From the NCBI GenBank assembly GCA_943736015.1, contig OX031060.1:950001-1014000 (forward strand): 64,000 bases of DNA, given 5' to 3'. Below the pieces are notes generated by a model that had not been told where the DNA came from, made no database searches, and worked only from the letters and a program-made list of their open reading frames with translations. Position 1 is the stretch's first letter; each line of letters starts with the position of its first letter. Both the position numbers and the translations under genes were made by a program. The stretch comes from Tridacna crocea (Eukaryota > Mollusca > Bivalvia > Cardiida > Cardiidae). Positions 1 through 64,000 of this stretch are shown in pieces.

Positions 1-291
1 CAATGTTTTCAAACATTTCCAGAACAATCTACAGAATTTAAGTCGCATTAAATTTGTCGTCTGCAAATGCTTTCAATTTGAACCAGTCTTAAATTTTGTC
101 GTTTGATATAGGGTTTATAAAGGGAAGCTTATGATTTGTGTACCAAGGGTTAATTTTTCGCTGATGAAGAAAGATCAAGAGGATACCATCGTTACCTTGA
201 TTCCGCCATAAACTGTTGGCAGGAAGTCGGTGTGACGTAAAACACAAGTATAAACCAAATATTCTGATAACGTGATTACAGATCAGCTTCG

Positions 292-520
292 TTAACGCTT
301 TCCCAAACAATCCCTGGTTTTTATGGATCTGGAATAGCAGCCTTTTGAAAACATTGTGGGAAAAGGAGAAAATGCTGATAACCAGCATTTTCTCCTTTTC
401 CCACAATGTTTTCTACCCTATCATAGACAGAAATCATCTTTTCAGCAAGAGGTGAATTGTTGTCTGCAAATGCTTACAATTTGGTCTAGTCCAAAAATTT
501 GTCGTTTGGGAAAGGGTTAA
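292..520 (+). mobile_element. TTAA foldback MITE, full length
   Basis: 229 bp including TTAA at both ends. Central hairpin with a gctgataaccagc centre. Its right TTAA (517-520) is also the left TTAA of the next element. Confidence 0.85.
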
Positions 521-967
521 CGCCCGGACGACAAAACTTTAGAATTGTCTAAATTGAAAGGAATTTTGCAGACGAGAAAATAAATGTAACTTAACCCATT
601 ACCACACAATCCCTACTTTTGACGCCCCTAAGAAAGAAGCCTTTGGAAAACATTGTGGGAAAAGGAGAAAATGCTGCTAACCAGCATTGTCTCCTTTTCC
701 CACAATGCTTTCTACCCTTCCCAGATCAAATTCCAAATTTTCAGTGAGTTCTATTTTGTTGTCTGCAAATTCTTTCAATTTGGACGAGTCTAAAATTTTG
801 TCGTTTGGTAATGAGTTAAACATTGAAATTTGCCCAGGGCAAGGAAGAAAACCTTGTGGGAAAAGAAGGAAATGCTGGTTACCACAATATTCTCCTTTTC
901 CCACATGTTTTCGAAGGCTTCCTTTCTCGGCGTAGTTAAAAGTCAAACTTGTGTAATAAAGGGTTAA
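517..967 (-). mobile_element. TTAA foldback MITE split by a second copy
   Basis: Minus-orientation copy whose left part (517-590) and right part (820-967, ending gtgtaataaagggttaa) are separated by the complete plus-orientation copy at 591-819. Joining the flanks at one TTAA leaves an ordinary element, which shows that the inner copy inserted at TTAA and duplicated it. Confidence 0.85.
591..819 (+). mobile_element. TTAA foldback MITE, full-length type copy (family description)
   Basis: Reference copy for the dominant family. Reading order: TTAA, an end like CCCATTACCACACAATCCC, a 'gaccctgagaaagaagcc' block, the hairpin arm starting acattgtgggaaaagg, a ctggtaaccag centre, the complementary arm, a 'ctaccctt..aaacaaattt' block, 'ttttgtcgtctgcaaatgct' then 'ttcaatttggaccagtct', and TGGTAAAGAGTTAA. 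The two ends form a ~14 bp inverted repeat. Full copies measure 225-230 bp including both TTAAs. No coding capacity. TTAA duplication with ends beginning CCC/CTC is typical of piggyBac-type transposition (established for that superfamily); assignment here is inference. Confidence 0.88.
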
Positions 968-1794
968 CTCTTTGCGTTTCACAGACAACAAGATGTGATG
1001 TCGTGAACAGTGTGGATCAGGATTAGACTGCACAAAATGTACTGTCTGATCTTGGATCTACATAGTTCGATTTGTCGTGAAGTATATTTGTCTGAAGAAC
1101 AGATGATATGCAATATTTTGTGTATTACCTGTAGACAAACTCAACTAAGCCTTGGAATTTTAGGCCCTTTCAAATTGGAAGCATTTACAGGTTACATGTT
1201 TACTGTTGCTTAAACGATTAGAGTTATCTTCAAAAAGTAGAAAACATTGTGGGAAAAGGATAAAATGCTGCTTATCAGTATTTTCTCCTTTGCCCACAAT
1301 ATTTTCATAAGCCCTTTTCCCAGGATTCTTCGGAAAAGGATCAAAATAAGGGATGAACAATAGACTATCATATTTAACGATCATTTTGTTACCAGTTGTT
1401 ATTATATCTATTACTGCTGCAAAACGGTTTTGTTACTTATTACTTGAACTTACTCGAATCTTGTAACAATATCAAACGCGTCTTATATCTCTGAATGAAT
1501 TACACAAAGTGATAAAATAATTATCCAAAATGGTTTATATGTGGCTTACATTGAGCAGACTACGAAAAGAGAAGGGTCCAACTAAACAAACGATAAATGG
1601 AAGAGAAGCCAAGAAATGCAAGAAGCGAACTTCCCCCACCCCCCACTCGTGTTAGTCAATGTTTGTAAGCATGTAAGCACTGTCATAGGCTAGACGTAGC
1701 TGATCCTCTCTTTTAAGGAAATTATGTATAGGTGCTCTGTGCGCTGTGCACTGACCTCCCGGGTTTTGTAACTAAAATAAAGTTGTAAACGAGG

Positions 1795-1989
1795 TTTGCG
1801 TAAAGTGTCTTCTCGGATCAGCCTGCGCAGTCCGTGCACGCTAATTCGAGACGGCACTTTCTGTTTTTATGTAATTTTCTGTTTTTCGCAAGTCTACTGA
1901 AGCACAATATCTAATGTAGTCGTAAAGTGCCGTCTCAGATCAGCCTGCGAGCACCTCGCAGGCTGATCCGACACGACACTTTACGCAAA
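1795..1989. mobile_element. Foldback element, 'gatcagcctgcg' family
   Basis: Ends are inverted repeats: tttgcgtaaagtg at the left and cactttacgcaaa at the right, each followed inward by a gatcagcctgcg / cgcaggctgatc block. A further internal copy of the arm begins near 1921, so one arm is duplicated. I associate this sequence with bivalve genomes; that link is from memory. Confidence 0.7.
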
Positions 1990-2807
1990 TGTCCGATACC
2001 CCTTTTCGCGTGTTGTAAGCCAAATGGTGTAGGAGTATAGGGATAAGGCTGTGGCAGGCTTTCAAATAATTAAAAGGGCGGGAACAAAAGATTATTGCCC
2101 CCCCACCCACCTCCCCCTTTTAGCAAATTTTAATTTCCTTCTGCACAAAATAGTTTCGTGTCGGGTGAAAATAACTCTCTCAAGTCCCTTTCCCCTTTGT
2201 ACAATAATTTCCTTCCTCTCTGCTGTAGCGTCCCGTTGTTAGGGTACTCAAAAGTTTCAGGAACGTATGGATTACGGAGGTCGATGTGTTACCGGAGTAC
2301 TTATCCAAGTTCAAACCACAAAATATTTGCAATTGCCCGGAATCTTATTTGGTAAACCAATCCAAATTTTGAAGCTTTGCTATTACCCCCTTAGACTGCT
2401 GAACGCGAACGTCTTGCGGACAGTGTAGACCAAGATGAGCCTGTGCAGAAAGTGAAGTCTGATCTTGGATCTACATTGTCCGATAAAGAGATATTTTCAA
2501 CAAAAAAAAACAGAGAAAAATGTCTGAAACAGCGGTATTTGGGGTTTTAATACCAACTTGAAATTTCCATTAAACTTATTGAAGCAGGTTACACAATAAA
2601 CGTATGATGTAGAACTAGACATGCGTTCCAAGCATAGCTATTTGTAATATTTGGTAATTGTTGTTTTCCGGTTCATGCCAGCCAACTGTCTTCAGGAATT
2701 CATTCCTTTACATCTAAAGCAGCCAAGGGCAAGAAGAATTTCATAAGAAAAGAACAAAATTGATATCACTTTAATTTCAAGACCATTTTGGCAAGAATAA
2801 TCAACAC

Positions 2808-2883
2808 CGTAACGGGCAACGTATATTCAAGATCAGACTCCACGTTCTGTGCAGTCTGATCTTGAATATACGTTGTCCGTTAC
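2808..2883. repeat. Long hairpin, 'gatcagactgca' family
   Basis: Arms of about 30 nt (gtaacgggcaacgtatattc and gaatatacgttgtccgttac, continuing into gatcagact / agtctgatc) around a short loop. Shorter or decayed relatives with gatcagactgcac..gtgcagtctgatc lie near 1010-1070, 2400-2490, 3365-3425, 24405-24455, 36415-36475 and 48055-48110. Confidence 0.7.
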
Positions 2884-3179
2884 TCTGTGATGTCTGAAAT
2901 TTTATCAACATTTTCTGCTACAGCTTATAAAGTTGTTCTGGAATAACTAAGGATTTACAAGACAATAAACGCCAACAAAATGTCAGGTTCTTGGTTATAC
3001 AGCAATGATTGTCAAAATGTGTTTGACGTTAAGTGATTATATATTACTGGCAAAGTCTTCCCTCAGAGGGCAGAATAAACCCAGCAGATATTTAAGAAAT
3101 ACAACCAAAATCATTTCAATTCCATGGCTACTTTTGTCTACAGTTTTTCAGCAAAGAGGACATTGAATGTTAAAGATCA

Positions 3180-3377
3180 GGGCCCGTATTCACCAACCAC
3201 TCTTTAGAACGTTCTTTGTCTTATTCTTCAGAATGTTCTACATTTGTAAGTAACACAACTTCTGATTGGCTAAACCATTCGGTTTAGCCAATCAGAAGTT
3301 ATGTTACTTACAAATTTGGAAAACCTTGGAGAGTAAGAATAAGAATATTCTCAAGAATGGTTGGTGAATACGGGCCC
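3180..3377. mobile_element. GGGCCC-ended foldback MITE, copy 1
   Basis: Nearly perfect palindromic element of 198 bp: gggcccgtattcaccaacca at the left, tggttggtgaatacgggccc at the right, arms continuing to a ggctaaaccattcggtttagcc centre. Two other copies lie in this window. Confidence 0.85.
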
Positions 3378-3594
3378 TGGCTGCATCTTTTGTGCAGCCT
3401 GATCTTGATCTACAATGGCCGAAAATGTAACTGCAGTTGTGAGAAGGGAGTTAAGGGTTTAAGGTTCTCCTGACGTTAACAATAATGCAATGCACTTTTG
3501 AGTCATAAGTTACTGAACCCATCGGGAAAGATGCCTTTTTTAGGAGAGAAAAAAAAAACTGCAAGAAAAGGAGAGGTTGATAGATTGTTTGATT

Positions 3595-3760
3595 TATTGT
3601 TTGGTGATAAACGCTGTTTTCAATATTATTTCAGTTATATCGCGGCAGCCAGTGCAGTTATCCATGATTTCCTGGAGACGCTTCACCAGTACTTCGGACA
3701 AATTTCTTTCCAAGCCACTGGCTGCTTTCCCACTTAACAAGAAAAGGGTCATAAAACAAT
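3595..3760 (+). repeat. Dispersed repeat, 'atttcagttatatcgcggcagcc' family
   Basis: Blocks 'caatattatttcagttatat', 'gtgcagttatccatgatttcc' and 'tctttccaagccactggctgct' recur at 20136-20179 plus 21629-21742, 47830-47935, 50450-50570 and, reversed, around 16500-16610. Probably the body of an old SINE or MITE; class not resolved. Confidence 0.6.
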
Positions 3761-4061
3761 GTTTTTCGTCCTATATACAACAAAATGCCATTATATGACC
3801 CACACCTAATTCGCTGTCTGCGATCGCTTAAATCTGGAAAGTAAAAAAAAAATACTCGACTGATACAAGTCACTGTGTACGTTGTAACGGCTGAGTCAAG
3901 GTGGCTTGGTAAAATCTTGGAACTCCTGGGTGTGCTTTTGACCAACCACTTTGGCTCAGCCATAACAACATACACATTTCACTTTTTTAAAACTCGAGAT
4001 TGTGTGGTAAAGTGTTAAACTTTAAACCAATGGAATACATATATCACCGAGTTAAGAGATC

Positions 4062-4244
4062 GGTTTGTATTCACCAACCATTCTTATAAGAACATTGTTT
4101 GTCTTATTCTTCAGAATTTTGTCAGTGTGAAAGTAACAGAACTTCTGATTGGCCAAACCATTCGGTTTAGCCAATCAGAAGTTCTGTTACTTTCACAGTT
4201 AAAAAATCTTGAAGAGTAAGACAAAGAATGTTTTTAAGAATCCG
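4062..4244. mobile_element. GGGCCC-ended foldback MITE, copy 2 (diverged ends)
   Basis: Starts cggtttgtattcaccaacca and folds around the same gccaaaccattcggtttagcc centre. The outer right end is worn. It ends about 140 bp before the transgelin CH exon at 4388. Confidence 0.75.
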
Positions 4245-4387
4245 GAGATGGAAGAAAAGTAGGATATGCAAGTCCACCAATCCAAAGAAATTTTCTGGCT
4301 GGATCCTCCTATCATTCCCATCACAATCATTAATATCGTTGTCTGTTGTTGTTATCATCATCATTAATTCTATTTTCATTTCTACAG

Positions 4388-4503
4388 AGAGATCCAGAAC
4401 AAGAGGAACAAGTACTAGAATGGATCGAGGGTAATCTTGGACAAAAATTAAGTAGAGATGTCGAGTATCCAGACATGATTAAAGATGGAATCGCCTTGTG
4501 CGA
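4388..4503 (+). CDS. Transgelin/calponin-like protein, CH-domain exon (first exon in window)
   Basis: Internal exon of a calponin-homology (CH) domain protein of the transgelin / Mp20 / calponin group, small actin-binding proteins of muscle and cytoskeleton. It follows a ctacag acceptor and ends at ga|gtaagt, leaving two bases that complete an Asp codon in the next exon. The reading begins R-D-P-E-Q-E-E and contains VLEWIEGNLG and DMIKDGIALC, the usual start of a type-3 CH domain. Together with the exons at 5138 and 8911 it gives about 168 residues; family members are usually 180-200, so only a short N-terminal exon is missing. Strand, phases and domain order agree across all three exons. Whether it is transgelin-like or a longer calponin paralogue cannot be settled without the first exon. 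Confidence 0.9.
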
Positions 4504-4635
4504 GTAAGTGTAATTTTTGTGAAGGATTTTCGTAAGTTATTTACAACATTTTTTTAGTACTGTACAAATATGACCTTTTATGCACCGGAAAAGGGGAGTT
4601 TGAAATACATCTTGAGAACAGAGCTGTAGTTGCTA

Positions 4636-4850
4636 GGTCCGAGAAATTGCTCTAGAATTGTCGTCTGCGTTGTCTGCGCAAGATTCGACCTGTCTTATAT
4701 GACGCATTACTCCCCTTCACCCTTCCCCTTTCCCCCTGCCCACATTGGGTGGATTGTTTTTATACCCGCTAATGAAATAGCAATGAAGAAAATGGCTATT
4801 ATCAATACGTTTGAAGAGAAATCAGGCCTGTTTTAGCTCCAGATAACCAG
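4636..4850. repeat. Dispersed repeat, 'cgacctgtcttatatga' family
   Basis: Lies in intron 2 of the transgelin-like gene. The same ordered blocks (ttgtctgcgc, cgacctgtcttatatga, a tattatcaatacgtttga block, caggcctgttttagctcc) recur at 49005-49300, 55318-55690 and 59858-60200, so this is an interspersed repeat. Class is unknown; no terminal structure or coding content was recognised. Confidence 0.6.
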
Positions 4851-4988
4851 CATTTTCTCCTTTGCCCACAATGTTTTCTACTAGATATCAATGGCAAAAT
4901 CTGTCATTTGATTCACCTTTAATTTGTCGCCAGCAAATGCTTTCAATTTGGACCAGTCTATTTATCTTATTGTTTGATAAAGAGTTAT
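4838..4988 (+). mobile_element. TTAA foldback MITE, right part
   Basis: Only the part from the hairpin centre to the right end is present (ccagcattttctcc through tgataaagagtta). Its left part is replaced by the preceding dispersed repeat. Confidence 0.75.
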
Positions 4989-5137
4989 GTACATGTATTT
5001 ACGTGTATTACATGTAATTTAAGTGTATTGAAATTTAAAACCAATAAAATATTTGAAGACATTGATGCTGACCTCTACTGGCTTCTTTTGTAAACAAGCC
5101 AAACTATTCAAAGTAATGTCATTTGTCTTTATTTTAG

Positions 5138-5342
5138 CCTTATGAACAAGTTAATGCCAGGAAGTGTAAAGAAAATTGACAGGAAAGGTGGCGGCTTTGC
5201 CCTGATGCAAAACATTGAGAGATTTAACAAAGCTGCTGAGAAGTACGGTGTACCAGTACGAGAATTGTTTCAGACCGTTGATCTTTGGGAGAAAAAGAAT
5301 GTTCCTGCAGTGACCTTGTGTTTGTTTGCGCTGGCCCGAGAG
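5138..5342 (+). CDS. Transgelin/calponin-like protein, second CH-domain exon
   Basis: Follows a polypyrimidine tract and attttag acceptor; its first base completes the Asp codon left open by the exon ending at 4503. It encodes L-M-N-K-L-M-P-G-S-V-K-K-I and ends in TLCLFALARE before gtaagt, in phase 0. The NKL.PGSVKKI block and the closing LFALARE helix are hallmarks of transgelin-type CH domains. The ATG visible at 5142 is an internal Met, not a start. Confidence 0.92.
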
Positions 5343-5417
5343 GTAAGTGACCGTTCAGTGGCTGGTCAGCTTTATTCGAGGAGTTTGTATACATTTAAAT
5401 TCATTAGATACAAACTG

Positions 5418-5710
5418 GTTAACTCTCTACCAAACAATACAGGGCCCGTATTCAGCAACCGCTCTTAAAAAAGTTCTTGGTCTTATTCTCCAGAATTTTC
5501 TATATTTGTAAACAACACAACCTCTGATTAGCTAAATAATTTGGTTTAGCCAATCAAAAGTTGTGTTACTCACAAATCTAGAAAACCTTGGAAAATAAGA
5601 CTGAGAATATTCACAAGAATGGTTGGTGAATACGGACCTTGCTGGTTTTTACAACCCGGAGATAAAAACCTTTTGAAAACATTGTGGGAAAAGGAGAAAA
5701 TGCTGGTAAC
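5418..5710 (+). mobile_element. TTAA foldback MITE, interrupted by another foldback element
   Basis: The left end (TTAACTCTCTACCAAACAAT) stops at 5440. The rest of the left arm resumes at 5639 (tggtttttacaaccc) and runs to the hairpin centre, where the copy is cut off at about 5710. The gap is filled exactly by the GGGCCC foldback element at 5441-5638. Confidence 0.75.
5441..5638. mobile_element. GGGCCC-ended foldback MITE, copy 3
   Basis: 198 bp element with long inverted arms: gggcccgtattca at the left and tgaatacggacc at the right, folding around a ttggtttagccaatc centre. It is the same length as the copy at 3180-3377 and sits inside a TTAA element, which marks its ends clearly. Confidence 0.8.
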
Positions 5711-7419
5711 AGCAGTTAAAGTAGTATACATGTAACTGCTGCCATCAAAAATTTGTTGGGCAGTGTTAAACATATCTGCACAGATTGTTGTACGGATTAT
5801 GGTTGTATATGTCTTAGAAAATGGTCTCTTTCGCCTGTTTCTAGGCTTTGCCTATTTTCATATTAAATTGTGCGACTTTTAGAAGCTCTTGTATTTCATG
5901 AACACTTTTTCATTCTCTCCACTCTGTTTGCACTGATTTACGTCGATTGGAAGATGCGCAGGACACGTACCAAAACCGGCTAAATAAGAAAGAAATTTTA
6001 TGGTCGAAGGGAGAAAACTCGTGTTTACTGTCATAACTTTTTCATTTTCATGACAGAGTCACTTCCCTTATATTCGTAGACTGCATAAACCCGAAGACGA
6101 ATAAACATCATTGCAGCCTGTGAAGACGACCAGTATCGAAAAACAAATGTTCGTAGAGTTGTCATTATTTCTGGTAAAGTTTAATGAAGAATTGAATATG
6201 CTGCTACTTCTGAAAATATCAAGACAGAAGACGAAAGAAAGAAAAACCAATTGCAGACGCGGTTACTATTTTGTTAACAGGTGGTGGTCTCCCTTGTAGT
6301 TCGTCACATTTGTAAACAAGGCAACCGCCGGAATTTAAACTTGGAAGTAGACTAACAATTTGATTATCAAAGTAAGACCTCACGCAGAATCCAAATGTAT
6401 TTTTACAACTAAATTTATCAAGTGATGAATGTATACGATAAATAAGCTTGATTATGTTACAATATTTAATCTAATGAACCAACAACATGTTTTCGTTCAA
6501 TTAGGTTTTCGAGGTTATCAATAAATATCGTTAATTAATGTGGGCTGATTTGTCGAATTCAAATCATTTCTTTGATCATTGACCGTAAGAAACAGGAGAC
6601 AGATAGTGAAAGCATACAGGTCTGAATCTTCCAAGCTAATAAATGGAAATGAAAGCCATGCTTTTTCCCGATTTTATTAATGTTAAACCCGGTTTAGACC
6701 CCCCCCCCCTCCTTTTTTTGTGGAAGGGGGTTGTAAGAAGAGAGGTCAACTCTCTTTTAATTTGAACACTTAATCGCTGAGACAATAAATTGAACACTTA
6801 ATTCCTGCGACAATAAATTGATTTGATTAAGATAACGCTACCTTTGACTGAAAAATACCAGCGGGGAAACCATCAATACAGAGTTAACTCGGCTGTAAAC
6901 TTACAAATGAACGTGCAGGCTGATCTTGATTCTACATGGTCCATTCAGAACATTTTTCAAAAAGAAAATTCCTTTGAAATAGCAAAGATTGGGTTTCAAA
7001 ATCGGCTTGAAAGTCTTATTCTACTTATTTAGCAGCATAAGTGTTAAGAGAGGATCCGTGATTTTCAATAGACTGTATGGGTATAAATTAACGCTGCAGC
7101 GGTTTTTAAAGTTTCGTTGTGACTGTTTGTAATGGTTGGAAAAAAGACTATTCCGGTGGTGGGGATGAGGGGGGGGGGGGGGTAACAATAAGGGAGATCA
7201 CTCTTTATAACTAATGGATACTAGATTGTGCGAGTTTTTTCCCTTTGACCTCAAAATCACTATGGAATCTGATACAGAACGTAACTGGGACAAACCTGAG
7301 AACGATCTACATCGATAATAAGGAGTTTTTTATCGTTTTTCTCTCTACTGTCTATGTCATGGTGGGGTTTCTGCTGTCCGTCCGCCTGTTTATCTGTCAA
7401 TCCATTTATATTTTTCTTG

Positions 7420-8420
7420 TTTAGGGAATAGAGTCTGGATTTCTCATAAAATTTTCTTGAAACTTACACAGTTTGTTTATCTCTTCAATAGCTTGAAACC
7501 TACTGTTTTTGACACAATTTCAACAAATAGTATGGGAAAAGTAGACATTTCAAGTCTCAAATGTCAATTTCTTGTTTATGCAACAAAGTCTACATTTATG
7601 GTCAGATTTCAGTGAAAGTTACACAGCTTCTTTATCTTATCAATAGCTTCAGCACTATTGATTTAGAAAAAAAAATCCAACCGACAATGTGAGAAAAGTA
7701 ACCATTTTAAGTTGAAAATTTCTGTTTCTTGTTAAAGCAATATTTAAGTCTGCAGTATAATCTGGTCTTTGTAAAACTTGCACAGTTTGTTGATCTCATA
7801 AATAGCTTGAACCATATTGAATTTGAAAAAAGAAATCCATCAAACAGTATGGGAAAAGTAGCCTTTTGCTGATGAAAATTTCCATTCTTTATGTTATGCA
7901 ATAAAGTCGGCATTTGAGGTCGGATTTTCATGAAACTTACACATTCACTTTTTCTTATCAAGAGCTTAAAATCTATTGATTTTGAAAAAATAATCTGACA
8001 ATCAGTATGGAAAAAGTACCCATTTAATGTTGAAAAGTTCCATTTCTTGTTAATGCAATGAAGTTAGCATTTGGGGACCGGATTTCATTAAACAAAGTTA
8101 TTTGTATCATAAACGGCTTGAAACCTATTGATTTTGAAAAAATAAAAATGTCAATCAGTGTGGGAAAAGTAGCCATTCAAAGTTTAAAATTTCCATTTCT
8201 TGTTTGGGCAATGAAGTTCACAGTGTTGATCCAATTCTGTTGAAACTTGCAAAGATTGTTTGGTTAATCAAGGAAACGAACTCTATAAAAAGTGAAGAAA
8301 ATCTAGTAAACCATTCAGAAAAAGCTGCTATTTCATGACTTAGTATTGTTAACTCAACAAAGTCCACATTATTAGTCACATTTCCTTGAAGTTTGCTAGG
8401 ATTGTGTAAGACTAGGCATA
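7420..8420. repeat. Diverged tandem array, ~155 bp unit
   Basis: The motif 'atc..atcaatagcttgaaacc' recurs near 7479, 7633, 7790, 7947 and 8097, each followed about 50 bases later by a 'tatgggaaaagta' block and then 'tttcttgtt..tgcaa'. Spacing is about 150-157 bp. Units are diverged. Non-coding, within the transgelin intron. Confidence 0.7.
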
Positions 8421-8910
8421 CTAAAACACTTTCAAATTTGGATTGGATTCCAAATATTTAGTTTTGAGAAATTGCACCTCATGTTATTTACCGTTTTTTC
8501 GATTCACCATATACCTTCTTATGCTTAGTGGGTTGAAGCCCAGTTGCAAGGACACCTTTTTTGTTTTTTTTTTTAAATTTTTACATCATAGATTCACAAT
8601 GTATGGTAGCACAATAGCAAATTCACTGCCAGTAGAGCATTTTCAGGCCCATAAGGGCCTCTATTTTTTTATTCTAGTCCAATTTTAATCTATTGAAACG
8701 TCCATTTCCTTCCATAGACCTATTGCCTACTGTTCGCAATTTTGCTGTGGATCTAGAATTTTGTTGAGTCAAAAATGTTGTCTTCTATTAAAGAATTATT
8801 ACACAACAAGCAAAGTGGCACTTCAAAGACTATTATAAAAAAGACTCCAATAAAACCACATAAAAACTTACCAAGAAATTAGTTCCATACCAGTTGATTT
8901 TCTTTTTCAG

Positions 8911-9096
8911 ACACAGAGGCATCCTGAATACAATGGACCTGTCCTCGGACCCAAAATGTCCGACCCACAACAATTTAACTTCACACCTGAACAACTTGCA
9001 GAAGCTAAATATACCGTCAGTCAACAAAGTGGTTATAACAAGGGAGAGACCCAGGCAGGCATCAACATGGGAAAGGCTAGAGGAATATATGACTAA
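8911..9096 (+). CDS. Transgelin/calponin-like protein, last exon with calponin repeat
   Basis: Follows a tctttttcag acceptor and joins the preceding exon in phase 0 to give ...FALARE-TQRHPEYNGPVLGPK, the classic linker after the CH domain. The tail contains GYNKGETQAGINMGKARGI, a single calponin-like repeat (GxNKGxxQAGxxxG pattern) that binds actin in the family, and stops at TAA 9094-9096. One repeat with a short C-terminus fits transgelin/Mp20 rather than a multi-repeat calponin. Confidence 0.93.
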   Translation, partial: TQRHPEYNGPVLGPKMSDPQQFNFTPEQLAEAKYTVSQQSGYNKGETQAGINMGKARGIYD

Positions 9097-9209
9097 TGTA
9101 TCTTTCTTGAAGAAACTTACAAATAATATAGACTCCGGCTAGTCAGTATCTGAAGACTAAACTGAAAAATTCTTACAGAGATTATGTAACTTATCACACT
9201 TCTCCAAAC

Positions 9210-9548
9210 ATAATCCTTTACCACACAATCCTCGTCTTTTAACAACCCTCAGGAAGAAGTATCAAAGTCAGAACCTATCACTGAGCCAGAATGACATTGT
9301 CGTCTGCAAATGCTGTTCTGTTTCCCAAATAATCCCTGGTTTTAAAGACCCTGAGGTAGAAACCTTTTGAAAACATTGCGGGGGAAAAGGAGAAAATGCT
9401 GGTAACCAGCATTTTCTCCTTCTCCCACAATGTTTTCTACCCTGCTGGAAACAAATTTCAACTTTTGGGTTGTTTATTTTGTCGTCTGCAAGTGCTTTCA
9501 ATTTCAATTTGGACCAGTCTAAAGTTTTGTCGTGTAGTAAAGAGTTAA
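9210..9548 (+). mobile_element. TTAA foldback MITE, deleted copy followed by full copy
   Basis: From 9210 a plus-orientation copy runs to about 9315 with its hairpin missing. A second plus copy from about 9315 to 9548 (ending tagtaaagagttaa) has an intact hairpin, with an extra G in one arm. Confidence 0.7.
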
Positions 9549-9875
9549 AGAGTGAATCCTTTACAAAACAATTCCAATTTTAATGAACCTGAGAAAGAAA
9601 GCTCTCGAAAGCATTAAAATTTTTGTTGTTATTTAAGTGGTTTCAGAAACAAATTCTCTTAAGGTGAACTAGCCTTATCATAGAAGTTTTCAAAATGTCA
9701 TAACCTAATACAATCAAAGAAACATCTTGTGTGTTTGATAAAAGAAAATATTAACATATCTTTATGTTGTGTTATGTGTGTATTACTTACTATTAGATTA
9801 AGTAGATATCCATGTGTTAGACTAAGTGAAACTTTTATATCTAGTAAATGTGTCTATTTATAGTTAGTGATATCA

Positions 9876-10102
9876 TTAACACATTACCACACAATCCCTA
9901 CTTTCGACGGCCTTGAGAAAGACGCCTTTTGAAAACATTGTGGGAAAAGGAGAAAATGCTGGTAACCAGCATTTTCTCCTTTTCCCACAATGTTTTCTAC
10001 CCTACACAAATCAAATTTCAAATTTTCAGTCACTTATTTTGTCATCTGCAAATGCTTTCGATTTGGGCAAACCGAAAATTTTGTTGTTTGGTAACGAGTT
10101 AC
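9876..10102 (+). mobile_element. TTAA foldback MITE, full length
   Basis: 227 bp with a perfect hairpin over roughly 60 nt (arms gaaaacattgtggg / cccacaatgttttc). The right TTAA has changed to TTAC. Confidence 0.88.
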
Positions 10103-10659
10103 GGGTACATCTTTATTTCATGGTTTCCAGTAGGTTATCGAGAAATATCGGTTGTTACAACCAGTGAAAATACCGATTTTTATATTCTAACTCCTCATTT
10201 GAAGACGGAAACAGTTGTTCCCGCACTCTAGTTACCCAGGTAAAATGCGCATGCCTCACAAGACTGAAATATGACGTAATTGACCTTACATCTCTCGTGC
10301 TTGACGTTATATTGTAATGCGTTGCTATGCGGAAGGGGTACGCCACAGGGAATAACCAAAAAGAACTGTACTGGATTCTGATTAAGTTTCCTCCACAAAG
10401 GGTTAAAAACATGAAATGAATAGAACATTTTTTTTTTATGGTGAAAGATCGAAATTTATGCATACATAATGAAATGTTTTATTTTCCACTGATAGTAACT
10501 TGTAGATGTTTTTAACATAGATAGCTTTAAGTTAACTTTTGTGGTTTTTTTTTTATCTTTTATGTTTGTCAATATATATTTTATTTGATTAAATGTGAGG
10601 AAAAAGTTCCATTTCAATAATTTATTATGACCCTACATTATTTGCATAAACTCTTGACT

Positions 10660-10770
10660 AACCCGCATTTTCTCCTTTTCCAACAATGTTTTCTACCCTG
10701 ATGGAATCAAATTTCAATTTTTTAGTTATTTTTACTTTTTTTTCATCTGCAACTGCCTTCAATTTAGCTG
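10660..10770 (+). mobile_element. TTAA foldback MITE, right half
   Basis: Begins in the second hairpin arm (gcattttctccttttccaac) and fades after 'ctgcaactgccttcaattta'. Confidence 0.65.
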
Positions 10771-10779
10771 CTTTTCCAC

Positions 10780-10935
10780 ATATCCAATGTCGATACAACA
10801 ATCAGCGGTGAGAGAGGAATGAATCCTGTCCCAATGACTATCATCGATCCTCAGAAAGAAATTGGTCGAGCAAGGGATCAAACTCATGACCCTGCTCTCA
10901 AGTCCTGTTCCCTACCGACTGAGCTACTGGGGCTC
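10780..10935 (-). mobile_element. tRNA-headed SINE
   Basis: On the - strand it reads like a tRNA gene: agtagctcagtcggtag matches an RNA polymerase III A box, and gagtttgatccc resembles the B box about 40 nt later, followed by a non-tRNA tail. This is the usual structure of a tRNA-derived SINE; it is not a functional tRNA, as stem pairing and length fail. Confidence 0.65.
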
Positions 10936-11194
10936 AGCAGACTGCATGTGAAAATCAATCCAAGCCAGAATTCAAACCGACCACAGCTGTGACTCCATGC
11001 TCTTTCAAATAGGTAATGCTCTGCGGATATTTTGAGGAAAAATACCGCAGTTGACATAATCCTGTGATTCAGAATGTGAGGCGGAAGAACAGTTTGGGAA
11101 AAAGAAATTATAGACCCTCTGAAAAGTGCTCACAGATTTGATGAGTTTCACTATGAAATTTTCTTATATGCATATGATGGTATGAACATCCTGG

Positions 11195-11410
11195 TGGGGG
11201 CAATTGTCCAGGAGGAATTGTCCGGGGGGTTGGGGCCGCAATCATCCAGGGGTGAGTTGTCCAGAGGGGAATTGTCGGGGGAGGGGGGGGGCAGTTGTCC
11301 AGGGGGTAATGGGTAATGGTCCAGGGGATAATTGTCTTCTTGGGGCTATTGTCTTTGGGGGGAGGGGGGGGGGGGGATATGCAAGGGGTGGGGAAGTGGG
11401 GAAGAGTTGT
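11195..11410. repeat. G-rich imperfect tandem repeat
   Basis: Irregular units of about 20-27 bp built on 'ggggcaattgtccagg' with several runs of 8-13 G on the + strand. Open frames across it are compositional, not genes. Confidence 0.65.
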
Positions 11411-11620
11411 ACAGGGGACAAAATTTTAGCCTTGACCAAATTAAGAGGTGTCAATTTCAATGTGGCTCAAATGCTGGAATATTTCTTTGATAGGTCAAAA
11501 AGCATTGTGGGAAAAGGAGAAAATGCTAATTACCAGCATTTTCTCCTTTTCCCACACTGTTTTCAAAGGCTTCTGTCCCTAGGTCGTTAAAAGTTGGCAT
11601 TGTGCAATTAAGAGTTTGGA
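11410..11620 (-). mobile_element. TTAA foldback MITE, nearly full length
   Basis: Reads gacaaaattttagcc, then the hairpin with a gctaattaccagc centre, then ggtcgttaaaagttgg and a worn right end. The left TTAA is lost in G-rich sequence. Confidence 0.7.
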
Positions 11621-11877
11621 AACAGTTCTTTTATTTGACGGAGAATACACAATAGAAGAACAAATAGCATTCAATAATTGCATTTTTTTTGCATTTTAAT
11701 AAAAAAAAGAAACTTTAATAACATAAATAATAACTATATCTGAAAAACAAAAAGCAAACAAAACAAAAGGAAAATTTAGATAAACCTAGTAACAAAAACG
11801 TAAACATATATATTATTATGTTTTTCTGTTGACAAAAGGAACACAAGTTTGTCGTATTCCACCATGATGCCAAATAC

Positions 11878-12105
11878 TTATCCCTTTACCCCATAAGGCA
11901 TTTCTATGGTATCTCTAATTGACCCCAAAAACAGCAAGGATGAAGCTGTTTCTTATGTGTATATGACACTTTTTGATAGGAAAGAAAACATTGTGACAAA
12001 AGGTGAAATCACTCGTCATGAGCAATTTCACCTATTCCTACAATGTTTTCCAAAGACTCCTACAAGCAATGTGTAGAAATGAGTATCTATGGAGTAAAAG
12101 GTTAA
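11878..12105 (+). mobile_element. TTAA foldback MITE, second subfamily (alternative hairpin)
   Basis: 228 bp. Ends fit the family (ccctttacccc... to ...agtaaaaggttaa), but the hairpin is different: arms of aggtgaaat / atttcacct around a ctcgtcatgag centre. The flanks read ataaggcatttctatggtat and gagtatctatgg. The copy at 53987-54215 is the same type with cleaner arms. Confidence 0.8.
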
Positions 12106-12334
12106 TTCTTTCGGCCCTCAAAATTTGAGACTTACATTTTTAAAAAAAAAAAAAGAAGAAGAACTAGCCTGAACCTTGCAATTTCTCCTTGTATATGTAC
12201 CACAATTTTTTCACTATTGCATGTCTTACGAACAAAGTCCGTAACAAAGAAATAAATAAATGCATAGCTCAAATACAAACCGCATCTGGCGGGATTTGAA
12301 CCCTTGAAGGGACAAATATCATCGTTTTTGAGGC

Positions 12335-12550
12335 TTAACCCGTTACCACACATCCCTACTTTTACTTTTGACAACCCTGAGAAAGAAGCCTTTAGAAAAC
12401 ACTGCTGGTAACCAGCATTTTCTCCTTTTCCCACAGTGTTTTCTACCCTTCACAAAACAAATTTCAAATTTTCAGTCACTTGTATTTTGTCGTCTGCAAA
12501 TGCTTTTGATTTGGACACACCTAAAATTTTGTTGTTTGGTAATGAGTTAA
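12335..12550 (+). mobile_element. TTAA foldback MITE with one hairpin arm shortened
   Basis: The left arm jumps from gaaaacactg straight to ctggtaaccagc, losing the outer-arm purine tract, while the right arm is complete. Its right TTAA is shared with the next element. Confidence 0.85.
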
Positions 12551-12775
12551 CTCATTACCACACGAGATAATTTTGGACTGGTCCAAATTGAAAGCATTTG
12601 CAGACAACAAAATAAAGGTGACTATAAAATAGAAATTTGTTCTGGGAAGGGTGGAAAACACTGTGGGAAAAGGAGAAAATGCTGGTTACCAGCATTTTCT
12701 CCTTTTCCCACAGTGTTTTCAAAAGGCTTCTTTCTCAGGGGCGTCAAAAGTAGGGATTGAGTGGTAATGGGTTAA
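12547..12775 (-). mobile_element. TTAA foldback MITE, full length
   Basis: 229 bp in opposite orientation to its left neighbour, sharing TTAA 12547-12550. The hairpin arms carry CACTGTGGG / CCCACAGTG, a matched variant of the usual CATTGTGGG / CCCACAATG. Confidence 0.88.
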
Positions 12776-12920
12776 AAGACCAATACCATAACCACTGAGT
12801 AAAAGAGATATCTCTCTGACGCATTTGCCAGGTAATGTATTTAAATCGGGATAAACCTAGCCATGGAGGTGTGGTCTTCCGTAACACACCTGTAAATCCC
12901 TAAACACACAACCCTAAGTT

Positions 12921-13138
12921 TTAACTCTACTGAACGACAAAATTTTGGACTAGACCAAATAGAAAACATTTGCAAAGAACTACATAAATACAGCTCAAAT
13001 GATGATTTCTTTCTTAACTGTGATGAAAAGCATTGTGGGAAAAGGAAAATATGCTGGTTACCAGGATTTTCTCCTTTTTCCCACAGTGTTTTCAAAAAGC
13101 TTCTTGTTTAAATTCAGGATTGTGTGGTGAAGAGTTAA
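12921..13138 (-). mobile_element. TTAA foldback MITE, first of a chain of three
   Basis: Minus copy; its right TTAA (13135-13138) doubles as the left end of the next copy. Confidence 0.8.
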
Positions 13139-13329
13139 TGACCTTGAGGCAGAAGGCTTTTGAAAACATTATGGGAAAGGAGAAAATGCTGGTAACCAGC
13201 ATATTCTCCTTTTCCACAATGTTTCCTAATCTTTAAGAAATATCCTGTCATCGAACCCAATTCAAATTTGTCATCTACAAGTAGTTTAAATTTGGACAAG
13301 TCTTAAATATTGTTCAGCGGTAGAGTTGA
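13135..13329 (+). mobile_element. TTAA foldback MITE, middle of a chain of three
   Basis: Plus copy lacking most of the left terminal block; the hairpin is slightly decayed (attatgggaaagg against tccttttccac). Its right end TTGA is shared with the next copy. Confidence 0.75.
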
Positions 13330-13555
13330 TCTTTTTCCACACATGGAACTTTTACACTTGCCCATATAGAAAGCCCTTGCCTACAATAAGTTATATCTGG
13401 TTGAAAAGATAAGATTTGTCTGTTAAAAGGCAGAAAACATTGTAGGAAAAGGAAAAAATGCTGGTTACCAGCATTTACTCCATTCCCCCACAATGTTTTC
13501 AAAAGGTTTCTTCCTTAGGGTTGTTAAAACTTGGGGTTGTGTGGCAAACGGTTAA
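13326..13555 (-). mobile_element. TTAA foldback MITE, last of a chain of three
   Basis: 230 bp minus copy ending ggcaaacggttaa, immediately followed by the mariner-like micro-element. Confidence 0.8.
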
Positions 13556-13637
13556 TACAGGGTGGGCCAAAAGTATGGTTACACTCTCTGTGTAAAAAAT
13601 ACAAAAACTGTAACACTACTTTTGGCCCATCCTGCAT
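13556..13637. mobile_element. Mariner-like micro-element with ~30 bp inverted ends
   Basis: About 80 bp made almost only of inverted repeats: cagggtgggccaaaagta at the left, tacttttggcccatcctg at the right, with pairing continuing through ggttaca / tgtaaca. CAGGGTG..CCAAAAGT ends resemble those of Tc1/mariner elements (family knowledge). An exact TA duplication is not clear. It lies less than 50 bp past the PRDM4 stop codon. Confidence 0.65.
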
Positions 13638-13645
13638 ATCAAACT

Positions 13646-13651
13646 TTTATT
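13646..13651 (-). promoter_or_regulatory. Possible PRDM4 polyadenylation signal (AATAAA)
   Basis: AATAAA on the - strand about 32 nt past the stop codon. It is a short motif in A/T-rich DNA and would make an unusually short 3' UTR, so it is tentative. Confidence 0.3.
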
Positions 13652-13682
13652 TATCATTCTTATCCATGATGTTTTGAATATA

Positions 13683-14152
13683 TCACGATGTTTTGTATGT
13701 AGGCTGCTGCAAAGTCGTATCTGGAGGTAACGAGCTCAATGGAACACCATCGCTAGTGCTATCAAACTTTGCCACCTCTTCAAGACTCATATAAGAGGCT
13801 TCTTTTCCACCTCTCTCCTTGCAGATCTTCAAATGTCGGTCTCGATGGTATTTGGTACGAAACTCTTTAAAACACTTCCCACACATGAAGTTTTTCTCAC
13901 CTGTATGGATTTTCAAATGCTTTTTCAAGGCTTGTGTTTTATAAAACACTTTAGAACAGAAAGTACATGTGAATGTATGTTCGTTCGTATGTCTGTATGT
14001 ATGTGTTCTGAGATCAGATTGACGGGCGAACAGTTTATCACAGTACGAGCATTTGTACTTTTTGTCCCCTGTATGTGTTGTAATATGGGCATCTCGATGG
14101 GCTTTTTGACGGAAGGTTTTGCCGCAAATCTCACACTGGAATTTCTTGACAC
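13683..14152 (-). CDS. PRDM4: PRDM4-like zinc-finger protein, exon 9 (fingers 4-7 and C-terminus)
   Basis: Final coding exon after a tttcag acceptor, entered in phase 1. It carries three C2H2 fingers (CEICGKTF..H..H, CSYCDKLF..H..H, CTFCSKVF..H..H) and a last finger with Cys in place of the final His (CGKCFKEF....HLKIC). That C2HC ending, with the TKYH..RHLK.C wording, is the signature of PRDM4 C-termini. The 45-residue acidic/serine tail ends at TGA 13683-13685. Fingers 4-6 are joined by TGDKKYK- and TGEKNFM-type linkers. The protein is a nuclear DNA-binding regulator; in vertebrates PRDM4 is linked to cell-cycle and neurotrophin-receptor signalling (family knowledge). Confidence 0.93.
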
Positions 14153-14182
14153 CTGAAAATGAAAATTAGTAGATGTTTTCCT

Positions 14183-14412
14183 TTAACTGTTTACCAAACA
14201 ACAAAATCTTAGACTGGCACAAATTGAAAGCATTTTGCAGATGACAAAATAAATGAGACTCAAAAATTGAAATTTGTGCTGGGAAGGGTAGAAAACATTT
14301 TGGGAAAAGGAGAAAATGCTGGTTACCAGCATTTTCTCCTTTTCCCACAATGTTTTCAGCAGGCTTCTTCCTCTGGGTCGTAAAGATCAAGTATTGTTTG
14401 GTAAAGGGTTAA
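14183..14412 (-). mobile_element. TTAA foldback MITE, full length, in PRDM4 intron 8
   Basis: 230 bp with both TTAAs intact. It begins 31 bp from the exon 9 acceptor, on the intron side. Confidence 0.88.
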
Positions 14413-14609
14413 TACCATTCTGAACATTATTTCAGCTATATCCCAGCAGTGATATATCCTCCACAAAAAAGATATTTAGGTGACCCAACTAAGCTGAGAA
14501 TTACGGTATCATCATGGTATTCTTGTCATTAAGTGCCAAAACCTGAAGGACTTTGTCCTTGACACACAGTGACCTTGACCTTTGGCATATGAACTTTATG
14601 ATCAGAAAG

Positions 14610-14835
14610 AAGCAACCAACATTAATGAGCGTTATCTATACCATGTAAAAAGACTAGCATAAACAAGAGCTGTCACTGAATGTGACTTTATAACCCCCAC
14701 CAGGGCTTTGACAGTATTTTGTACACAGACGGACACACAGACAGACACACGGACAGACGCACTGATGGACGGACAGACAGACGCGCAGACGGACACACGG
14801 ACAGACAGGCCAATTCCAGTATACCCCCGAAAACC
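14610..14835. repeat. 'aagagctgtcac' repeat with gacagacgga microsatellite
   Basis: A 'aagagctgtcactgaatgtg' block followed by about 110 bp of cacagacgga / gacagacgc units. A related gacagacggacagata stretch lies at 39385-39420. It is an interspersed repeat of a type I know from molluscs; class unresolved. Confidence 0.55.
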
Positions 14836-14927
14836 TAAGCTGCAACAAGATCTATGCAGTAGTCCGACCAATTAACATGATGCACATGTACCAACTGGTA
14901 TACGCAAAGCAAAATAAAAGAACTCAC

Positions 14928-15209
14928 CAGTATGTATATTCATGTGAGCTTTAACATTACTAGAGTCTGAAAAACATTTCCCACAGCGCTGACATTGGTA
15001 AGGCTTCATATTCATATGTGTCAACATGTGGTTGTTTAAACGACTCTGATTGTTGAACTTCTTCCCGCATCCTTCGAAAGTGCAGGTGTACTTATAATGT
15101 TGTGGATGCGCTGCCCTTAAATGATTGTTTAACAGTTTTTTGGTAGTGAAATATTTTCTACAATGTTCACACTGCTGCAGTTTGGCAACCCCTGGATCTT
15201 CTGATATAC
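14928..15209 (-). CDS. PRDM4: PRDM4-like protein, exon 8 (fingers 1-3)
   Basis: Exon between a cttgtag acceptor and a g|gtgagt donor, in phase 1 at both ends. Three fingers: CEHCRKYF...H....H, CTFEGCGKKF...H...H (long C-x4-C spacing) and CQRCGKCFSDSSNVKAHMNIH. The GMKP/MNMKP-type linker before the third finger and its FSD.SN..H wording match the corresponding vertebrate PRDM4 finger. Opening residues GISEDPGV align with the GVPEHPDV stretch that follows the PR domain in vertebrate PRDM4 (from memory). Confidence 0.92.
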
Positions 15210-15225
15210 CTACAAGTAAACCAAA

Positions 15226-15454
15226 TTAACTCTTTACCAAACGAGAAAATTTTAGGCTGGTCCAAACTCAAAGCATTTGCAGACGACAAAATAAAGGTGA
15301 CTAAAGAATAGAAATTTGTTCTGGGAAGGGTAGAAAACACTGTGGGAAAAGGAGAAAATGCTGGTTACCAGCATTTTCTCCTTTTCCCACAGTGTTTTCA
15401 AAAGGCTTCTTTCTCAGGGGCGTCAAAAATAGGGACTGTGTGGTAATGGGTTAA
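15226..15454 (-). mobile_element. TTAA foldback MITE, full length, in PRDM4 intron 7
   Basis: 229 bp; its left TTAA starts 17 bp from the exon 8 acceptor side. Hairpin arms are of the CACTGTGGG / CCCACAGTG variant. The right TTAA is shared with the next element. Confidence 0.88.
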
Positions 15455-15889
15455 TCCTTTACTAAACAATCTCAAGTTTAACTTTTTACCAAACAACACC
15501 ATTTCGGACTTGTCCAGATTGAAAGCAATTGCAGACGACAAACTGATAATCGCAAAAATGGCACAATTTTTCCTTGATTGAACAGGATGTTTTGTGGGAA
15601 AAGGAGAAAATGCTGGTTACCAGCATTTTCTCCTTTTCTCACAATGTTTTCATAGGGCATCTTCCTCAAAGTCATTAAAAGTCAGATTGTGCAGTAAAGA
15701 GTTAAACAATCCTGTGGGAAAAGGCACCTGAAAACATGGGAAAATGCCAGTTACCAGTATTTTCTCCGTTACCAACATTTTCTACCCTTCCCAAATCAAA
15801 TCCTAATTTCTGATTCACATTTATTTTGTCTTCTGCAAATGCTTTCAATCTGGACTAGTCCAAAATTTTGTCAGTTGGTAAAGAGTTAC
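15451..15889 (+). mobile_element. TTAA foldback MITE split by a nested copy
   Basis: Outer plus copy: left end 15451-15481 and remainder 15706-15889 (worn hairpin, then cttctgcaaatgctttcaat and ggtaaagagttac), separated by the minus copy 15478-15705. Confidence 0.8.
15478..15705 (-). mobile_element. TTAA foldback MITE nested in another copy
   Basis: 228 bp, TTAA at both ends, inserted in the left arm of the copy spanning 15451-15889. Confidence 0.85.
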
Positions 15890-16100
15890 TAGCAGAGGTG
15901 GCCACAAGGAAAGGTCTTACTGTACTATCCTTTGACACATTTCATACAAAGTTATGTTTAGATAGGGTAATTCTTTCCATAAATGATTCATGGAAAAAGG
16001 AGCCAGGTTAAACTGAAATCTGCTTTTAAGCCCCAACTAAAATTGCATAGTACATGTAATAAATACCGGTAATACTTGATGCGTATGCAAATATACAAAC

Positions 16101-16314
16101 CTAATTGTTGACATAGATCTCTTGAAAACCACAACAACAACTCTTCATGCTCTTTAATTTCGGAGGTAGTTATGATGTAAAACTGGTCTACTTGTTTGTA
16201 CACAACACAGTTTTGTTCCAGAAGGGAATGAGCCATTCGTACAAATAAAGTCCAGTTACAATCGTCTTCATTTTCCAACTCTAGAACCACTGTCATGTCA
16301 TCTTTTACACTGAC
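16101..16314 (-). CDS. PRDM4: PRDM4-like protein, exon 7 (second half of PR domain)
   Basis: Enters in phase 0 after attacag and leaves in phase 1 (TTA G|gtttgt, a somewhat weak donor). It encodes ENEDDCNWTLFVRMA, LEQNCVVY, and EIKEHEELLLWFSRDLCQQLG. The NW..FVR.A...EQN.V.Y and ..I....EL...YSRDY.QQ.G motifs are those of PRDM4's PR (SET-related) domain. Vertebrate PRDM4 has no well-established catalytic activity of its own (family knowledge); whether this copy methylates histones cannot be judged. Confidence 0.93.
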
Positions 16315-16759
16315 CTGTAATAAATTAACAATACTACTGTACTACAGTTTAATTTTACAGGTAGAAATTATAATATAGTGCTGCCTTTCTTGTCTGCCTT
16401 GAACACAATTTTGTACTTTTGAGAATGTGGCCATTCAAACACACATAGTCTGACTGGAGAAGTCTTCATTCTCAAAAACGCTGCATTGAAAGTGTTCACA
16501 GGCAACAAATGGAACATAAGAATTTGTTCTCCAGCATAGTGGTAAACCATGGATAGGTGCACTTGCTGCCGCTGTATATTACAAAACAGTGTAAAACACC
16601 ATATAAACAAATATACTCATTTATTGAATTAATAAAAAGGCACACAATAGACTATGACTATTATATCAACTCTTGCACAGTAATTTCCCTTGCCCCATAA
16701 AATGGTACAGTGAAAAAACAGTGGTTTTTACTGAAAAAAAAAAAACCAGTGGCAATCTA

Positions 16760-16971
16760 TTAACCCTTTTCCAAATGAATGATCCAAATTGAAATAATGT
16801 GCAGATGACAAACGGTACTCAAAAATTAAACTTTTTTCCTAGTAGGGTTGAAAACATTGTGCGAAAAGGAGAAAATGCTGGTTATCAGCATTTTCTCCTT
16901 TTCCAACAAGGATTTCAAAAAGCTTTTTACCTCCAGGTCATAAAACCAGGGATTGTTTGGTAAAGGGTTAA
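16760..16971 (-). mobile_element. TTAA foldback MITE
   Basis: 212 bp with both TTAAs; the hairpin is intact except for a worn second arm (tccttttccaacaaggattt). Confidence 0.82.
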
Positions 16972-17126
16972 GAGCCAATGATGATTTTTTTTCCACAACG
17001 AATACTCATTTTTTGAGAAAAGAGCAATAGTGATATTTCATTTTTCCAATAAATAGTGATTTCTCTAGGAATTCTAGAGTGTTTTAAAATCTTGTTTTTT
17101 TAGAAATGTTGTTTTTCACTATGAAT

Positions 17127-17410
17127 CTAACTCTTTACCAAACAACAAAATTACAGGTGTGTCTAAAATTGAAAGCGTTTGAAGATGAAAAATCACTTGA
17201 TATTCAAAACATGAAATTCATATCTAACTCTTTACCAAACAACAATTTTATGGACATCAAGGCATCTTCAGACTACAAATTAAATCTTGGTATTATGATG
17301 GTTTCTTACTTTGATAGGGAAGAAAATATTGTGGGAAAAGCCACAATTTGTTGTAGGCAAATATTTTGTAATTTTGAAGACTTTTAAATTTTGTTGAATG
17401 GTAAACAATT
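17127..17410 (-). mobile_element. TTAA foldback MITE fragments
   Basis: Two successive starts of a minus copy (ctaactctttaccaaacaac at about 17127 and 17224), the second reaching half the hairpin (gaaaatattgtgggaaaag). A rearranged, decayed pair. Confidence 0.55.
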
Positions 17411-17624
17411 ACTGTTTACAAAACAAACCTTTGTTTCTATGACCCCCAAGAAGAAGCCTCCTGGAAACAATTTTGGAAAAGGAGAAAATGCTGGTAACTA
17501 GCATTTTCTCCTTTTCAAAAAATGATTTTACCTAAAGTCAAGTTTTGAGTCATGTTTATTTTGTGAACTGCAAATGCTTTCAATTTTGACAGGTCTAAAA
17601 TAATGTTGTTTTGTAAAGAGATAA
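17409..17624 (+). mobile_element. TTAA foldback MITE, end-sharing pair (left)
   Basis: Plus copy with altered ends (TTAC left, ATAA right) and a decayed right arm; it shares its right end with the next copy. Confidence 0.72.
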
Positions 17625-17849
17625 CTCTTCATCAAACGACAAAATTATAGACTTATCGAAATTGAAAGCACTTGCAGACGACAAAATAAATGTGGCTCAA
17701 AAGTTGAAATTTGTTTCTGGAAGGGTAGAAAACATTGTGGGAAAAGGAGAAAATACTGGTAACCAGCATTTTCTCCTTTTCCCACAATGTTTTCAAAAGG
17801 CTTCTATCTCGGGGTCGTCAAAAGTCGTGATTGTATGGTAAACAGTTAA
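17621..17849 (-). mobile_element. TTAA foldback MITE, end-sharing pair (right)
   Basis: 229 bp minus copy with a nearly perfect hairpin; right TTAA intact. Confidence 0.85.
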
Positions 17850-17913
17850 GTAAGTCAGGCTATCTCTAGTTCAAGGTTAGTCCTTTATCACACAATAATT
17901 TATTTATTATTAA

Positions 17914-18022
17914 TTAACTCTTTCCCAAATGACAAAATTTTAGACTGGTCCAGATTAAAAACAATTGCAGATGACAAAATAAAGGTGACTGAAATTTAAA
18001 AGTTGGTTTGAAAGGGGTAGAA
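17914..18022 (-). mobile_element. TTAA foldback MITE, truncated at hairpin
   Basis: Left half only, ending at ggtagaaaacactg, where unrelated sequence (caagccaaggctgacg) takes over. Confidence 0.7.
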
Positions 18023-18284
18023 AACACTGCCAAGCCAAGGCTGACGATTCACTAAGCTACTCTACCCTTGGCGGATCGAGCTTGATTTTTACATTCTCCC
18101 GTAACACTTTTTCATTGTATATAGCCAGCTCTAACTGCAATGAATGAAATCGCTCGTAGCATTTCATACTTGATAAAAATAGAATAAGATTGCAACTTTT
18201 CAAATATAAAGTAAACATGGAAACCCATGTTAATGTATGATTATCGCTTCATGTTAAATAATTCTTGGTTTGTAAAACGAAATT

Positions 18285-18480
18285 TCATTCGCTTTCAGAA
18301 ATATGATGTAAAGGGGGGTAATAACCAGCATCCAATAGAGGGTGCATCGCAGGAATCTCAAAATTGGGCTCAATCAGCCAAGGTAAGATCCACGTAGTGA
18401 TCGTAACCTTGGCTCGCGAAGATGGTATATCCTCTATTTTCCCAACAATATCTTGCAATCCGCCCAAATGCAAATCCTAT
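18285..18480 (-). repeat. Dispersed repeat, inverted relative of 51976-52182
   Basis: Blocks aataaccagcatccaataga, aaggtaagatccacgtagtg and ggctcgcgaagatg recur as their complements at 52040-52160 (catcttcgcgagcca, cactatgtggatcttacctt, tattggatgctggttatta). No coding meaning seen. Confidence 0.65.
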
Positions 18481-18627
18481 GAGCTGAGTAAAATGTAATT
18501 TGTTGTTTGCAAGTACAATGTAAATGTACTATTCATTTACACCAGTCTAAAAATTTGTACTCTTGAATGTACACTTTTCTAACAACTCAAGAATGTCTCC
18601 ACAAACTAGTTAAGATTTTTCATCTAA

Positions 18628-18856
18628 TTAACACTTTACCAAACAATTCTTGGTTTTTATGACCCCAAGATAGAAGCCTTTTGAAAACATTGCGGGAAAA
18701 GGAGAAAATGCTGATAACCAGCATTTTCTCCTTTTCCTACAATGTTTTCTACCTTGCTCGAAACAAATTTCAAATTTTGGAATATGTTAATTTTGTCGTC
18801 TGCAAGTGCTTTCAACTTGGACCAGTCTAAAATTTTGTCGTTTGGTAAAGAGTTAA
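18628..18856 (+). mobile_element. TTAA foldback MITE, full length
   Basis: 229 bp, both TTAAs intact; one arm reads cattgcggg instead of cattgtggg. Confidence 0.88.
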
Positions 18857-18894
18857 TCCTTCATCAGGGGACACATCTTTAGATACCTTTGTAT

Positions 18895-19123
18895 TTAAGC
18901 CATTGCCACACAATCCCTACTTTTGGCGACCCTGAGAAATAAGCCTTTTGAAAACATTGTGGGAAAAGGAGAAAATGCTGGTAACCAGCATTTTCTCCTT
19001 TTCCCACAATGTTTTCTACCATTCCCAAAACAAACTTCAATTTTTGATTCACATTTAATTTGTCGTCTGCAAATGCTTTCAATTTGGACTGGTTTATAAT
19101 TTTGTCGTGTGGTAAAGAGTTAA
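18895..19123 (+). mobile_element. TTAA foldback MITE, full length
   Basis: 229 bp, both TTAAs intact, hairpin perfect through acattgtggg / cccacaatgt. Confidence 0.9.
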
Positions 19124-19334
19124 AGTATTTAAGAATAGATTTAAAAAAAAAAGAATTATCACTGAAAGGATGAAAAACATTGTAGGAAAAGTAAAATTGC
19201 CTGTAAACAGCAATTTTTCCTTCCTCCTTTTTCAACATTGATTTTGAAAGAATTCTTGTATATAGTACTATACTGTTTCCTCGTTAGGTATCTGTCAGAA
19301 GTAAGCATAGAGTGAAACACTATTTCACAAAATG

Positions 19335-19559
19335 TTGACTTTACCAAACAACAAAAATTTAGACAGGTCGGAATTAAAAGCACTTGCAGACCACAAAATA
19401 AACGTGACTCAAAAATTGAAATTTGTTTCCAGCAGGGTAGAAAAATTGTGGGCAAAGGAGAAAATACTAGTTGCCAGCATTTTCTCCCTTTCTCACACTG
19501 TTTTAAAAGTCTTCCATCTCATGGTAGTTAAAAGTCCGGTTTGTGTGGTTAAGAGTTAA
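19335..19559 (-). mobile_element. TTAA foldback MITE, nearly full length
   Basis: 225 bp; left end TTGA. Both arms are mutated independently (gtagaaaaattgtggg; tctcacactg). A more decayed relative lies just upstream (19158-19255). Confidence 0.78.
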
Positions 19560-19700
19560 GAAAGAGTTATTTAATTTGATAAATAGGTTTGCAGTTATGA
19601 AAGGTGAATTAGTAAACACTTTTATTTTGTTATCAGTTATTATGAAAATCATTATCCTCAATTTATGTACAGACATAACCCATCTTCTATTACCGGTTAC

Positions 19701-19900
19701 TTAATCCTGTCTGATGACAAACTTCTAGACTTGCACAAACTGAAAACATTTGCCAAAAACAAACTGATTATATTTCAAATGCTATGGTTTAGCTCTGAAG
19801 GCAGAATAGAAACTACCAGTAACAATTATTTGTTCCTTTCTCTGCAATGTTTTTAAAAGCCGTCTGCCTAAGGGTCCTTAAACTTGTTAAAATTTGTCAA
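19701..19900 (-). mobile_element. TTAA foldback MITE, decayed
   Basis: Recognisable by tgacaaacttctagacttgc, the remnant hairpin and agccgtctgcctaagggtcc; it shares its right end with the next copy. Confidence 0.6.
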
Positions 19901-20096
19901 CTCTTTACCACATAATCTCAACTTTTTACGACCCTGAGAAAGAAGCCTTTAGAAAACATTGTAGGAAAAGGAGAAAATACTGGTAACCAGCATTTTCTCC
20001 TTTTCCCACAATATTTTCAATTTATGAGCTATACTTATGTTGTGGTCTCCAAATCCTTTCAATTTGGACTGGTCTACAATTTTTTTCGAGAGTTAA
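19897..20096 (+). mobile_element. TTAA foldback MITE, shortened right part
   Basis: Plus copy with a good hairpin; the block after the hairpin is shortened. It ends gagagttaa. Confidence 0.75.
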
Positions 20097-20376
20097 AAGA
20101 TGAAAATGAAGGACAGGAAATTGTGCCTTTTTTTGATTGCTTGTTTGGTGTTTCACACCATTTTCAACGTTATTTCAGTTAGGGCTGTAACGATACAGGA
20201 GGTCACGAATACGAATACACATCACGATACAGGGGCTCGAATACGAATATTTATTCATGAATATAAATTTTTTCCAGGCACAAAATGATTTTTTTTTTCA
20301 ATACTTTGGATTTAAAAAATGTCTTATCAATATTAATAAAGTAATGAAGAAAACCTTACCTGGCTTAAATACTGAT

Positions 20377-20654
20377 TTAACCCTTTCCCAAATGACAGAT
20401 TTTAGACTTCCAAACTGAAAGATTTTGAAGAAGACACTTTCAAATTTGATATAAATGGCAGAAAGTTCTTCAAATGGGTAGAAAACACTGTGGGAAAAGG
20501 AGAATTCGCTGGTAACCAGCATTTTTTTCTTTGCCCACAACATTTTCTGCTCTATCAAAGACATAAATCATCAATTTAGCAACATTCATTTTGTCTTGTG
20601 CAAATGCTTTTAATTTGGACAAGTCTAAAATTCTGTCATTGGGTAATGGGTTAA
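20377..20654. mobile_element. TTAA foldback MITE, symmetric form (two identical-type arms)
   Basis: The left part is the minus-type left half (TTAACCCTTTCCCAAATGAC...), the right part is the plus-type right half (...ctgcaaatgcttttaatttgg to gtaatgggttaa). Both arms therefore derive from the same half of the element, so nearly the whole 278 bp can fold. It sits inside the hAT-type element. Confidence 0.7.
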
Positions 20655-21024
20655 TCAACTCTACAGCTTGATACTATGAATTTGTTTAAATGTGTAGGAA
20701 ACATCTCACACATACTTCATGCACTCTCTTAATCATTTAAATCTGTAATCCTAAACATTGATATACCAATCATTTGTCATCTTCATACAAGCTGGCCTCC
20801 AAATTAGTCTTAGAAAAAATATAAATAAATATCAAAGAAATATCTTTATAAGTACATATATTTGAAAAATTATACTATAAAAGGGCCAAATTGCCCATTT
20901 CTGGACTTGACAGGTTATAAATTTCATTTAAGGACGGTGCTGATTTGACTTCTTGTCATGTACGTTTAACAGATCGAGGCCGTTTTGACTAGGGGCCGAC
21001 TTCATATTTGGTCAGTTTGACCTA

Positions 21025-21264
21025 TTAAAATTGATTGATATTTATCTTGATATACTTTATGCCATGATTGCATAGTCTGTACACTGTCGAGATTTCTATT
21101 TTTATGACCTTGTCCCACTCCTTTGTTCGTGGAAACCCAAAATATTTCCACACGGGGAACTTGAATTTTGCCGGTGGACTAACAAGCTCGTCTGACATTT
21201 TGCGGGAAATACGAGCGACTCCTTTACAGCATGTCGCTGTATTAAATGTTAAACCTGTACACAA
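21025..21264 (-). pseudogene. BED zinc-finger remnant of hAT transposase
   Basis: The reading contains MSDELVSPPAKFKFPVWKYF followed by GFPRTKEWDK. S/KxxVWKYFGF is the opening of BED-type zinc fingers in hAT (ZBED-like) transposases, but the following C-x2-C and H..H ligands are missing, as the frame changes to unrelated residues. It is about 79 residues against 500-700 for a full transposase. It lies inside the 20180-21628 element. Broken and probably not translated. Confidence 0.55.
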
Positions 21265-21744
21265 TGACGATAAATAGATAAAAACTTTTATTTCTTAAAT
21301 TCTTATAATTAATATTTAGAATAAAAAACCTATTTTCAATTGTTTTCAATTCCATTTCGTGTAGTTTACGACATATTGTGCCATAAAGCGTCATACAAAC
21401 CTCTCGGAGTTGTTTCTCTTTTAATCATTGTTTACATCTACATAAAATTGCCGAGATTTGTTCTTCAGGCAAAACTTTGTTGAATTTGATTGAGGTGTAA
21501 GCATTCCGGATTATTTATGAATGTTGTATTCGCCAATATTCGGTTCTCGGACAGACGAATACGATACGTATTCGCCGGGAAAAAAATATTCGGTGCACCG
21601 AATATTCGAGTGTATCGTTACAGCTCTAATTTCAGTTATACCACAGTGGCAAGTGCAACTATCAATGCTTTCCTGGAGTATCATTTATCAGTACTCTGCA
21701 GATAGTTTTCTTTCCAAGCCACTAGCTGCTTTCCCACACAACCA

Positions 21745-21885
21745 TCATTTTGTTCCCAGCCGGGTAGAAAACATTGTGGTAAAAAGGAGAAAATGCTGGT
21801 TACCAGCATTTTCTCCTTTTTCCACAATGTTTCCCAAGGCTTTTACCTCAGGTTCGTAAAACCAGGAATTGTTTAGTAAAGGGTA
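21745..21885 (-). mobile_element. TTAA foldback MITE, right part
   Basis: Starts at ccgggtagaaaacattgtgg and ends tagtaaagggta; its left third is missing. Confidence 0.7.
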
Positions 21886-22025
21886 TCAGCAAGACGGTAT
21901 CAACCCACATTAGTCTGGGCAGTCCATACTGGTTGTAAACTTTTGCTTTTTGTAAATTTTCTGCATGTACAAGGCCCTTTCTACCACATGAAACTGTGGC
22001 AATATGAACAATTGCTTGTTAACCA

Positions 22026-22478
22026 TTAACCCTTTACAGTATGATGTTGATTGTTAACAACCCTGGGAAAGAAAACTTTTGAAAACATTGTGGGAAAAGG
22101 AGAAAATGCTGGCAACCAGCATTTTCTCCTTTTCCCACAGTGTTTTCTACCCTATCAATGAAAGATTTCCCCATTTAACCCATTACCACACAATCCCTAC
22201 TTTTGACACCCCTGAGAAAGAAGCCTTTTGAAAACACTGTGAGAAAAGGAGAAAATACTGGTAACCAGCATTTTCGCTTTTTCCCCCAGTGTTTTCTATT
22301 TTTCCCAAACCAAATTTTAATTTTTCAGTTACCTTTACTATATCGTCTGCAAATGCTTTCTATTTGGACCAGTCTAAAATTTTCTTGTGTGGTAAAGAGT
22401 TAACTCACATTGAAATTGTCGCCTGAAACTGCTCTCAATTTGGACCAGGTTAAAATTTTGTTGTCTGGTAAAGGGTTG
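22026..22478 (+). mobile_element. TTAA foldback MITE split by a nested copy
   Basis: The outer left part with a full hairpin (22026-22178) and the right part (22404-22478, ctcacattgaaattgtcgcc to gtaaagggttga) are separated by the copy at 22175-22403. Confidence 0.85.
22175..22403 (+). mobile_element. TTAA foldback MITE nested in another copy
   Basis: Exactly 229 bp with TTAA at both ends, same orientation as its host. Arms are of the CACTGTG / CAGTG type with several mismatches. Confidence 0.88.
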
Positions 22479-22514
22479 AGCAAACAGTCTACTGTTTTAA
22501 TGCTTTTGTTGTTT

Positions 22515-22681
22515 ATAGTGTTTAGAAAAACAATGTTTGAAAAAGAGACTGTGCTGGTAACTTGGCTTTTTTCCTTTTCCAACAATGCTTTCTACCCTTT
22601 CAAAGATAACTTGCATCATTTTGGCTTCTTTATTGTTTGCAAAAGCCCTCATTGTGGAAAAGTGTAAAGTTTTGTTGTTAA
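22515..22681 (+). mobile_element. TTAA foldback MITE, decayed
   Basis: Hairpin remnants (aaaacaatgtttgaaaaaga ... tccttttccaacaatgcttt) and an end near ttgttgttaa shared with the next copy. Confidence 0.55.
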
Positions 22682-22910
22682 CTCTTTCCCAAAACAAGCC
22701 CTGTTTTTTTTTTTGTGTCTGCACTATAAGTCTTTAGAAAACACTGTGGGAAAAGGAGAAATTGCTCGTAACGAGCAATTTCTCCTTTTCCCACAGTGTT
22801 TTTTTAGCCTATCAGAAAACTTTCTGCCATTCTCATCTAATTCAAAATTGTCATCTGCAAACCCTTTTAGTTTGGGAAAATCTAAAATTTGTCATTTGGG
22901 AAAGGGTTAA
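22678..22910 (+). mobile_element. TTAA foldback MITE with variant hairpin tip
   Basis: 233 bp. The hairpin is perfect but its tip reads attgctcgtaacgagcaat instead of atgctggtaaccagcat: both arms changed together. Confidence 0.88.
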
Positions 22911-22941
22911 GTGAACAAGTTAAACTCAGCTGAGCAATAAG

Positions 22942-23160
22942 TTCAACTGTTTACCAAACAATCCTTTGTTTAAACAACCATGAGAGATAATCCCTTGGAA
23001 AACATTGTGGAAAAAGGAAAAAGTGCTGGTAACCAGCATTTTCTACTTTTTTCACATTGCTTCCCATCCAATCAAAGCCAATTTACATCATTTGATCCAC
23101 AGTTAAATTGTCCTTCGCAATTGCTATGGATAAAGTTCTGCCAGTCTTATTAAGAGTTAA
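22942..23160 (+). mobile_element. TTAA foldback MITE
   Basis: 219 bp; left end TCAA, right TTAA; arms decayed at several places. Confidence 0.78.
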
Positions 23161-23387
23161 AAGTTATATAAACATAATTTGATACACATCATCAAGCAAA
23201 TTCTTAATTTCATAAGCTTTGTTTTACTTTCTCACTATTTGAAAGTACATTTAATATTTTTTCACCTCTTCGGAGCAAAAAACAACTTAATGGGGGAAGT
23301 CAGTTTTACACAAGCTATAGTTTCAAGGCACATCCAATGGACTAAACCATCATTTTTACTCCAGCTCCTTTTCCCCTACATTTGCCT

Positions 23388-23510
23388 TTGACCAAACAAT
23401 CCTAGGTATTTAGGCCTTTTGAACATTGTGGGAAAAGGAGGAAATGCTGGTAACCAGCATTTTCTCCTTTTCCAACAATGTTTTCTTCTCTATCAAAGAA
23501 AACATAGAAT
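23388..23510 (+). mobile_element. TTAA foldback MITE, left part with hairpin
   Basis: Starts gaccaaacaatcctagg and ends soon after the hairpin (cttctctatcaaagaaaaca). Confidence 0.7.
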
Positions 23511-23744
23511 TCAAATGCATACAATTTTGGTGAGGATGAGCTGTATTGCAAGAATCCCATTTAGGTGCTCTATCCCTAACATTTTTCTGCTAGGAACTTT
23601 CACAAATTCAAAATCAGCAATTTTTGCTTTTAATGTTCACACCATCTCTGACGCCATGAACTGGCATTTTGAAAATACTATGGAAAAAGTATCTATCCCT
23701 TGTATAATATAATACAAAAATGTAATTTCTTTTCCTTTCCAAAC

Positions 23745-23960
23745 AGTCTTTTGTGGCTCAGCCATAAATTGTTAGACATATAACCTGATGGTCTTTGGGT
23801 GTGAGCCCCACTGTAAACACTGGATTTTCTGTCTAAGTGCCCTTTGGCAAGGCAATTCAGAAAACTAGCCTAGTACTGGCAAAACAGTTATTATACCGTA
23901 GTAAGAGTACAGTCAACATGATAATACCGAAATAATGTTGAAAGTGGCGTAAACCACCAT
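23745..23960 (+). mobile_element. SINE-like repeat
   Basis: It has a tggctcagccataaattg head with a gggtgtgagcccc B-box-like block, then 'gccctttggcaaggcaat' and a tail 'ataatgttgaaagtggcgt'. Related tails occur at 57770-57905 and 61868-62084. It is probably a tRNA-derived SINE. Confidence 0.55.
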
Positions 23961-24106
23961 TCAATGAATCAATCTTCCAGTTCAGCATTTCTCCTTCTTG
24001 TCACATGTACAAGCATGTGAGGTGTTGTAAAACAGCCAGTATAGTCAATCATAGTTTTAACACCACAATTACAGTTTAGTTATATCACCAAACTTGGTTA
24101 ATTTAG

Positions 24107-24334
24107 TTTACCCCTTTCCAAAATTACAAGTTTCAGACTCTTCTAAACTAAAAACATTTGTAAATATCAATTTCAAAAAATTGGTAGAATAAGCTAGAGT
24201 TCTTTCATGGGGTAGAAAACATTGTGGGAAAAGGAGAAATGCTGGTTTCCCAGCATTTCTCCTTTTCTCACAATGTTTTCAGAAATCTTCTATGTTAGGG
24301 TCATTAAACCTCTGAAATGTGCGATAAATGTTAA
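24107..24334 (-). mobile_element. TTAA foldback MITE, hairpin with matched deletion
   Basis: 228 bp. Both arms lack the same A (gagaaatgc against gcatttctc), so the hairpin stays paired. Confidence 0.82.
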
Positions 24335-24761
24335 ACAAAGTTATGATTTACATAATTTATCCCTTGACCATTTTTTACAACAAAGATGCCCCTTGGGCAA
24401 GAGTAAATCACGATCAGGCTGCATAAAATGTGCAGTCTGATCTTTCATGTGTGCTGACCACTTTGCCAAAAGACATTCTGGTACAAAAGGAACCTTGCAA
24501 TTACAGTTATTAGGGTCTTTCACCGAAAAACTGAAAATGCTTGTTACATTTTTTTGGACTCGACAGGTAAAAATTCTTGCAAAAAAACACCCATACCTCA
24601 GTGAAATTAGACACATTTTAAAATATCTAAAATTAAAACATCACAGAATGCAACTTTTGTGTGTGTGTGTGTTTTTTTCCCCAAATAAATGGTTGAATGG
24701 TTTGATAAAAAAATAAAATGATCAATCATCCACGATGTATGTAAAATTTCAGTGTATAAAG

Positions 24762-24960
24762 TTATCTCTTCACCACATAACAAAACTTTAGACTTGCCAA
24801 AATTAAAAGTATTTTCAGGCAACAACATAAATGTGGCTGAAAAATTGAATTTCATTTGGGGAAGGAAAGAAAACATTGTGGGAAAGGGAGAAAATGCCTT
24901 CAAAAAGACTTCTTTCTCAGGCTTGTTAATAATTGGGATTGTGTAATAATTACAAGTTAA
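24762..24960 (-). mobile_element. TTAA foldback MITE missing the second hairpin arm
   Basis: It goes from gggaaagggagaaaatgc directly to cttcaaaaagacttctttct; the loop and second arm are deleted. Confidence 0.75.
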
Positions 24961-25185
24961 AAATAGACTTTAATAATTTTGATAAAAAACGGATGTGCAC
25001 ACCTTGATGTGACGTTTTAAACTGCTATTTTTGGTTTTGAAGATTAAGGCAAATAAAGATTGACACGTAGATACTTATAAAAGTCTTGATAACTATGTGT
25101 TATGAAACCAATAGAAAGTTACAAAATTTAATAACTTCACATTACCTGCATAACAACAGTGCATATCTAAATATAATTTTACATA

Positions 25186-25456
25186 TTAACCCATTACCAC
25201 ACAATCCCGACTTTTGACAACCATGAGAAAGAAGCCTTTAGAAAACATTGTGGGAAAATGAGAAAATGCTGTTTACCAGCATTTTCTTCTTTTCCTACAA
25301 TGTTTTCTACTCTGAGAAAATGCTGGTAACCAGCATTTTCTTCTTTTCCCACAATGTTTTCTACTTTCCACAAAGCAAATTTCAAATTTTCAGTCTGGTC
25401 CGCTAATGCTTTCCATCTGAACAAGTCTAAATTATTGTCTCTTGGTAACGAGTTAA
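25186..25456 (+). mobile_element. TTAA foldback MITE with duplicated hairpin
   Basis: 271 bp. After the hairpin, a second ctgagaaaatgctggtaacc hairpin and a second caatgttttctact follow. Its right TTAA is shared with the next copy. Confidence 0.82.
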
Positions 25457-25670
25457 ATCTTTACCAAACAAGAGATTTGAGTCCATTTTGAAAGCCTTTG
25501 CAGACAATCAGTATGGCTAGGATTATAAGATTTGGCTGTAAAAGATTCGAAATTATTGTTGGAAAAGGAGAAAATGCTGGTTACCAGGATTTTCTCCTTT
25601 TCCTACAATGTTTTCACAAGGCTTCTTTCTCAGGGTTATCAAAATTCAGGATTGTGTGGAATAAGTTTGA
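25453..25670 (-). mobile_element. TTAA foldback MITE, middle of a chain
   Basis: Minus copy ending gtttga, where a decayed plus copy (25667-25795) begins. Confidence 0.75.
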
Positions 25671-26022
25671 TTCCTTTACCACATAATTCTGAGGCCTAAC
25701 TTGGAAAAAGATGGGCATTTTTTAAAAGTTGTAGGAAAAGGAGATAATGCTGGTGGCCAGCATTTTCTCCTTTCTCCATATTGCTGTTTATCCTTTCACC
25801 CTTGACCATACAGTGACGACTTTTGACAACCTGTGGAAAGAAGCCTTGTGAAAACACTGTGGGAAAAGGAGAAAATGCTGGTAAACAGCATTTTCTCCTT
25901 TTCCCACAGTGTTTTCTACCCTATCACTAAACAATTGCACTGTTTGAGCCAAACTGATATTGTCGTCTGCAAATGCTTTTAATTTGGACAGGGCTAAAAT
26001 TTAGTCGTGTGGAAAAGGTTGA
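25667..26022 (+). mobile_element. Two TTAA foldback MITEs, decayed then intact
   Basis: 25667-25795 is a short copy with a tggtggccag hairpin centre. 25795-26022 is a near-full copy with a CACTGTGGG / CCCACAGTG hairpin and a TTGA right end. Confidence 0.72.
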
Positions 26023-26034
26023 AAAGATACTAGT

Positions 26035-26212
26035 ACTTTCTATCATCTAAGCCAGCTTTTGTTTATGTCTACTCTTACAAACAAAGTAGAGATACTTTCT
26101 ATCATCTAAGCCAGCTTTTGTTTATGTCTACTCTTACAAACAAAGTAGAGATACTTTCTATCATCTAAGCCAGCTTTTGTTTATGTCTATTCTTACGAAC
26201 AAAATCTGTTAC
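26035..26212. repeat. 60-bp tandem triplication
   Basis: Three nearly identical units of 59-60 bp starting actttctatcatctaagcc at about 26035, 26095 and 26154. The third runs straight into the SINE, so the array is an amplification of the SINE edge. Confidence 0.8.
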
Positions 26213-26405
26213 AAAGAAACAAATGAACAAATGCATGGCAGAATTACTAGAACCGGGCAAGATTCGAACCTAAGAACGCCCAGATGAAAGGCCAAAACCT
26301 TAACTACTGCGCTAAAGAGACATCTCCCTAACACATTTGTTAGGTATTGTATTTAAATCTGGACTAAGCCATGCATGAAGGAGTGGTCTCCCCTAACACA
26401 CACCC
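26160..26405 (-). mobile_element. tRNA-headed SINE, uninterrupted copy
   Basis: It contains caagattcgaacctaag (B-box complement) and ttaactactgcgctaaa (A-box complement). The downstream tail ttaggtattgtatttaaatc is shared with the split copy at 12196-12895. Not a tRNA gene: the cloverleaf pairing is not kept. Confidence 0.7.
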
Positions 26406-26410
26406 CTCTA

Positions 26411-26450
26411 AACCCTTTACCCCATAAGGCATTTCTATGGTATCTCTAAA
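26411..26450 (+). mobile_element. Second-subfamily TTAA MITE, end fragment
   Basis: ccctttaccccataaggcat followed by ttctatggtatctctaa, then a break; only the left terminus. It ends about 16 bp from the PRDM4 exon 6 donor. Confidence 0.7.
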
Positions 26451-26466
26451 TTCATCAATAGTTTAC

Positions 26467-26585
26467 CTGATAGGGATTAAAGCCCCTAACTTGCAGTTTG
26501 TACTGGTCTATTTTGACATGCTCTCTCACACCTATCACTGGTCCAAATCTGGTCCTTTCATTGATGCATTCCTTACACCACACCC
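26467..26585 (-). CDS. PRDM4: PRDM4-like protein, exon 6 (first half of PR domain)
   Basis: Short 119-nt exon between gttacag and cag|gtaaac. It must start in phase 1 and end in phase 0 to join exons 5 and 7, and does both exactly. The translation begins GVWCKECINERTRFGPVIGV, aligned with the GVW.GE.I...T.FGPLIG opening of vertebrate PRDM4 PR domains, including the GP.xG motif. Only short matching stretches support it, but phase, order and motif leave little doubt. Confidence 0.85.
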
Positions 26586-27151
26586 CTGTAACAATAGCAA
26601 AATGTGAATAACAGTCAGACCAGCATTGGCGATCACTTATGTACAGCGACCACCTGTTCTATACCACAGATTTAGCCCTTTACGAAATAATCCTGTGTTT
26701 CGACAACCATGAAAATAAATGCTTCCGAAAACATTGTGAGAATAGGGTAAAATGCTGGTCAGCAGCATTTTCTCCTTTCCTTGTGATGTTTTTTTTTATC
26801 TTTTCAAAACATGAAAATCCTTTGGGCTACATTAGATTTGTCACATGTTAAGGCATTCACTTTAGTCTGGGCTAAACATAAAAGAATCTGTGGTGGTCAT
26901 CCACTTGTCTTAACCATTTACACAAAAAAAGAGGTTTTAACCATTCTGCAAAAAAAAAAAGGATTTTGAACAAATGCTTTGTTCTCCTTTCCAACAATGT
27001 TTTCCATACTTTCAGAGACAGAAGTCTATAAAAGCTTCCCAAATTGGGTTTATTGACTGCAATGACATTTTTTTTTTTTTCAAAATCTGAGTTAATCTGC
27101 ATTAACTAATACATACATGTATAGAATGTTTCTTTGTATTTGATGATAAAG

Positions 27152-27703
27152 ATAGATCTTGAGAGAGGACCATAGCATCAGTTAATCTTGTAATGACATA
27201 AATATCTTGAGAGGGAACCATAGCATCAGTTCAGCTTGTAATGACATAAATATCTTGAGAGGGAACCATAGCATCAGTTCAGCTTGTAATGACATAAATA
27301 TCTTGAGAGAGAACCATAGCAGCAGTTCAGCTTGTATTGACATAAATATCTTGAGAGAGAACCATAGCAGCAGTTAACCCATTACCACACAATCCCAACT
27401 TTTGATGTCCCTGAGAAAGATGCTTTTGAAAACACTGTGGAAAAAAGGAGAAAATGCTGGTGACCTGCTTTTTCTCCTTTTCCCCCAGTGTTTTCTGCCC
27501 TTCCCACAACAAATTTCAATTTTTCAGTCACCTTTATTTTGTCGTCTGCAAATGCTTTCAATTTGGACTAGTCTAAAATTTTCTTTTGTGGTAAAGAGTT
27601 AAGCTTGTATTGACATAAATATCTTGAGAGAGAACTGAGAGAGAACCATAGTAGGAGTTTAGCTTGTAATGACATAAATATCTTGAGAAAACCGTAGCAT
27701 CAG
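27152..27703. repeat. 48-bp minisatellite, left part
   Basis: Units like cttgagagagaaccatagca followed by gcagttaagcttgtaatgac and ataaatat. About eight units are visible here, interrupted by the TTAA element 27374-27602. The array resumes at 33930 beyond the retrotransposon. Confidence 0.85.
27374..27602 (+). mobile_element. TTAA foldback MITE inside the minisatellite
   Basis: 229 bp. Because the array consensus reads cagcagTTAAgcttgt, the duplicated TTAA at each end of the element can be read directly. Hairpin arms slightly mismatched. Confidence 0.92.
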
Positions 27704-28246
27704 TGTTACGAGTCAGGCGTAACTAGAAAGAAGAAGCCAGCAACAAACGATAACAATTAACAGAATTTATTAACAAAAATATCAAATAAACAGTGACAAT
27801 ATTACAATAGTACAAAACAATACCTAAGACGTTAAATTCAGAAGACAAACTATTCCAGTCTTAATTCCAATCTGATCCTGATCCAAACTGAATGTAATCC
27901 AAGCACACAAAGTAATCCTCACTTTAGTCTAGTCTGATCCAAATCCAAACTGAATATAATCCAAACACAAGATAATCCCCACTGTAGTCTGGCAATCATG
28001 TATTAACTAGTGAACACTGAGATGTAAAAAGCTTTTCCTTTTATAATAACAGAGAAACTTCCAGAAAATTCATGTTAAAATCAGTTGCATAATTTCTAGT
28101 AATCAGATTGTATAAAGGCCTGGAAACTTCCAGCACAATATTCCACAAGAAAGAATCCAGTTCTAAAAATAGTAACAGGGGAAAACCATTCAAAAAATAG
28201 ATACACACATGAACAAAGCTAGGAATAACTGGGTATGTACATAACA
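27704..28246 (-). repeat. 3' LTR of the Gmr1-like element
   Basis: 543 bp, TG...CA ended, preceded on the element strand by the polypurine tract. Same length as the other LTR. Confidence 0.95.
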
Positions 28247-28257
28247 CTTCCCCCCTT
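28247..28257 (-). other. Polypurine tract of the retrotransposon
   Basis: AAGGGGGGAAG on the - strand directly against the 3' LTR, the expected primer for plus-strand DNA synthesis. Confidence 0.85.
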
Positions 28258-28468
28258 GAAAAGAAAAAGAAAGGTTTATGAAATAAATCTTTCTTTTTTG
28301 CAATATTATTTACATACATGTATATGACACTTTAACTTAAGTATACATAGGAAATGACAAACTCAAATATTAACTATTTCAGACTAATGAAAATAGTCAA
28401 GGTAATGAAATTACAATTTAAAAGAAAAACAGTTTAAACTTGATTTAGGGAAAATGACTATTGGAATT

Positions 28469-29236
28469 TCAAACTCTTGAAAGAGCATCTGGTATAATGT
28501 TATCTTTCCCTTTTATGTGTCTTATGTCAAGATTAAACTCTTGAAGCAATAAACTCCACCTCAGTAATCTTTGATTCTTATTCTTAAGTTTGTGTAGAAA
28601 ACTTAAAGGGTTATGATCACTGAATACAACAATTGGTGAAGTTGAAGAGGTTAAATAAACTTCGAACTGCTGGATTGCCAGAATTAAGGCAAGACACTCT
28701 TTTTCTATGGTAGAGTAATTTTTCTGATGTTTGTTAAATTTCTTAGAAAAGTAACAAACTGGGTGATCAATACCATTATTATCTTCTTGTAAAAGAACAG
28801 CACCAATACCAACATCACTTGCATCAACAGCTAATTTGAAACATTTGTCAAAATCAGGTGCCAAGAGAACTGGTGCGCTCTTTAGTATGGCTTTCAGACG
28901 ATCAAATGCATCTTGACATTTGTCATTCCATTTGAACTTTGTGCTTTTCTTAAGTAAATTTGTTAAAGGTTCAGCAATACCCGAGAAATTTTTACAGAAT
29001 TTCCTGTAGTAGCCAGCCATACCAAGAAATCGCATCAGCTGTCTTTTACATTTAGGCACAGGAAACTCAGAGATAGCATTGACTTTAGCTTCTAAAGGTT
29101 TAACTTGACCCTGTCCCACAAGATGTCCTAAAAATGTTACAGTAGCATGACAAAATTCAGTTTTTGCAAGATTCACAGTCAGTTTCGCTTTACTGAGTCT
29201 GTCGAAGAACTTCCTGATTCTTTGAAGGTGGTCACT
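28469..29236 (-). pseudogene. Retrotransposon pol, RT C-terminal part and RNase H
   Basis: Continues the RT frame after the in-frame TAG at 29237-29239. It has the RT thumb/connection wording FLGHLVGQG and MRFLGMAGYYRKF, then RNase H with LAVDASDVGIGAVLLQ, STIEKECLALILAI and VVFSDHNPLSFL, which supply the D-E-D catalytic residues, and the closing HIKGKDNIIPDALSR. It stops at 28469, leaving about 220 bp before the 3' LTR. No domain follows RNase H, because the integrase lies upstream. It could only be made by read-through. Confidence 0.9.
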
Positions 29237-30913
29237 CTAACTGTCTGAGTAGATGATGACGTCGTCAATATATGCATCACAGCCATCTAATCCACATATA
29301 ACGTTGTTTATAAGTCGCTGAAATGTTGCAGGAGAATTTTTCATCCCAAACGGCATAACTTTGTATTGGTACAGACCGTTTGGAGTAGCAAAGGCTGATA
29401 CTTCTTTTGCTCTATCAGTCAGTGGAACTTGCCAGAATCCTTTTAGCAGGTCAAATTTGGTGACATATTTAGAATTTCCAACTTTGTCAATACAGTCATC
29501 AATTCTTGGTATTGGAAAAGAGTCTGTTTTTGTCACAGAGTTCACCTTACGATAGTCAGTACACATTCTATAAGTTCCATTTGATTTGGGTACTAATATA
29601 CATGGTGAACTGTAATTACTCTGGCTAGGTTCAATAAAGTCATTTTCCAGTAAGTATTTTACTTCATCCTGGAGGTATTTCTGTTTCAAAGGATTCATCT
29701 TATATGGATGTTGCTTTATTGGTTTAGAATCTTCCACAATGACATCATGATAGATTTTATCTGTTCTTGTGGGGATATCAGGAAATAAATGTTCATATTC
29801 ATGTATCAACTGTTTCAGCTCTTCCTGTTGTGATGGTTCCAAGTGAGAAAGTTTGTTGCCAAGGTTTCTCAAAATATCCGAATTCTCAAGTTTAGATGGA
29901 CCAGGATCAGACTTATCAATAAAGTCCGAATTTACTTCAAGATCAGATACACTTGATTCTTGTGGGACAGTGCTTACAACTGTAATTGGTTTTGAAATAG
30001 AGCTATCTCTGTCAAAGTATTCTTTTAACATATTTACATGACACATTTGTTTGTTCTTACGCCTTTCTGGAGTATTAATTATATAGTTTAAATCACTTGT
30101 TTTCTTGTCAATAGTGTAGGGTCCAAAATATCTTGCCTGTAGAGGTCTGCCAGGTATTGGCAAAAGAGCAAGGACTTTGTCACCTGGTTTAAATTTTCTA
30201 TCAATAACATGGTTGTCATATCTTGCTTTCATTTTGCCCTGAGACGTTTTAAGATTAGACCTAGCAACCTCACATGCCCTAGACAGTCTATTTCTGAAGT
30301 CAGAAACATACTGTAGTAAATTCAAAGGTGTTTCATCATTTGAGAGAAATTTCTCCTTCAAAAGTTTTAAAGGTCCACGAACAGAATGGCCAAAAACTAA
30401 TTCAAAAGGACTGAAACCAAGAGATTCTTGTACAGATTCTCTGGCTGCAAATAGTAACAAATGGATGCCCTCATCCCAATCTTTTTCAGTGTCAAAGCAA
30501 TATGATCTTATCATATTTTTTAATGTCTGATGAAATCTTTCTAAAGCACCTTGACTTTCAGGGTGATAGGCGGATGACCTGTATTGCTTGATCCCTAATT
30601 CATGCATAACCTGTTGGAATATACCAGACATAAAATTTGACCCTTGATCAGACTGAACTGATTTTGGAAGACCAACAAATGTGAAAAACTTTATAAGAGC
30701 TTTGACTATTGACTTTGTTTTGATGTTCCTTAAAGGAATAGCTTCAGGAAAACGTGTAGAAGTACACATAATTGTTAAGAGATACTCATTTCCTGACTTG
30801 GTTCGAGGTAAAGGACCAACACAATCTATAAGTATCCTACTGAAAGGTTCATCAAAAGCAGGAATAGGTTGTAATTGAGCTTTGGGAATGGTTTGGTTGG
30901 GTTTACCTACCAT
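29237..30913 (-). pseudogene. Retrotransposon pol, integrase core followed by reverse transcriptase
   Basis: Reading of 558 codons. Integrase catalytic core near the start: ILIDCVGPLP (D30), VQSDQGSNF (D89) and the ALERFHQTL Glu at 125, i.e. D-D35-E spacing. Then a KPGDKVLALL / RYFGPY C-terminal module, a spacer, and RT from about residue 370: SSPCILVPKSNGTYRMCTDY, VTKFDLLKGFWQVPL, MPFGMKNSPATFQ and YIDDV (548-551). It ends at a premature TAG 13 residues beyond the YIDD aspartates' start, with the same frame continuing downstream. The integrase CxxC zinc ligands lie just upstream in this frame, while the H..H ligands are in the Gag-protease frame. Confidence 0.93.
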
Positions 30914-33234
30914 TTGACATGTATGGCAAGTTTTACAATATTTAGAGACATCTGATTTGAGACCAGGCCAAAAAAATGATTAATAATTTTGTGATAGGTC
31001 TTGTTTATACCTAGATGACCTGACATAGGACTTTCATGGGCTATACTTAGTATTTCATGACGATATGACTTTGGAACCACAATTTGGTGGTAAACAGCCC
31101 ATTCATCATCAGCTGGGACATCAAATGGTCGCCATTTTCTCATAAGAATCCCATTCTTTATATAGTAACACATTGGGACCTGTGAAATTTCATCTTCAGG
31201 TAAAGCCCTAAAAATTAATTTTGAAATCTCAGGATCAGTTTGCTGTTCCTGGATAAGCTGTGACTTTGACAGCGTGTCATGACCTTGGTCAATAGACCGT
31301 GGTGGTGAATGACAAGACATTGACGAGTCTGTCTGAGTATCAGACAAACTGGGATCAAGAGACTTTTTAATCTCATTATTAAAATATTGACCGATAAAAG
31401 TATCCGTCAAGTCAATGTCAGAGTTTGAGTTTTTCAAAATGGCCTTTTTAGCCATAGCTCGGGTAACTGCACAAGAAGGATACAAGTCAGGAATTTCCTG
31501 CTCGATAGGGTCATCTGTTTGACCTATATTTGGTGTGTCAGTTACAAGTGGATTTACCACAACCTTATCTCCAGCTAAGTCATTGCCTAGCAATAAATGG
31601 ACACCTTTAAATGGTAAGGAAGGTTTAATACCAATAACCACAGGCCCAGTAACCAAATCTGATGACAAATTAACGTGATGGAGAGGGATATTAACAGTTC
31701 CACACTCTACACCCTGAATAAGGACACTAGTACCGGAAGAAGTCTTCTCAGAAAAAGGCAGTATATCTGCTAAAATAAGAGATTGAGAAGCTCCTGTGTC
31801 TCTTAAAATTTTAATAGGGGTAGGTGGGCAATTATCACCTGAAAGTGATACAAAACCATTCAACATAAATGGTTCAAAAATCTCCATAGTAGAATCAGAC
31901 TTGGGTTTTGTGACTATGTCAATTGTATTGGTTTTAATAGAAGACTGTGGCCTTGGTCTAAGAGTGGTGAGCCCTGTTGGTTTGGCTTCATCACTTTCTA
32001 ACTTCCTTTTTAATTTCAAACATTCAGAAACAAGGTGACCAGGTTTCTTACAATAGTTACAAGTGGGTCGAGATAAGGGATATTGACTTTTGGTTTCACT
32101 AGTAGAATTGGGTTTGGGTGTATTGGATTGACTGGGCATGCCAGATGAATTACCAGACATAAATTTATTTTGGGGATGTGAGGAAGTAGGTTTTGCTTTA
32201 GCAATAAAAGAAACTTTATGTGTAAGATAGTAATTATCAGCCAGACGAGCTGCTTCTTCTAAAGTTTCAACTTGTTTTTCGTCTAAGAATGTCTTAACAT
32301 CAAATTGAATACAACGTTTGAATTCTTCAACTAACATAAGTTGTCTGAGTTTATCAAAATTTTGGTCTATTTTCTTAGAACAGCACCATCTATCAAATAA
32401 CTGTTCTTTGTTTCTAGCAAATTCAACATGAGTCTGGTTAGAATCTTTTTTACAATTTCTAAATTTTTGTCTATATGCTTCTGGGACCAGCTCATAACCT
32501 TTGAGAATAAGTTCTTTAACAGTCTCATAATGATGACATTGTTCAACACCTAGTTGTGTATAAATTTCACGAGCTTTGCCTATCAAAACACTTTGCAGAA
32601 GCAAAGTCCAGTGCTCTCTTGGCCAATTTAAGTTTTCTGCAACTTTTTCAAAGTGTAGGAAGTATTTATCAACTTCTTTTTCTTGAAATGGAGGAACAAG
32701 CCTAATATGTTTTGTAACATCGAAATTGTATTCAATCTTTTGCTTGGGCTGATTTGCTCTTTCTTGCATTTCTATTTCCCTCATTCTTAATTGAAATTCT
32801 CTCTCCTTCTCTCTCTCTTCCCTTTCCCTTTCTTCTCTCTCCCTTTCTCTTTCCCTTTCTCTTTCTTCTCTCTCCCTTTCTCTTTCTCTTTCCTTCTCTC
32901 TCTCTACTCTTTCTTCTCTCTGTCTTTCCCTTTCTCTTTCTTCTCTTTCCCTTTCTCTTTCTATTTCTAACTGTCTGATCTGAAGTTTTAATTCAAGTTC
33001 TTTCGAACTTGAAACTGACTGAACATCAACTATCAGGGAAAGAGCATTTTCATTGAAAATCTCCTCATCAACAAAATATTGTACCAAAATGTTCTTAATT
33101 TCATGTTTACGCATTGAAGATTTTATTTCAGACAATTTATAGTGCTTCGCAAGATTAAGCAAATCAGTCTTTTTACCCAAATTCAATAACTCCACAGACG
33201 GTTCAGCCATAAATTTATCTAAGTCAAAAGACAT
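30907..33234 (-). pseudogene. Retrotransposon Gag-protease with start of integrase
   Basis: 775 codons from an ATG 152 nt inside the 5' LTR. Residues ~88-155 are almost pure Glu/Arg (charged coiled coil). Residues ~195-345 are a capsid-like helical region whose YRQKFRNCKK / FDRWC / LMLVEEFKRCI stretch resembles SCAN domains. CCHC knuckle CNYCKKPGHLVSEC at 392-405. Aspartic protease RDTGASQSLI with D479. Integrase zinc ligands H733 and H740 near the end, after which the frame is lost in a T run around 30975 and stops at 30907. Gag, protease and integrase start share one frame, so a long Gag-Pol precursor is likely in intact relatives. Confidence 0.9.
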
Positions 33235-33363
33235 GTTTGTTTGTTGCTGGATTCAAGTACAAAATTGTATTATAATTACTGATTAGTAAACGAATGCGTT
33301 AGTCTTATTTTCCAATCGATGGTTAATCCCAAAAGGAAAACGAATGCGTTAGTCTAGTTTCCA

Positions 33364-33381
33364 ATCCCGGACGAGCCCCCA
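33364..33381 (-). other. Primer binding site, tRNA-Pro type
   Basis: On the element strand TGGGGGCTCGTCCGGGAT, five bases inside the 5' LTR. It is complementary to the 3' 18 nt of tRNA-Pro including CCA. The same primer is used by many gammaretroviruses and some gypsy elements (established knowledge). Confidence 0.85.
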
Positions 33382-33386
33382 ATTTC

Positions 33387-33929
33387 TGTTACGAGTCAGG
33401 CGTAACTAGAAAGAAGAAGCCAGCAACAAACGATAACAATTAACAGAATTTATTAACAAAAATATCAAATAAACAGTGACAATATTACAATAGTACAAAA
33501 CAATACCTAAGACGTTAAATTCAGAAGACAAACTATTCCAGTCTTAATTCCAATCTGATCCTGATCCAAACTGAATGTAATCCAAGCACACAAAGTAATC
33601 CTCACTTTAGTCTAGTCTGATCCAAATCCAAACTGAATATAATCCAAACACAAGATAATCCCCACTGTAGTCTGGCAATCATGTATTAACTAGTGAACAC
33701 TGAGATGTAAAAAGCTTTTCCTTTTATAATAACAGAGAAACTTCCAGAAAATTCATGTTAAAATCAGTTGCATAATTTCTAGTAATCAGATTGTATAAAG
33801 GCCTGGAAACTTCCAGCACAATATTCCACAAGAGAGAATCCAGTTCTAAAAATAGTAACAGGGGAAAACCATTCAAAAAATAGATACACACATGAACAAA
33901 GCTAGGAATAACTGGGTATGTACATAACA
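33387..33929 (-). repeat. 5' LTR of the Gmr1-like element
   Basis: 543 bp, matches the 3' LTR base for base except one A/G difference near position 33834. Confidence 0.95.
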
Positions 33930-34954
33930 CCAGTTAAGATTTTAATGACATACATATCTTGAAAGAGAACCACAGCATCGGTTGACCCTTTCCCAAACAA
34001 TCTCTCGTTTTTACGGGTCTGGAATAGTAGCCTTTTGAAAACATTTTGGGAAAAGGAGAAAATGCTGGTAACCAGCATTTTCTCCTTTTACCATAATGTT
34101 TTCTACCCTACCATAGACAGAAATAATCTTTTCAGCAAGAGTTGAATTGTTGTCTGCAAATGCTTTCAATTTGGTCTAGTCCAAAAGTTTGTCGTTTGGG
34201 AAAGGGTTAAGCTTATTATGAGATAAATATCTTGAGCGAGAACTATAGCTTTAATTAAGCTTGTATTGACATAAATATCTTGAGAGAACCATAGCTTAAG
34301 TTAAGCTGGTAATGATATAAATATCTAGAGAGAAAACCATAGCAGCAGTTAAGCTTGTACTGACATACATATCTAGGGAGAACCATAGCAGCAGTTAAGC
34401 TTGTAATTACATACATATCTTGAGAGAGAGCCATAAGATCAAATGAGCTTATGACATAAGTATGTTGAGAGAGAACCATAGTATCAGTTAATATTGTAAT
34501 GACATGAATATCTTCAGAGAACCATAGTATCAGTTAATACTGTAATGACATAAATATCTTTTGAGAACCATAGTATCAGTTAAGCTTGTAATGACATAAA
34601 TATCTTGAGAGAAAACCATAGTATCAGTTAATATTGTAATGACATAAATATCTTCAGAGAACCATGGTTTCATTTAATATTGTAATGACATAAATATCTT
34701 TAGAGAACCATAGTATCAGTTAAGCTTGTAATGACATAAATATCTTTAGAGAACCATAGTATCAGTTAAGCTTGTAATGACATAAATATCTTCAGAGAAA
34801 ACCATAGTATCAGTTAAGCTTGTAATGACATAAACATCTTCAGAGAACCATAGCATCAGTTAATATTGTAATGACATAAATATCTTGAGAGAACCATAGC
34901 ATCAGTTAAGCTTGTAATGACATAAATATCTTGAGAGAACCATAGCAGCAGTTA
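33930..34954. repeat. 48-bp minisatellite, right part
   Basis: About 18-20 units of 44-50 bp (accatagtatcagttaagct then tgtaatgacataaatatctt), with a TTAA element at 33982-34210. Unit lengths vary by loss of 'ga' repeats. Confidence 0.88.
33982..34210 (+). mobile_element. TTAA foldback MITE inside the minisatellite
   Basis: 229 bp; left end TTGA, right TTAA running straight back into the array (gcttattatgagataaatat). Internal blocks (catagacagaaat, cagcaagagttgaattgttg) mark the same subtype as 292-520. Confidence 0.88.
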
Positions 34955-35212
34955 AAAGTAACTATGCAAGCAAAAACAGCTTTTGGAATGTTCTGATATA
35001 AAAAGAAGATCAGAATGGCCCTTATACACTCACCTAGGAACACAGACAAAAAATAATTGCCTTGGGCTAGGCACCAGGATTATCATGTAAGCACTAGAAA
35101 ACTAGAAAATGCTTTTTACAAGGTTAAGTCACATGATTCAGGACAATTTAGTAGGACAGAAAAATATTCATTGCAATAAATCAGTAGTGTGACAGTTGAC
35201 ACAAGTGCTTAC

Positions 35213-35377
35213 CTAGATAATCCTTATGTTCTGATGTTGAACTCTGCTCAAGATAGAAGATGCTGGGTAAGGAGGCTCGAGCTCGTGACAAAATGGGTGT
35301 GTCTGGTATAGACCTGTATTCGACATTGTTGTGGTACTCACAGCAATCCTTACATAACTTCCGACAATCTATACAAA
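35213..35377 (-). CDS. PRDM4: PRDM4-like protein, exon 5 (N-terminal zinc knuckle)
   Basis: 165-nt exon, tttcag acceptor and G|gtaagc donor, phase 1 in and out. It encodes CIDCRKLCKDCCEYH, a Cys/His cluster, followed by IPDTPILSRARASLP. Vertebrate PRDM4 has the same arrangement just before its PR domain (C..C....S.C..H then PDTPI.SRA..SLP; from memory), making this one of the strongest points for orthology. The knuckle is thought to contribute to partner binding in PRDM4/PRDM10-like proteins; function here is inferred. Confidence 0.92.
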
Positions 35378-35469
35378 CTGAAATATACCATTGGAATAAC
35401 TGGAAACAAACAAATCTGAACAGAGTATGTCATTTCAGTATCCCAACACATTAGACCCTGCAGATGACC

Positions 35470-35764
35470 CTTCTTACTGTGGTTGTATTGGGGTTTAATG
35501 CCACTTTAACAGCTACATGTCAGATCATATCATGGCGGTCGGTGACACACATGTGTTTCCTGGCTTTCTCATACTTTCCTGGCATTCTCATACCAGTACT
35601 TACACAACTTTCTTTCCAAAGCCACTGACTACTTTTCTCACATGCTTCAGCAGAGGAGAGAGGTGAAAATACCTGGAAATAAAGTTCGTCTCAACTAGGT
35701 ATGGAACACACAACCACCAGGTCATGAGTCTGACATGCTCACCAATGAGCCACCGGGGCAGGCC
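35470..35764 (-). mobile_element. tRNA-headed SINE, full copy
   Basis: On the - strand it starts with a tRNA-like head (gcccc ggtggctcattggtgagca, A box) and a ggttgtgtgttccatacc B-box-like block, then the body cagtggctttggaaagaaag and a tail ttaaagtggcattaaacccc. Body and tail recur on the + strand at 45508-45690 and 60293-60504. A 'ttctcatac..tttcctgg' segment is duplicated. Confidence 0.75.
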
Positions 35765-35843
35765 ACCCTTCTTATGATTTGAAGCAGACTATTATCAAGA
35801 GTAACCACATAGGCAACTGTTGTCAAGAAAGTTTATTTCAGGG

Positions 35844-36072
35844 TTAACTCTTTACCAACTGACAAAATTTTAGAATGGTCTAAATTGAAAGCATTTGCAG
35901 ATGACAAAATAGATGTGACCTACAAATTAAAACTTGTTCTGGAAAGGCTGGAAAACATTGTGTGAAAAGGAGAAAATGCTGGTAACCAGCATTTTCTCCT
36001 TTTCACACAAAGTTTTTAAAAGGCTTCTTTCTCAAGAGTCGTGAAAACCCAGGATTGTTTGGTAAAGGTTTA
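35844..36072 (-). mobile_element. TTAA foldback MITE, full length, matched arm variant
   Basis: 229 bp. Arms read gtgtgaaaagg / ccttttcacac: the same change in both arms compared with the common gtgggaaaagg / ccttttcccac. A decayed copy follows (36082-36225). Confidence 0.85.
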
Positions 36073-36260
36073 GGAGTGCCTCAAATGATATCTGATTTTA
36101 AATGAGAAAAAAATGTTGTTCAAAAATGAGAAAATGCTGGTCATTACCTTAGTCTCTTTTTCCTATAATATTTAAAAAAAATCCATCAGTGTTGTGAAAG
36201 TAATAGACAGTTTGGTAATAGGGTAAAATTGGAAAAAACGAAATCTTAGCCAACACTTAC

Positions 36261-36326
36261 AAACATAATTTTGTTCCACTTCTTCCTCGTAGTAACTTTC
36301 TTCAGGTATGAGAGAACAATTTTCAT
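36261..36326 (-). CDS. PRDM4: PRDM4-like protein, exon 4
   Basis: 66-nt exon, gcttacag acceptor and gtttgtaagt donor, phase 1 in and out. It encodes ENCSLIPEESYYEEEVEQNY, an acidic linker ahead of the zinc knuckle. No homology by itself; it is accepted because it joins exons 3 and 5 in frame with good splice sites. Confidence 0.82.
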
Positions 36327-36549
36327 CTGTAAGCAAAACATAAAAGGAACTTTTATCTGATGTTTAAACCCCAAGGATGCTAAGTGCGCCCCACTAACAT
36401 TCTGCAAACTGTGTAGATAAAGATCAGACTGAATGTTCTGTACAGTCTGATCTTGGATCTACGCTATACAATACCGAATATTTTTTTTTCTAGAAATTAA
36501 GTTTGAACAAGCAAAATTATTGGTTTCTCTATCTGCCCTAGAGTTTTAT

Positions 36550-36760
36550 TTAACTCTTTACCAAACAACAAAATTTTGGACAGGTCCAAATTGAAAGCAT
36601 CAGCATAAATGTGATTAAAGAATTGAAATTTGTTTTAGGAAGGTAAGAAAACATTGTTGGCAAGGGAGAAATGCTGGTTAGCAGCATTTTCTCCTTTTCC
36701 AACAATGTTTTCAAAAGGCTTCTATCTCGGGGTCATAAAAACCAGGGATTGTTTGGTTAA
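36550..36760 (-). mobile_element. TTAA foldback MITE, end-sharing pair (left)
   Basis: 211 bp minus copy; its right TTAA is shared with the plus copy that follows. Confidence 0.82.
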
Positions 36761-36982
36761 CTCATTACCACACAATCCCTACTTTTGACGCCCCTGAGAA
36801 AGAAGCCTTTAGAAAACATTGTGGAAAAAGGAGAAAATGCTGGTAACCAGCAATTTCTCCTTTTCCCACGTTTTCTACCCTTCACAAAACAAAATTCTAA
36901 TTTTCAGTCACTTTTATTCTGTCGTCTGCAAATGCTTTCGATTTGGACAAGCCTGAAATATTGTCATTTGGTAATGAGTTAA
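36757..36982 (+). mobile_element. TTAA foldback MITE, end-sharing pair (right)
   Basis: 226 bp plus copy; one arm has lost the caat of cccacaatg. Confidence 0.85.
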
Positions 36983-37122
36983 GAGATCAGTTTGTAATAC
37001 AAGTTATGATATGAACAAGAAAATCACAGACACACAGACATAAACAATAAAATACAACTTCATGACATAAACTTGCTGCCTCTGGCAAGTTTAACTTAAA
37101 ATCTAATTTTTGCAAACCTTAC

Positions 37123-37389
37123 CTGCTACTTGAGCCGAATTATCTGTGTCAAAGTTTTCAATGTTTTCCTGTGACTCCGTGCTCACTTGCATTTCTGTTG
37201 AGTATCCCTCTAAAGTGTGGCCAATATGAGCCATCTCCATTGCAGAGGCTGTGTACCTCTCGTCCACTTCCTCTTGGCTGGTTACCTGCATTCCATTTGG
37301 AAAATGACTGGTTCCATCACTAGATATGTTCAGACTTGTTGTATCGACTGACGTCTGATACCCATTCTGTGTAGCAGCCACTGCTGAAT
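37123..37389 (-). CDS. PRDM4: PRDM4-like protein, exon 3
   Basis: 267-nt exon, attttag acceptor and CAG|gtaagg donor, phase 1 in and out. Low-complexity Ser/Thr/Gln/Glu-rich reading (SAVAATQNGYQTSVDTTSLN ... EMAHIGHTLEGYSTEMQVST), the kind of flexible region found N-terminal to the PR domain in PRDM4. No fold recognised. Confidence 0.85.
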
Positions 37390-37606
37390 CTAAAATAGGA
37401 AAATGCAATAGACAACAACTTCTTCAATGTGAACACAATCAGAAGTAATAAGAGAGTGATGAGATATTAAAACTTGACAAAGACTTAACACAAACTTCAG
37501 GAACACATTTGCAACAGACAACATTTACTTGCAAAAAAATTGATTATTACAAGAACTAGGGTTAACTACATGGAGAGTATTTGTTTATTTCAGTAAAAGA
37601 TTCAAT

Positions 37607-37786
37607 TTAATTTCCACACAATCCCTACTGTTGACAACCCTGAGAAAGAGGCCTTTTCTCCTTTTCCCACTATGTTTTCTATTCTTCACAAAACAGATTT
37701 CAAATTTTCTGTCACTTTTATTTTTTTGTCTGCAAATGCTTTTGATTTGGACAAACCTAAAATTTTGTCGTTTGGTAATGAGTTAA
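37607..37786 (+). mobile_element. TTAA foldback MITE missing the first hairpin arm
   Basis: It jumps from gagaaagaggcc to ttttctccttttcccac, so the left arm and loop are deleted; both TTAAs are intact. Length 180 bp. Confidence 0.82.
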
Positions 37787-38360
37787 GTGAACATCATGAG
37801 TAATATAACCAATAATGCTCACAAGAAAGATCGAAATCTATTTCATCTCATGTACATCATTGGTAGTATTTTCATGAGTGTTGCAGCCATGAGTGAAAAT
37901 ATACCTGATGTTCACAAGATGAAATAAATTTTGATTTTTTTATCAAAATAAACAAATACTCTATTAATTTCAATTCATGCTTCCAGTTCTACCCTCTTGT
38001 TTGTTGGGATTTTAATCAAAATCCAGCACATTTGTTTTTCATAATTCTCTGTGGCATAATTCCCTCTACATTACAATATTACATAAAGCTCAAGAAAAGT
38101 GGTGTAAATTACATCACATTTCCTCTTGTTGATGCCACATGCTTTTTACTTAGGTAACCAGGGTGGTTGTACTAATCTTCTGCCTTTAAAATGAAGATTT
38201 ATAAAAATAAAATCAGTATTTTTAACTGGTCTTAACCATCAAATATTAATTAATATTCCACTGTTATTTTTCCATTAACGACGGAAAAATGTTCATTTTT
38301 CTCATTTTTTTTCAAAATTGTCTACCTAGAGGAAACCAGTTACCTGCAGCTTTTTTTTTT

Positions 38361-38677
38361 TGGACTGTTTTCTTCCCTTCCCAAAACAAACTCAATTTTG
38401 TAGTCTGAAAATACTTTCAATTTCGACTAGTCAAGTCTAGGACTTTGTGGTCTATTAACCCTCTATCCCAAAATGCCAAGTTTTAACGACTTTGAAGAAG
38501 AAGCCCTTTGAAAATTATATGGGAAAAGGAGAAAATGCTCGTAACCAGCATTTTCTCCTTTCCCCATAATGCTTTCTATCCTAACAAAGACAAATTCCAT
38601 CAATTGACCCCTCAATTGAATTAAGTTGAAACTGTCATCAGCAGAATTTTTTAATTTGGACATGCAGTAAAGAGTAA
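38361..38677 (+). mobile_element. TTAA foldback MITEs: right half, then full copy
   Basis: 38361-38458 is the right half of a plus copy. 38455-38677 is a full plus copy with a gctcgtaaccagc hairpin tip and a worn right end, 18 bp from the inferred exon 2 donor. Confidence 0.72.
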
Positions 38678-38694
38678 AAGAGTTGAAGATTCAC

Positions 38695-38883
38695 GGTCAA
38701 TATAACGAGAAATAGTACTTTTGTTTGGCTGTTGCACACTCATCAGACTGTATGCTGTGTTTAAATCTGTTGAACTTGTAGCACTGACAGGTGTTTGATA
38801 GAGGAGGCTGGGAGCATTTACACTGGACGGTTTGGGCTGTATATGAACTGGAACTTTACCGTCAGTTACAGAGGCTGGGATAC
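38695..38883 (-). CDS. PRDM4: PRDM4-like protein, exon 2
   Basis: Begins after a tatctag acceptor in phase 1 and reads GIPASVTDGKVPVHIQPKPS and on through SSVNAPSLLYQTPVSATSST. The donor is uncertain: gtgaat at 38694/38693 keeps phase 1 and is used here, but gttata near 38709 and gtacta near 38722 would also fit the phase and give a slightly shorter exon. Pro/Ser/Gln-rich, no recognised fold. Confidence 0.75.
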
Positions 38884-38917
38884 CTAGATAAAGTAAGAAT
38901 GGAAATGAGCCAAATCT

Positions 38918-39055
38918 GAGCTCTACACAGAGGGAGTCAATTTGATTTCAAAATTAAAAATAGTAATTATTCTTTACCAAACCTTATGTTCTTGGTACTC
39001 ATTAGAATGGTCTCGATGAGACAATTCTAATGAGTACCCACAACATAGGGTTTTG
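38918..39055. repeat. Dispersed repeat with hairpin, 'tactcattagaat' family
   Basis: The arms ggtactcattagaatggtctc and gagacaattctaatgagtacc pair almost fully. The flanks tttgatttcaaaatt and cccacaacatagg are shared with 41596-41742; a decayed relative lies near 58895-58950. Confidence 0.7.
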
Positions 39056-39467
39056 AAGAGAAACAATGGATTAAGAATACTATCATTCCATCTTATCTGG
39101 AGTTCTGAACCATGATCTGCCTACCAACAGGGGGTATAATGTTTATGGTAACATGGAGGCTACATTTAAATTTTGTGTTGTAAAATTATGATGATACGGT
39201 AAACAAGTGCTTCGCCCAAAGAGACTTATATATGCCCGGGTGTCTGTGAAATGGGCTAAAATCTAAAACATGTGCAGATATCTAAATTCTAAGTCACACA
39301 CACAATTACACATAATAAGAGATCCATTGTGGTAAGTTTCAACTTATCCCATTGGAAACTGTAGGAGTTACACAAATAAAAAATTGCTAACAGAGAGACA
39401 GACGGACAGATAACCAGGACTATAACATAAGAGGACCCTTTGGGCATTATAAAAAGGCACCTTCAGT

Positions 39468-39560
39468 CTGAAGGTCTGCTCCAATTTTATTTTTGTTTCT
39501 GGTCTTCACATATACTTCTAACAAAAGTAGCATCGGAGCAGACCTTCAGACTGAAGGTGA
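39468..39560. mobile_element. Short foldback element, 'accttcagtctgaaggt' family
   Basis: Ends caccttcagtctgaaggtct and its complement; the interior tctgctcc ... catcggagcaga also pairs. Same family as the cleaner hairpin at 51235-51351. Confidence 0.7.
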
Positions 39561-39682
39561 TAGTCTGAAGGTGATTAAAAAGGATACCACAGATTTCTGT
39601 TGATTATTCAAATCTTTTTCAATTAAATTTCTGAATTTTCTATCTCAGTGCCTGAGTTTTCTACCTAAAGCAGAGTACTCAC

Positions 39683-41024
39683 CTGAGGTAACCTTGGAGA
39701 TGTGCTGTAAATTTCCAATGTTAAGGTTTGTAAGAGGAATGAGCTGTAAATGTCCTTCAGGAGTTGTTCCCTGTACAATCATCGGACAAGATTGTAAAGC
39801 TGGTAATTGCTTCTCTGTAATCTGTGTAACAGACGGATGTCCCTGCCCCATATCAATATGTCCTTCACCTTGTGAAACAGGAAGTTGATTCTGATTTAGC
39901 ACTGAGGTACATGGCAGTATATTGTCATTTTCAATTTGACCCAGGGCAGACCTTTGAATTTGGTAAAATTGTTGTGGTGATAAAGTTTTGTTCTTGTTTA
40001 TAGCTTCCAGCAACAGCTTGATGTGTGTTGTGTAAGTGTTTTCCTGATCTTTTGTTGGTGAAGAAATACTTGTTGTTGAGTGTTTTTGAGGCTCAGCACT
40101 TGTTTCCATGTTTCTGTGGGATACTGAAGTGGCCGTGTAAGCCTCATCAGTAGTTTCAGTAGGTTGTGAAGATCCTGAACTAGAAAAGAGATTCTGTATG
40201 AGATTCTGTAAAGGCTGAGTAGGAGAAATCTGGCTGAATGAAGTTTCTAGAGGAAGTTCTGATCGAGGCACCTGAACTTGGCCCTGTCCACTTAAAACTG
40301 GCATAACTGTTGCTGAATTTGCTAGTGTACCTTGGTTTTGTGCATTAATTAACTGCTGTAACAATGAAATCCCTGCACTCTGGCTTGCCATATTTTGAAT
40401 CAATCCCAGTCCATTGACAGCATTCACACCCAGATGGACAGGTGCAGTAGTAAGAAGAGGTTGATTTTTTTGCACATTTTGTAAGTGCACATGACTAACT
40501 TGTGGTCTGATCACTTTGTTCAGTGTACAATTGCTATCTTGAACAGCTGAGAAGCTACCTAAAGTATGAACACCATCTTCTCCACTTTTTACACTTTCTG
40601 GAGTAGGTATTACACCAGAATGGATATTATCAACTGGAAATTTAATCAGTTTTGGGCTGACAGATCCATTTTTCAGTTTACTTTGACTGGACCTTGCAAA
40701 CTGTTGCTGATTTACATATTGAACCGGTTTTCTCTCCAATGTTGGTAGGTTGGTATATCTATTGATCTGGTATTGCTGGTGACTGTTTGATAGAGAGCTT
40801 TGGGTTGATGATATCAATGGTTGTAAATTCACTGAATGAGGTTCTTGTGGTATCTGATGAGATTTCTGTTCCTGGGCGATCACTCCCAATCCCGTTGTTG
40901 TCAGCGTTTTCGTTGTAGGTAACTTTGATCTGATTATGTGACACTCAGGTAGTGGTTTTTGTAACAGAGAATTCACTGCAGCAGTCAGGTTCTCAGATGA
41001 TAAGGCTGACAACCCATCTGCCAT
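39683..41024 (-). CDS. PRDM4: PRDM4-like protein, exon 1 (start, Gln/Ser-rich N-terminus)
   Basis: A 1342-nt exon from ATG 41022-41024 to TCA G|gtgagt at 39683, phase 1 out. The start is chosen because the frame is open from here, the ATG has a purine at -3 (aaaATGG) and an acceptor-like tattattag lies just upstream. It begins MADGLSALSSENLTAAVNSL; the remainder is rich in Gln, Ser, Thr and Leu with no folded domain, resembling the long disordered N-terminus of PRDM4. Summing nine exons gives 3114 nt = 1037 residues plus stop, against 801 in human PRDM4 (from memory). Confidence 0.88.
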
Positions 41025-41085
41025 TTTGAGCTAATAATAGAAAGAATCATAAAATGTCTTTTTGTCATTACTGGAACCCTTCAAG

Positions 41086-41536
41086 TTAACCTTATACTGC
41101 AACAAAGACTTTTATCGACCCAAGAAAGAAGCCTTTTGAAAACATTGTGGGAAAAGGAGAAAATGTTGGTTACCAGCATTTTCTCCTTTTCTCAAGATGT
41201 TTTCTAACCTATTAACTTATTAACTAACAACAATATTTTAGGCTTGTCAAAATCTAAGGCATTTGCAGACGACAAAAAACATGTGACTGAAAATTTGAAA
41301 TCTGTTTAGCGAAGAGTAAAAAACATTGTGGAAAAAGGAGAAAATGCTGGTTACCAGCATTTTCTCCTTTTCCTGCAATGTTTTCTAAAGGCTTCTCTCT
41401 CAAGGTCATCAAAAGTGGGGATTGTGTGGTAATGGGTTAAAGAAAAATTGCACAATTTTAGCCACACTGACATTGTCATCTGCAAATGCTTTCAATTTGG
41501 ACGAGATTAAAATTTTGTTGTCTGGTAATAGGTTAA
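41086..41536 (+). mobile_element. TTAA foldback MITE split by a nested copy
   Basis: Outer plus copy: 41086-41223 (left part with hairpin) and 41441-41536 (agccacactgacattgtcat to aataggttaa), interrupted by 41220-41440. Confidence 0.82.
41220..41440 (-). mobile_element. TTAA foldback MITE nested in another copy
   Basis: 221 bp, TTAA both ends, opposite orientation to its host; arms cattgtgg / ctgcaatg slightly worn. Confidence 0.85.
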
Positions 41537-41595
41537 AGGTACATGTAGACCTTCTATAGGGAAGACACATTAACAAATTTCAATGGTATACTACC

Positions 41596-41742
41596 GAGCT
41601 CCAGTTAGAGGGAGCGATTTTGATTTCAAAATTGAAAATATTATTTTTTTCCACTAACCCTATGTTATGGAATAATGAATACTCATTAATAGAAGTGTCT
41701 CATCAACAAGATTTTAATGAGTATCCACAACATAGGAAGCCA
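41596..41742. repeat. Dispersed repeat with hairpin, 'tactcattaat' family
   Basis: Relative of 38918-39055 sharing gagggagcga / tttgatttcaaaattgaaaa / actcattaa..ttaatgagta / ccacaacatagg blocks. Confidence 0.65.
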
Positions 41743-41899
41743 ACATAATATAGAAATATTTATGAAGATTTAACAAAGAGGCAAAGCCTACAGTGATCAG
41801 AAGAACAAGGTAAACAGGGTAAACATTTTCTTAAGATAAAGTGAGCTACAAAGAGAATTTAAAAACTGCCCTTGTTTTGTCTAACAACCTTAAAAATTC

Positions 41900-42009
41900 G
41901 GCAGAATCTTCTTGAGGCCGAATCTGCTTGGAGCCGATTCTCCATGGGGCTGAATCTCCCTGGGGCCGAATCTCCCTGGGACCGAATCTCCTTGGGCCGA
42001 ATCTTTCAG
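41900..42009. repeat. Short minisatellite, ~17-18 bp unit
   Basis: About six imperfect units of the type ggggccgaatctccctg, lying between the two divergent genes. Confidence 0.75.
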
Positions 42010-42425
42010 AATTGTACCGCTTTGAGAAGCGATATAATCGCTTTGCATATTCTCTATTCAAATATGTTTACTACAACCTGCTTAAAAGTAAAATAATAAC
42101 GCACTCACGTTCTATTCTACCGGTGAAAACTTTCTTGAACCTCGCGAAAACCTATGACTTTTGACATATTTCCATAAATATCATGTTTTTCTTCCACATC
42201 TTATGGTAGAACAAAGAGATTGCGAATAGCATCGTATTCTTCAATGAGTTAAAGGCATACAAATAAATACATGTGCTTGAAACACAGCATCTGAACCGAT
42301 ACCAGTACAATTTTATCGAAACAAACAGAATCCGGAAACGAGTATGAACAAATCTGGTTTCCTTTTTTTGTATGAGCCTATGATAAGCCGGAAAGCATGT
42401 AAGTAAGTCAAGGCCAGAAATTATC

Positions 42426-42434
42426 TTTATATAG
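42426..42434 (+). promoter_or_regulatory. TATA-like motif upstream of catalase
   Basis: tttatatag about 87 bp before the catalase ATG. The motif is common in A/T-rich DNA, so this is suggestive only. Confidence 0.3.
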
Positions 42435-42520
42435 ACTGTCACAAATATTTGTCACTTTAATACTGCGCTGCAAACTACAGAATTAACAAGCATAATCAGG
42501 CAACTCTTACTAATTTCACA

Positions 42521-42574
42521 ATGGGTAACAGAGACAAGTGTATGGAACAAATGAATGAATACAAAGCTGCAATG
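42521..42574 (+). CDS. CAT: Catalase, exon 1 (start)
   Basis: 54-nt first coding exon: ATG to a gtaagt donor, phase 0. It reads MGNRDKCMEQMNEYKAAM, the usual animal catalase opening (M.NRDK...Q....KA). Catalase is a haem enzyme that splits hydrogen peroxide into water and oxygen, normally in peroxisomes. Although too short to identify alone, it joins exon 2 in frame at the conserved K.P..(L/M)TTG.G.P stretch. Confidence 0.87.
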
Positions 42575-42655
42575 GTAAGTTTTTGTTTTCAAAATGAAAC
42601 TTGAAAATTATTTGACAGTTTCTGTCATTCTGATCTACTTAGTCTTGTCACTTAT

Positions 42656-43077
42656 TTAACCCATAGGGTATTACCACACAATCCCTACTTTTGACGACCC
42701 TAATAAAGACGCCTTTAGAAAACATTGTGGGAAAAGGAGAAAATGCTGGTAACCAGCATTTTCTCCTTTTCCCACGTTTTCTACCCTGTTGGAAACAAAT
42801 TTCAATTTTTGAGTTATATTTATTTTTTCAATTTGGATCAGTCTAGAATATTGTTGTTTGGTGAAGAGTTAACTCATTACCAAACAACAATATTTTAGGC
42901 TTGTCCAAATCGAAAGCATGTACAGATGACGTAAAAAAAGTGACTGAAAATTTGAAATTTGTTTTTTGAAGGGTATAAAACAATGAGGGTACTAGCATTT
43001 TGTCCTTTTCCCACAAGGTTTTCTAAAGGCTTCTTTTTCAGGGTCGTCAAAAGTAGGGATGGTGTGGAAATGTTTTT
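42656..43077. mobile_element. TTAA foldback MITE pair sharing one TTAA
   Basis: Plus copy 42656-42872 with one arm shortened (ttttcccacgttttc), then minus copy 42869-43077 whose hairpin is largely deleted (aaacaatgagggtactagc). Confidence 0.75.
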
Positions 43078-43296
43078 TACCACATGAGAAAATTTCAGAC
43101 TGGCCCAAATTGAAAGCATTTGCAGACGATAATATAAAGGTGACCGAAAAATTAAATTTTGGATTAGGAAGTGTAGAAAACAATGTGGGAAAAGGAGAAA
43201 ATGCTGGTTACCAGCATTTTCTCCTTTTCCCACATTATTTTCAAAAGGCTTTTTCCTCTGGGTCGTTTAAAGTCGGGATTGTGTGGTAAAGGGTTA
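43074..43296 (-). mobile_element. TTAA foldback MITE
   Basis: Minus copy with a good hairpin (aacaatgtggg / cccacattatt), ending gtggtaaagggttaa. Confidence 0.8.
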
Positions 43297-43479
43297 ATGA
43301 GAAGAAATTAAATAATTTACTTATCCGGAGTTTTAATAACCAAAATGCAAAAGGCTAAATAGAACATAGTGGGGAAAGCATTCCTGTCCCACTATGTGTT
43401 TTATATCCTTTCTTTCAAAGACAAACTTCATTTTTCAATGATTTTTTTTTTGCAAATGTTTTCAGTTTGAGCAAAGCCT

Positions 43480-43676
43480 TTAATTCTTTACCACATGACA
43501 AAATATTGGACCAATTTAAGCCGAAATCGCTTGCAGACAAACTATTAATACATGTGGCTCAATAATTGAAATTTGTTTTGGCAAGAGTAGAAAGCATTTT
43601 CTCCTTTTGCCACAATGTTTTGAAAAGCCTTTTTTCATGGGTTGTTAAAACTCAGGATAGGGTGGTAAAGGGTTAA
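43480..43676 (-). mobile_element. TTAA foldback MITE missing the first hairpin arm
   Basis: 197 bp; only gcattttctccttttgccac of the hairpin remains. A decayed copy just before it (43315-43480) has a small matched hairpin catagtggg / cccactatg. Confidence 0.72.
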
Positions 43677-43966
43677 TTTCAATGATTGGGCAATAATAAT
43701 CAATAATAAAGAACAATTAATTTCAATAACAGAATATGCTAGACTAAGTTATTACTTATGCAGTTCATAAAATGAACATAAAATTAAACTGGTCGCCGAA
43801 AACAAATTTGAAAACTGTGGAAAAACGATCGACCACCCTGCAAAAAAGTAATCCACTTTTAGATGTTGGGAAAGAAATAGTTTTTTTTTCTCAAATGAAA
43901 ACATAGCCGAAATGATCAATCATTACTATTGCCTGTGGAGTGGGTGAGGTAAAAATGTTCACCTAT

Positions 43967-44387
43967 TTTATCTCTTTAGCAAACAATCCAAACTATTAAC
44001 AACACTGAGAAGGAAGACTTTTTCAAATCACTGTGGGATAAGAAGAAAATGCTGTTTACTCATTACCAAGTAAAAGGGACAAAATTTGAAATTTGTTTTT
44101 TGAAGGGTAGAAAACATTGTGGGAAAAGGAGAAAATGCTGGTTACCAGCATTTTCTCCTTTTCCCACAACATTTTCTAAAAGCATCTTTTTCAGTGTTGT
44201 CAAAAGTAGGGATTGTGTGGTAATGGGTTAACTAGCATTTTCTTCCTGCACATAATTTTTTTACCCTTCCCCAACACAAATTTCTTTTTTTTTTAAGTTA
44301 CATTGATTTTAGCCAAATCTGATTTATTCTCTGCAGATGCTTTCAACTTGGACAAGTCTAAAATATATTTGTTTGGGAAAGAGTTAA
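43967..44387 (+). mobile_element. TTAA foldback MITE split at its hairpin centre by a nested copy
   Basis: Outer left part ends at gaaaatgctgttta; the outer right part resumes at 44232 with ctagcattttcttcc. The inner minus copy 44055-44231 (lacking its outer left block) sits in the loop. Confidence 0.7.
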
Positions 44388-44608
44388 TCCCAAACTAGAC
44401 AATTTTGAATTTTTTTTACCACAGGAAATGCTTGTGACTAGCAGTTTTTCTTTTAGCCACATTGATTTGATTATTTCGAAGACAAATTATCTAACCCATA
44501 TTTAATTTCATGATTGCCGTAACATGTCCCAACTTGGACAATTCTAAAAAAATTCATCTGATGAAGGGTAAATTCATACAGTGGTTTATAATTCTGTCAT
44601 CATTCCAG

Positions 44609-44783
44609 CAAAAACCAGATGCAATGACCACGGGCACAGGATGCCCTGTCAGCGACAAGACTGCCTCCCTAACTGCGGGACCAAGGGGGCCCCTGCTGAT
44701 GCAGGACTTCGCTTTCACAGATGAAATGGCCCACTTCAACAGGGAGAGAATTCCAGAGAGAGTTGTGCATGCCAAGGGGGCAG
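44609..44783 (+). CDS. CAT: Catalase, exon 2 (catalytic histidine)
   Basis: 175-nt exon, cattccag acceptor and G|gtcagt donor, phase 0 in and 1 out. It contains [20 protein letters not shown] and [15 protein letters not shown]. The His of RVVHAKGAG (residue 72 here) corresponds to the essential distal haem-pocket His75 of human catalase. The conserved Asn and the haem-ligand Tyr lie in later exons outside the window. Met replaces the commoner Val/Ile before QD, a mild change. Confidence 0.96.
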
Positions 44784-44806
44784 GTCAGTGGTTACTTCCT
44801 CTTCTT

Positions 44807-45035
44807 TTGAACCCTTTTTCACACAATGGTGACTTTTAACACCCCTGAAAGAGAGGGCATTGAAAACATTGTGGGAAAAGGAGAAAATGCTGGAAACCAG
44901 CATTTTCTCTTTTTCCCACAATGTTTTCTACACTATCAAAGAAAGATCATTTCATATGAGCCAGATTGAACCTGTCATCTGCAAATGCTTTCATTTCGGA
45001 CAGGTCTAAAATTTCGTTCTATTGTAAAAGGTTAA
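44807..45035 (+). mobile_element. TTAA foldback MITE, full length
   Basis: 229 bp, left end TTGA, starting 23 bp past the exon 2 donor. Confidence 0.85.
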
Positions 45036-45107
45036 ATTTCATCCACCATCCTTGTGATGTAGCTCAGCAGTAAAGTGTTGTGAATCAGAATCCTGGCTTT
45101 GTGACTC

Positions 45108-45482
45108 TTTAGCCCTTTTTGCACAATCCCTAATTTTGACTGAACTGTGAGAAAAGAAGCCTTTAGAAAACATGTGGGAAAAGGAGAAAATGCTGGTAGC
45201 CAGCATTTTCTCCTTTTCCCACAATGTTTTCTAACCTATCACAGACCCATTATTTTAGCCACATAAAAAATCTCATTTGCAAATACATTCTAGTTTGTTG
45301 TGTAGTTAAGCTTTTCCTAAAGAACAGATTACTCTTTTCCACGTTGAAAGTAACCGGAGACAACAATTTGAAATAGGTACAGATATATGAGCAGTTCTTT
45401 GACAATGTAGAAAAGATTGTTGGAAAAGGAAAAAAATACTGGTTATTATAATTTTTTTCCTTTAACCCTTTTCCCAAAGTTA
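45108..45482. mobile_element. Two TTAA foldback MITEs, plus then decayed minus
   Basis: 45108-45309 plus copy with a good hairpin; 45306-45473 minus copy, heavily worn (agattgttggaaaaggaaaa). Confidence 0.62.
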
Positions 45483-45507
45483 ATTGATAAAATGAGGATT
45501 TTGTTTG

Positions 45508-45690
45508 ATACCCGGTTGAGGCATATTTTCGCCTCTCGCCTCTGCTGAAGTATGTGAGAAAAGTAGTCAGTGGCTTTGGAAAGAAAGTCGTTTTGGTATT
45601 GGTTTGAGAAAGCCAGGAAACACGTGTGTCACCGACTGCCATGATATGACCTTAGCTGTTAAAGTGGCGTTAAACCCCAATACAACCAAC
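45508..45690 (+). mobile_element. tRNA-headed SINE, 5'-truncated
   Basis: From gatacccggttgaggc to gcgttaaaccccaatacaac; the tRNA head upstream of the B box is missing. Confidence 0.7.
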
Positions 45691-45750
45691 CAACAATAGG
45701 GGTCTTTCTGTCCCAAATTTTGGGCAAAAAGGGGGACTAGAAAAATACCC

Positions 45751-46215
45751 TATCCCTTTACCATACAACATGCATGTAATTTTGGACTTGACCGAATTCT
45801 GAAGCATTTCCTGACATCAATTTGAATTTGGGTCATCTGAGTGGACTCATCTTAGATAGTTTAGAAAGCATTATGAGACAAGGAGAAAATGCTGGTTACC
45901 AGCATTTTCTCCTTTTCCCATGATGCTTTAAAAAAGATTTCTTAAATTAGATTGTGAAAATCAGGGTCAGGTTTTGTGGTAAAGAGTTAACTCTGTACCA
46001 AACTACATAATTTTAGACTAGTCCAAATTGGAAGCATTTGCAGACAACAAAATTAATGTGACTCAAAAATTGAAATTTTTTTTGGAAGGGGAAAAAAAAG
46101 CTGTGGGAAAAGGAGAAAATGCTGGTTAGCGGCATTTTCTCCTTTTCCCTCAATGTTTTCTTTAGGCCTCTTTTTCAAGGTTGTTAAAAGTCGGGTTTGT
46201 GTGGCAAAGAGTGAA
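45751..46215 (-). mobile_element. Two TTAA foldback MITEs in tandem sharing one TTAA
   Basis: Minus copies 45751-45990 and 45987-46215 in the same orientation; the second is 229 bp with right end TGAA. Confidence 0.78.
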
Positions 46216-46301
46216 AGATAAATCAACTTAGATGTACAGTCAAGGATGGGATTGTAAACATATACATGTATGACACTGTAAATCAAAGTCAAGAGTGTAT
46301 A

Positions 46302-46739
46302 TTACTCATTACCACACAATCCCGACTTTTAACAACCCTGAGAAAGAAGCCTTTTGAAATCATTGTGAGAAAAGAAGAAAATGCTGGTAACCAGCATTTT
46401 CGCCTTTTCTCACAGTGTTTTCTACCCTTCTCAAAACAAATTTTAAATTTCGAGCTACATTTATTTTTTTGTCCGCAAATTTAATGCTTTCAGTTTGGAC
46501 AAGTCTGAAATTTTGTCATTTGGTAAAGAGCTAACCCCTTCCTGAAGGACAAGATTTTATCTAAACCATTTGCAGTCGACAAATTAGAAATGGCTCAAAT
46601 GGGTCCATTGATAGTGTAGAAAACATTGTTGAAAAAGGAGAAAATGCTGCTTACTAGCATTTTCTCCTTTTCCCACAATGTTTTCAAAAGGCTTCTTTCC
46701 AAAGGTCTGAAAACCAGGGATTATTTGGTAGAGGGTTGT
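46302..46739. mobile_element. Two TTAA foldback MITEs, plus then minus, sharing an end
   Basis: Plus copy 46302-46534 and minus copy 46531-46739 meet at gagCTAAcccc. Confidence 0.75.
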
Positions 46740-46746
46740 GCTTGTC

Positions 46747-47115
46747 TTAACCTTTACTAAACATTCAAATGTTTTAATGATTCTGTATAATAAGACTCGA
46801 AAACACTATTGGAAAAGTCGAAAATTCCTGGCAATAAGTATTTTCTGCCTTTCTTGCAATGGTTTCTACACTTCCAAAGGCAAATTTAATCACATCTACG
46901 TCATCAACGGCAAACCCCTGCAATTTGGTTAATCTTTACATTTTATTGTTTGATAAGAATGTAACTACCTTCTCAATCCACAAAATTTTAAACTTGGCTA
47001 AATGAAAAAAATTGCACACAACAAATTCATTGTGGCGTCAAAGATAGATTCTGTCCTAAAATGATGAAAGACATTGCTGGAAAGGGAGAAAATGCTGTTG
47101 AGTTGTTAAGATAGA
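46747..47115. mobile_element. Two decayed TTAA foldback MITEs
   Basis: Plus copy 46747-46964 with a worn hairpin; minus copy 46961-47115 cut off inside its hairpin. Confidence 0.6.
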
Positions 47116-47244
47116 CAATGTTTGATAAGGGTGGTATATAAGATAGCCTCATTTTCATGTCCTGCATTGAAACCCCAGTAGGTTTTGTAAGATTGAACTT
47201 GAACTTGACCCAGAGTTCAGTCGCCTCACCTTTGTCCAGTTATT

Positions 47245-47473
47245 TTAACCCCTTCCCAAACAATCCCTAGTTTTTACGACCCTGAGACAGAAGCCTTTTG
47301 AAAACATTGTAGGAAAAGGAGAAAATGCTGGTAACCAGCATTTTCTCCTTTTCCCACAATGTTTTCTATCCTGCTGGAAACAAATTTTAATCTTTGATTT
47401 CTGTTTATTTTGTTGTCTGCAGGTGCTTTCAATTTGAACCCGAATTAAATTTTGTTATATGGTAAAGAGTTAA
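47245..47473 (+). mobile_element. TTAA foldback MITE, full length
   Basis: 229 bp with both TTAAs. Confidence 0.88.
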
Positions 47474-47599
47474 ATCTTTTACACTGCATAGTAATTGAGA
47501 CAATCAATAATGTTATTACATGTAATAACTATTGTCGGTTAGTAGACAGGAGTCTAGATATTTTGCCCTTTGATTTTACTGCGCTAACTTGTATGGTAT

Positions 47600-47827
47600 T
47601 TAACTTTATACCACACAATCCCTACTTTTAACGACCCTGAGAAAGAAGCCTTTAGAAAACATTGTGGGAAAAGGAGAAAATGCTGGTAACCAGCATTTTC
47701 TCCTTTTCACACAATGTTTTCTTCCCTTCTCAAAACAAATTTCTAATTTTCAGTCACGTTTATTTTGTCGTCTGCAACTGCTTTCAATGTGGACCAGTCT
47801 ACAATTTTGTCGTTTGGTAAAGAGTTC
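47600..47827 (+). mobile_element. TTAA foldback MITE, full length
   Basis: 228 bp; right TTAA changed to TTCA; hairpin perfect apart from tcacacaatg. The dispersed repeat at 47830-47935 follows directly. Confidence 0.85.
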
Positions 47828-48161
47828 ACAAGGTTTTCAACAATATTTCATTGTAAGTTATATGGCGGTGGCTAGTGTACCTATCCATGCCTATCTGGAA
47901 AGCATCTTTCATTGCCAAATCCCTTTATTTCATTGATTCAGTTTCGTTAATGCCATATTTGTAAATGCTTTCAATAGGTACCAGGTGAGAATTCTGTTGT
48001 TTAGATATAAAGATTACAGAATACAGCATGGGAAATCTATGCAAGAAGTGTAGGCAATGATCAGACTGAAGAGAAGGTGCTGTCTGATCTTAGATCTGTA
48101 TTATTGAAAACATGTTATGGTAATGATAACTGATCTTTTCCGACTAATAAACTGTGACATT

Positions 48162-48576
48162 TAACTCTTACCACACAATCCTGTTTCAACGACTGAAGAA
48201 GAACTTGGCCTTTGCAAACATTGTTGTATTGTAGCCAGCATTTTCTCCTTTTGCCATAATGTTTACTATTTCATCGAAGGCAGATTTCATCATTTTAGCC
48301 AACATTGTGTGCAATTGCTTTCAGTTTGGACTACTGTAAAATTTTGTAATGTGTTAACCCTTTCCCAAACAATCCCTAGTTTTTACGACCTTGAGATTGA
48401 AGCCTTTTGAAAACATTGTGGGAAAAGAAGAAAATGCTGGCAACCAGCATTTTCTCCTTTTCCCACAATGTTTTCCACCCTACTGGAAACAAATTTCAAT
48501 TTTTGAGTTACATTTGTCGTCTGCAACTGCTTTCACTTTGGACCAGTCTAAAAGTTTGTCTTTTGGTAAAGGGTTA
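48162..48576 (+). mobile_element. TTAA foldback MITEs: decayed copy then full copy
   Basis: 48162-48357 lacks most of its first hairpin arm. 48354-48576 is 223 bp with both TTAAs; they share TTAA 48354-48357. Confidence 0.8.
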
Positions 48577-49004
48577 AAGAGTGACAGGAAGGTAGCTGAA
48601 TTAGTTTCATTTCATTTATCATCCTATAAGCTAACAGCCTAAAAAAGTAAAGTTGAACTAAATTGGAAAAAATATATACTGCGAAGTGCTGGTAAAAAAA
48701 CAAAACAGGAAAGCATGAATGTGGCTACTGCAATAGTACTGAAGTAATGTCAAAAATGGCAATAAAGACCATACATAAAAAAATGATTTTGTTCATAAAA
48801 ACTTTTTTCCTTATGCATGATACAATGTATGCATGTTATGTAGCTTTTGATATTTTGAAAGTTAGTGGACTCTTGGTAAATAGTTCAAATTTTGTTTGGA
48901 ATTGGAAAAGATGAGATAGATTCATTAATTTTGTGAGACTCATTAGTTTTGTGACCAGTTACCTCCAATTAACCTTTTACCCAGAATGCTGCGTTTTGAC
49001 ACCC

Positions 49005-49300
49005 GTAAGGACGTTGTCTGCACATGTCATATTCTTCGAAGATTCGACCTGTCTTATATGAGGTATCACCAGCCCCAGTATCGGGAAACTGTAGTATATT
49101 ACGCTCTATAAACTAGCAATGTAGAAAATAGCTTTTATCAATATGTTTGAGGAGAAATGAGACCTGTTTTAGCTCCAGATTTCCCTAAACGACTGATCAT
49201 AGCTGAATGCATTGCAGAAAGTAGTTCGGTTTTCTACCCGGGATGCCCAAATTAGATGAGTATTTATAGAATGCCATCTACTGATCTAGCAGGAGATAAT
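49005..49300. repeat. Dispersed repeat, 'cgacctgtcttatatga' family
   Basis: Longer copy than 4636-4850, adding gctgaatgcattgcag, ctacccgggatgcccaaatt and atagaatgccatcta blocks, which also occur at 55318-55690 and 59858-60200. Confidence 0.65.
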
Positions 49301-49578
49301 GCCCTAAGGAAAGAGTCTTTTGAAATCAGTGTTTGAAAAGGAGAAAATGCCGGGAACCAACAAGCACATAATGTGCCCAGTACCTCCTAATACCCTCTGA
49401 ATGTTGTAAATTCTACAATTATTATTGGCAGAACAACCAATGGCTTGGAGATGATATTGTCCAAAGAATCTGTAAAAGAAAACTCCTGGAATCATAAATA
49501 GGTGAACTGGCCACTACAACTTAAGTGGAATAACATCTTCCACTCGTCCAACAGGCTGAGAAATTTTACAGGAAAAAT

Positions 49579-49678
49579 TTAAGCCATTACCAAACGGCAA
49601 TATTATAGACTTTTCCAAACTGAAAGCATTTGCAGCCGACAAAATAAAAGTGACTGAAAATTTGAAATTTGTTTTGTG
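49579..49678 (-). mobile_element. TTAA foldback MITE, truncated before hairpin
   Basis: Left third only, ending at tgaaatttgttttgtga. Confidence 0.7.
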
Positions 49679-49795
49679 ATCTGTATATTGTCACTAGAGA
49701 CACTTTTGTAGATAAATAAACAGTATCAAATGTTTGCAAAACAAAGTTTAGGTGCAATTGCAAACATTAGTCAAGGTTGAATGTTTTAATTCTTT

Positions 49796-50012
49796 ACCAC
49801 ACAACAAATTTCTAGACCAGTCCAAATTGGAAGCATCTGCAGACAACAAAAAATGTGACTGAAAAATCGAAATTTGATTTGGGAAGGGTAGAAAACATTG
49901 TGGGAAGAGGAGAAAATGCTGGCTACCAGCATTTTCTCCTTTTCCTACAATGTTTTCAAAAGCATCCTTTCTCAGCTTAGTTAAAAGTCGGAATTGTGTG
50001 ATAAAGGGTTAA
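49796..50012 (-). mobile_element. TTAA foldback MITE
   Basis: 217 bp, both TTAAs; arms cattgtggg / cctacaatg. Confidence 0.82.
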
Positions 50013-50183
50013 GATAGGGTACATCAGTGCTTCATACTGAAATTATATTTTTTATCTTTGCTCAAGTTACAAGATCTGCAAGATTTATGCAAGCCTGTGT
50101 CCCTTAAAAACTTGGCTATCATATCTCTGGGTCAAAATTCAGTATGTTCTATTATATATTCAGATCCTCCTTCACTGTTTCGT

Positions 50184-50412
50184 TTACTCTTTACCAAATG
50201 ACAAAATATCAGTCTCTTTCAAATTGAAAGCATTTGCAGAGGACAAATTAGATGTGATTAAGAAAATGAAATTTGTGATTAAGAGAGATAGAAAACATTG
50301 TAGGAAAAGGAGAAAATGCTGGTTACCATCATTTTCTCCTTTTCCCACCATGTTTTCAAAAGCTGTATTTCTCAGGGTCATCAAAAATAGGCATTGTTTG
50401 GAAAAGGCTTCA
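50184..50412 (-). mobile_element. TTAA foldback MITE, full length with altered ends
   Basis: 229 bp; ends TTAC and TTCA; hairpin tip gctggttaccatc. Confidence 0.8.
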
Positions 50413-50673
50413 ATTGATAGCAAATGAGATGTTGTATGGAAAGTTTTATTGTTTATTTGTTTGTTTTTAACACTGTTTTCAACATTGTTTCAATTATATC
50501 CGTACAGCAAGTGCACTTTCATAATATTCTTCCCAAGTTACTGGCTGCTTTCCCACATAACAATCATTTTAACCTTGATCAGTAGATAAAATTTATAGTA
50601 CTTTATTAAAGGCTCAGTAACTGCCAGAAGAAAACAAAGGTGTTAAAATGCATTTAAATTTAAGTCATATCAT

Positions 50674-51113
50674 TTAACCCTTTACCACATTATGATGACT
50701 TTTATCTCCCCTGAGGAAGAAGCCTTTTGAAAACATTTTGGGAAAAGGAGAAAATGCTGGTAGCCAGCATTTCCTCCCTTTCCCACAAAGTTTTCTATCC
50801 TATTAAAGCGTAATTGCACCATATGGGCAATTTGAAATTGTACTCTGGAGATGCTTTCAATATTGGATGGGTCTAAAATTTTACTGTCTAGTGAAGGATT
50901 AACCGTTTACTAAACAATCCCTGGTGTTCATGACCCTGGGATAAAAGCCTTTTGAAAACATTGTGGGAAAAGGGAAAAATGCTGGTTACCAGCATTTTCC
51001 CCTTTTCCCCCAATTTTTTCTACCCTGCCAGAAACAAGTTTCAATTTATTTTGTGGTCTGCAAGTGCTTTCAATTAGGACCAGTCTAAATTTTGTCGTCT
51101 GGTAAAAAGTTAA
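50674..51113 (+). mobile_element. Two TTAA foldback MITEs head to tail sharing one TTAA
   Basis: Plus copies 50674-50902 (229 bp) and 50899-51113 (215 bp) in the same orientation. Confidence 0.85.
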
Positions 51114-51234
51114 AGGAATTGAAACTGTTGTGAAAGTGAAAATCTTTAATATGTATTGTGCTGTTGCTTATTTTGCTGGCAGAAAAGTGAAGTTTAAAAT
51201 CAGGTAAAAAATAAACATAAGTTAGACTTTTGAC

Positions 51235-51351
51235 TACCTTCAGTTTGAAGGTGTCTGTACCGATGCTATTTTTGTGACTGGTCTCCACATTCTAAATGCG
51301 GAGACCAGTCACAAAAATAGCATCGGAGCAGACACCTTCAAACTGAAGGTA
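51235..51351. mobile_element. 116-bp foldback element with ~55-bp arms
   Basis: Ends accttcagtttgaaggtgtc and its complement. The arms then pair through ccgatgctatttttgtgact and ggtctcc to a tiny loop at ctaaa. Only about three mismatches between arms. The terminal block is itself palindromic (accttcagtttgaaggt). Confidence 0.8.
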
Positions 51352-51393
51352 TAGCCTTTTGACCTATTTTTAAAAAAAGGTAAACTAAAAGGG

Positions 51394-51600
51394 TTAAACC
51401 CTAACCTATCTAAGCTTTTGAAATCCTTCTGGGATATGGAAAAAATGCTGGAAACCAGCATTTTTTCCTCGTCCCACCATGTTTTCTTTCCTATCACAGA
51501 ACTTGTGTTCATAAATTTTGTATCAATTTTGAATTTGTTGTCTGCAGATGTTTCAGATTTGGAAGAGTCGAAAACTTCTTGTGTAGGAAATGGTAAAAGG
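51394..51600 (+). mobile_element. TTAA foldback MITE, decayed outside, paired inside
   Basis: Arms ggaaaaaatgctggaaaccag / cattttttcc: an A-run change present in both arms. Confidence 0.65.
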
Positions 51601-51701
51601 ATATCCGCTAGGGATGATACACTTGAGAATACTAATGTTAGATCAAGTTAATTGCTCAGTTGTAATACAAAATGTGCATGTACCATATCATAGGTGGTAA
51701 C

Positions 51702-51921
51702 CCAACTCTTTACCAAACGACAAATTTATAGACTAGTCCAAATTGAAAGCAGTTGCAGACGACAAAATAAATGTGACTGAAAAATCGAAATTTGATATGG
51801 GAAGGGTAGAAAACATTGTGGGAAAAGGAAAAAATAATTGTTACCAGCATTTTCTTCTTTTCCCACAATGTTTTGAAAAGGCTTCTGCCTCGGGGTCGTC
51901 AAAAGTTTGGTAAGGGGTTAA
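51702..51921 (-). mobile_element. TTAA foldback MITE
   Basis: 220 bp minus copy; hairpin tip worn (aaaataattgttaccagcat). Confidence 0.78.
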
Positions 51922-51975
51922 AAATTTACCCTTTGTAAAAGAAACTCAAATGAAAAAAGGGTGAACTTTTCTGAT

Positions 51976-52182
51976 CCATTTTGTGTCCATCATGCATCTT
52001 CAACCTAGTGTGTACTCTTGGCACCAATTCAGTCCTGTGCTCATCATCTTCGCGAGCCAAGTTTACGATCACTATGTGGATCTTACCTTGGCTGGTTGAG
52101 CCGGATTTCGAGATTCATGCGATGTACCCTCTATTGGATGCTGGTTATTACCCCCCTATACATCATATTTCTAAAAGCCAAT
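51976..52182 (+). repeat. Dispersed repeat, inverted relative of 18285-18480
   Basis: Shares four ordered blocks with the other copy on the opposite strand; here it is followed directly by the right half of a TTAA element (52190-52333). Confidence 0.62.
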
Positions 52183-52189
52183 GAAATAT

Positions 52190-52333
52190 CGCATACCAGC
52201 ATTTTCTCCTTTTCCCACAATGTTTTCTACTCTATTATGGACAAATTCTATCATTTGAGCCACCTTTAATTTGTTGTCTGCAGATACTTTCAATTTGGAC
52301 CAGTCTAAAATTTTGTTTTTTGGAAAAGAGTTA
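52190..52333 (+). mobile_element. TTAA foldback MITE, right half
   Basis: From gcataccagcattttctcc to ttggaaaagagttaa. Confidence 0.75.
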
Positions 52334-53332
52334 AGATACATAGGCACTGTTTCAGATCTTGTGAAAACTTTAATTGCATTTCAGAGGCCTTAATTTTATT
52401 CTCTTTGCTGATGAAACATTCCTAGAATGCTTTTCTTGATAGTATCTTAATTAATTTACTTGAAAAGAGGCCATTTTGGGTCTAAAGTAGGTCACCAGGT
52501 CAAGTCTGGTAAAATGCTTCAGATGTACTGTAGATGTCGAATTTCTATCAAATTCTCATGAAATTGTATCGGATTGATTTTCTGTAATTTACCTCAGAAA
52601 TTTGAAAAATAGGTCACCTGTAGTCATACTTTTTCCATGTAATTTAAAGTCCAATTTTTTTTAAATTTTTTGCGAAGCTTTTCAGAGCGTTGGTAATATC
52701 TCGGACAAGTTAGAGTATACATGTAGGAGAGCCAGGATAAGAAAAATAGTTACTTGATATTAAGTAAAGCCTTTTGTGCCATTCAAAAGTAATATTTTCT
52801 GCATCATTTCAATGAAAATTATTCAAATTTTCAATCATACAATCATGTATTTCAAATAAACTGAATGTTTTCTTGTTATAGATATCGGCACAGTGGCCCT
52901 CACCATTGAGCAATCTAGGCCAATGATGGCCCTTTTGTTTTGTTTGGTTTAAGTCACACAATTTTGAAATAGGATGGTTGAAAACAGTACAATTTCTAGG
53001 CCAAGAAATGTGATGTTAGGGTTTTTTGATGAATAACAAAACAAGCCAGAACAGATTGAAATGTGTTGAAGCATGACTGTCACAATTTATATAATGTGGT
53101 TTTGCATTAGTTTTGTTTTGTCATTTTGATGTTAATAGTTTTTGCCCTTCCTAATTAAACTCATTATTGTCATCTGTTAAACCTGTGGAAGTACTCAATT
53201 TTGTTTTTTCACTTTACGGATATGAAAAGGGAAATATTCAGTATACATGTATATATAATTCTGTTTTTCCCGCAATATATACTGGGCAGGTCTTTCCGTC
53301 GGTCAATCCTGCTATTGATGTTTTGAAACTTT

Positions 53333-53690
53333 GCATATTCACTTGCCAGGTACTGTCAGTACATATTCACTTGTCAGGTACCGTCGGTGCATATTCACTT
53401 GCCAGGTACCGTCGGTGCATATTCACTTGCCAGGTACTGTCGGTGCATATTCACTTGCCAGGTACTGTTGGTGCATATTCACTTGCCAGGTACTGTTGGT
53501 GCATATTCACTTGCCAGGTACTGTTGGTGCATATTCACTTGCCAGGTACTGTCGGTGCATATTCACTTGCCAGGTACTGTCGGTGCATATTCACTTGCCA
53601 GGTACTGTCGGTGCATATTCACTTGCCAGGTACTGTCGGTTCATATTCACTTGTCAGGTACTGTCGGTGCATATTCACTTGCCAGGTACA
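53333..53690. repeat. 28-bp minisatellite, ~13 units
   Basis: Unit gtgcatattcacttgcc + aggtactgtcg, 28 bp, with a few C/T changes. All three forward frames are open through it simply because no unit contains a stop; because 28 is not a multiple of 3, each frame reads the same 28-residue cycle. Not a credible gene. Confidence 0.92.
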
Positions 53691-53811
53691 GTTACTGTTA
53701 GCAGTTTTCACATGAATTATCTCCCCCTTGAACTCTGACACTATTATGTTTAATGCAGATCTTTTTCCTCAGTTAAAGTGATTGACAGGGCAATGAAGTC
53801 ACCAACCCTAG

Positions 53812-53986
53812 TTCAGCCTTTTACCACACAATCCTGACTCTTAGTGGCCCCGAAGAAAAAGCCTTGTGAAAACATCAGAAAAAAAGAAAAAGCTGGTAAC
53901 AAGCATTTTCTCCTTTTCCCACAATGTTTTCTGAAGGCTTCTTCCTCTGGGCTGTAAAAACCTGAGATTGTTTGATAAAAGATTAA
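53812..53986. mobile_element. TTAA foldback MITE, symmetric form of the other half
   Basis: The left part is the plus-type CACACAATCC end; the right part is the complement of the same end (gaaggcttcttcctctgg ... gattgtttgataaaag). It lacks the gtctgcaaatgct half entirely. It is the mirror case of 20377-20654. Confidence 0.7.
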
Positions 53987-54215
53987 TTAGCCCTTTACCC
54001 CATAAGGCATTTCTATGGTATCTCTAATTGACCCTAAATAACAGCAAGGATGAAGCTGTTTCTTGTGTGTATATGACACCTTTTGATAACATAGAAAACA
54101 TTGTGGCAAAAGGTGAAATTGCTCGTCACGAGCAATTTCACCTTTTGCCACAATGTTTTCCAAAGGCTCTTACAAGCAATGAGTAGAAACGAGTATCTAT
54201 GGAGTAAAGGGTTAA
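53987..54215 (+). mobile_element. TTAA foldback MITE, second subfamily, best copy
   Basis: 229 bp. Hairpin perfect over about 58 nt: acattgtggcaaaaggtgaa, tip attgctcgtcacgagcaat, and the complementary arm. The right end ggagtaaagggttaa pairs with the left ccctttacccc. Confidence 0.88.
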
Positions 54216-54819
54216 GACTAATTCCATATATCCATATGAGCAATGTTTGATTCATAATCTGCAAATGTGTTTGTATCAGACAAGCCTAGAAGTTTGTGGT
54301 ATGGCATAAAGTTTACGAAAAAAAATGTTTGTCCTTAACAAGATGACTGTGTTGCAGGATTAGTTTACCTTATGCATTCAGCCATCTGTCAAGCTATTCA
54401 TGTTGCTTTTTGTTCAATTTATAGAATATTTTCCAGTTAAAACCACTTGCATGACTTCCTGGTCCCCGTACAAACAAGTACAAGTACGAGGTTATTATAA
54501 GAGCCCATATAATATAAAGGCCATGCAGGTCTAATCAAATAAATACACCATGCACAGTCAATATTTGATATTTATTATGATATTGTAGCATATAGAAAAT
54601 CACTTGTCAAAATTTAACCCTGTAACATACAATTTCTTATTTAAATAACTTGATAGATTATGGCATTTTAAATATGAGGGAACAGAAAAATACTGCTTAC
54701 TAGCAGTTCCTTTTTGTTTCCCACACTGTTTTCTGTCCCTCTGGTAAAGTGTTAACAGGGCTTTATTTTGATAATCAAAAATTCTTGTAAAATATAAGAT
54801 AAACACATCCATATGCTTC

Positions 54820-55053
54820 TTTACCTCTACACCAAAATTTAATGAAAAAAAAATTTACACTGGTCCAAATTGAACACATTTGCAGACAAAAATATCAAAG
54901 TGACTCAAAAATTAAGTTTGTTTTGGGTAGGGTAGAAAACATTGTGGAAAAGGAGAAAATGCTGGTTACCAGCATTTTCTCCTTTTCCACAATGTTTTCA
55001 AAGGGTTTCTCCAACAGGTTCGTGAAAACCAGGGATTGTTTGGTAAAGGGTAA
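54820..55053 (-). mobile_element. TTAA foldback MITE
   Basis: Minus copy with worn ends and an intact hairpin (acattgtggaaaaggag / ctccttttccacaatgt; both arms lack one G/C). Confidence 0.78.
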
Positions 55054-55317
55054 AATGCTTTGGCTACAGGGTCTCTCTGGTCCATTACACCATGCAACTC
55101 ATCAAGGTTATTGATCCATAAAATCAGTATGGTCTGACAATCATCTGAATATGGACGTAGAATGGGCCTTTGACATGCAGAAACATTACAGCTCGCAGAA
55201 AGTTTTTGACCCAGGTCAGCCCTAAAAGACTGCGCATGCTGACCTGGGTAAATACTTTTTGAAGATGCAATATGCCCCCTTTTCACAGAGCATGGCTCAT
55301 ATTTTTTGTAGCAAATC

Positions 55318-55690
55318 CATTGTTGTCTGCGCATTGTCAAATTCTTCAAGGATTCGACCTGTCTTACATGATGCATCACTATCCCTGATAATGGGCTGAC
55401 TATAGTAATATGGGGTATATAAAGTAGCAATGGCAAAAATGGTTTTTATCAACACGTTTGAGGAAAAATCAGGCCTGTTTTAGTCCCAGATTTCTCTGAA
55501 CTGCTGACCTTAACTGAGTGAATCGCAGGAGGTAGCGTTTTATCGAGTAAACATTTATTTTAGTTTGAAATTCAAAGTAACGGTGTTCGCATAGGAAAGT
55601 GGTTCGGTTCTGTATCCAGGATGCCCAAATTGGAAAGATGAGTATTAATTTATAGAATGCCATCTAGTGGAGATAATGGCAAATGTATAG
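55318..55690. repeat. Dispersed repeat, 'cgacctgtcttacatga' family
   Basis: Longest copy in the window, sharing seven ordered blocks with 49005-49300. Confidence 0.65.
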
Positions 55691-56021
55691 AAAATGGAAG
55701 AACCTGACCAGTTTCCTTTCATTTGCCTTAATCCACAAAATGTTTTAGACAGATGTTGAACAGGACCTTGCTTGTCCTTTCTGGGCCATTGTGAGGAGAT
55801 TCAATCACTGATCAATAAGGATTTCACTCTTTATTTGTGGGAAAGTAGTCAGTAAACTGGAAAGAGTTGTGAAATGCACTGAGAGAATTGGTGATAGAAA
55901 CATGGCTAGATGCATGGACATAATAGGCATCACACTGAAATACATGTATTGTTGAGCTAAACAAACACACAAACTTATCTTGATAGCTTTAGTAGATTTT
56001 TATATAAGTTTATAGTATCAT

Positions 56022-56301
56022 TTAACCTGTTACCTGACACAGCAAAATTATAGACCTATCCAAATTGAAAAAAACCCACTACCACACAGCAAAATTTAAT
56101 AGACCTATCCAAATTCAAAGCATTTGCAGACAACAATTTTAAAGTGGCTCAAATGGTGCATTTTAGCAATGATAGGGTAGAAAAAATTGTGGGAAAAGGA
56201 GAAATTGCCAGTTACCAGCATTTTCTCTTTTTCCCACAATTTTTTTTCAAGGCTTTTTCCTCAGGTGTGTTAAAAGTCATCATTGTGTGGTAAAGGGTTA
56301 A
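56022..56301 (-). mobile_element. TTAA foldback MITE with duplicated left end
   Basis: The minus-type left end occurs twice (agcaaaattatagacctatc near 56041 and agcaaaatttaatagaccta near 56088) before a single hairpin. Confidence 0.72.
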
Positions 56302-56518
56302 TAACTTATCACAAGATCCAAGTTTATAACAACGCTGAATGAGAAGGCTTTTTTTAAACATTTTTGGAGAAACTGGTAACCAGCATTTTCACATTTTCCC
56401 TCTACGTTTTCTACCCAGTCAAATACAGGAACCTTTTCTTCACCTACATGTAATTTGCCATCTGTATATGCTTTCAATTTGGGCAAGTCCAGAATTACAT
56501 CATTTGTTAAAGACTTAA
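56298..56518 (+). mobile_element. TTAA foldback MITE next to catalase exon 3
   Basis: Decayed plus copy sharing TTAA with the previous one; it ends 40 bp before the catalase exon 3 acceptor, abutting the polypyrimidine tract. Confidence 0.68.
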
Positions 56519-56558
56519 TTTATTATGGTACTAACATGCTTTTTACTTTTTTCTTCAG

Positions 56559-56669
56559 GTGCCTTTGGGTATTTCGAATGCACACATGACGTTACCAAAT
56601 ACACAAAACTTGCGCCATTTGCATCCGTTGGTAAAAAGACCCCAGTTGGCGTCAGATTTTCAACTGTTG
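56559..56669 (+). CDS. CAT: Catalase, exon 3
   Basis: 111-nt exon after tttcttcag, entered in phase 1 and left in phase 1 at G|gtaagt. With exon 2 it reads [20 protein letters not shown]..., then [13 protein letters not shown], the conserved stretch whose Ser (residue 111 here, Ser114 in human) lines the haem pocket. The coding sequence continues past the window; about 113 of an expected ~500 residues are present. Confidence 0.95.
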
Positions 56670-57277
56670 GTAAGTGAACAAACATGTTTTTCCTATTATC
56701 ATGCATCATTTACTCAAGATCCATTAAGTGACAAACTCTACACAGTCTGGAAATTGTACTTTTAGTATTCCTGTTTATGGATGTATTCCATTCACCTGTT
56801 CTGGCACAATGTTCTGTGTTCTGGAATGCTCTTCTGGGATGTGCCAAAGGAATATTTTTAGAACTCAATACGCTGTTCCGGAAGTATGTTCTGAATGGAG
56901 CAAGTTTGGAACATTAAATTCTAAACCATATCGAAAGTACATTGACATGATGGCTTTTGCAAGAGCTACTGTCTTAGCTGTGGTAGTTGAGAAGATGATG
57001 ATTAGCTGCAGAGAGAGAGCAGAGACGAGTCTACAATGCCCCTATTTATGGCATTCATATCATAAAAAAGGACAATTGCAAATTTTGCCATGAATAATTG
57101 CCCGTCTTTCATCAATCTTGTAGCACCTAGCAACCGTTCAGCAGGTGCGCTACACCTCTCATGGATTAGAACAGTCAGAACATGTTCTGAAGAACAACAC
57201 ACAGAGTTCAGAAATGTTCCATTGACCTAGCTAGAACATTTTTGGAGTGTTCGGAGTAGCGAAAGGAATATGCCCTA

Positions 57278-57408
57278 TTTAACATCTAAAACTCTCTCTA
57301 ATTTTACAACCCTCAGGATGAAAGCTTTATAACTATTGTTGGAAAAGCAGACATTGCTGTTAACCAGCATTTTCCCCCTTTCCAACATTTTTTTCTGTAT
57401 CAAGTTAA
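57278..57408 (+). mobile_element. TTAA foldback MITE, left part with hairpin
   Basis: Decayed plus copy with a gctgttaaccagc tip, joined at its cut end to the next copy. Confidence 0.65.
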
Positions 57409-57632
57409 CCCATTACTACCCAATCCTTACTTTTGATGACCATGAGAAAAAAAATCTTTACAAAACATTGTGGGAAAAGGAGAAAATGCTGGAAATCAGC
57501 ATTTTCTCCTATTTCCCACATTGTTTTCTACCCTTCACAAAACAAATTTCAAATTTTCAGTCATTTTTATTCTGTCTGCAAATGCTTTCGATTTGGACAA
57601 ACCTAAAATTTTGTCATCTGGTATAGAGTTAA
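57405..57632 (+). mobile_element. TTAA foldback MITE, full length
   Basis: 228 bp, both TTAAs. Confidence 0.87.
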
Positions 57633-57769
57633 ATTTAAGTCTGGCCACTTTTACTTTGTTTTCTGAACTTGCCATCAGCAATGGATAAACCTAAACTTAT
57701 GACAATGGTTTGAGTGATAATAATAAGATGAATTATGGTCTCTAGTTGTGAAAATACCATCACCCTTTT

Positions 57770-57905
57770 CATTCCACTCAACTTGCAAGGGGAGAGTGCC
57801 CTTTGGCAAGGCAATGCCCTAGCTAAGTGCTGTTGAAGTCCAAGAAGGACAATAAAATGAGAGTGATGATGTGTATGTAATCATAATACTGTTGAAAGTG
57901 TCGTT
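57770..57905 (+). mobile_element. SINE-like repeat, 3' part
   Basis: Shares gccctttggcaaggcaat and a ctgttgaaagtgtcgtt-type tail with 23745-23960. Confidence 0.5.
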
Positions 57906-58194
57906 ACAAACTGTTTAGATAGACAAATCAGTATATTGCACATTTTTCCATTTACCAAATAATCTCTTTATTTTGTGAGTCTAGGGAAAAAGACTTTTCA
58001 AACCACTGTGGAAAATGAAGAAAATGCTGGTACAAAAACTGTCAAAATCAGTTGGTCAGTGGTGTTCACTGTCCTAATTATTTGGTCAGCCTGTACACCA
58101 AATAATTCTGCCATATATTGTGCCTTGTCCACTATCCTTTGTCTGTCGTCAGATGTCCAGACATCATCATGTACCTTGCATGTACTCTGGAGAC

Positions 58195-58710
58195 CATGGT
58201 TCCAGTCCAATACTCATGAAAAGTTGTCAGAATGTTTGTCTTGATAAAATCTTGAACTTCTTTGGAATTTGGTCATATTGGGTCAAAAAGGGGTTCACTG
58301 GGACAAATATTAGGAAACTTTTGTGTGCATGTCAGAGGTCAATGTCTGATCTTGAGGATATTTTGTATAATTGCAAAATATGTCAGATCATGTCACAAAA
58401 ATAATAATTATGTCAATGGGAAAAATCTTTTTTAATACTTCTTCACGCTCTTGAAGCCACAATTCAAAACTGATAAAAGTTGGTCAGAATGTTCGTCTTG
58501 ATGATACCTACCATTTTGAAAAAGGATGATTGTGGGTCAAAGGGTAGGTCACTTAGACATAAATCCTGGAAAAAGCTTGTGTACATGATAGAAGCCATGT
58601 TTTCAGTCCATTACTCCTGAAAGTTGATTAAAATGTTTGTCAGTGATAATAATCTCTGAGCAGACTGATGATTGATTAAGTTTGGTCAAAAAGGCTTCAA
58701 GGCCATCATG
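58195..58710. repeat. Diverged direct repeats, 'gttggtcagaatgtttgtcttgat' type
   Basis: The motifs 'catgaaaagttgtcagaatg', 'gataaaagttggtcagaatg' and 'cctgaaagttgattaaaatg', each followed by tttgtc..tgat, recur at about 200-bp spacing. Non-coding. Confidence 0.5.
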
Positions 58711-59098
58711 GCTTTCTTGTTTGATATTGCTTCTCTGCTTGGCCTTTCTTTTGATGCTTCCAGTAATTTTGTAATCTTACAGGTAGTCTTTGAGCCATTT
58801 GGAATGTATCTTGATTCTGTTTGTCGGAATCATGAAATCAGACACAAAAATTATATTGGAGCCAAATTTATAGAGGATACTAGAAGGTTATGCTGTGGTC
58901 ACTCATTAGAATTCTCATTGAAACTATCCAAAGAAGTACCCACAAGATAGGTTGTTGTTTTTTTGTAGAAATTATGTTCTTAGGACTCAATGGGAGAATA
59001 GCAATAAGTGCATTTCTATACTGAGGTGACAACAGCTTCTGAAGTAATTCTGTCGCATGTGAAACAGAGAGATGTCTGCATGTGATAGATATTATCCA

Positions 59099-59328
59099 TT
59101 AACACTTTATCACACAATGCTGACTTTTAACAACCCTGAGGAAGGAGCCTTTTGAACAAAATTTGGGAAAAGGAGATTTTTGTGACCAGCATTTTCTACT
59201 TTTTCCACAATGTTTTCCACTATATAAAAGCAAAATTGTGTCATTTGAACCACACTGAAATTGTCATCTGCAACAGTTCATGCTTTAAATTTCGATGGGT
59301 CTGAAATTTGTCATGCAATAAAGGGTTA
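59099..59328 (+). mobile_element. TTAA foldback MITE, full length
   Basis: 230 bp, both TTAAs; hairpin tip lost pairing (ggagatttttgtgaccagc). Confidence 0.82.
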
Positions 59329-59857
59329 AACTGAAGAATAAATACAATGAAAATTTCCAGAAAATAGTATATACCAAAACATTGTTACACGTTAGTACAA
59401 AGTGCTTTTTCCTGGTAAAATAATTCATTCTACTATGCAGTGCATGTATTTTGACCCACACTGTCTACAAAAGAGCATTGAGTATTGCTATGCAGCCTGA
59501 TAAAGGTAAAAGTTGATATTAAAACTGTCAGCAGGTTGGGTCTATAAGATCGATAGCACTAAAGTACAACATGCAAGAAACCTGCATTTTTTATAGCTTT
59601 TTTATCGGATTTTGCAATCACAATTAATGCAGTTTGTAGATTCACATGGCACAAACATGTGACAAAGTCTACTGAAGTATTGAAAGAAGCCATTACTTCG
59701 TGAAAATTTAAAAAAACTTGAAGAGTCTTTGACACGCTATCGGTAGTTTTCTTGACCATCAAGAAGAAAACTTTTAAGTCTTTACCACACAAACCTTTTA
59801 ACATTCCTGAGAAAGAAGCCTGTAGAAAATATTGTTCCCCTATTTTAGACTTTCACT

Positions 59858-60200
59858 TTTGACTCGTCTGAGCATGTCAATTAGTCTTTGAAGATTCAAC
59901 CTCTCTGCTATGATGCATCAACGATCTCTTATGCTAGGGAAAAGTGGGGCTTACACTGAATCTATTACCAAAGCCTTTAGGGGTTGTTAGGATAAATGAC
60001 TGGTGCATTTGTTACATGCTAGCCGATCATAGCTGAATGAGTTGCACCAAATAGCGTTTTATTGAGTACACATTTACACAGTTTGAAATTCAAAGTAACC
60101 GTTTTTGCACGAATTGTAGGCCAGTTCTTTACCCAAAATGCCCAAATTATATGTGTCACAGTGTGTTTGTAGAATACCATTTAGCAGGAGATATATAATG
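59858..60200. repeat. Dispersed repeat, 'cgacctgtcttatatga' family, diverged
   Basis: Shares gcgttttattgagta, gtttgaaattcaaagtaac and agaataccatttagcag blocks with 55318-55690. Confidence 0.55.
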
Positions 60201-60292
60201 GTTTTCACTAGAAGCAACTACAGCCAAGCACAAGCAGCTTCATTCTGTGCTCTTGTCTCCTTTCCTTTATAATGTTCTCAAGTTGCCTTTGT

Positions 60293-60504
60293 TCGATACC
60301 CGGTTGAGGCGAACTTTCTTTCCGGCATATTTTCGCCTCTCACCTCTGCTGAAGCATGTGAAAAAAGTAGTCAGTGGCTTTGGAAAGAAAGCTGTGTTAG
60401 TACTGGTATGAGAAAGCCAGGAAACAAATGTGCGTCACCGACCGCCATGGTATAACCTTAGCTGTTAAAGTGGCATTAAAACCCAACACTATCAACCAAC
60501 CAAA
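60293..60504 (+). mobile_element. tRNA-headed SINE, 5'-truncated
   Basis: Begins at the B box (gttcgatacccggttgagg) and runs through agtggctttggaaagaaagc to gcattaaaacccaacac. Confidence 0.72.
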
Positions 60505-60594
60505 CAAGTTGCCTTTCAAAGACATTTTCCATCATTGTCATCTGCCAATACTTGTGATCTCAACAAATTCAAAAATTTAGTGGTTTGAAAGTAG

Positions 60595-60841
60595 TTAACC
60601 TTTCATCAGGAAATCCAACTCTCTACAAAATGAAAAGAAATCAGACTCGTCCAAATTGAAAGCATTTTGTAAAAGACAAAATATCTGAAACCGAGAATTT
60701 GACATTTTGGAAGGGTAGAAAACATTATAGGAAAAGGAGAAAATGCTGGTTACCAGCATTTTCTCCTTTTCAGACAATGTTTTCAAAAGGCTTCTTCCAC
60801 AGGGTCAATATTGAAAGTCAGAATTGTTGGTACAAGATTAA
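60595..60841 (-). mobile_element. TTAA foldback MITE
   Basis: 247 bp minus copy with both TTAAs; arms cattataggaaaagg / ccttttcagacaatg. Confidence 0.8.
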
Positions 60842-61303
60842 CTGCTGTAAGAAAAAGACTTCTGTAAACATTAAAGAAAAAGTAGATAAAGCTGGTAGGC
60901 AGAGTTGCACCTCCAAAAGATTGTGAAAAAATGACTTTTGTTGTTATGGATGTTGGTAGTGCACTATAAATATAGGTGATGCATGCAAATGTAATTTTAA
61001 TAAATAGGTTCGCGGTCCAGTGCACACTTTGAAGTGGCTTACATAAGTCTGAGTTTTCACAGATAAAAATCGTGTTTTTTTTTAACCGCACGTCTGATTT
61101 TCACATCAATTTAGTTTTTAAGACCACCATTTATGACAATGGATGGGTTGTTTTTGTTATTTTTGTCCTTTCCTATTTTCTTTTTATTACCTTATTATTT
61201 CATTATCTTCTGAAACCAAAATACTTGCAAGTGACAGAAAATATCCCGAAAAATGGAGGGGAAATTAACTCTACCAAACTACAAAATTTTACGCTCCACC
61301 AAA

Positions 61304-61716
61304 TTAACCCATTCCCAAACAATCCCTGGTTTTTACAAACCTAAAATCAGCGATGTAGGAAGGATTTCAAGATGGGGGGGGGGCTAACTTCGAAATACTG
61401 AGATTTTTTGCGTGGTTGTTTCATTGCGCTAAGAACTGATATTTTAGTAACTATGATTTTCAAAATTATGGGGGGGGGGGGGGGAAGAAGTGAGGCCCCC
61501 CAGCCCCCCCTTGTTCCTACGGGCCTGAAAATAGAATCCTTATGAAAACATTGTGGGAAAAGTAGAAAATGCTGGTAACCAGCATTTTCTCCTTTTCCAA
61601 CAATGTTTTCTACCCTGCGGGAAACATATTTTAAATTTTGTGTTACATTAATTTTGTCGTCTGCAAATGCTTTCAGTTTGGAACAGCCTAAAATTTTGTT
61701 GTTTGGTAAAGAGTGA
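61304..61716 (+). mobile_element. TTAA foldback MITE containing a G-rich insertion
   Basis: Plus copy whose left block is interrupted after tttttacaaacctaaaat by about 175 bp with two long G runs; it resumes at cctgaaaatagaatcc with a good hairpin. Confidence 0.72.
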
Positions 61717-61867
61717 AAGGCATGTAGAGACAACCAATTGGATCTCACCCAAATTATGTGATTTGTCTGTGAAAAGGTAGAAAACATAGTAGAAGATGGA
61801 TAAAATGTTGCTCACCAGCATTTTCTTCTTCTCTCACAATGTTTTCAACAGTGTGTCTACCCAGGGT

Positions 61868-62084
61868 CTGCTGGTTTAGTGGTAAAGTGAAGATTCCTGA
61901 TCTGGAGGCATTGCATTCAAGTGTCTCTGGATTTATTGGATTTTTCATAAGAGTTTCCTTGAGCAAGATACCGCATTGCCCCAGCCAAGCATGTGTGGGA
62001 CCCTGGATGTTGATGTGAGCTTTTGCAGTGATATAAGTGAAATAATGTTGACAGTGGGCTAAAATGCCATACAAACTGTCAACT
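61868..62084 (+). mobile_element. tRNA-headed SINE
   Basis: Head gctggtttagtggtaaagtg (A-box-like), tail gaaataatgttgacagtggg. The flanks cagggtc / aagggtc may be a target duplication. Confidence 0.6.
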
Positions 62085-62261
62085 CCAAGGGTCATTAAAA
62101 CTAGGGATTTTGTGGTAAAGGAAGAACATGATTGACAGTCACTTGTATGAAATGGGGTTTTGGCAAATGAAAAAAATTGAGAGTAAATTTATTTTCTTCA
62201 ATATTTCTTCATGAATTATTGCATTCTGAAACACCTGATTCAACTTGATTATTAACCTTTT

Positions 62262-62606
62262 AACAGAAGACAAAATTTTAGCCTTTATCCAAATTAAAAG
62301 CATTTACAGACAACAATTACTGCTATAATGTGGCTCAAATGGTGCAATCTTTCTTTGATAGAGTTGAAAATGTTGTGGGAAAAGGAGAAAATGCTGGTTA
62401 CCAGCATTTTCTCCTTTTTCCACAATGTTTTCTAAAGGCTTCTTCAACAGGCATGTTAAATTTTGGCTTTATGCAGTAAAGGGTCAATGACCCTAAAAGG
62501 CAGCTTTTGAAATCTGTTAGTTTGGGAGAAAATATTAGTTATCAGCTAGATGCATGTTCTACCTTTTTAGCCACAATAGATTTTTTTGTCTGCAAATTTC
62601 TTTAAC
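62262..62606. mobile_element. Two TTAA foldback MITEs, minus then decayed plus
   Basis: Minus copy 62262-62487 with an intact hairpin, then a decayed plus copy whose end meets the next element. Confidence 0.7.
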
Positions 62607-62831
62607 TCATTACCAAATGACAAAATTTTAGGTTTGTCCAAATCAAGAGCATTAGCAGACGACAAATAAAAGTGACAAAAATTTGAAATTAGTTTTGTGA
62701 AGGGTAGAAATCATTGTGGGAAAAGGAGAAAATGCTGGTTACCAGCATTTTCTCCTTTTCCCACAATGTTTTCTAAAAGCTTTTTTTCAGTCAGGGTCTT
62801 CAAAAGTAGGGATTGTGTGGTAACAGGTTAA
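62602..62831 (-). mobile_element. TTAA foldback MITE, full length
   Basis: 230 bp, both TTAAs, hairpin perfect through cattgtggg / cccacaatg. It is the last clear copy in the window. Confidence 0.87.
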
Positions 62832-64000
62832 TTTGGATTTGTCTGAAATTAATTTTTTTTTCCCAACTGTTGGGTAAAGGGTAAATGATGTTTTTTTTTC
62901 TTTCAAGTCACATGGTTTGACAGTAAAAAAAGGTAGAAAACGGCTTATGCAACGTAATTAATGCATGACATGAACTGATTGCTATCCAAATACAGTTGAC
63001 GCAAATCAGTTAAATAATAAAGGATGGGCGCTTGACTTATCTTTCTCGTATTGCATATCAGGAAAACTCAGTACATCATGCAATGTGGTCTTTAATTCTT
63101 TCCCTCTCAAACACTTATCACTGTGCAATGACCATGTGTTGTCGGCTCAGTATGATCTTGTATTTTAAGAATCAAAGCCTTTTGTGCTTCAAAACTGTAA
63201 CATTGCCAAAAAATGGGCCTGTGAATAGATAGTTGTCACTGAGAAATAATTGAGATACGTATGGAAGCTCCCTATTCAAATTGTCTAATAATGCAGAAAA
63301 AGGAATTGGACACAAAAGTGTCAATTTGTAACAATTTGAAAAAAAAAATAGTTGAGCATTGTTTAGTGTGCCATTTCCGACAATGTTTTCAAAATATGCT
63401 GACATGAAGGAGTATCAACAATTATATCTGTAGATCTACAGCAATAATAAATAAAACAAAGGTTGAACATGCATTGTCATTATTACCCTTTCCTTAGCTT
63501 TCTCATATGACAGTGTAGCTTTCTCACATTATAGTGCTCTTGACACAGTTTCAGCTAGGAGTTCCATATTTTTTCCTGCAGTATTTGAAAACATGGTTAT
63601 GGTCACTGATGAAAACATGGATATGATCAGTCTGTCCTTTTGTCTCAATGCTTTCATGTCATACAGGTAACATTCTTGAATAAACCCGAGTTGATTGTTA
63701 ATTGTCTTTTTAAAAAAAAAAAGACTTATGCTGCTATTTGTGTAAGATATGATACTTAACCACAAAAATATGAATGGGGGAAAAATTATCATCTTTTATT
63801 AATAACCTATAGGTCTTTTTTTTTTGTGGGGGTGGGGGGGAAGGGGGAGGAGCAAGGTGTTATATTTTTCCATACCTATCATAGAAAAGCAATCTCAAAT
63901 TATTATCTGAAAAAAAGTATACATTTTTTTTTGCAATTAATTGCAAATGAATTCATTATTTATAATACAGATTAGGGTAATGAATTTAGCCAGTTTTAGT
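62832..64000. other. A/T-rich sequence without recognised features
   Basis: Homopolymer runs (poly-A near 63710, T8-9 with G7 near 63815) and otherwise apparently unique intronic sequence. Confidence 0.5.

Follow-up and report, generated by a model that had tools for sequence, protein, structure and literature searches.

Nearly a third of the window, the whole 64,000-nt stretch of Tridacna crocea DNA that was analysed, consists of one 229-bp TTAA-flanked element. Iterated nhmmer collected 118 non-overlapping copies and fragments, which cover 20,799 bp (32.5%); the original prediction had recognised a dense family but understated it, at about 80 copies and a quarter of the window. The 48 full copies have a median length of 229 bp (31 within 225–231 bp, range 198–240 bp) and lie in both orientations (23 on the plus and 25 on the minus strand), in agreement with the tight 225–230 bp length and mixed orientation first described. 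The claim that they occupy every intron and gap was too strong: stretches with no element match include 1.3–3.7 kb, 5.7–9.2 kb and an LTR element at 27.7–33.9 kb. Of 59 near-full copies, 38 have an exact TTAA at the 5′ end, 37 have one at the 3′ end and 26 have both; when one mismatch is tolerated, the counts for the 5′ and 3′ ends rise to 48 and 52 of the 59. Terminal inverted repeats (TIRs), given before as about 14 bp, are present, and in the consensus TTAACCCTTTACCACACAA and TTAACTCTTTACCAAACGA match at 16 of 19 positions (by eye). The central hairpin also exists but is 67 nt long rather than up to about 60 nt, with two 33-nt arms and one base between them, and is perfect in the consensus. 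Subfamily A, to which most full copies belong, has the layout 55–67–107, the 67 being the hairpin; 6 of the 59 near-full copies lack more than 10 of its 67 columns. The copies are listed below by position in the window, strand and subfamily (A or B).

292-522, +, full copy, subfamily A
347-413 (arms 347-377, 383-413), +, 67-nt palindrome of copy 292-522
591-820, +, full copy A
9876-10101, +, full copy A; perfect palindrome 9931-9997
11877-12105, -, full copy, subfamily B
12335-12552, +, full copy A, hairpin partly deleted
12545-12775, -, full copy A; end TTAA common with copy 12335-12552; compensated hairpin pair
12921-13138, -, full copy A, nested in another copy (remainder 13135-13325); single-TTAA empty site
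13324-13555, -, full copy A
14182-14412, -, full copy A
15225-15454, -, full copy A
15477-15705, -, full copy A, nested in another copy (remainder 15702-15888)
16759-16971, -, full copy A
17411-17626, +, full copy A
17622-17849, -, full copy A, adjoins copy 17411-17626
18628-18857, +, full copy A
18895-19124, +, full copy A; perfect palindrome 18950-19016
22175-22405, +, full copy A, nested in another copy
22678-22911, +, full copy; hairpin with three compensated pairs
24107-24331, -, full copy A
25795-26023, +, full copy A
27374-27603, +, full copy A; the sole copy among the 59 whose flanks are better conserved than its hairpin
33983-34211, +, full copy A
35842-36072, -, full copy A
36757-36983, +, full copy A
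41087-41215, +, left part of copy split by nested copy 41211-41440
41211-41440, -, full copy A nested in plus-strand copy; one TTAA at empty site
41441-41537, +, right part of copy split by nested copy 41211-41440
43479-43676, -, full copy A, hairpin partly deleted
43968-44388, +, copy broken at hairpin tip by minus-strand copy 44061-44231 (TTAA on one side, TTTA on the other)
44810-45036, +, full copy A
45751-45990, -, full copy A
45985-46214, -, full copy A
46304-46536, +, full copy A
46530-46737, -, full copy A
46750-46965, +, full copy A
47245-47475, +, full copy A (search seed)
47600-47826, +, full copy A
48354-48578, +, full copy A
49785-50012, -, full copy A
50182-50410, -, full copy A
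50674-50903, +, full copy A
50899-51114, +, full copy A
51704-51921, -, full copy A
53986-54215, -, full copy, subfamily B; perfect palindrome
54821-55053, -, full copy A
56073-56301, -, full copy A
57405-57633, +, full copy A
59099-59330, +, full copy A
60617-60840, -, full copy A
62252-62487, -, full copy A
62601-62831, -, full copy A

We examined nesting in 140 full TTAA-ended copies from the window and 20 sampled stretches elsewhere, and 24 of them lie inside another copy. In 19 of the 24 nests (one a tie) the rejoined empty site fitted best with a single TTAA, in 3 with none and in 2 with two; score margins were mostly 1–8 bits, and four nests were inspected by hand. Because nested copies give mostly single-TTAA empty sites, the copies are transposed elements and not a satellite. 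Many copies adjoin one another and overlap by a common TTAA, as they might in a satellite or duplicated block, but abutting pairs would be expected since element ends supply many TTAA targets. The mix of orientations, irregular spacing and spread over many contigs, unlike a one-orientation head-to-tail array, join the single-TTAA empty sites in ruling out such a block, to which we give practically no chance. Our results support a dispersed, TTAA-targeting foldback MITE, against the tandem satellite that would have refuted the original prediction.

In 25 ten-kb stretches outside the window, the family covers 22% of the sequence (bootstrap 17–27%), and its model found no match in the reversed, non-complemented letters of the same 250 kb. 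If extrapolated from these stretches to the 1.05-Gb assembly, the genome total would be about 1.3 million copies, dispersed over many contigs. Should the 25 stretches be typical, one MITE family would make up about one-fifth of a 1-Gb genome, which to our knowledge would be exceptional. Human Alu, also non-autonomous, has a similar copy number (about a million, about a tenth of the genome), but is an RNA-mediated SINE, unlike the TTAA MITE described here.

The family has the TTAA target-site duplication of piggyBac elements. Kolobok and Sola3 transposons are also TTAA elements, and the CCCT tip of the MITE favours piggyBac over both. TIRs of the piggyBac superfamily are 12–19 bp long and start with CC[C/T]T (PMC2872659); the subfamily A consensus has CCCTTTACCA... 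at the 5′ end and CTCTTTACCA at the 3′ end, so that one end departs from this pattern, and the subfamily B consensus has CCCTTTAC at both ends (by eye). No DNA transposase is present among 25 of the 27 Pfam families matched by 77 ORFs in the window. The genome contains 118 matches to PF13843, of which 26 are free of stops and nearly complete, covering at least 345 of the 349 positions. Sixteen transposase loci were examined in whole or in part, and the ends found for 8 are of four TIR types; piggyBac transposases with TTAA-CCC(T/A) ends occur in the genome. The original prediction called for a full piggyBac transposase gene with the MITE's own terminal ~20 bp, but the MITE's inverted repeat is on none of the 8 loci with ends. 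Its proposal of piggyBac-type mobilisation is plausible in view of TTAA, the CCCTTT end and the stop-free transposases in the genome, but unproved.

The 67-nt spacerless palindrome is the best-conserved part of the element, above flanks and TIRs, which the original prediction had missed, along with the joint change of its two arms. Identity to consensus in the 59 near-full window copies is 0.926 for the hairpin and 0.784 for the flanks, the hairpin being higher in 58; in 112 copies from 20 stretches elsewhere the values are 0.905 and 0.774, with 0.817 for the TIRs, and the hairpin is more conserved than the flanks in 111. We rejected ascertainment bias as the source of this conservation, since the choice of near-full copies rested on model end points and on the score of the whole element rather than of the hairpin, and the conservation recurs outside the window; CpG decay of the flanks was rejected as well, since the pattern is unchanged once CpG columns are removed. 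In a tree of 154 copies built from the flanks, a construction that favours long internal flank branches, the internal branches add up to 0.64 for the hairpin, 3.94 for the flanks and 2.76 for the TIRs; in a tree of 53 window copies built from all columns, the sums are 0.27 for the hairpin versus 2.00 for the flanks. Terminal branches of the hairpin are also shorter (13.6 versus 23.1 on the flank-built tree), and hairpin divergence in the genome sample climbs from 0.06 to 0.25 across bins of flank divergence with no flat plateau, which leaves room for a degree of constraint or conversion in copies already inserted. Between closest pairs (relative at another locus, flank divergence below 10%) the divergence of hairpin and flank is nearly equal, at 0.055 and 0.071, and in 10 mutual nearest pairs their difference has p = 0.26.

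Matched changes of the two arms are 3 to 4.5 times as frequent as in arms shuffled among copies, an excess that inherited matched changes inflate because shuffling arms among copies ignores relatedness. We counted 26 matched changes in the window (shuffle mean 5.8, maximum 15), 61 in the sampled stretches (16.5, 33) and 64 with subfamily B left out (19.9, 35). There are 28 distinct kinds of matched change in the sample and 33 in all 171 copies, both counts being without shuffle control. Most matched changes recur in related copies and most unmatched ones are private: 33 of 37 matched changes are common to a relative at another locus with less than 10% flank divergence, compared with 4 of 56 single-arm changes. 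Local duplicates were rejected as the source of this sharing, the result being the same with neighbours limited to other loci, as was subfamily B, whose removal left fewer events in the same direction (11 of 15 matched and 2 of 36 single-arm changes shared). With looser neighbours (below 20%), sharing of matched changes drops to 37 of 56.

We consider selection on the intact palindrome in source copies of a piggyBac-moved TTAA MITE the best explanation, and on balance a probable one; selection as the cause, the transposase superfamily and the role of the palindrome are what we infer. The MITE would be non-autonomous and move by cut-and-paste, most likely through a piggyBac-type transposase acting in trans, and the palindrome would act in cis as a DNA element of source copies. 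Copies with an intact palindrome would be those that keep spreading, so that the palindrome either does not change or does so in its two arms together while the flanks, and even the TIRs, drift; a landed copy would then decay under little or no constraint. We favour action at the DNA level, given the share of transversions among matched changes (19 of 33 kinds, close to the 54% in the flanks) and the lack of a G-T excess among single-arm changes (188 GT, 195 AC): the palindrome may be extruded and draw together both ends of a very short element, or its two arms may together bind a transposase domain that acts as a dimer. The matched changes that selection retains may be created by template switching from one arm to the other. 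A hairpin intact in spreading lineages while the rest drifts suggests that the hairpin itself aids multiplication.

Arm-matching by template switching is documented (PMC8794818), and this process, or gene conversion between arms or copies, could by itself homogenise the palindrome, with no selection on the hairpin and flanks that are merely uncorrected. Transversions account for 19 of the 33 kinds of matched change, as arm copying would allow (54% in the flanks, a similar share). However, undirected correction of arms should not alter the substitution rate, and internal-branch change in the hairpin is about 6 times below that of the flanks on the flank-built tree and 7–8 times on the all-column tree. 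Moreover, 671 single-arm changes remain uncorrected in the 171 copies, and conversion between copies should erase the difference between subfamilies, whereas the seven B copies found, two of them in the window, keep their own largely matched hairpin variant (10 differences from the A consensus, 8 of them forming four matched pairs). We therefore regard homogenisation alone as unlikely. MITE-derived small RNAs exist, and retention of the hairpin for its RNA, as a small-RNA precursor or for escape from silencing, would suit a 33-bp stem with a predicted fold of about −53 kcal/mol. A small number of single-arm changes recur in relatives, and these (6 GT, 1 AC and 4 other, not independent) lean towards G-T, a weak hint of RNA pairing. 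Against this, all single-arm changes together show no G-T excess (188 GT versus 195 AC), transitions are not in excess among matched changes (14 of 33 kinds) and Rfam gives no match in the window at the gathering threshold; an RNA role seems to us improbable.

Subfamily B also bears on whether different TTAA elements, with unrelated flanks, each captured the palindrome on their own as a separate module. The two window B copies score close to zero on the A flank models (0.2 and 1.7; 0.8 and −0.1 bits) but 59 and 41 bits on the hairpin, as independent capture would predict. Yet B has the same 55–67–107 anatomy as A (106 in one copy) and shares 14 of 16 positions at the start of the TIR. The inner flanks of the B copy at 53986-54215 are 35–38% identical to A (shuffles, 25–28%), and a weak similarity in register is seen in the inner 3′ flank, for which shuffling gives p = 0.03, compared with p = 0.12 for the 5′ flank. 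Independent capture is accordingly quite unlikely.

The nearest precedent is the coral CMITEs of Acropora (PMC2872659), likewise short, TTAA-flanked MITEs with mostly CCCTTT-type TIRs, clustered copies, a CMITE inserted in another element and an internal region that outdoes the TIRs in conservation, in their case between CMITE families; one CMITE family has its TIR in common with a piggyBac element. CMITEs are about 100 bp long and their number in A. millepora is estimated at 1,600 copies, compared with 229 bp and about a million by extrapolation here. Their printed 60-bp internal consensus differs from the centre of our MITE by eye and has a weak predicted fold (−11 kcal/mol), so the CMITE centre is not a long palindrome, unlike the perfect 67-nt one here, and the available text of PMC2872659 reports no co-varying arms. 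In piggyBac and piggyBat, which share the TTAA duplication and CCCT-type tip, two C-terminal domains of the transposase dimer bind palindromic end sequences, but these are about 14–19 bp and lie at the transposon ends rather than in the centre (PMC11707139). The Daphnia Pokey MITEs mPok1 and mPok2 are also piggyBac MITEs at TTAA sites, with imperfect TIRs of 16 or 12 bp; they are about 760 bp long, with tens of copies or fewer, and the word hairpin is absent from the text of PMC4912750. According to PMC10294476 MITEs are abundant in bivalves, and the accessible sections of that paper describe no comparable family. In the accessible open-licence PMC literature, only CMITE came close, whether as a TTAA or piggyBac MITE whose centre is conserved, palindromic or co-varying or as a family of comparable abundance; four TIR and hairpin strings sought there matched only a human gastric cancer paper. 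The exact hairpin core was found in none of the viral contigs searched.

Why some MITEs reach huge copy number is a long-standing question. Long spacerless palindromes are usually unstable, which makes the persistence of this one in so many copies notable. Since source lineages pass on matched substitutions, and a copy that has landed is largely released from constraint, evolution seems to have marked the perfect palindrome as a need of spreading copies. We suggest, tentatively and as a possibility we ourselves doubt, that the palindrome works as a portable module for amplification: with this DNA structure between them at a fixed distance, any piggyBac-like ends would form a very short and highly mobile element. 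If so, two or more subfamilies would owe to it their joint total of about a million copies, about one-fifth of an animal genome, and as a paired DNA structure it would be evolving at a lower rate than the ends, to which a transposase would bind.

Iterated nhmmer searches, with a model seeded from a single copy, detected 118 non-overlapping copies and fragments of the MITE family in the window (20,799 bp, 32.5%). Forty-eight are full, 23 on the forward and 25 on the reverse strand, with a median length of 229 bp (31 of 48 within 225–231 bp). The consensus runs TTAA, CCCTTTACCACACAATCCC..., palindrome, ...GTTTGGTAAAGAG, TTAA; the palindrome (columns 56–122) is 67 nt long, with 33-nt arms around one base and no spacer. 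Among 59 near-full copies the modal layout is 55 nt before the hairpin (42/59), a 67-nt hairpin (40/59) and 107 nt 3′ of it (32/59). We sampled the 1.0488-Gb, 31-contig assembly in 25 ten-kb stretches on 13 contigs, at round coordinates picked before letters were seen. Mean coverage by the family was 22.2% (bootstrap 17.0–27.1%), individual stretches ranging from 0 to 47.5%; 10 kb contained on average 12.6 copies, 5.0 of them full. Reversed letters of these stretches gave 0 matches to the same model. Extrapolation from the 250 kb gives ~1.33 million copies genome-wide, 0.52 million of them full, or 232 Mb.

Several other features share the window:
27704–33930, reverse strand: LTR retrotransposon with two 544-bp LTRs, SCAN, integrase and reverse transcriptase
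3178–3379, 4087–4236, 5440–5644: second foldback family, unrelated to the MITE, long inverted repeats with GGGCCCGTATTCACCAACCA
51235–51351: near-perfect inverted repeat, 57-nt arms, 95%
53248–53779: minisatellite, 28-bp period
34191–35027: minisatellite, period ~46 bp
13683–16341, reverse strand: C2H2 zinc-finger and PR-domain (PRDM2_PR) exons
39645–41030, reverse strand: 459-aa open frame with one database homologue, protein record P0001 (69% identical)
5094–5468, forward strand: calponin-homology exon

The two LTRs (27704–28247 and 33387–33930, 544 bp each) are 99.8% identical, which suggests very recent insertion of this element. Its gag region has a SCAN-domain match, and integrase precedes reverse transcriptase, the order of Gmr1-like Ty3 elements. 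One sampled stretch (L020) holds a match to the second foldback family. A search of the window plus 20 of the sampled stretches with the inverted repeat at 51235–51351 gave, besides itself, only one partial match (39521–39563). The 77 window ORFs scanned include one catalase-domain and one calponin-repeat match.

The original prediction of insertion at a duplicated TTAA was examined in 140 full copies with TTAA-like ends from the window and 20 sampled stretches, 24 of which sit within another family member. After rejoining of the flanks, a single TTAA gave the best reading of the interrupted copy in 19 of 24 cases (one a tie with two), no TTAA in three and two TTAAs in two, score margins being mostly 1–8 bits; empty sites thus bear the prediction out. 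We conclude that the unit is a transposon. Nested copies in the window include:
41211–41440: clear case, rejoined-site reading
12921–13138: clear case, rejoined-site reading
15477–15705: clear case, rejoined-site reading
44061–44231: inserted at the hairpin tip of another copy, with one TTAA and one TTTA flank, read by hand only

In nests, the insertion point in the older copy is an internal TTAA close to column 29 or the tip of its hairpin, and abutting copies often have one TTAA in common (for example, 12545–12552 and 42867–42874).

The hairpin is the best-kept part of the element. Mean identity to the consensus in the window is 0.926 for the hairpin versus 0.784 for the flanks, and the hairpin is higher in 58 of 59 near-full copies; 112 near-full copies from the 20 stretches gave 0.905 for hairpins, 0.774 for flanks and 0.817 for TIRs (hairpin above flanks in 111). 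With CpG columns removed, window pairs whose flank divergence rises from 0.13 to 0.33 show TIR divergence rising from 0.12 to 0.29 and hairpin divergence of 0.10–0.12 throughout. Over the same flank range in the genome sample, hairpin divergence rises from 0.07 to 0.16, and beyond it to as much as 0.25, so that hairpin evolution is slow, not frozen.

Changes in the two arms are matched. Of 34 hairpin cells in the window with both sides changed, 26 remain complementary, versus a mean of 5.8 (maximum 15) in 1,000 shuffles dealing whole right arms among copies. Outside the window, 61 are matched (shuffle mean 16.5, maximum 33); all shuffles of this kind ignore relatedness, so inherited pairs are counted more than once. 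A second form, subfamily B, has two window copies and five more in the genome sample:
11877–12105: subfamily B copy
53986–54215: subfamily B copy

The flanks of both score near zero against flank models of the main form, subfamily A. The copy at 53986–54215 matches A at 12/34 positions of the inner 5′ flank (shuffle mean 25%) and 33/88 of the inner 3′ flank (shuffle mean 28%), has the same 55–67–107 layout and matches the hairpin at 58/67. Eight of the ten differences between the consensus hairpins form four matched pairs; the others are the centre base and one leaving G–T. Without subfamily B, 165 copies still gave 64 matched cells (shuffle mean 19.9, maximum 35). When subfamily B is included, matched changes are of 33 kinds, spread over 22 of the 33 pairs; since 19 of these kinds are transversions, versus 54% of flank changes, a stepwise path through G–U pairs is not indicated.

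For copies whose flanks differ by <10% from those of a relative at another locus, the relative also carries 33 of 37 matched changes, but only 4 of 56 single-arm changes (37/56 and 7/234 at <20%; 11/15 and 2/36 at <10% without subfamily B). Most matched changes were therefore inherited from source copies, and most single-arm changes postdate insertion. Between the closest pairs, divergence is 0.055 for the hairpin and 0.071 for the flanks, and ten mutual nearest pairs differ at 30/637 hairpin versus 90/1,502 flank positions (p = 0.26). On a flank-built tree of 154 copies, internal branches sum to 0.64 for hairpins, 3.94 for flanks and 2.76 for TIRs, and terminal branches to 13.6, 23.1 and 23.5; for 53 window copies, a tree built from all columns gave 0.27 versus 2.00 (internal) and 3.65 versus 8.57 (terminal) for hairpin and flanks. 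Taken together, these results place the constraint mainly in lineages that keep moving. The shorter hairpin terminal branches may leave room for some later constraint or conversion, or may contain unsampled source history.

The genome contains at least 118 PF13843 (DDE_Tnp_1_7) matches, at least 26 of them near full length (≥345/349 positions) without stops, both being lower bounds for a large family. We inspected 16 loci, 11 fetched with flanks and five as the upstream part. Five (L028, L031–L034) show both ends with TTAA and measure 2.6–2.9 kb, three more show the 5′ end, and eight have no clear end within the fetched stretch. Four different TIR types occur in this one genome (CCCATTTATGCCT, CCCTTTATATAC, CCCTTTCAGYGC and CCCTWGTCATGC). 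The MITE has the TTAA|CCC tip in common with these elements and CCCTTT with two types only; the rest of its TIR is unlike all four at the eight loci with ends. Given target site and tip, mobilization by a piggyBac-type transposase is likely; the partner was not found among the 16 loci drawn from at least 118 matches. MITE-TIR matches in these loci (≤3 mismatches) belong to copies of the MITE family in the neighbourhood. Identical scores of several transposase matches from different contigs suggest that piggyBac elements were recently active.

Template switching (PMC8794818) could supply matched arm changes. Arm correction without direction does not by itself explain the hairpin pattern, as it leaves the lower rate in source copies unaccounted for. 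We favour selection, at the DNA level, that keeps the palindrome of source copies intact. The palindrome might be bound in the way that the two C-terminal domains of piggyBac and piggyBat transposase dimers bind palindromic end motifs (PMC11707139), or its extrusion might pull the ends of the 229-bp element together. A transposition role was proposed by the authors describing coral CMITEs, TTAA MITEs whose internal region is more conserved than their TIRs (PMC2872659). The Tridacna family resembles CMITEs, as described there, in this conserved interior; it differs in that its interior forms a long perfect palindrome whose matched changes are inherited, and in an extrapolated copy number almost three orders of magnitude higher.
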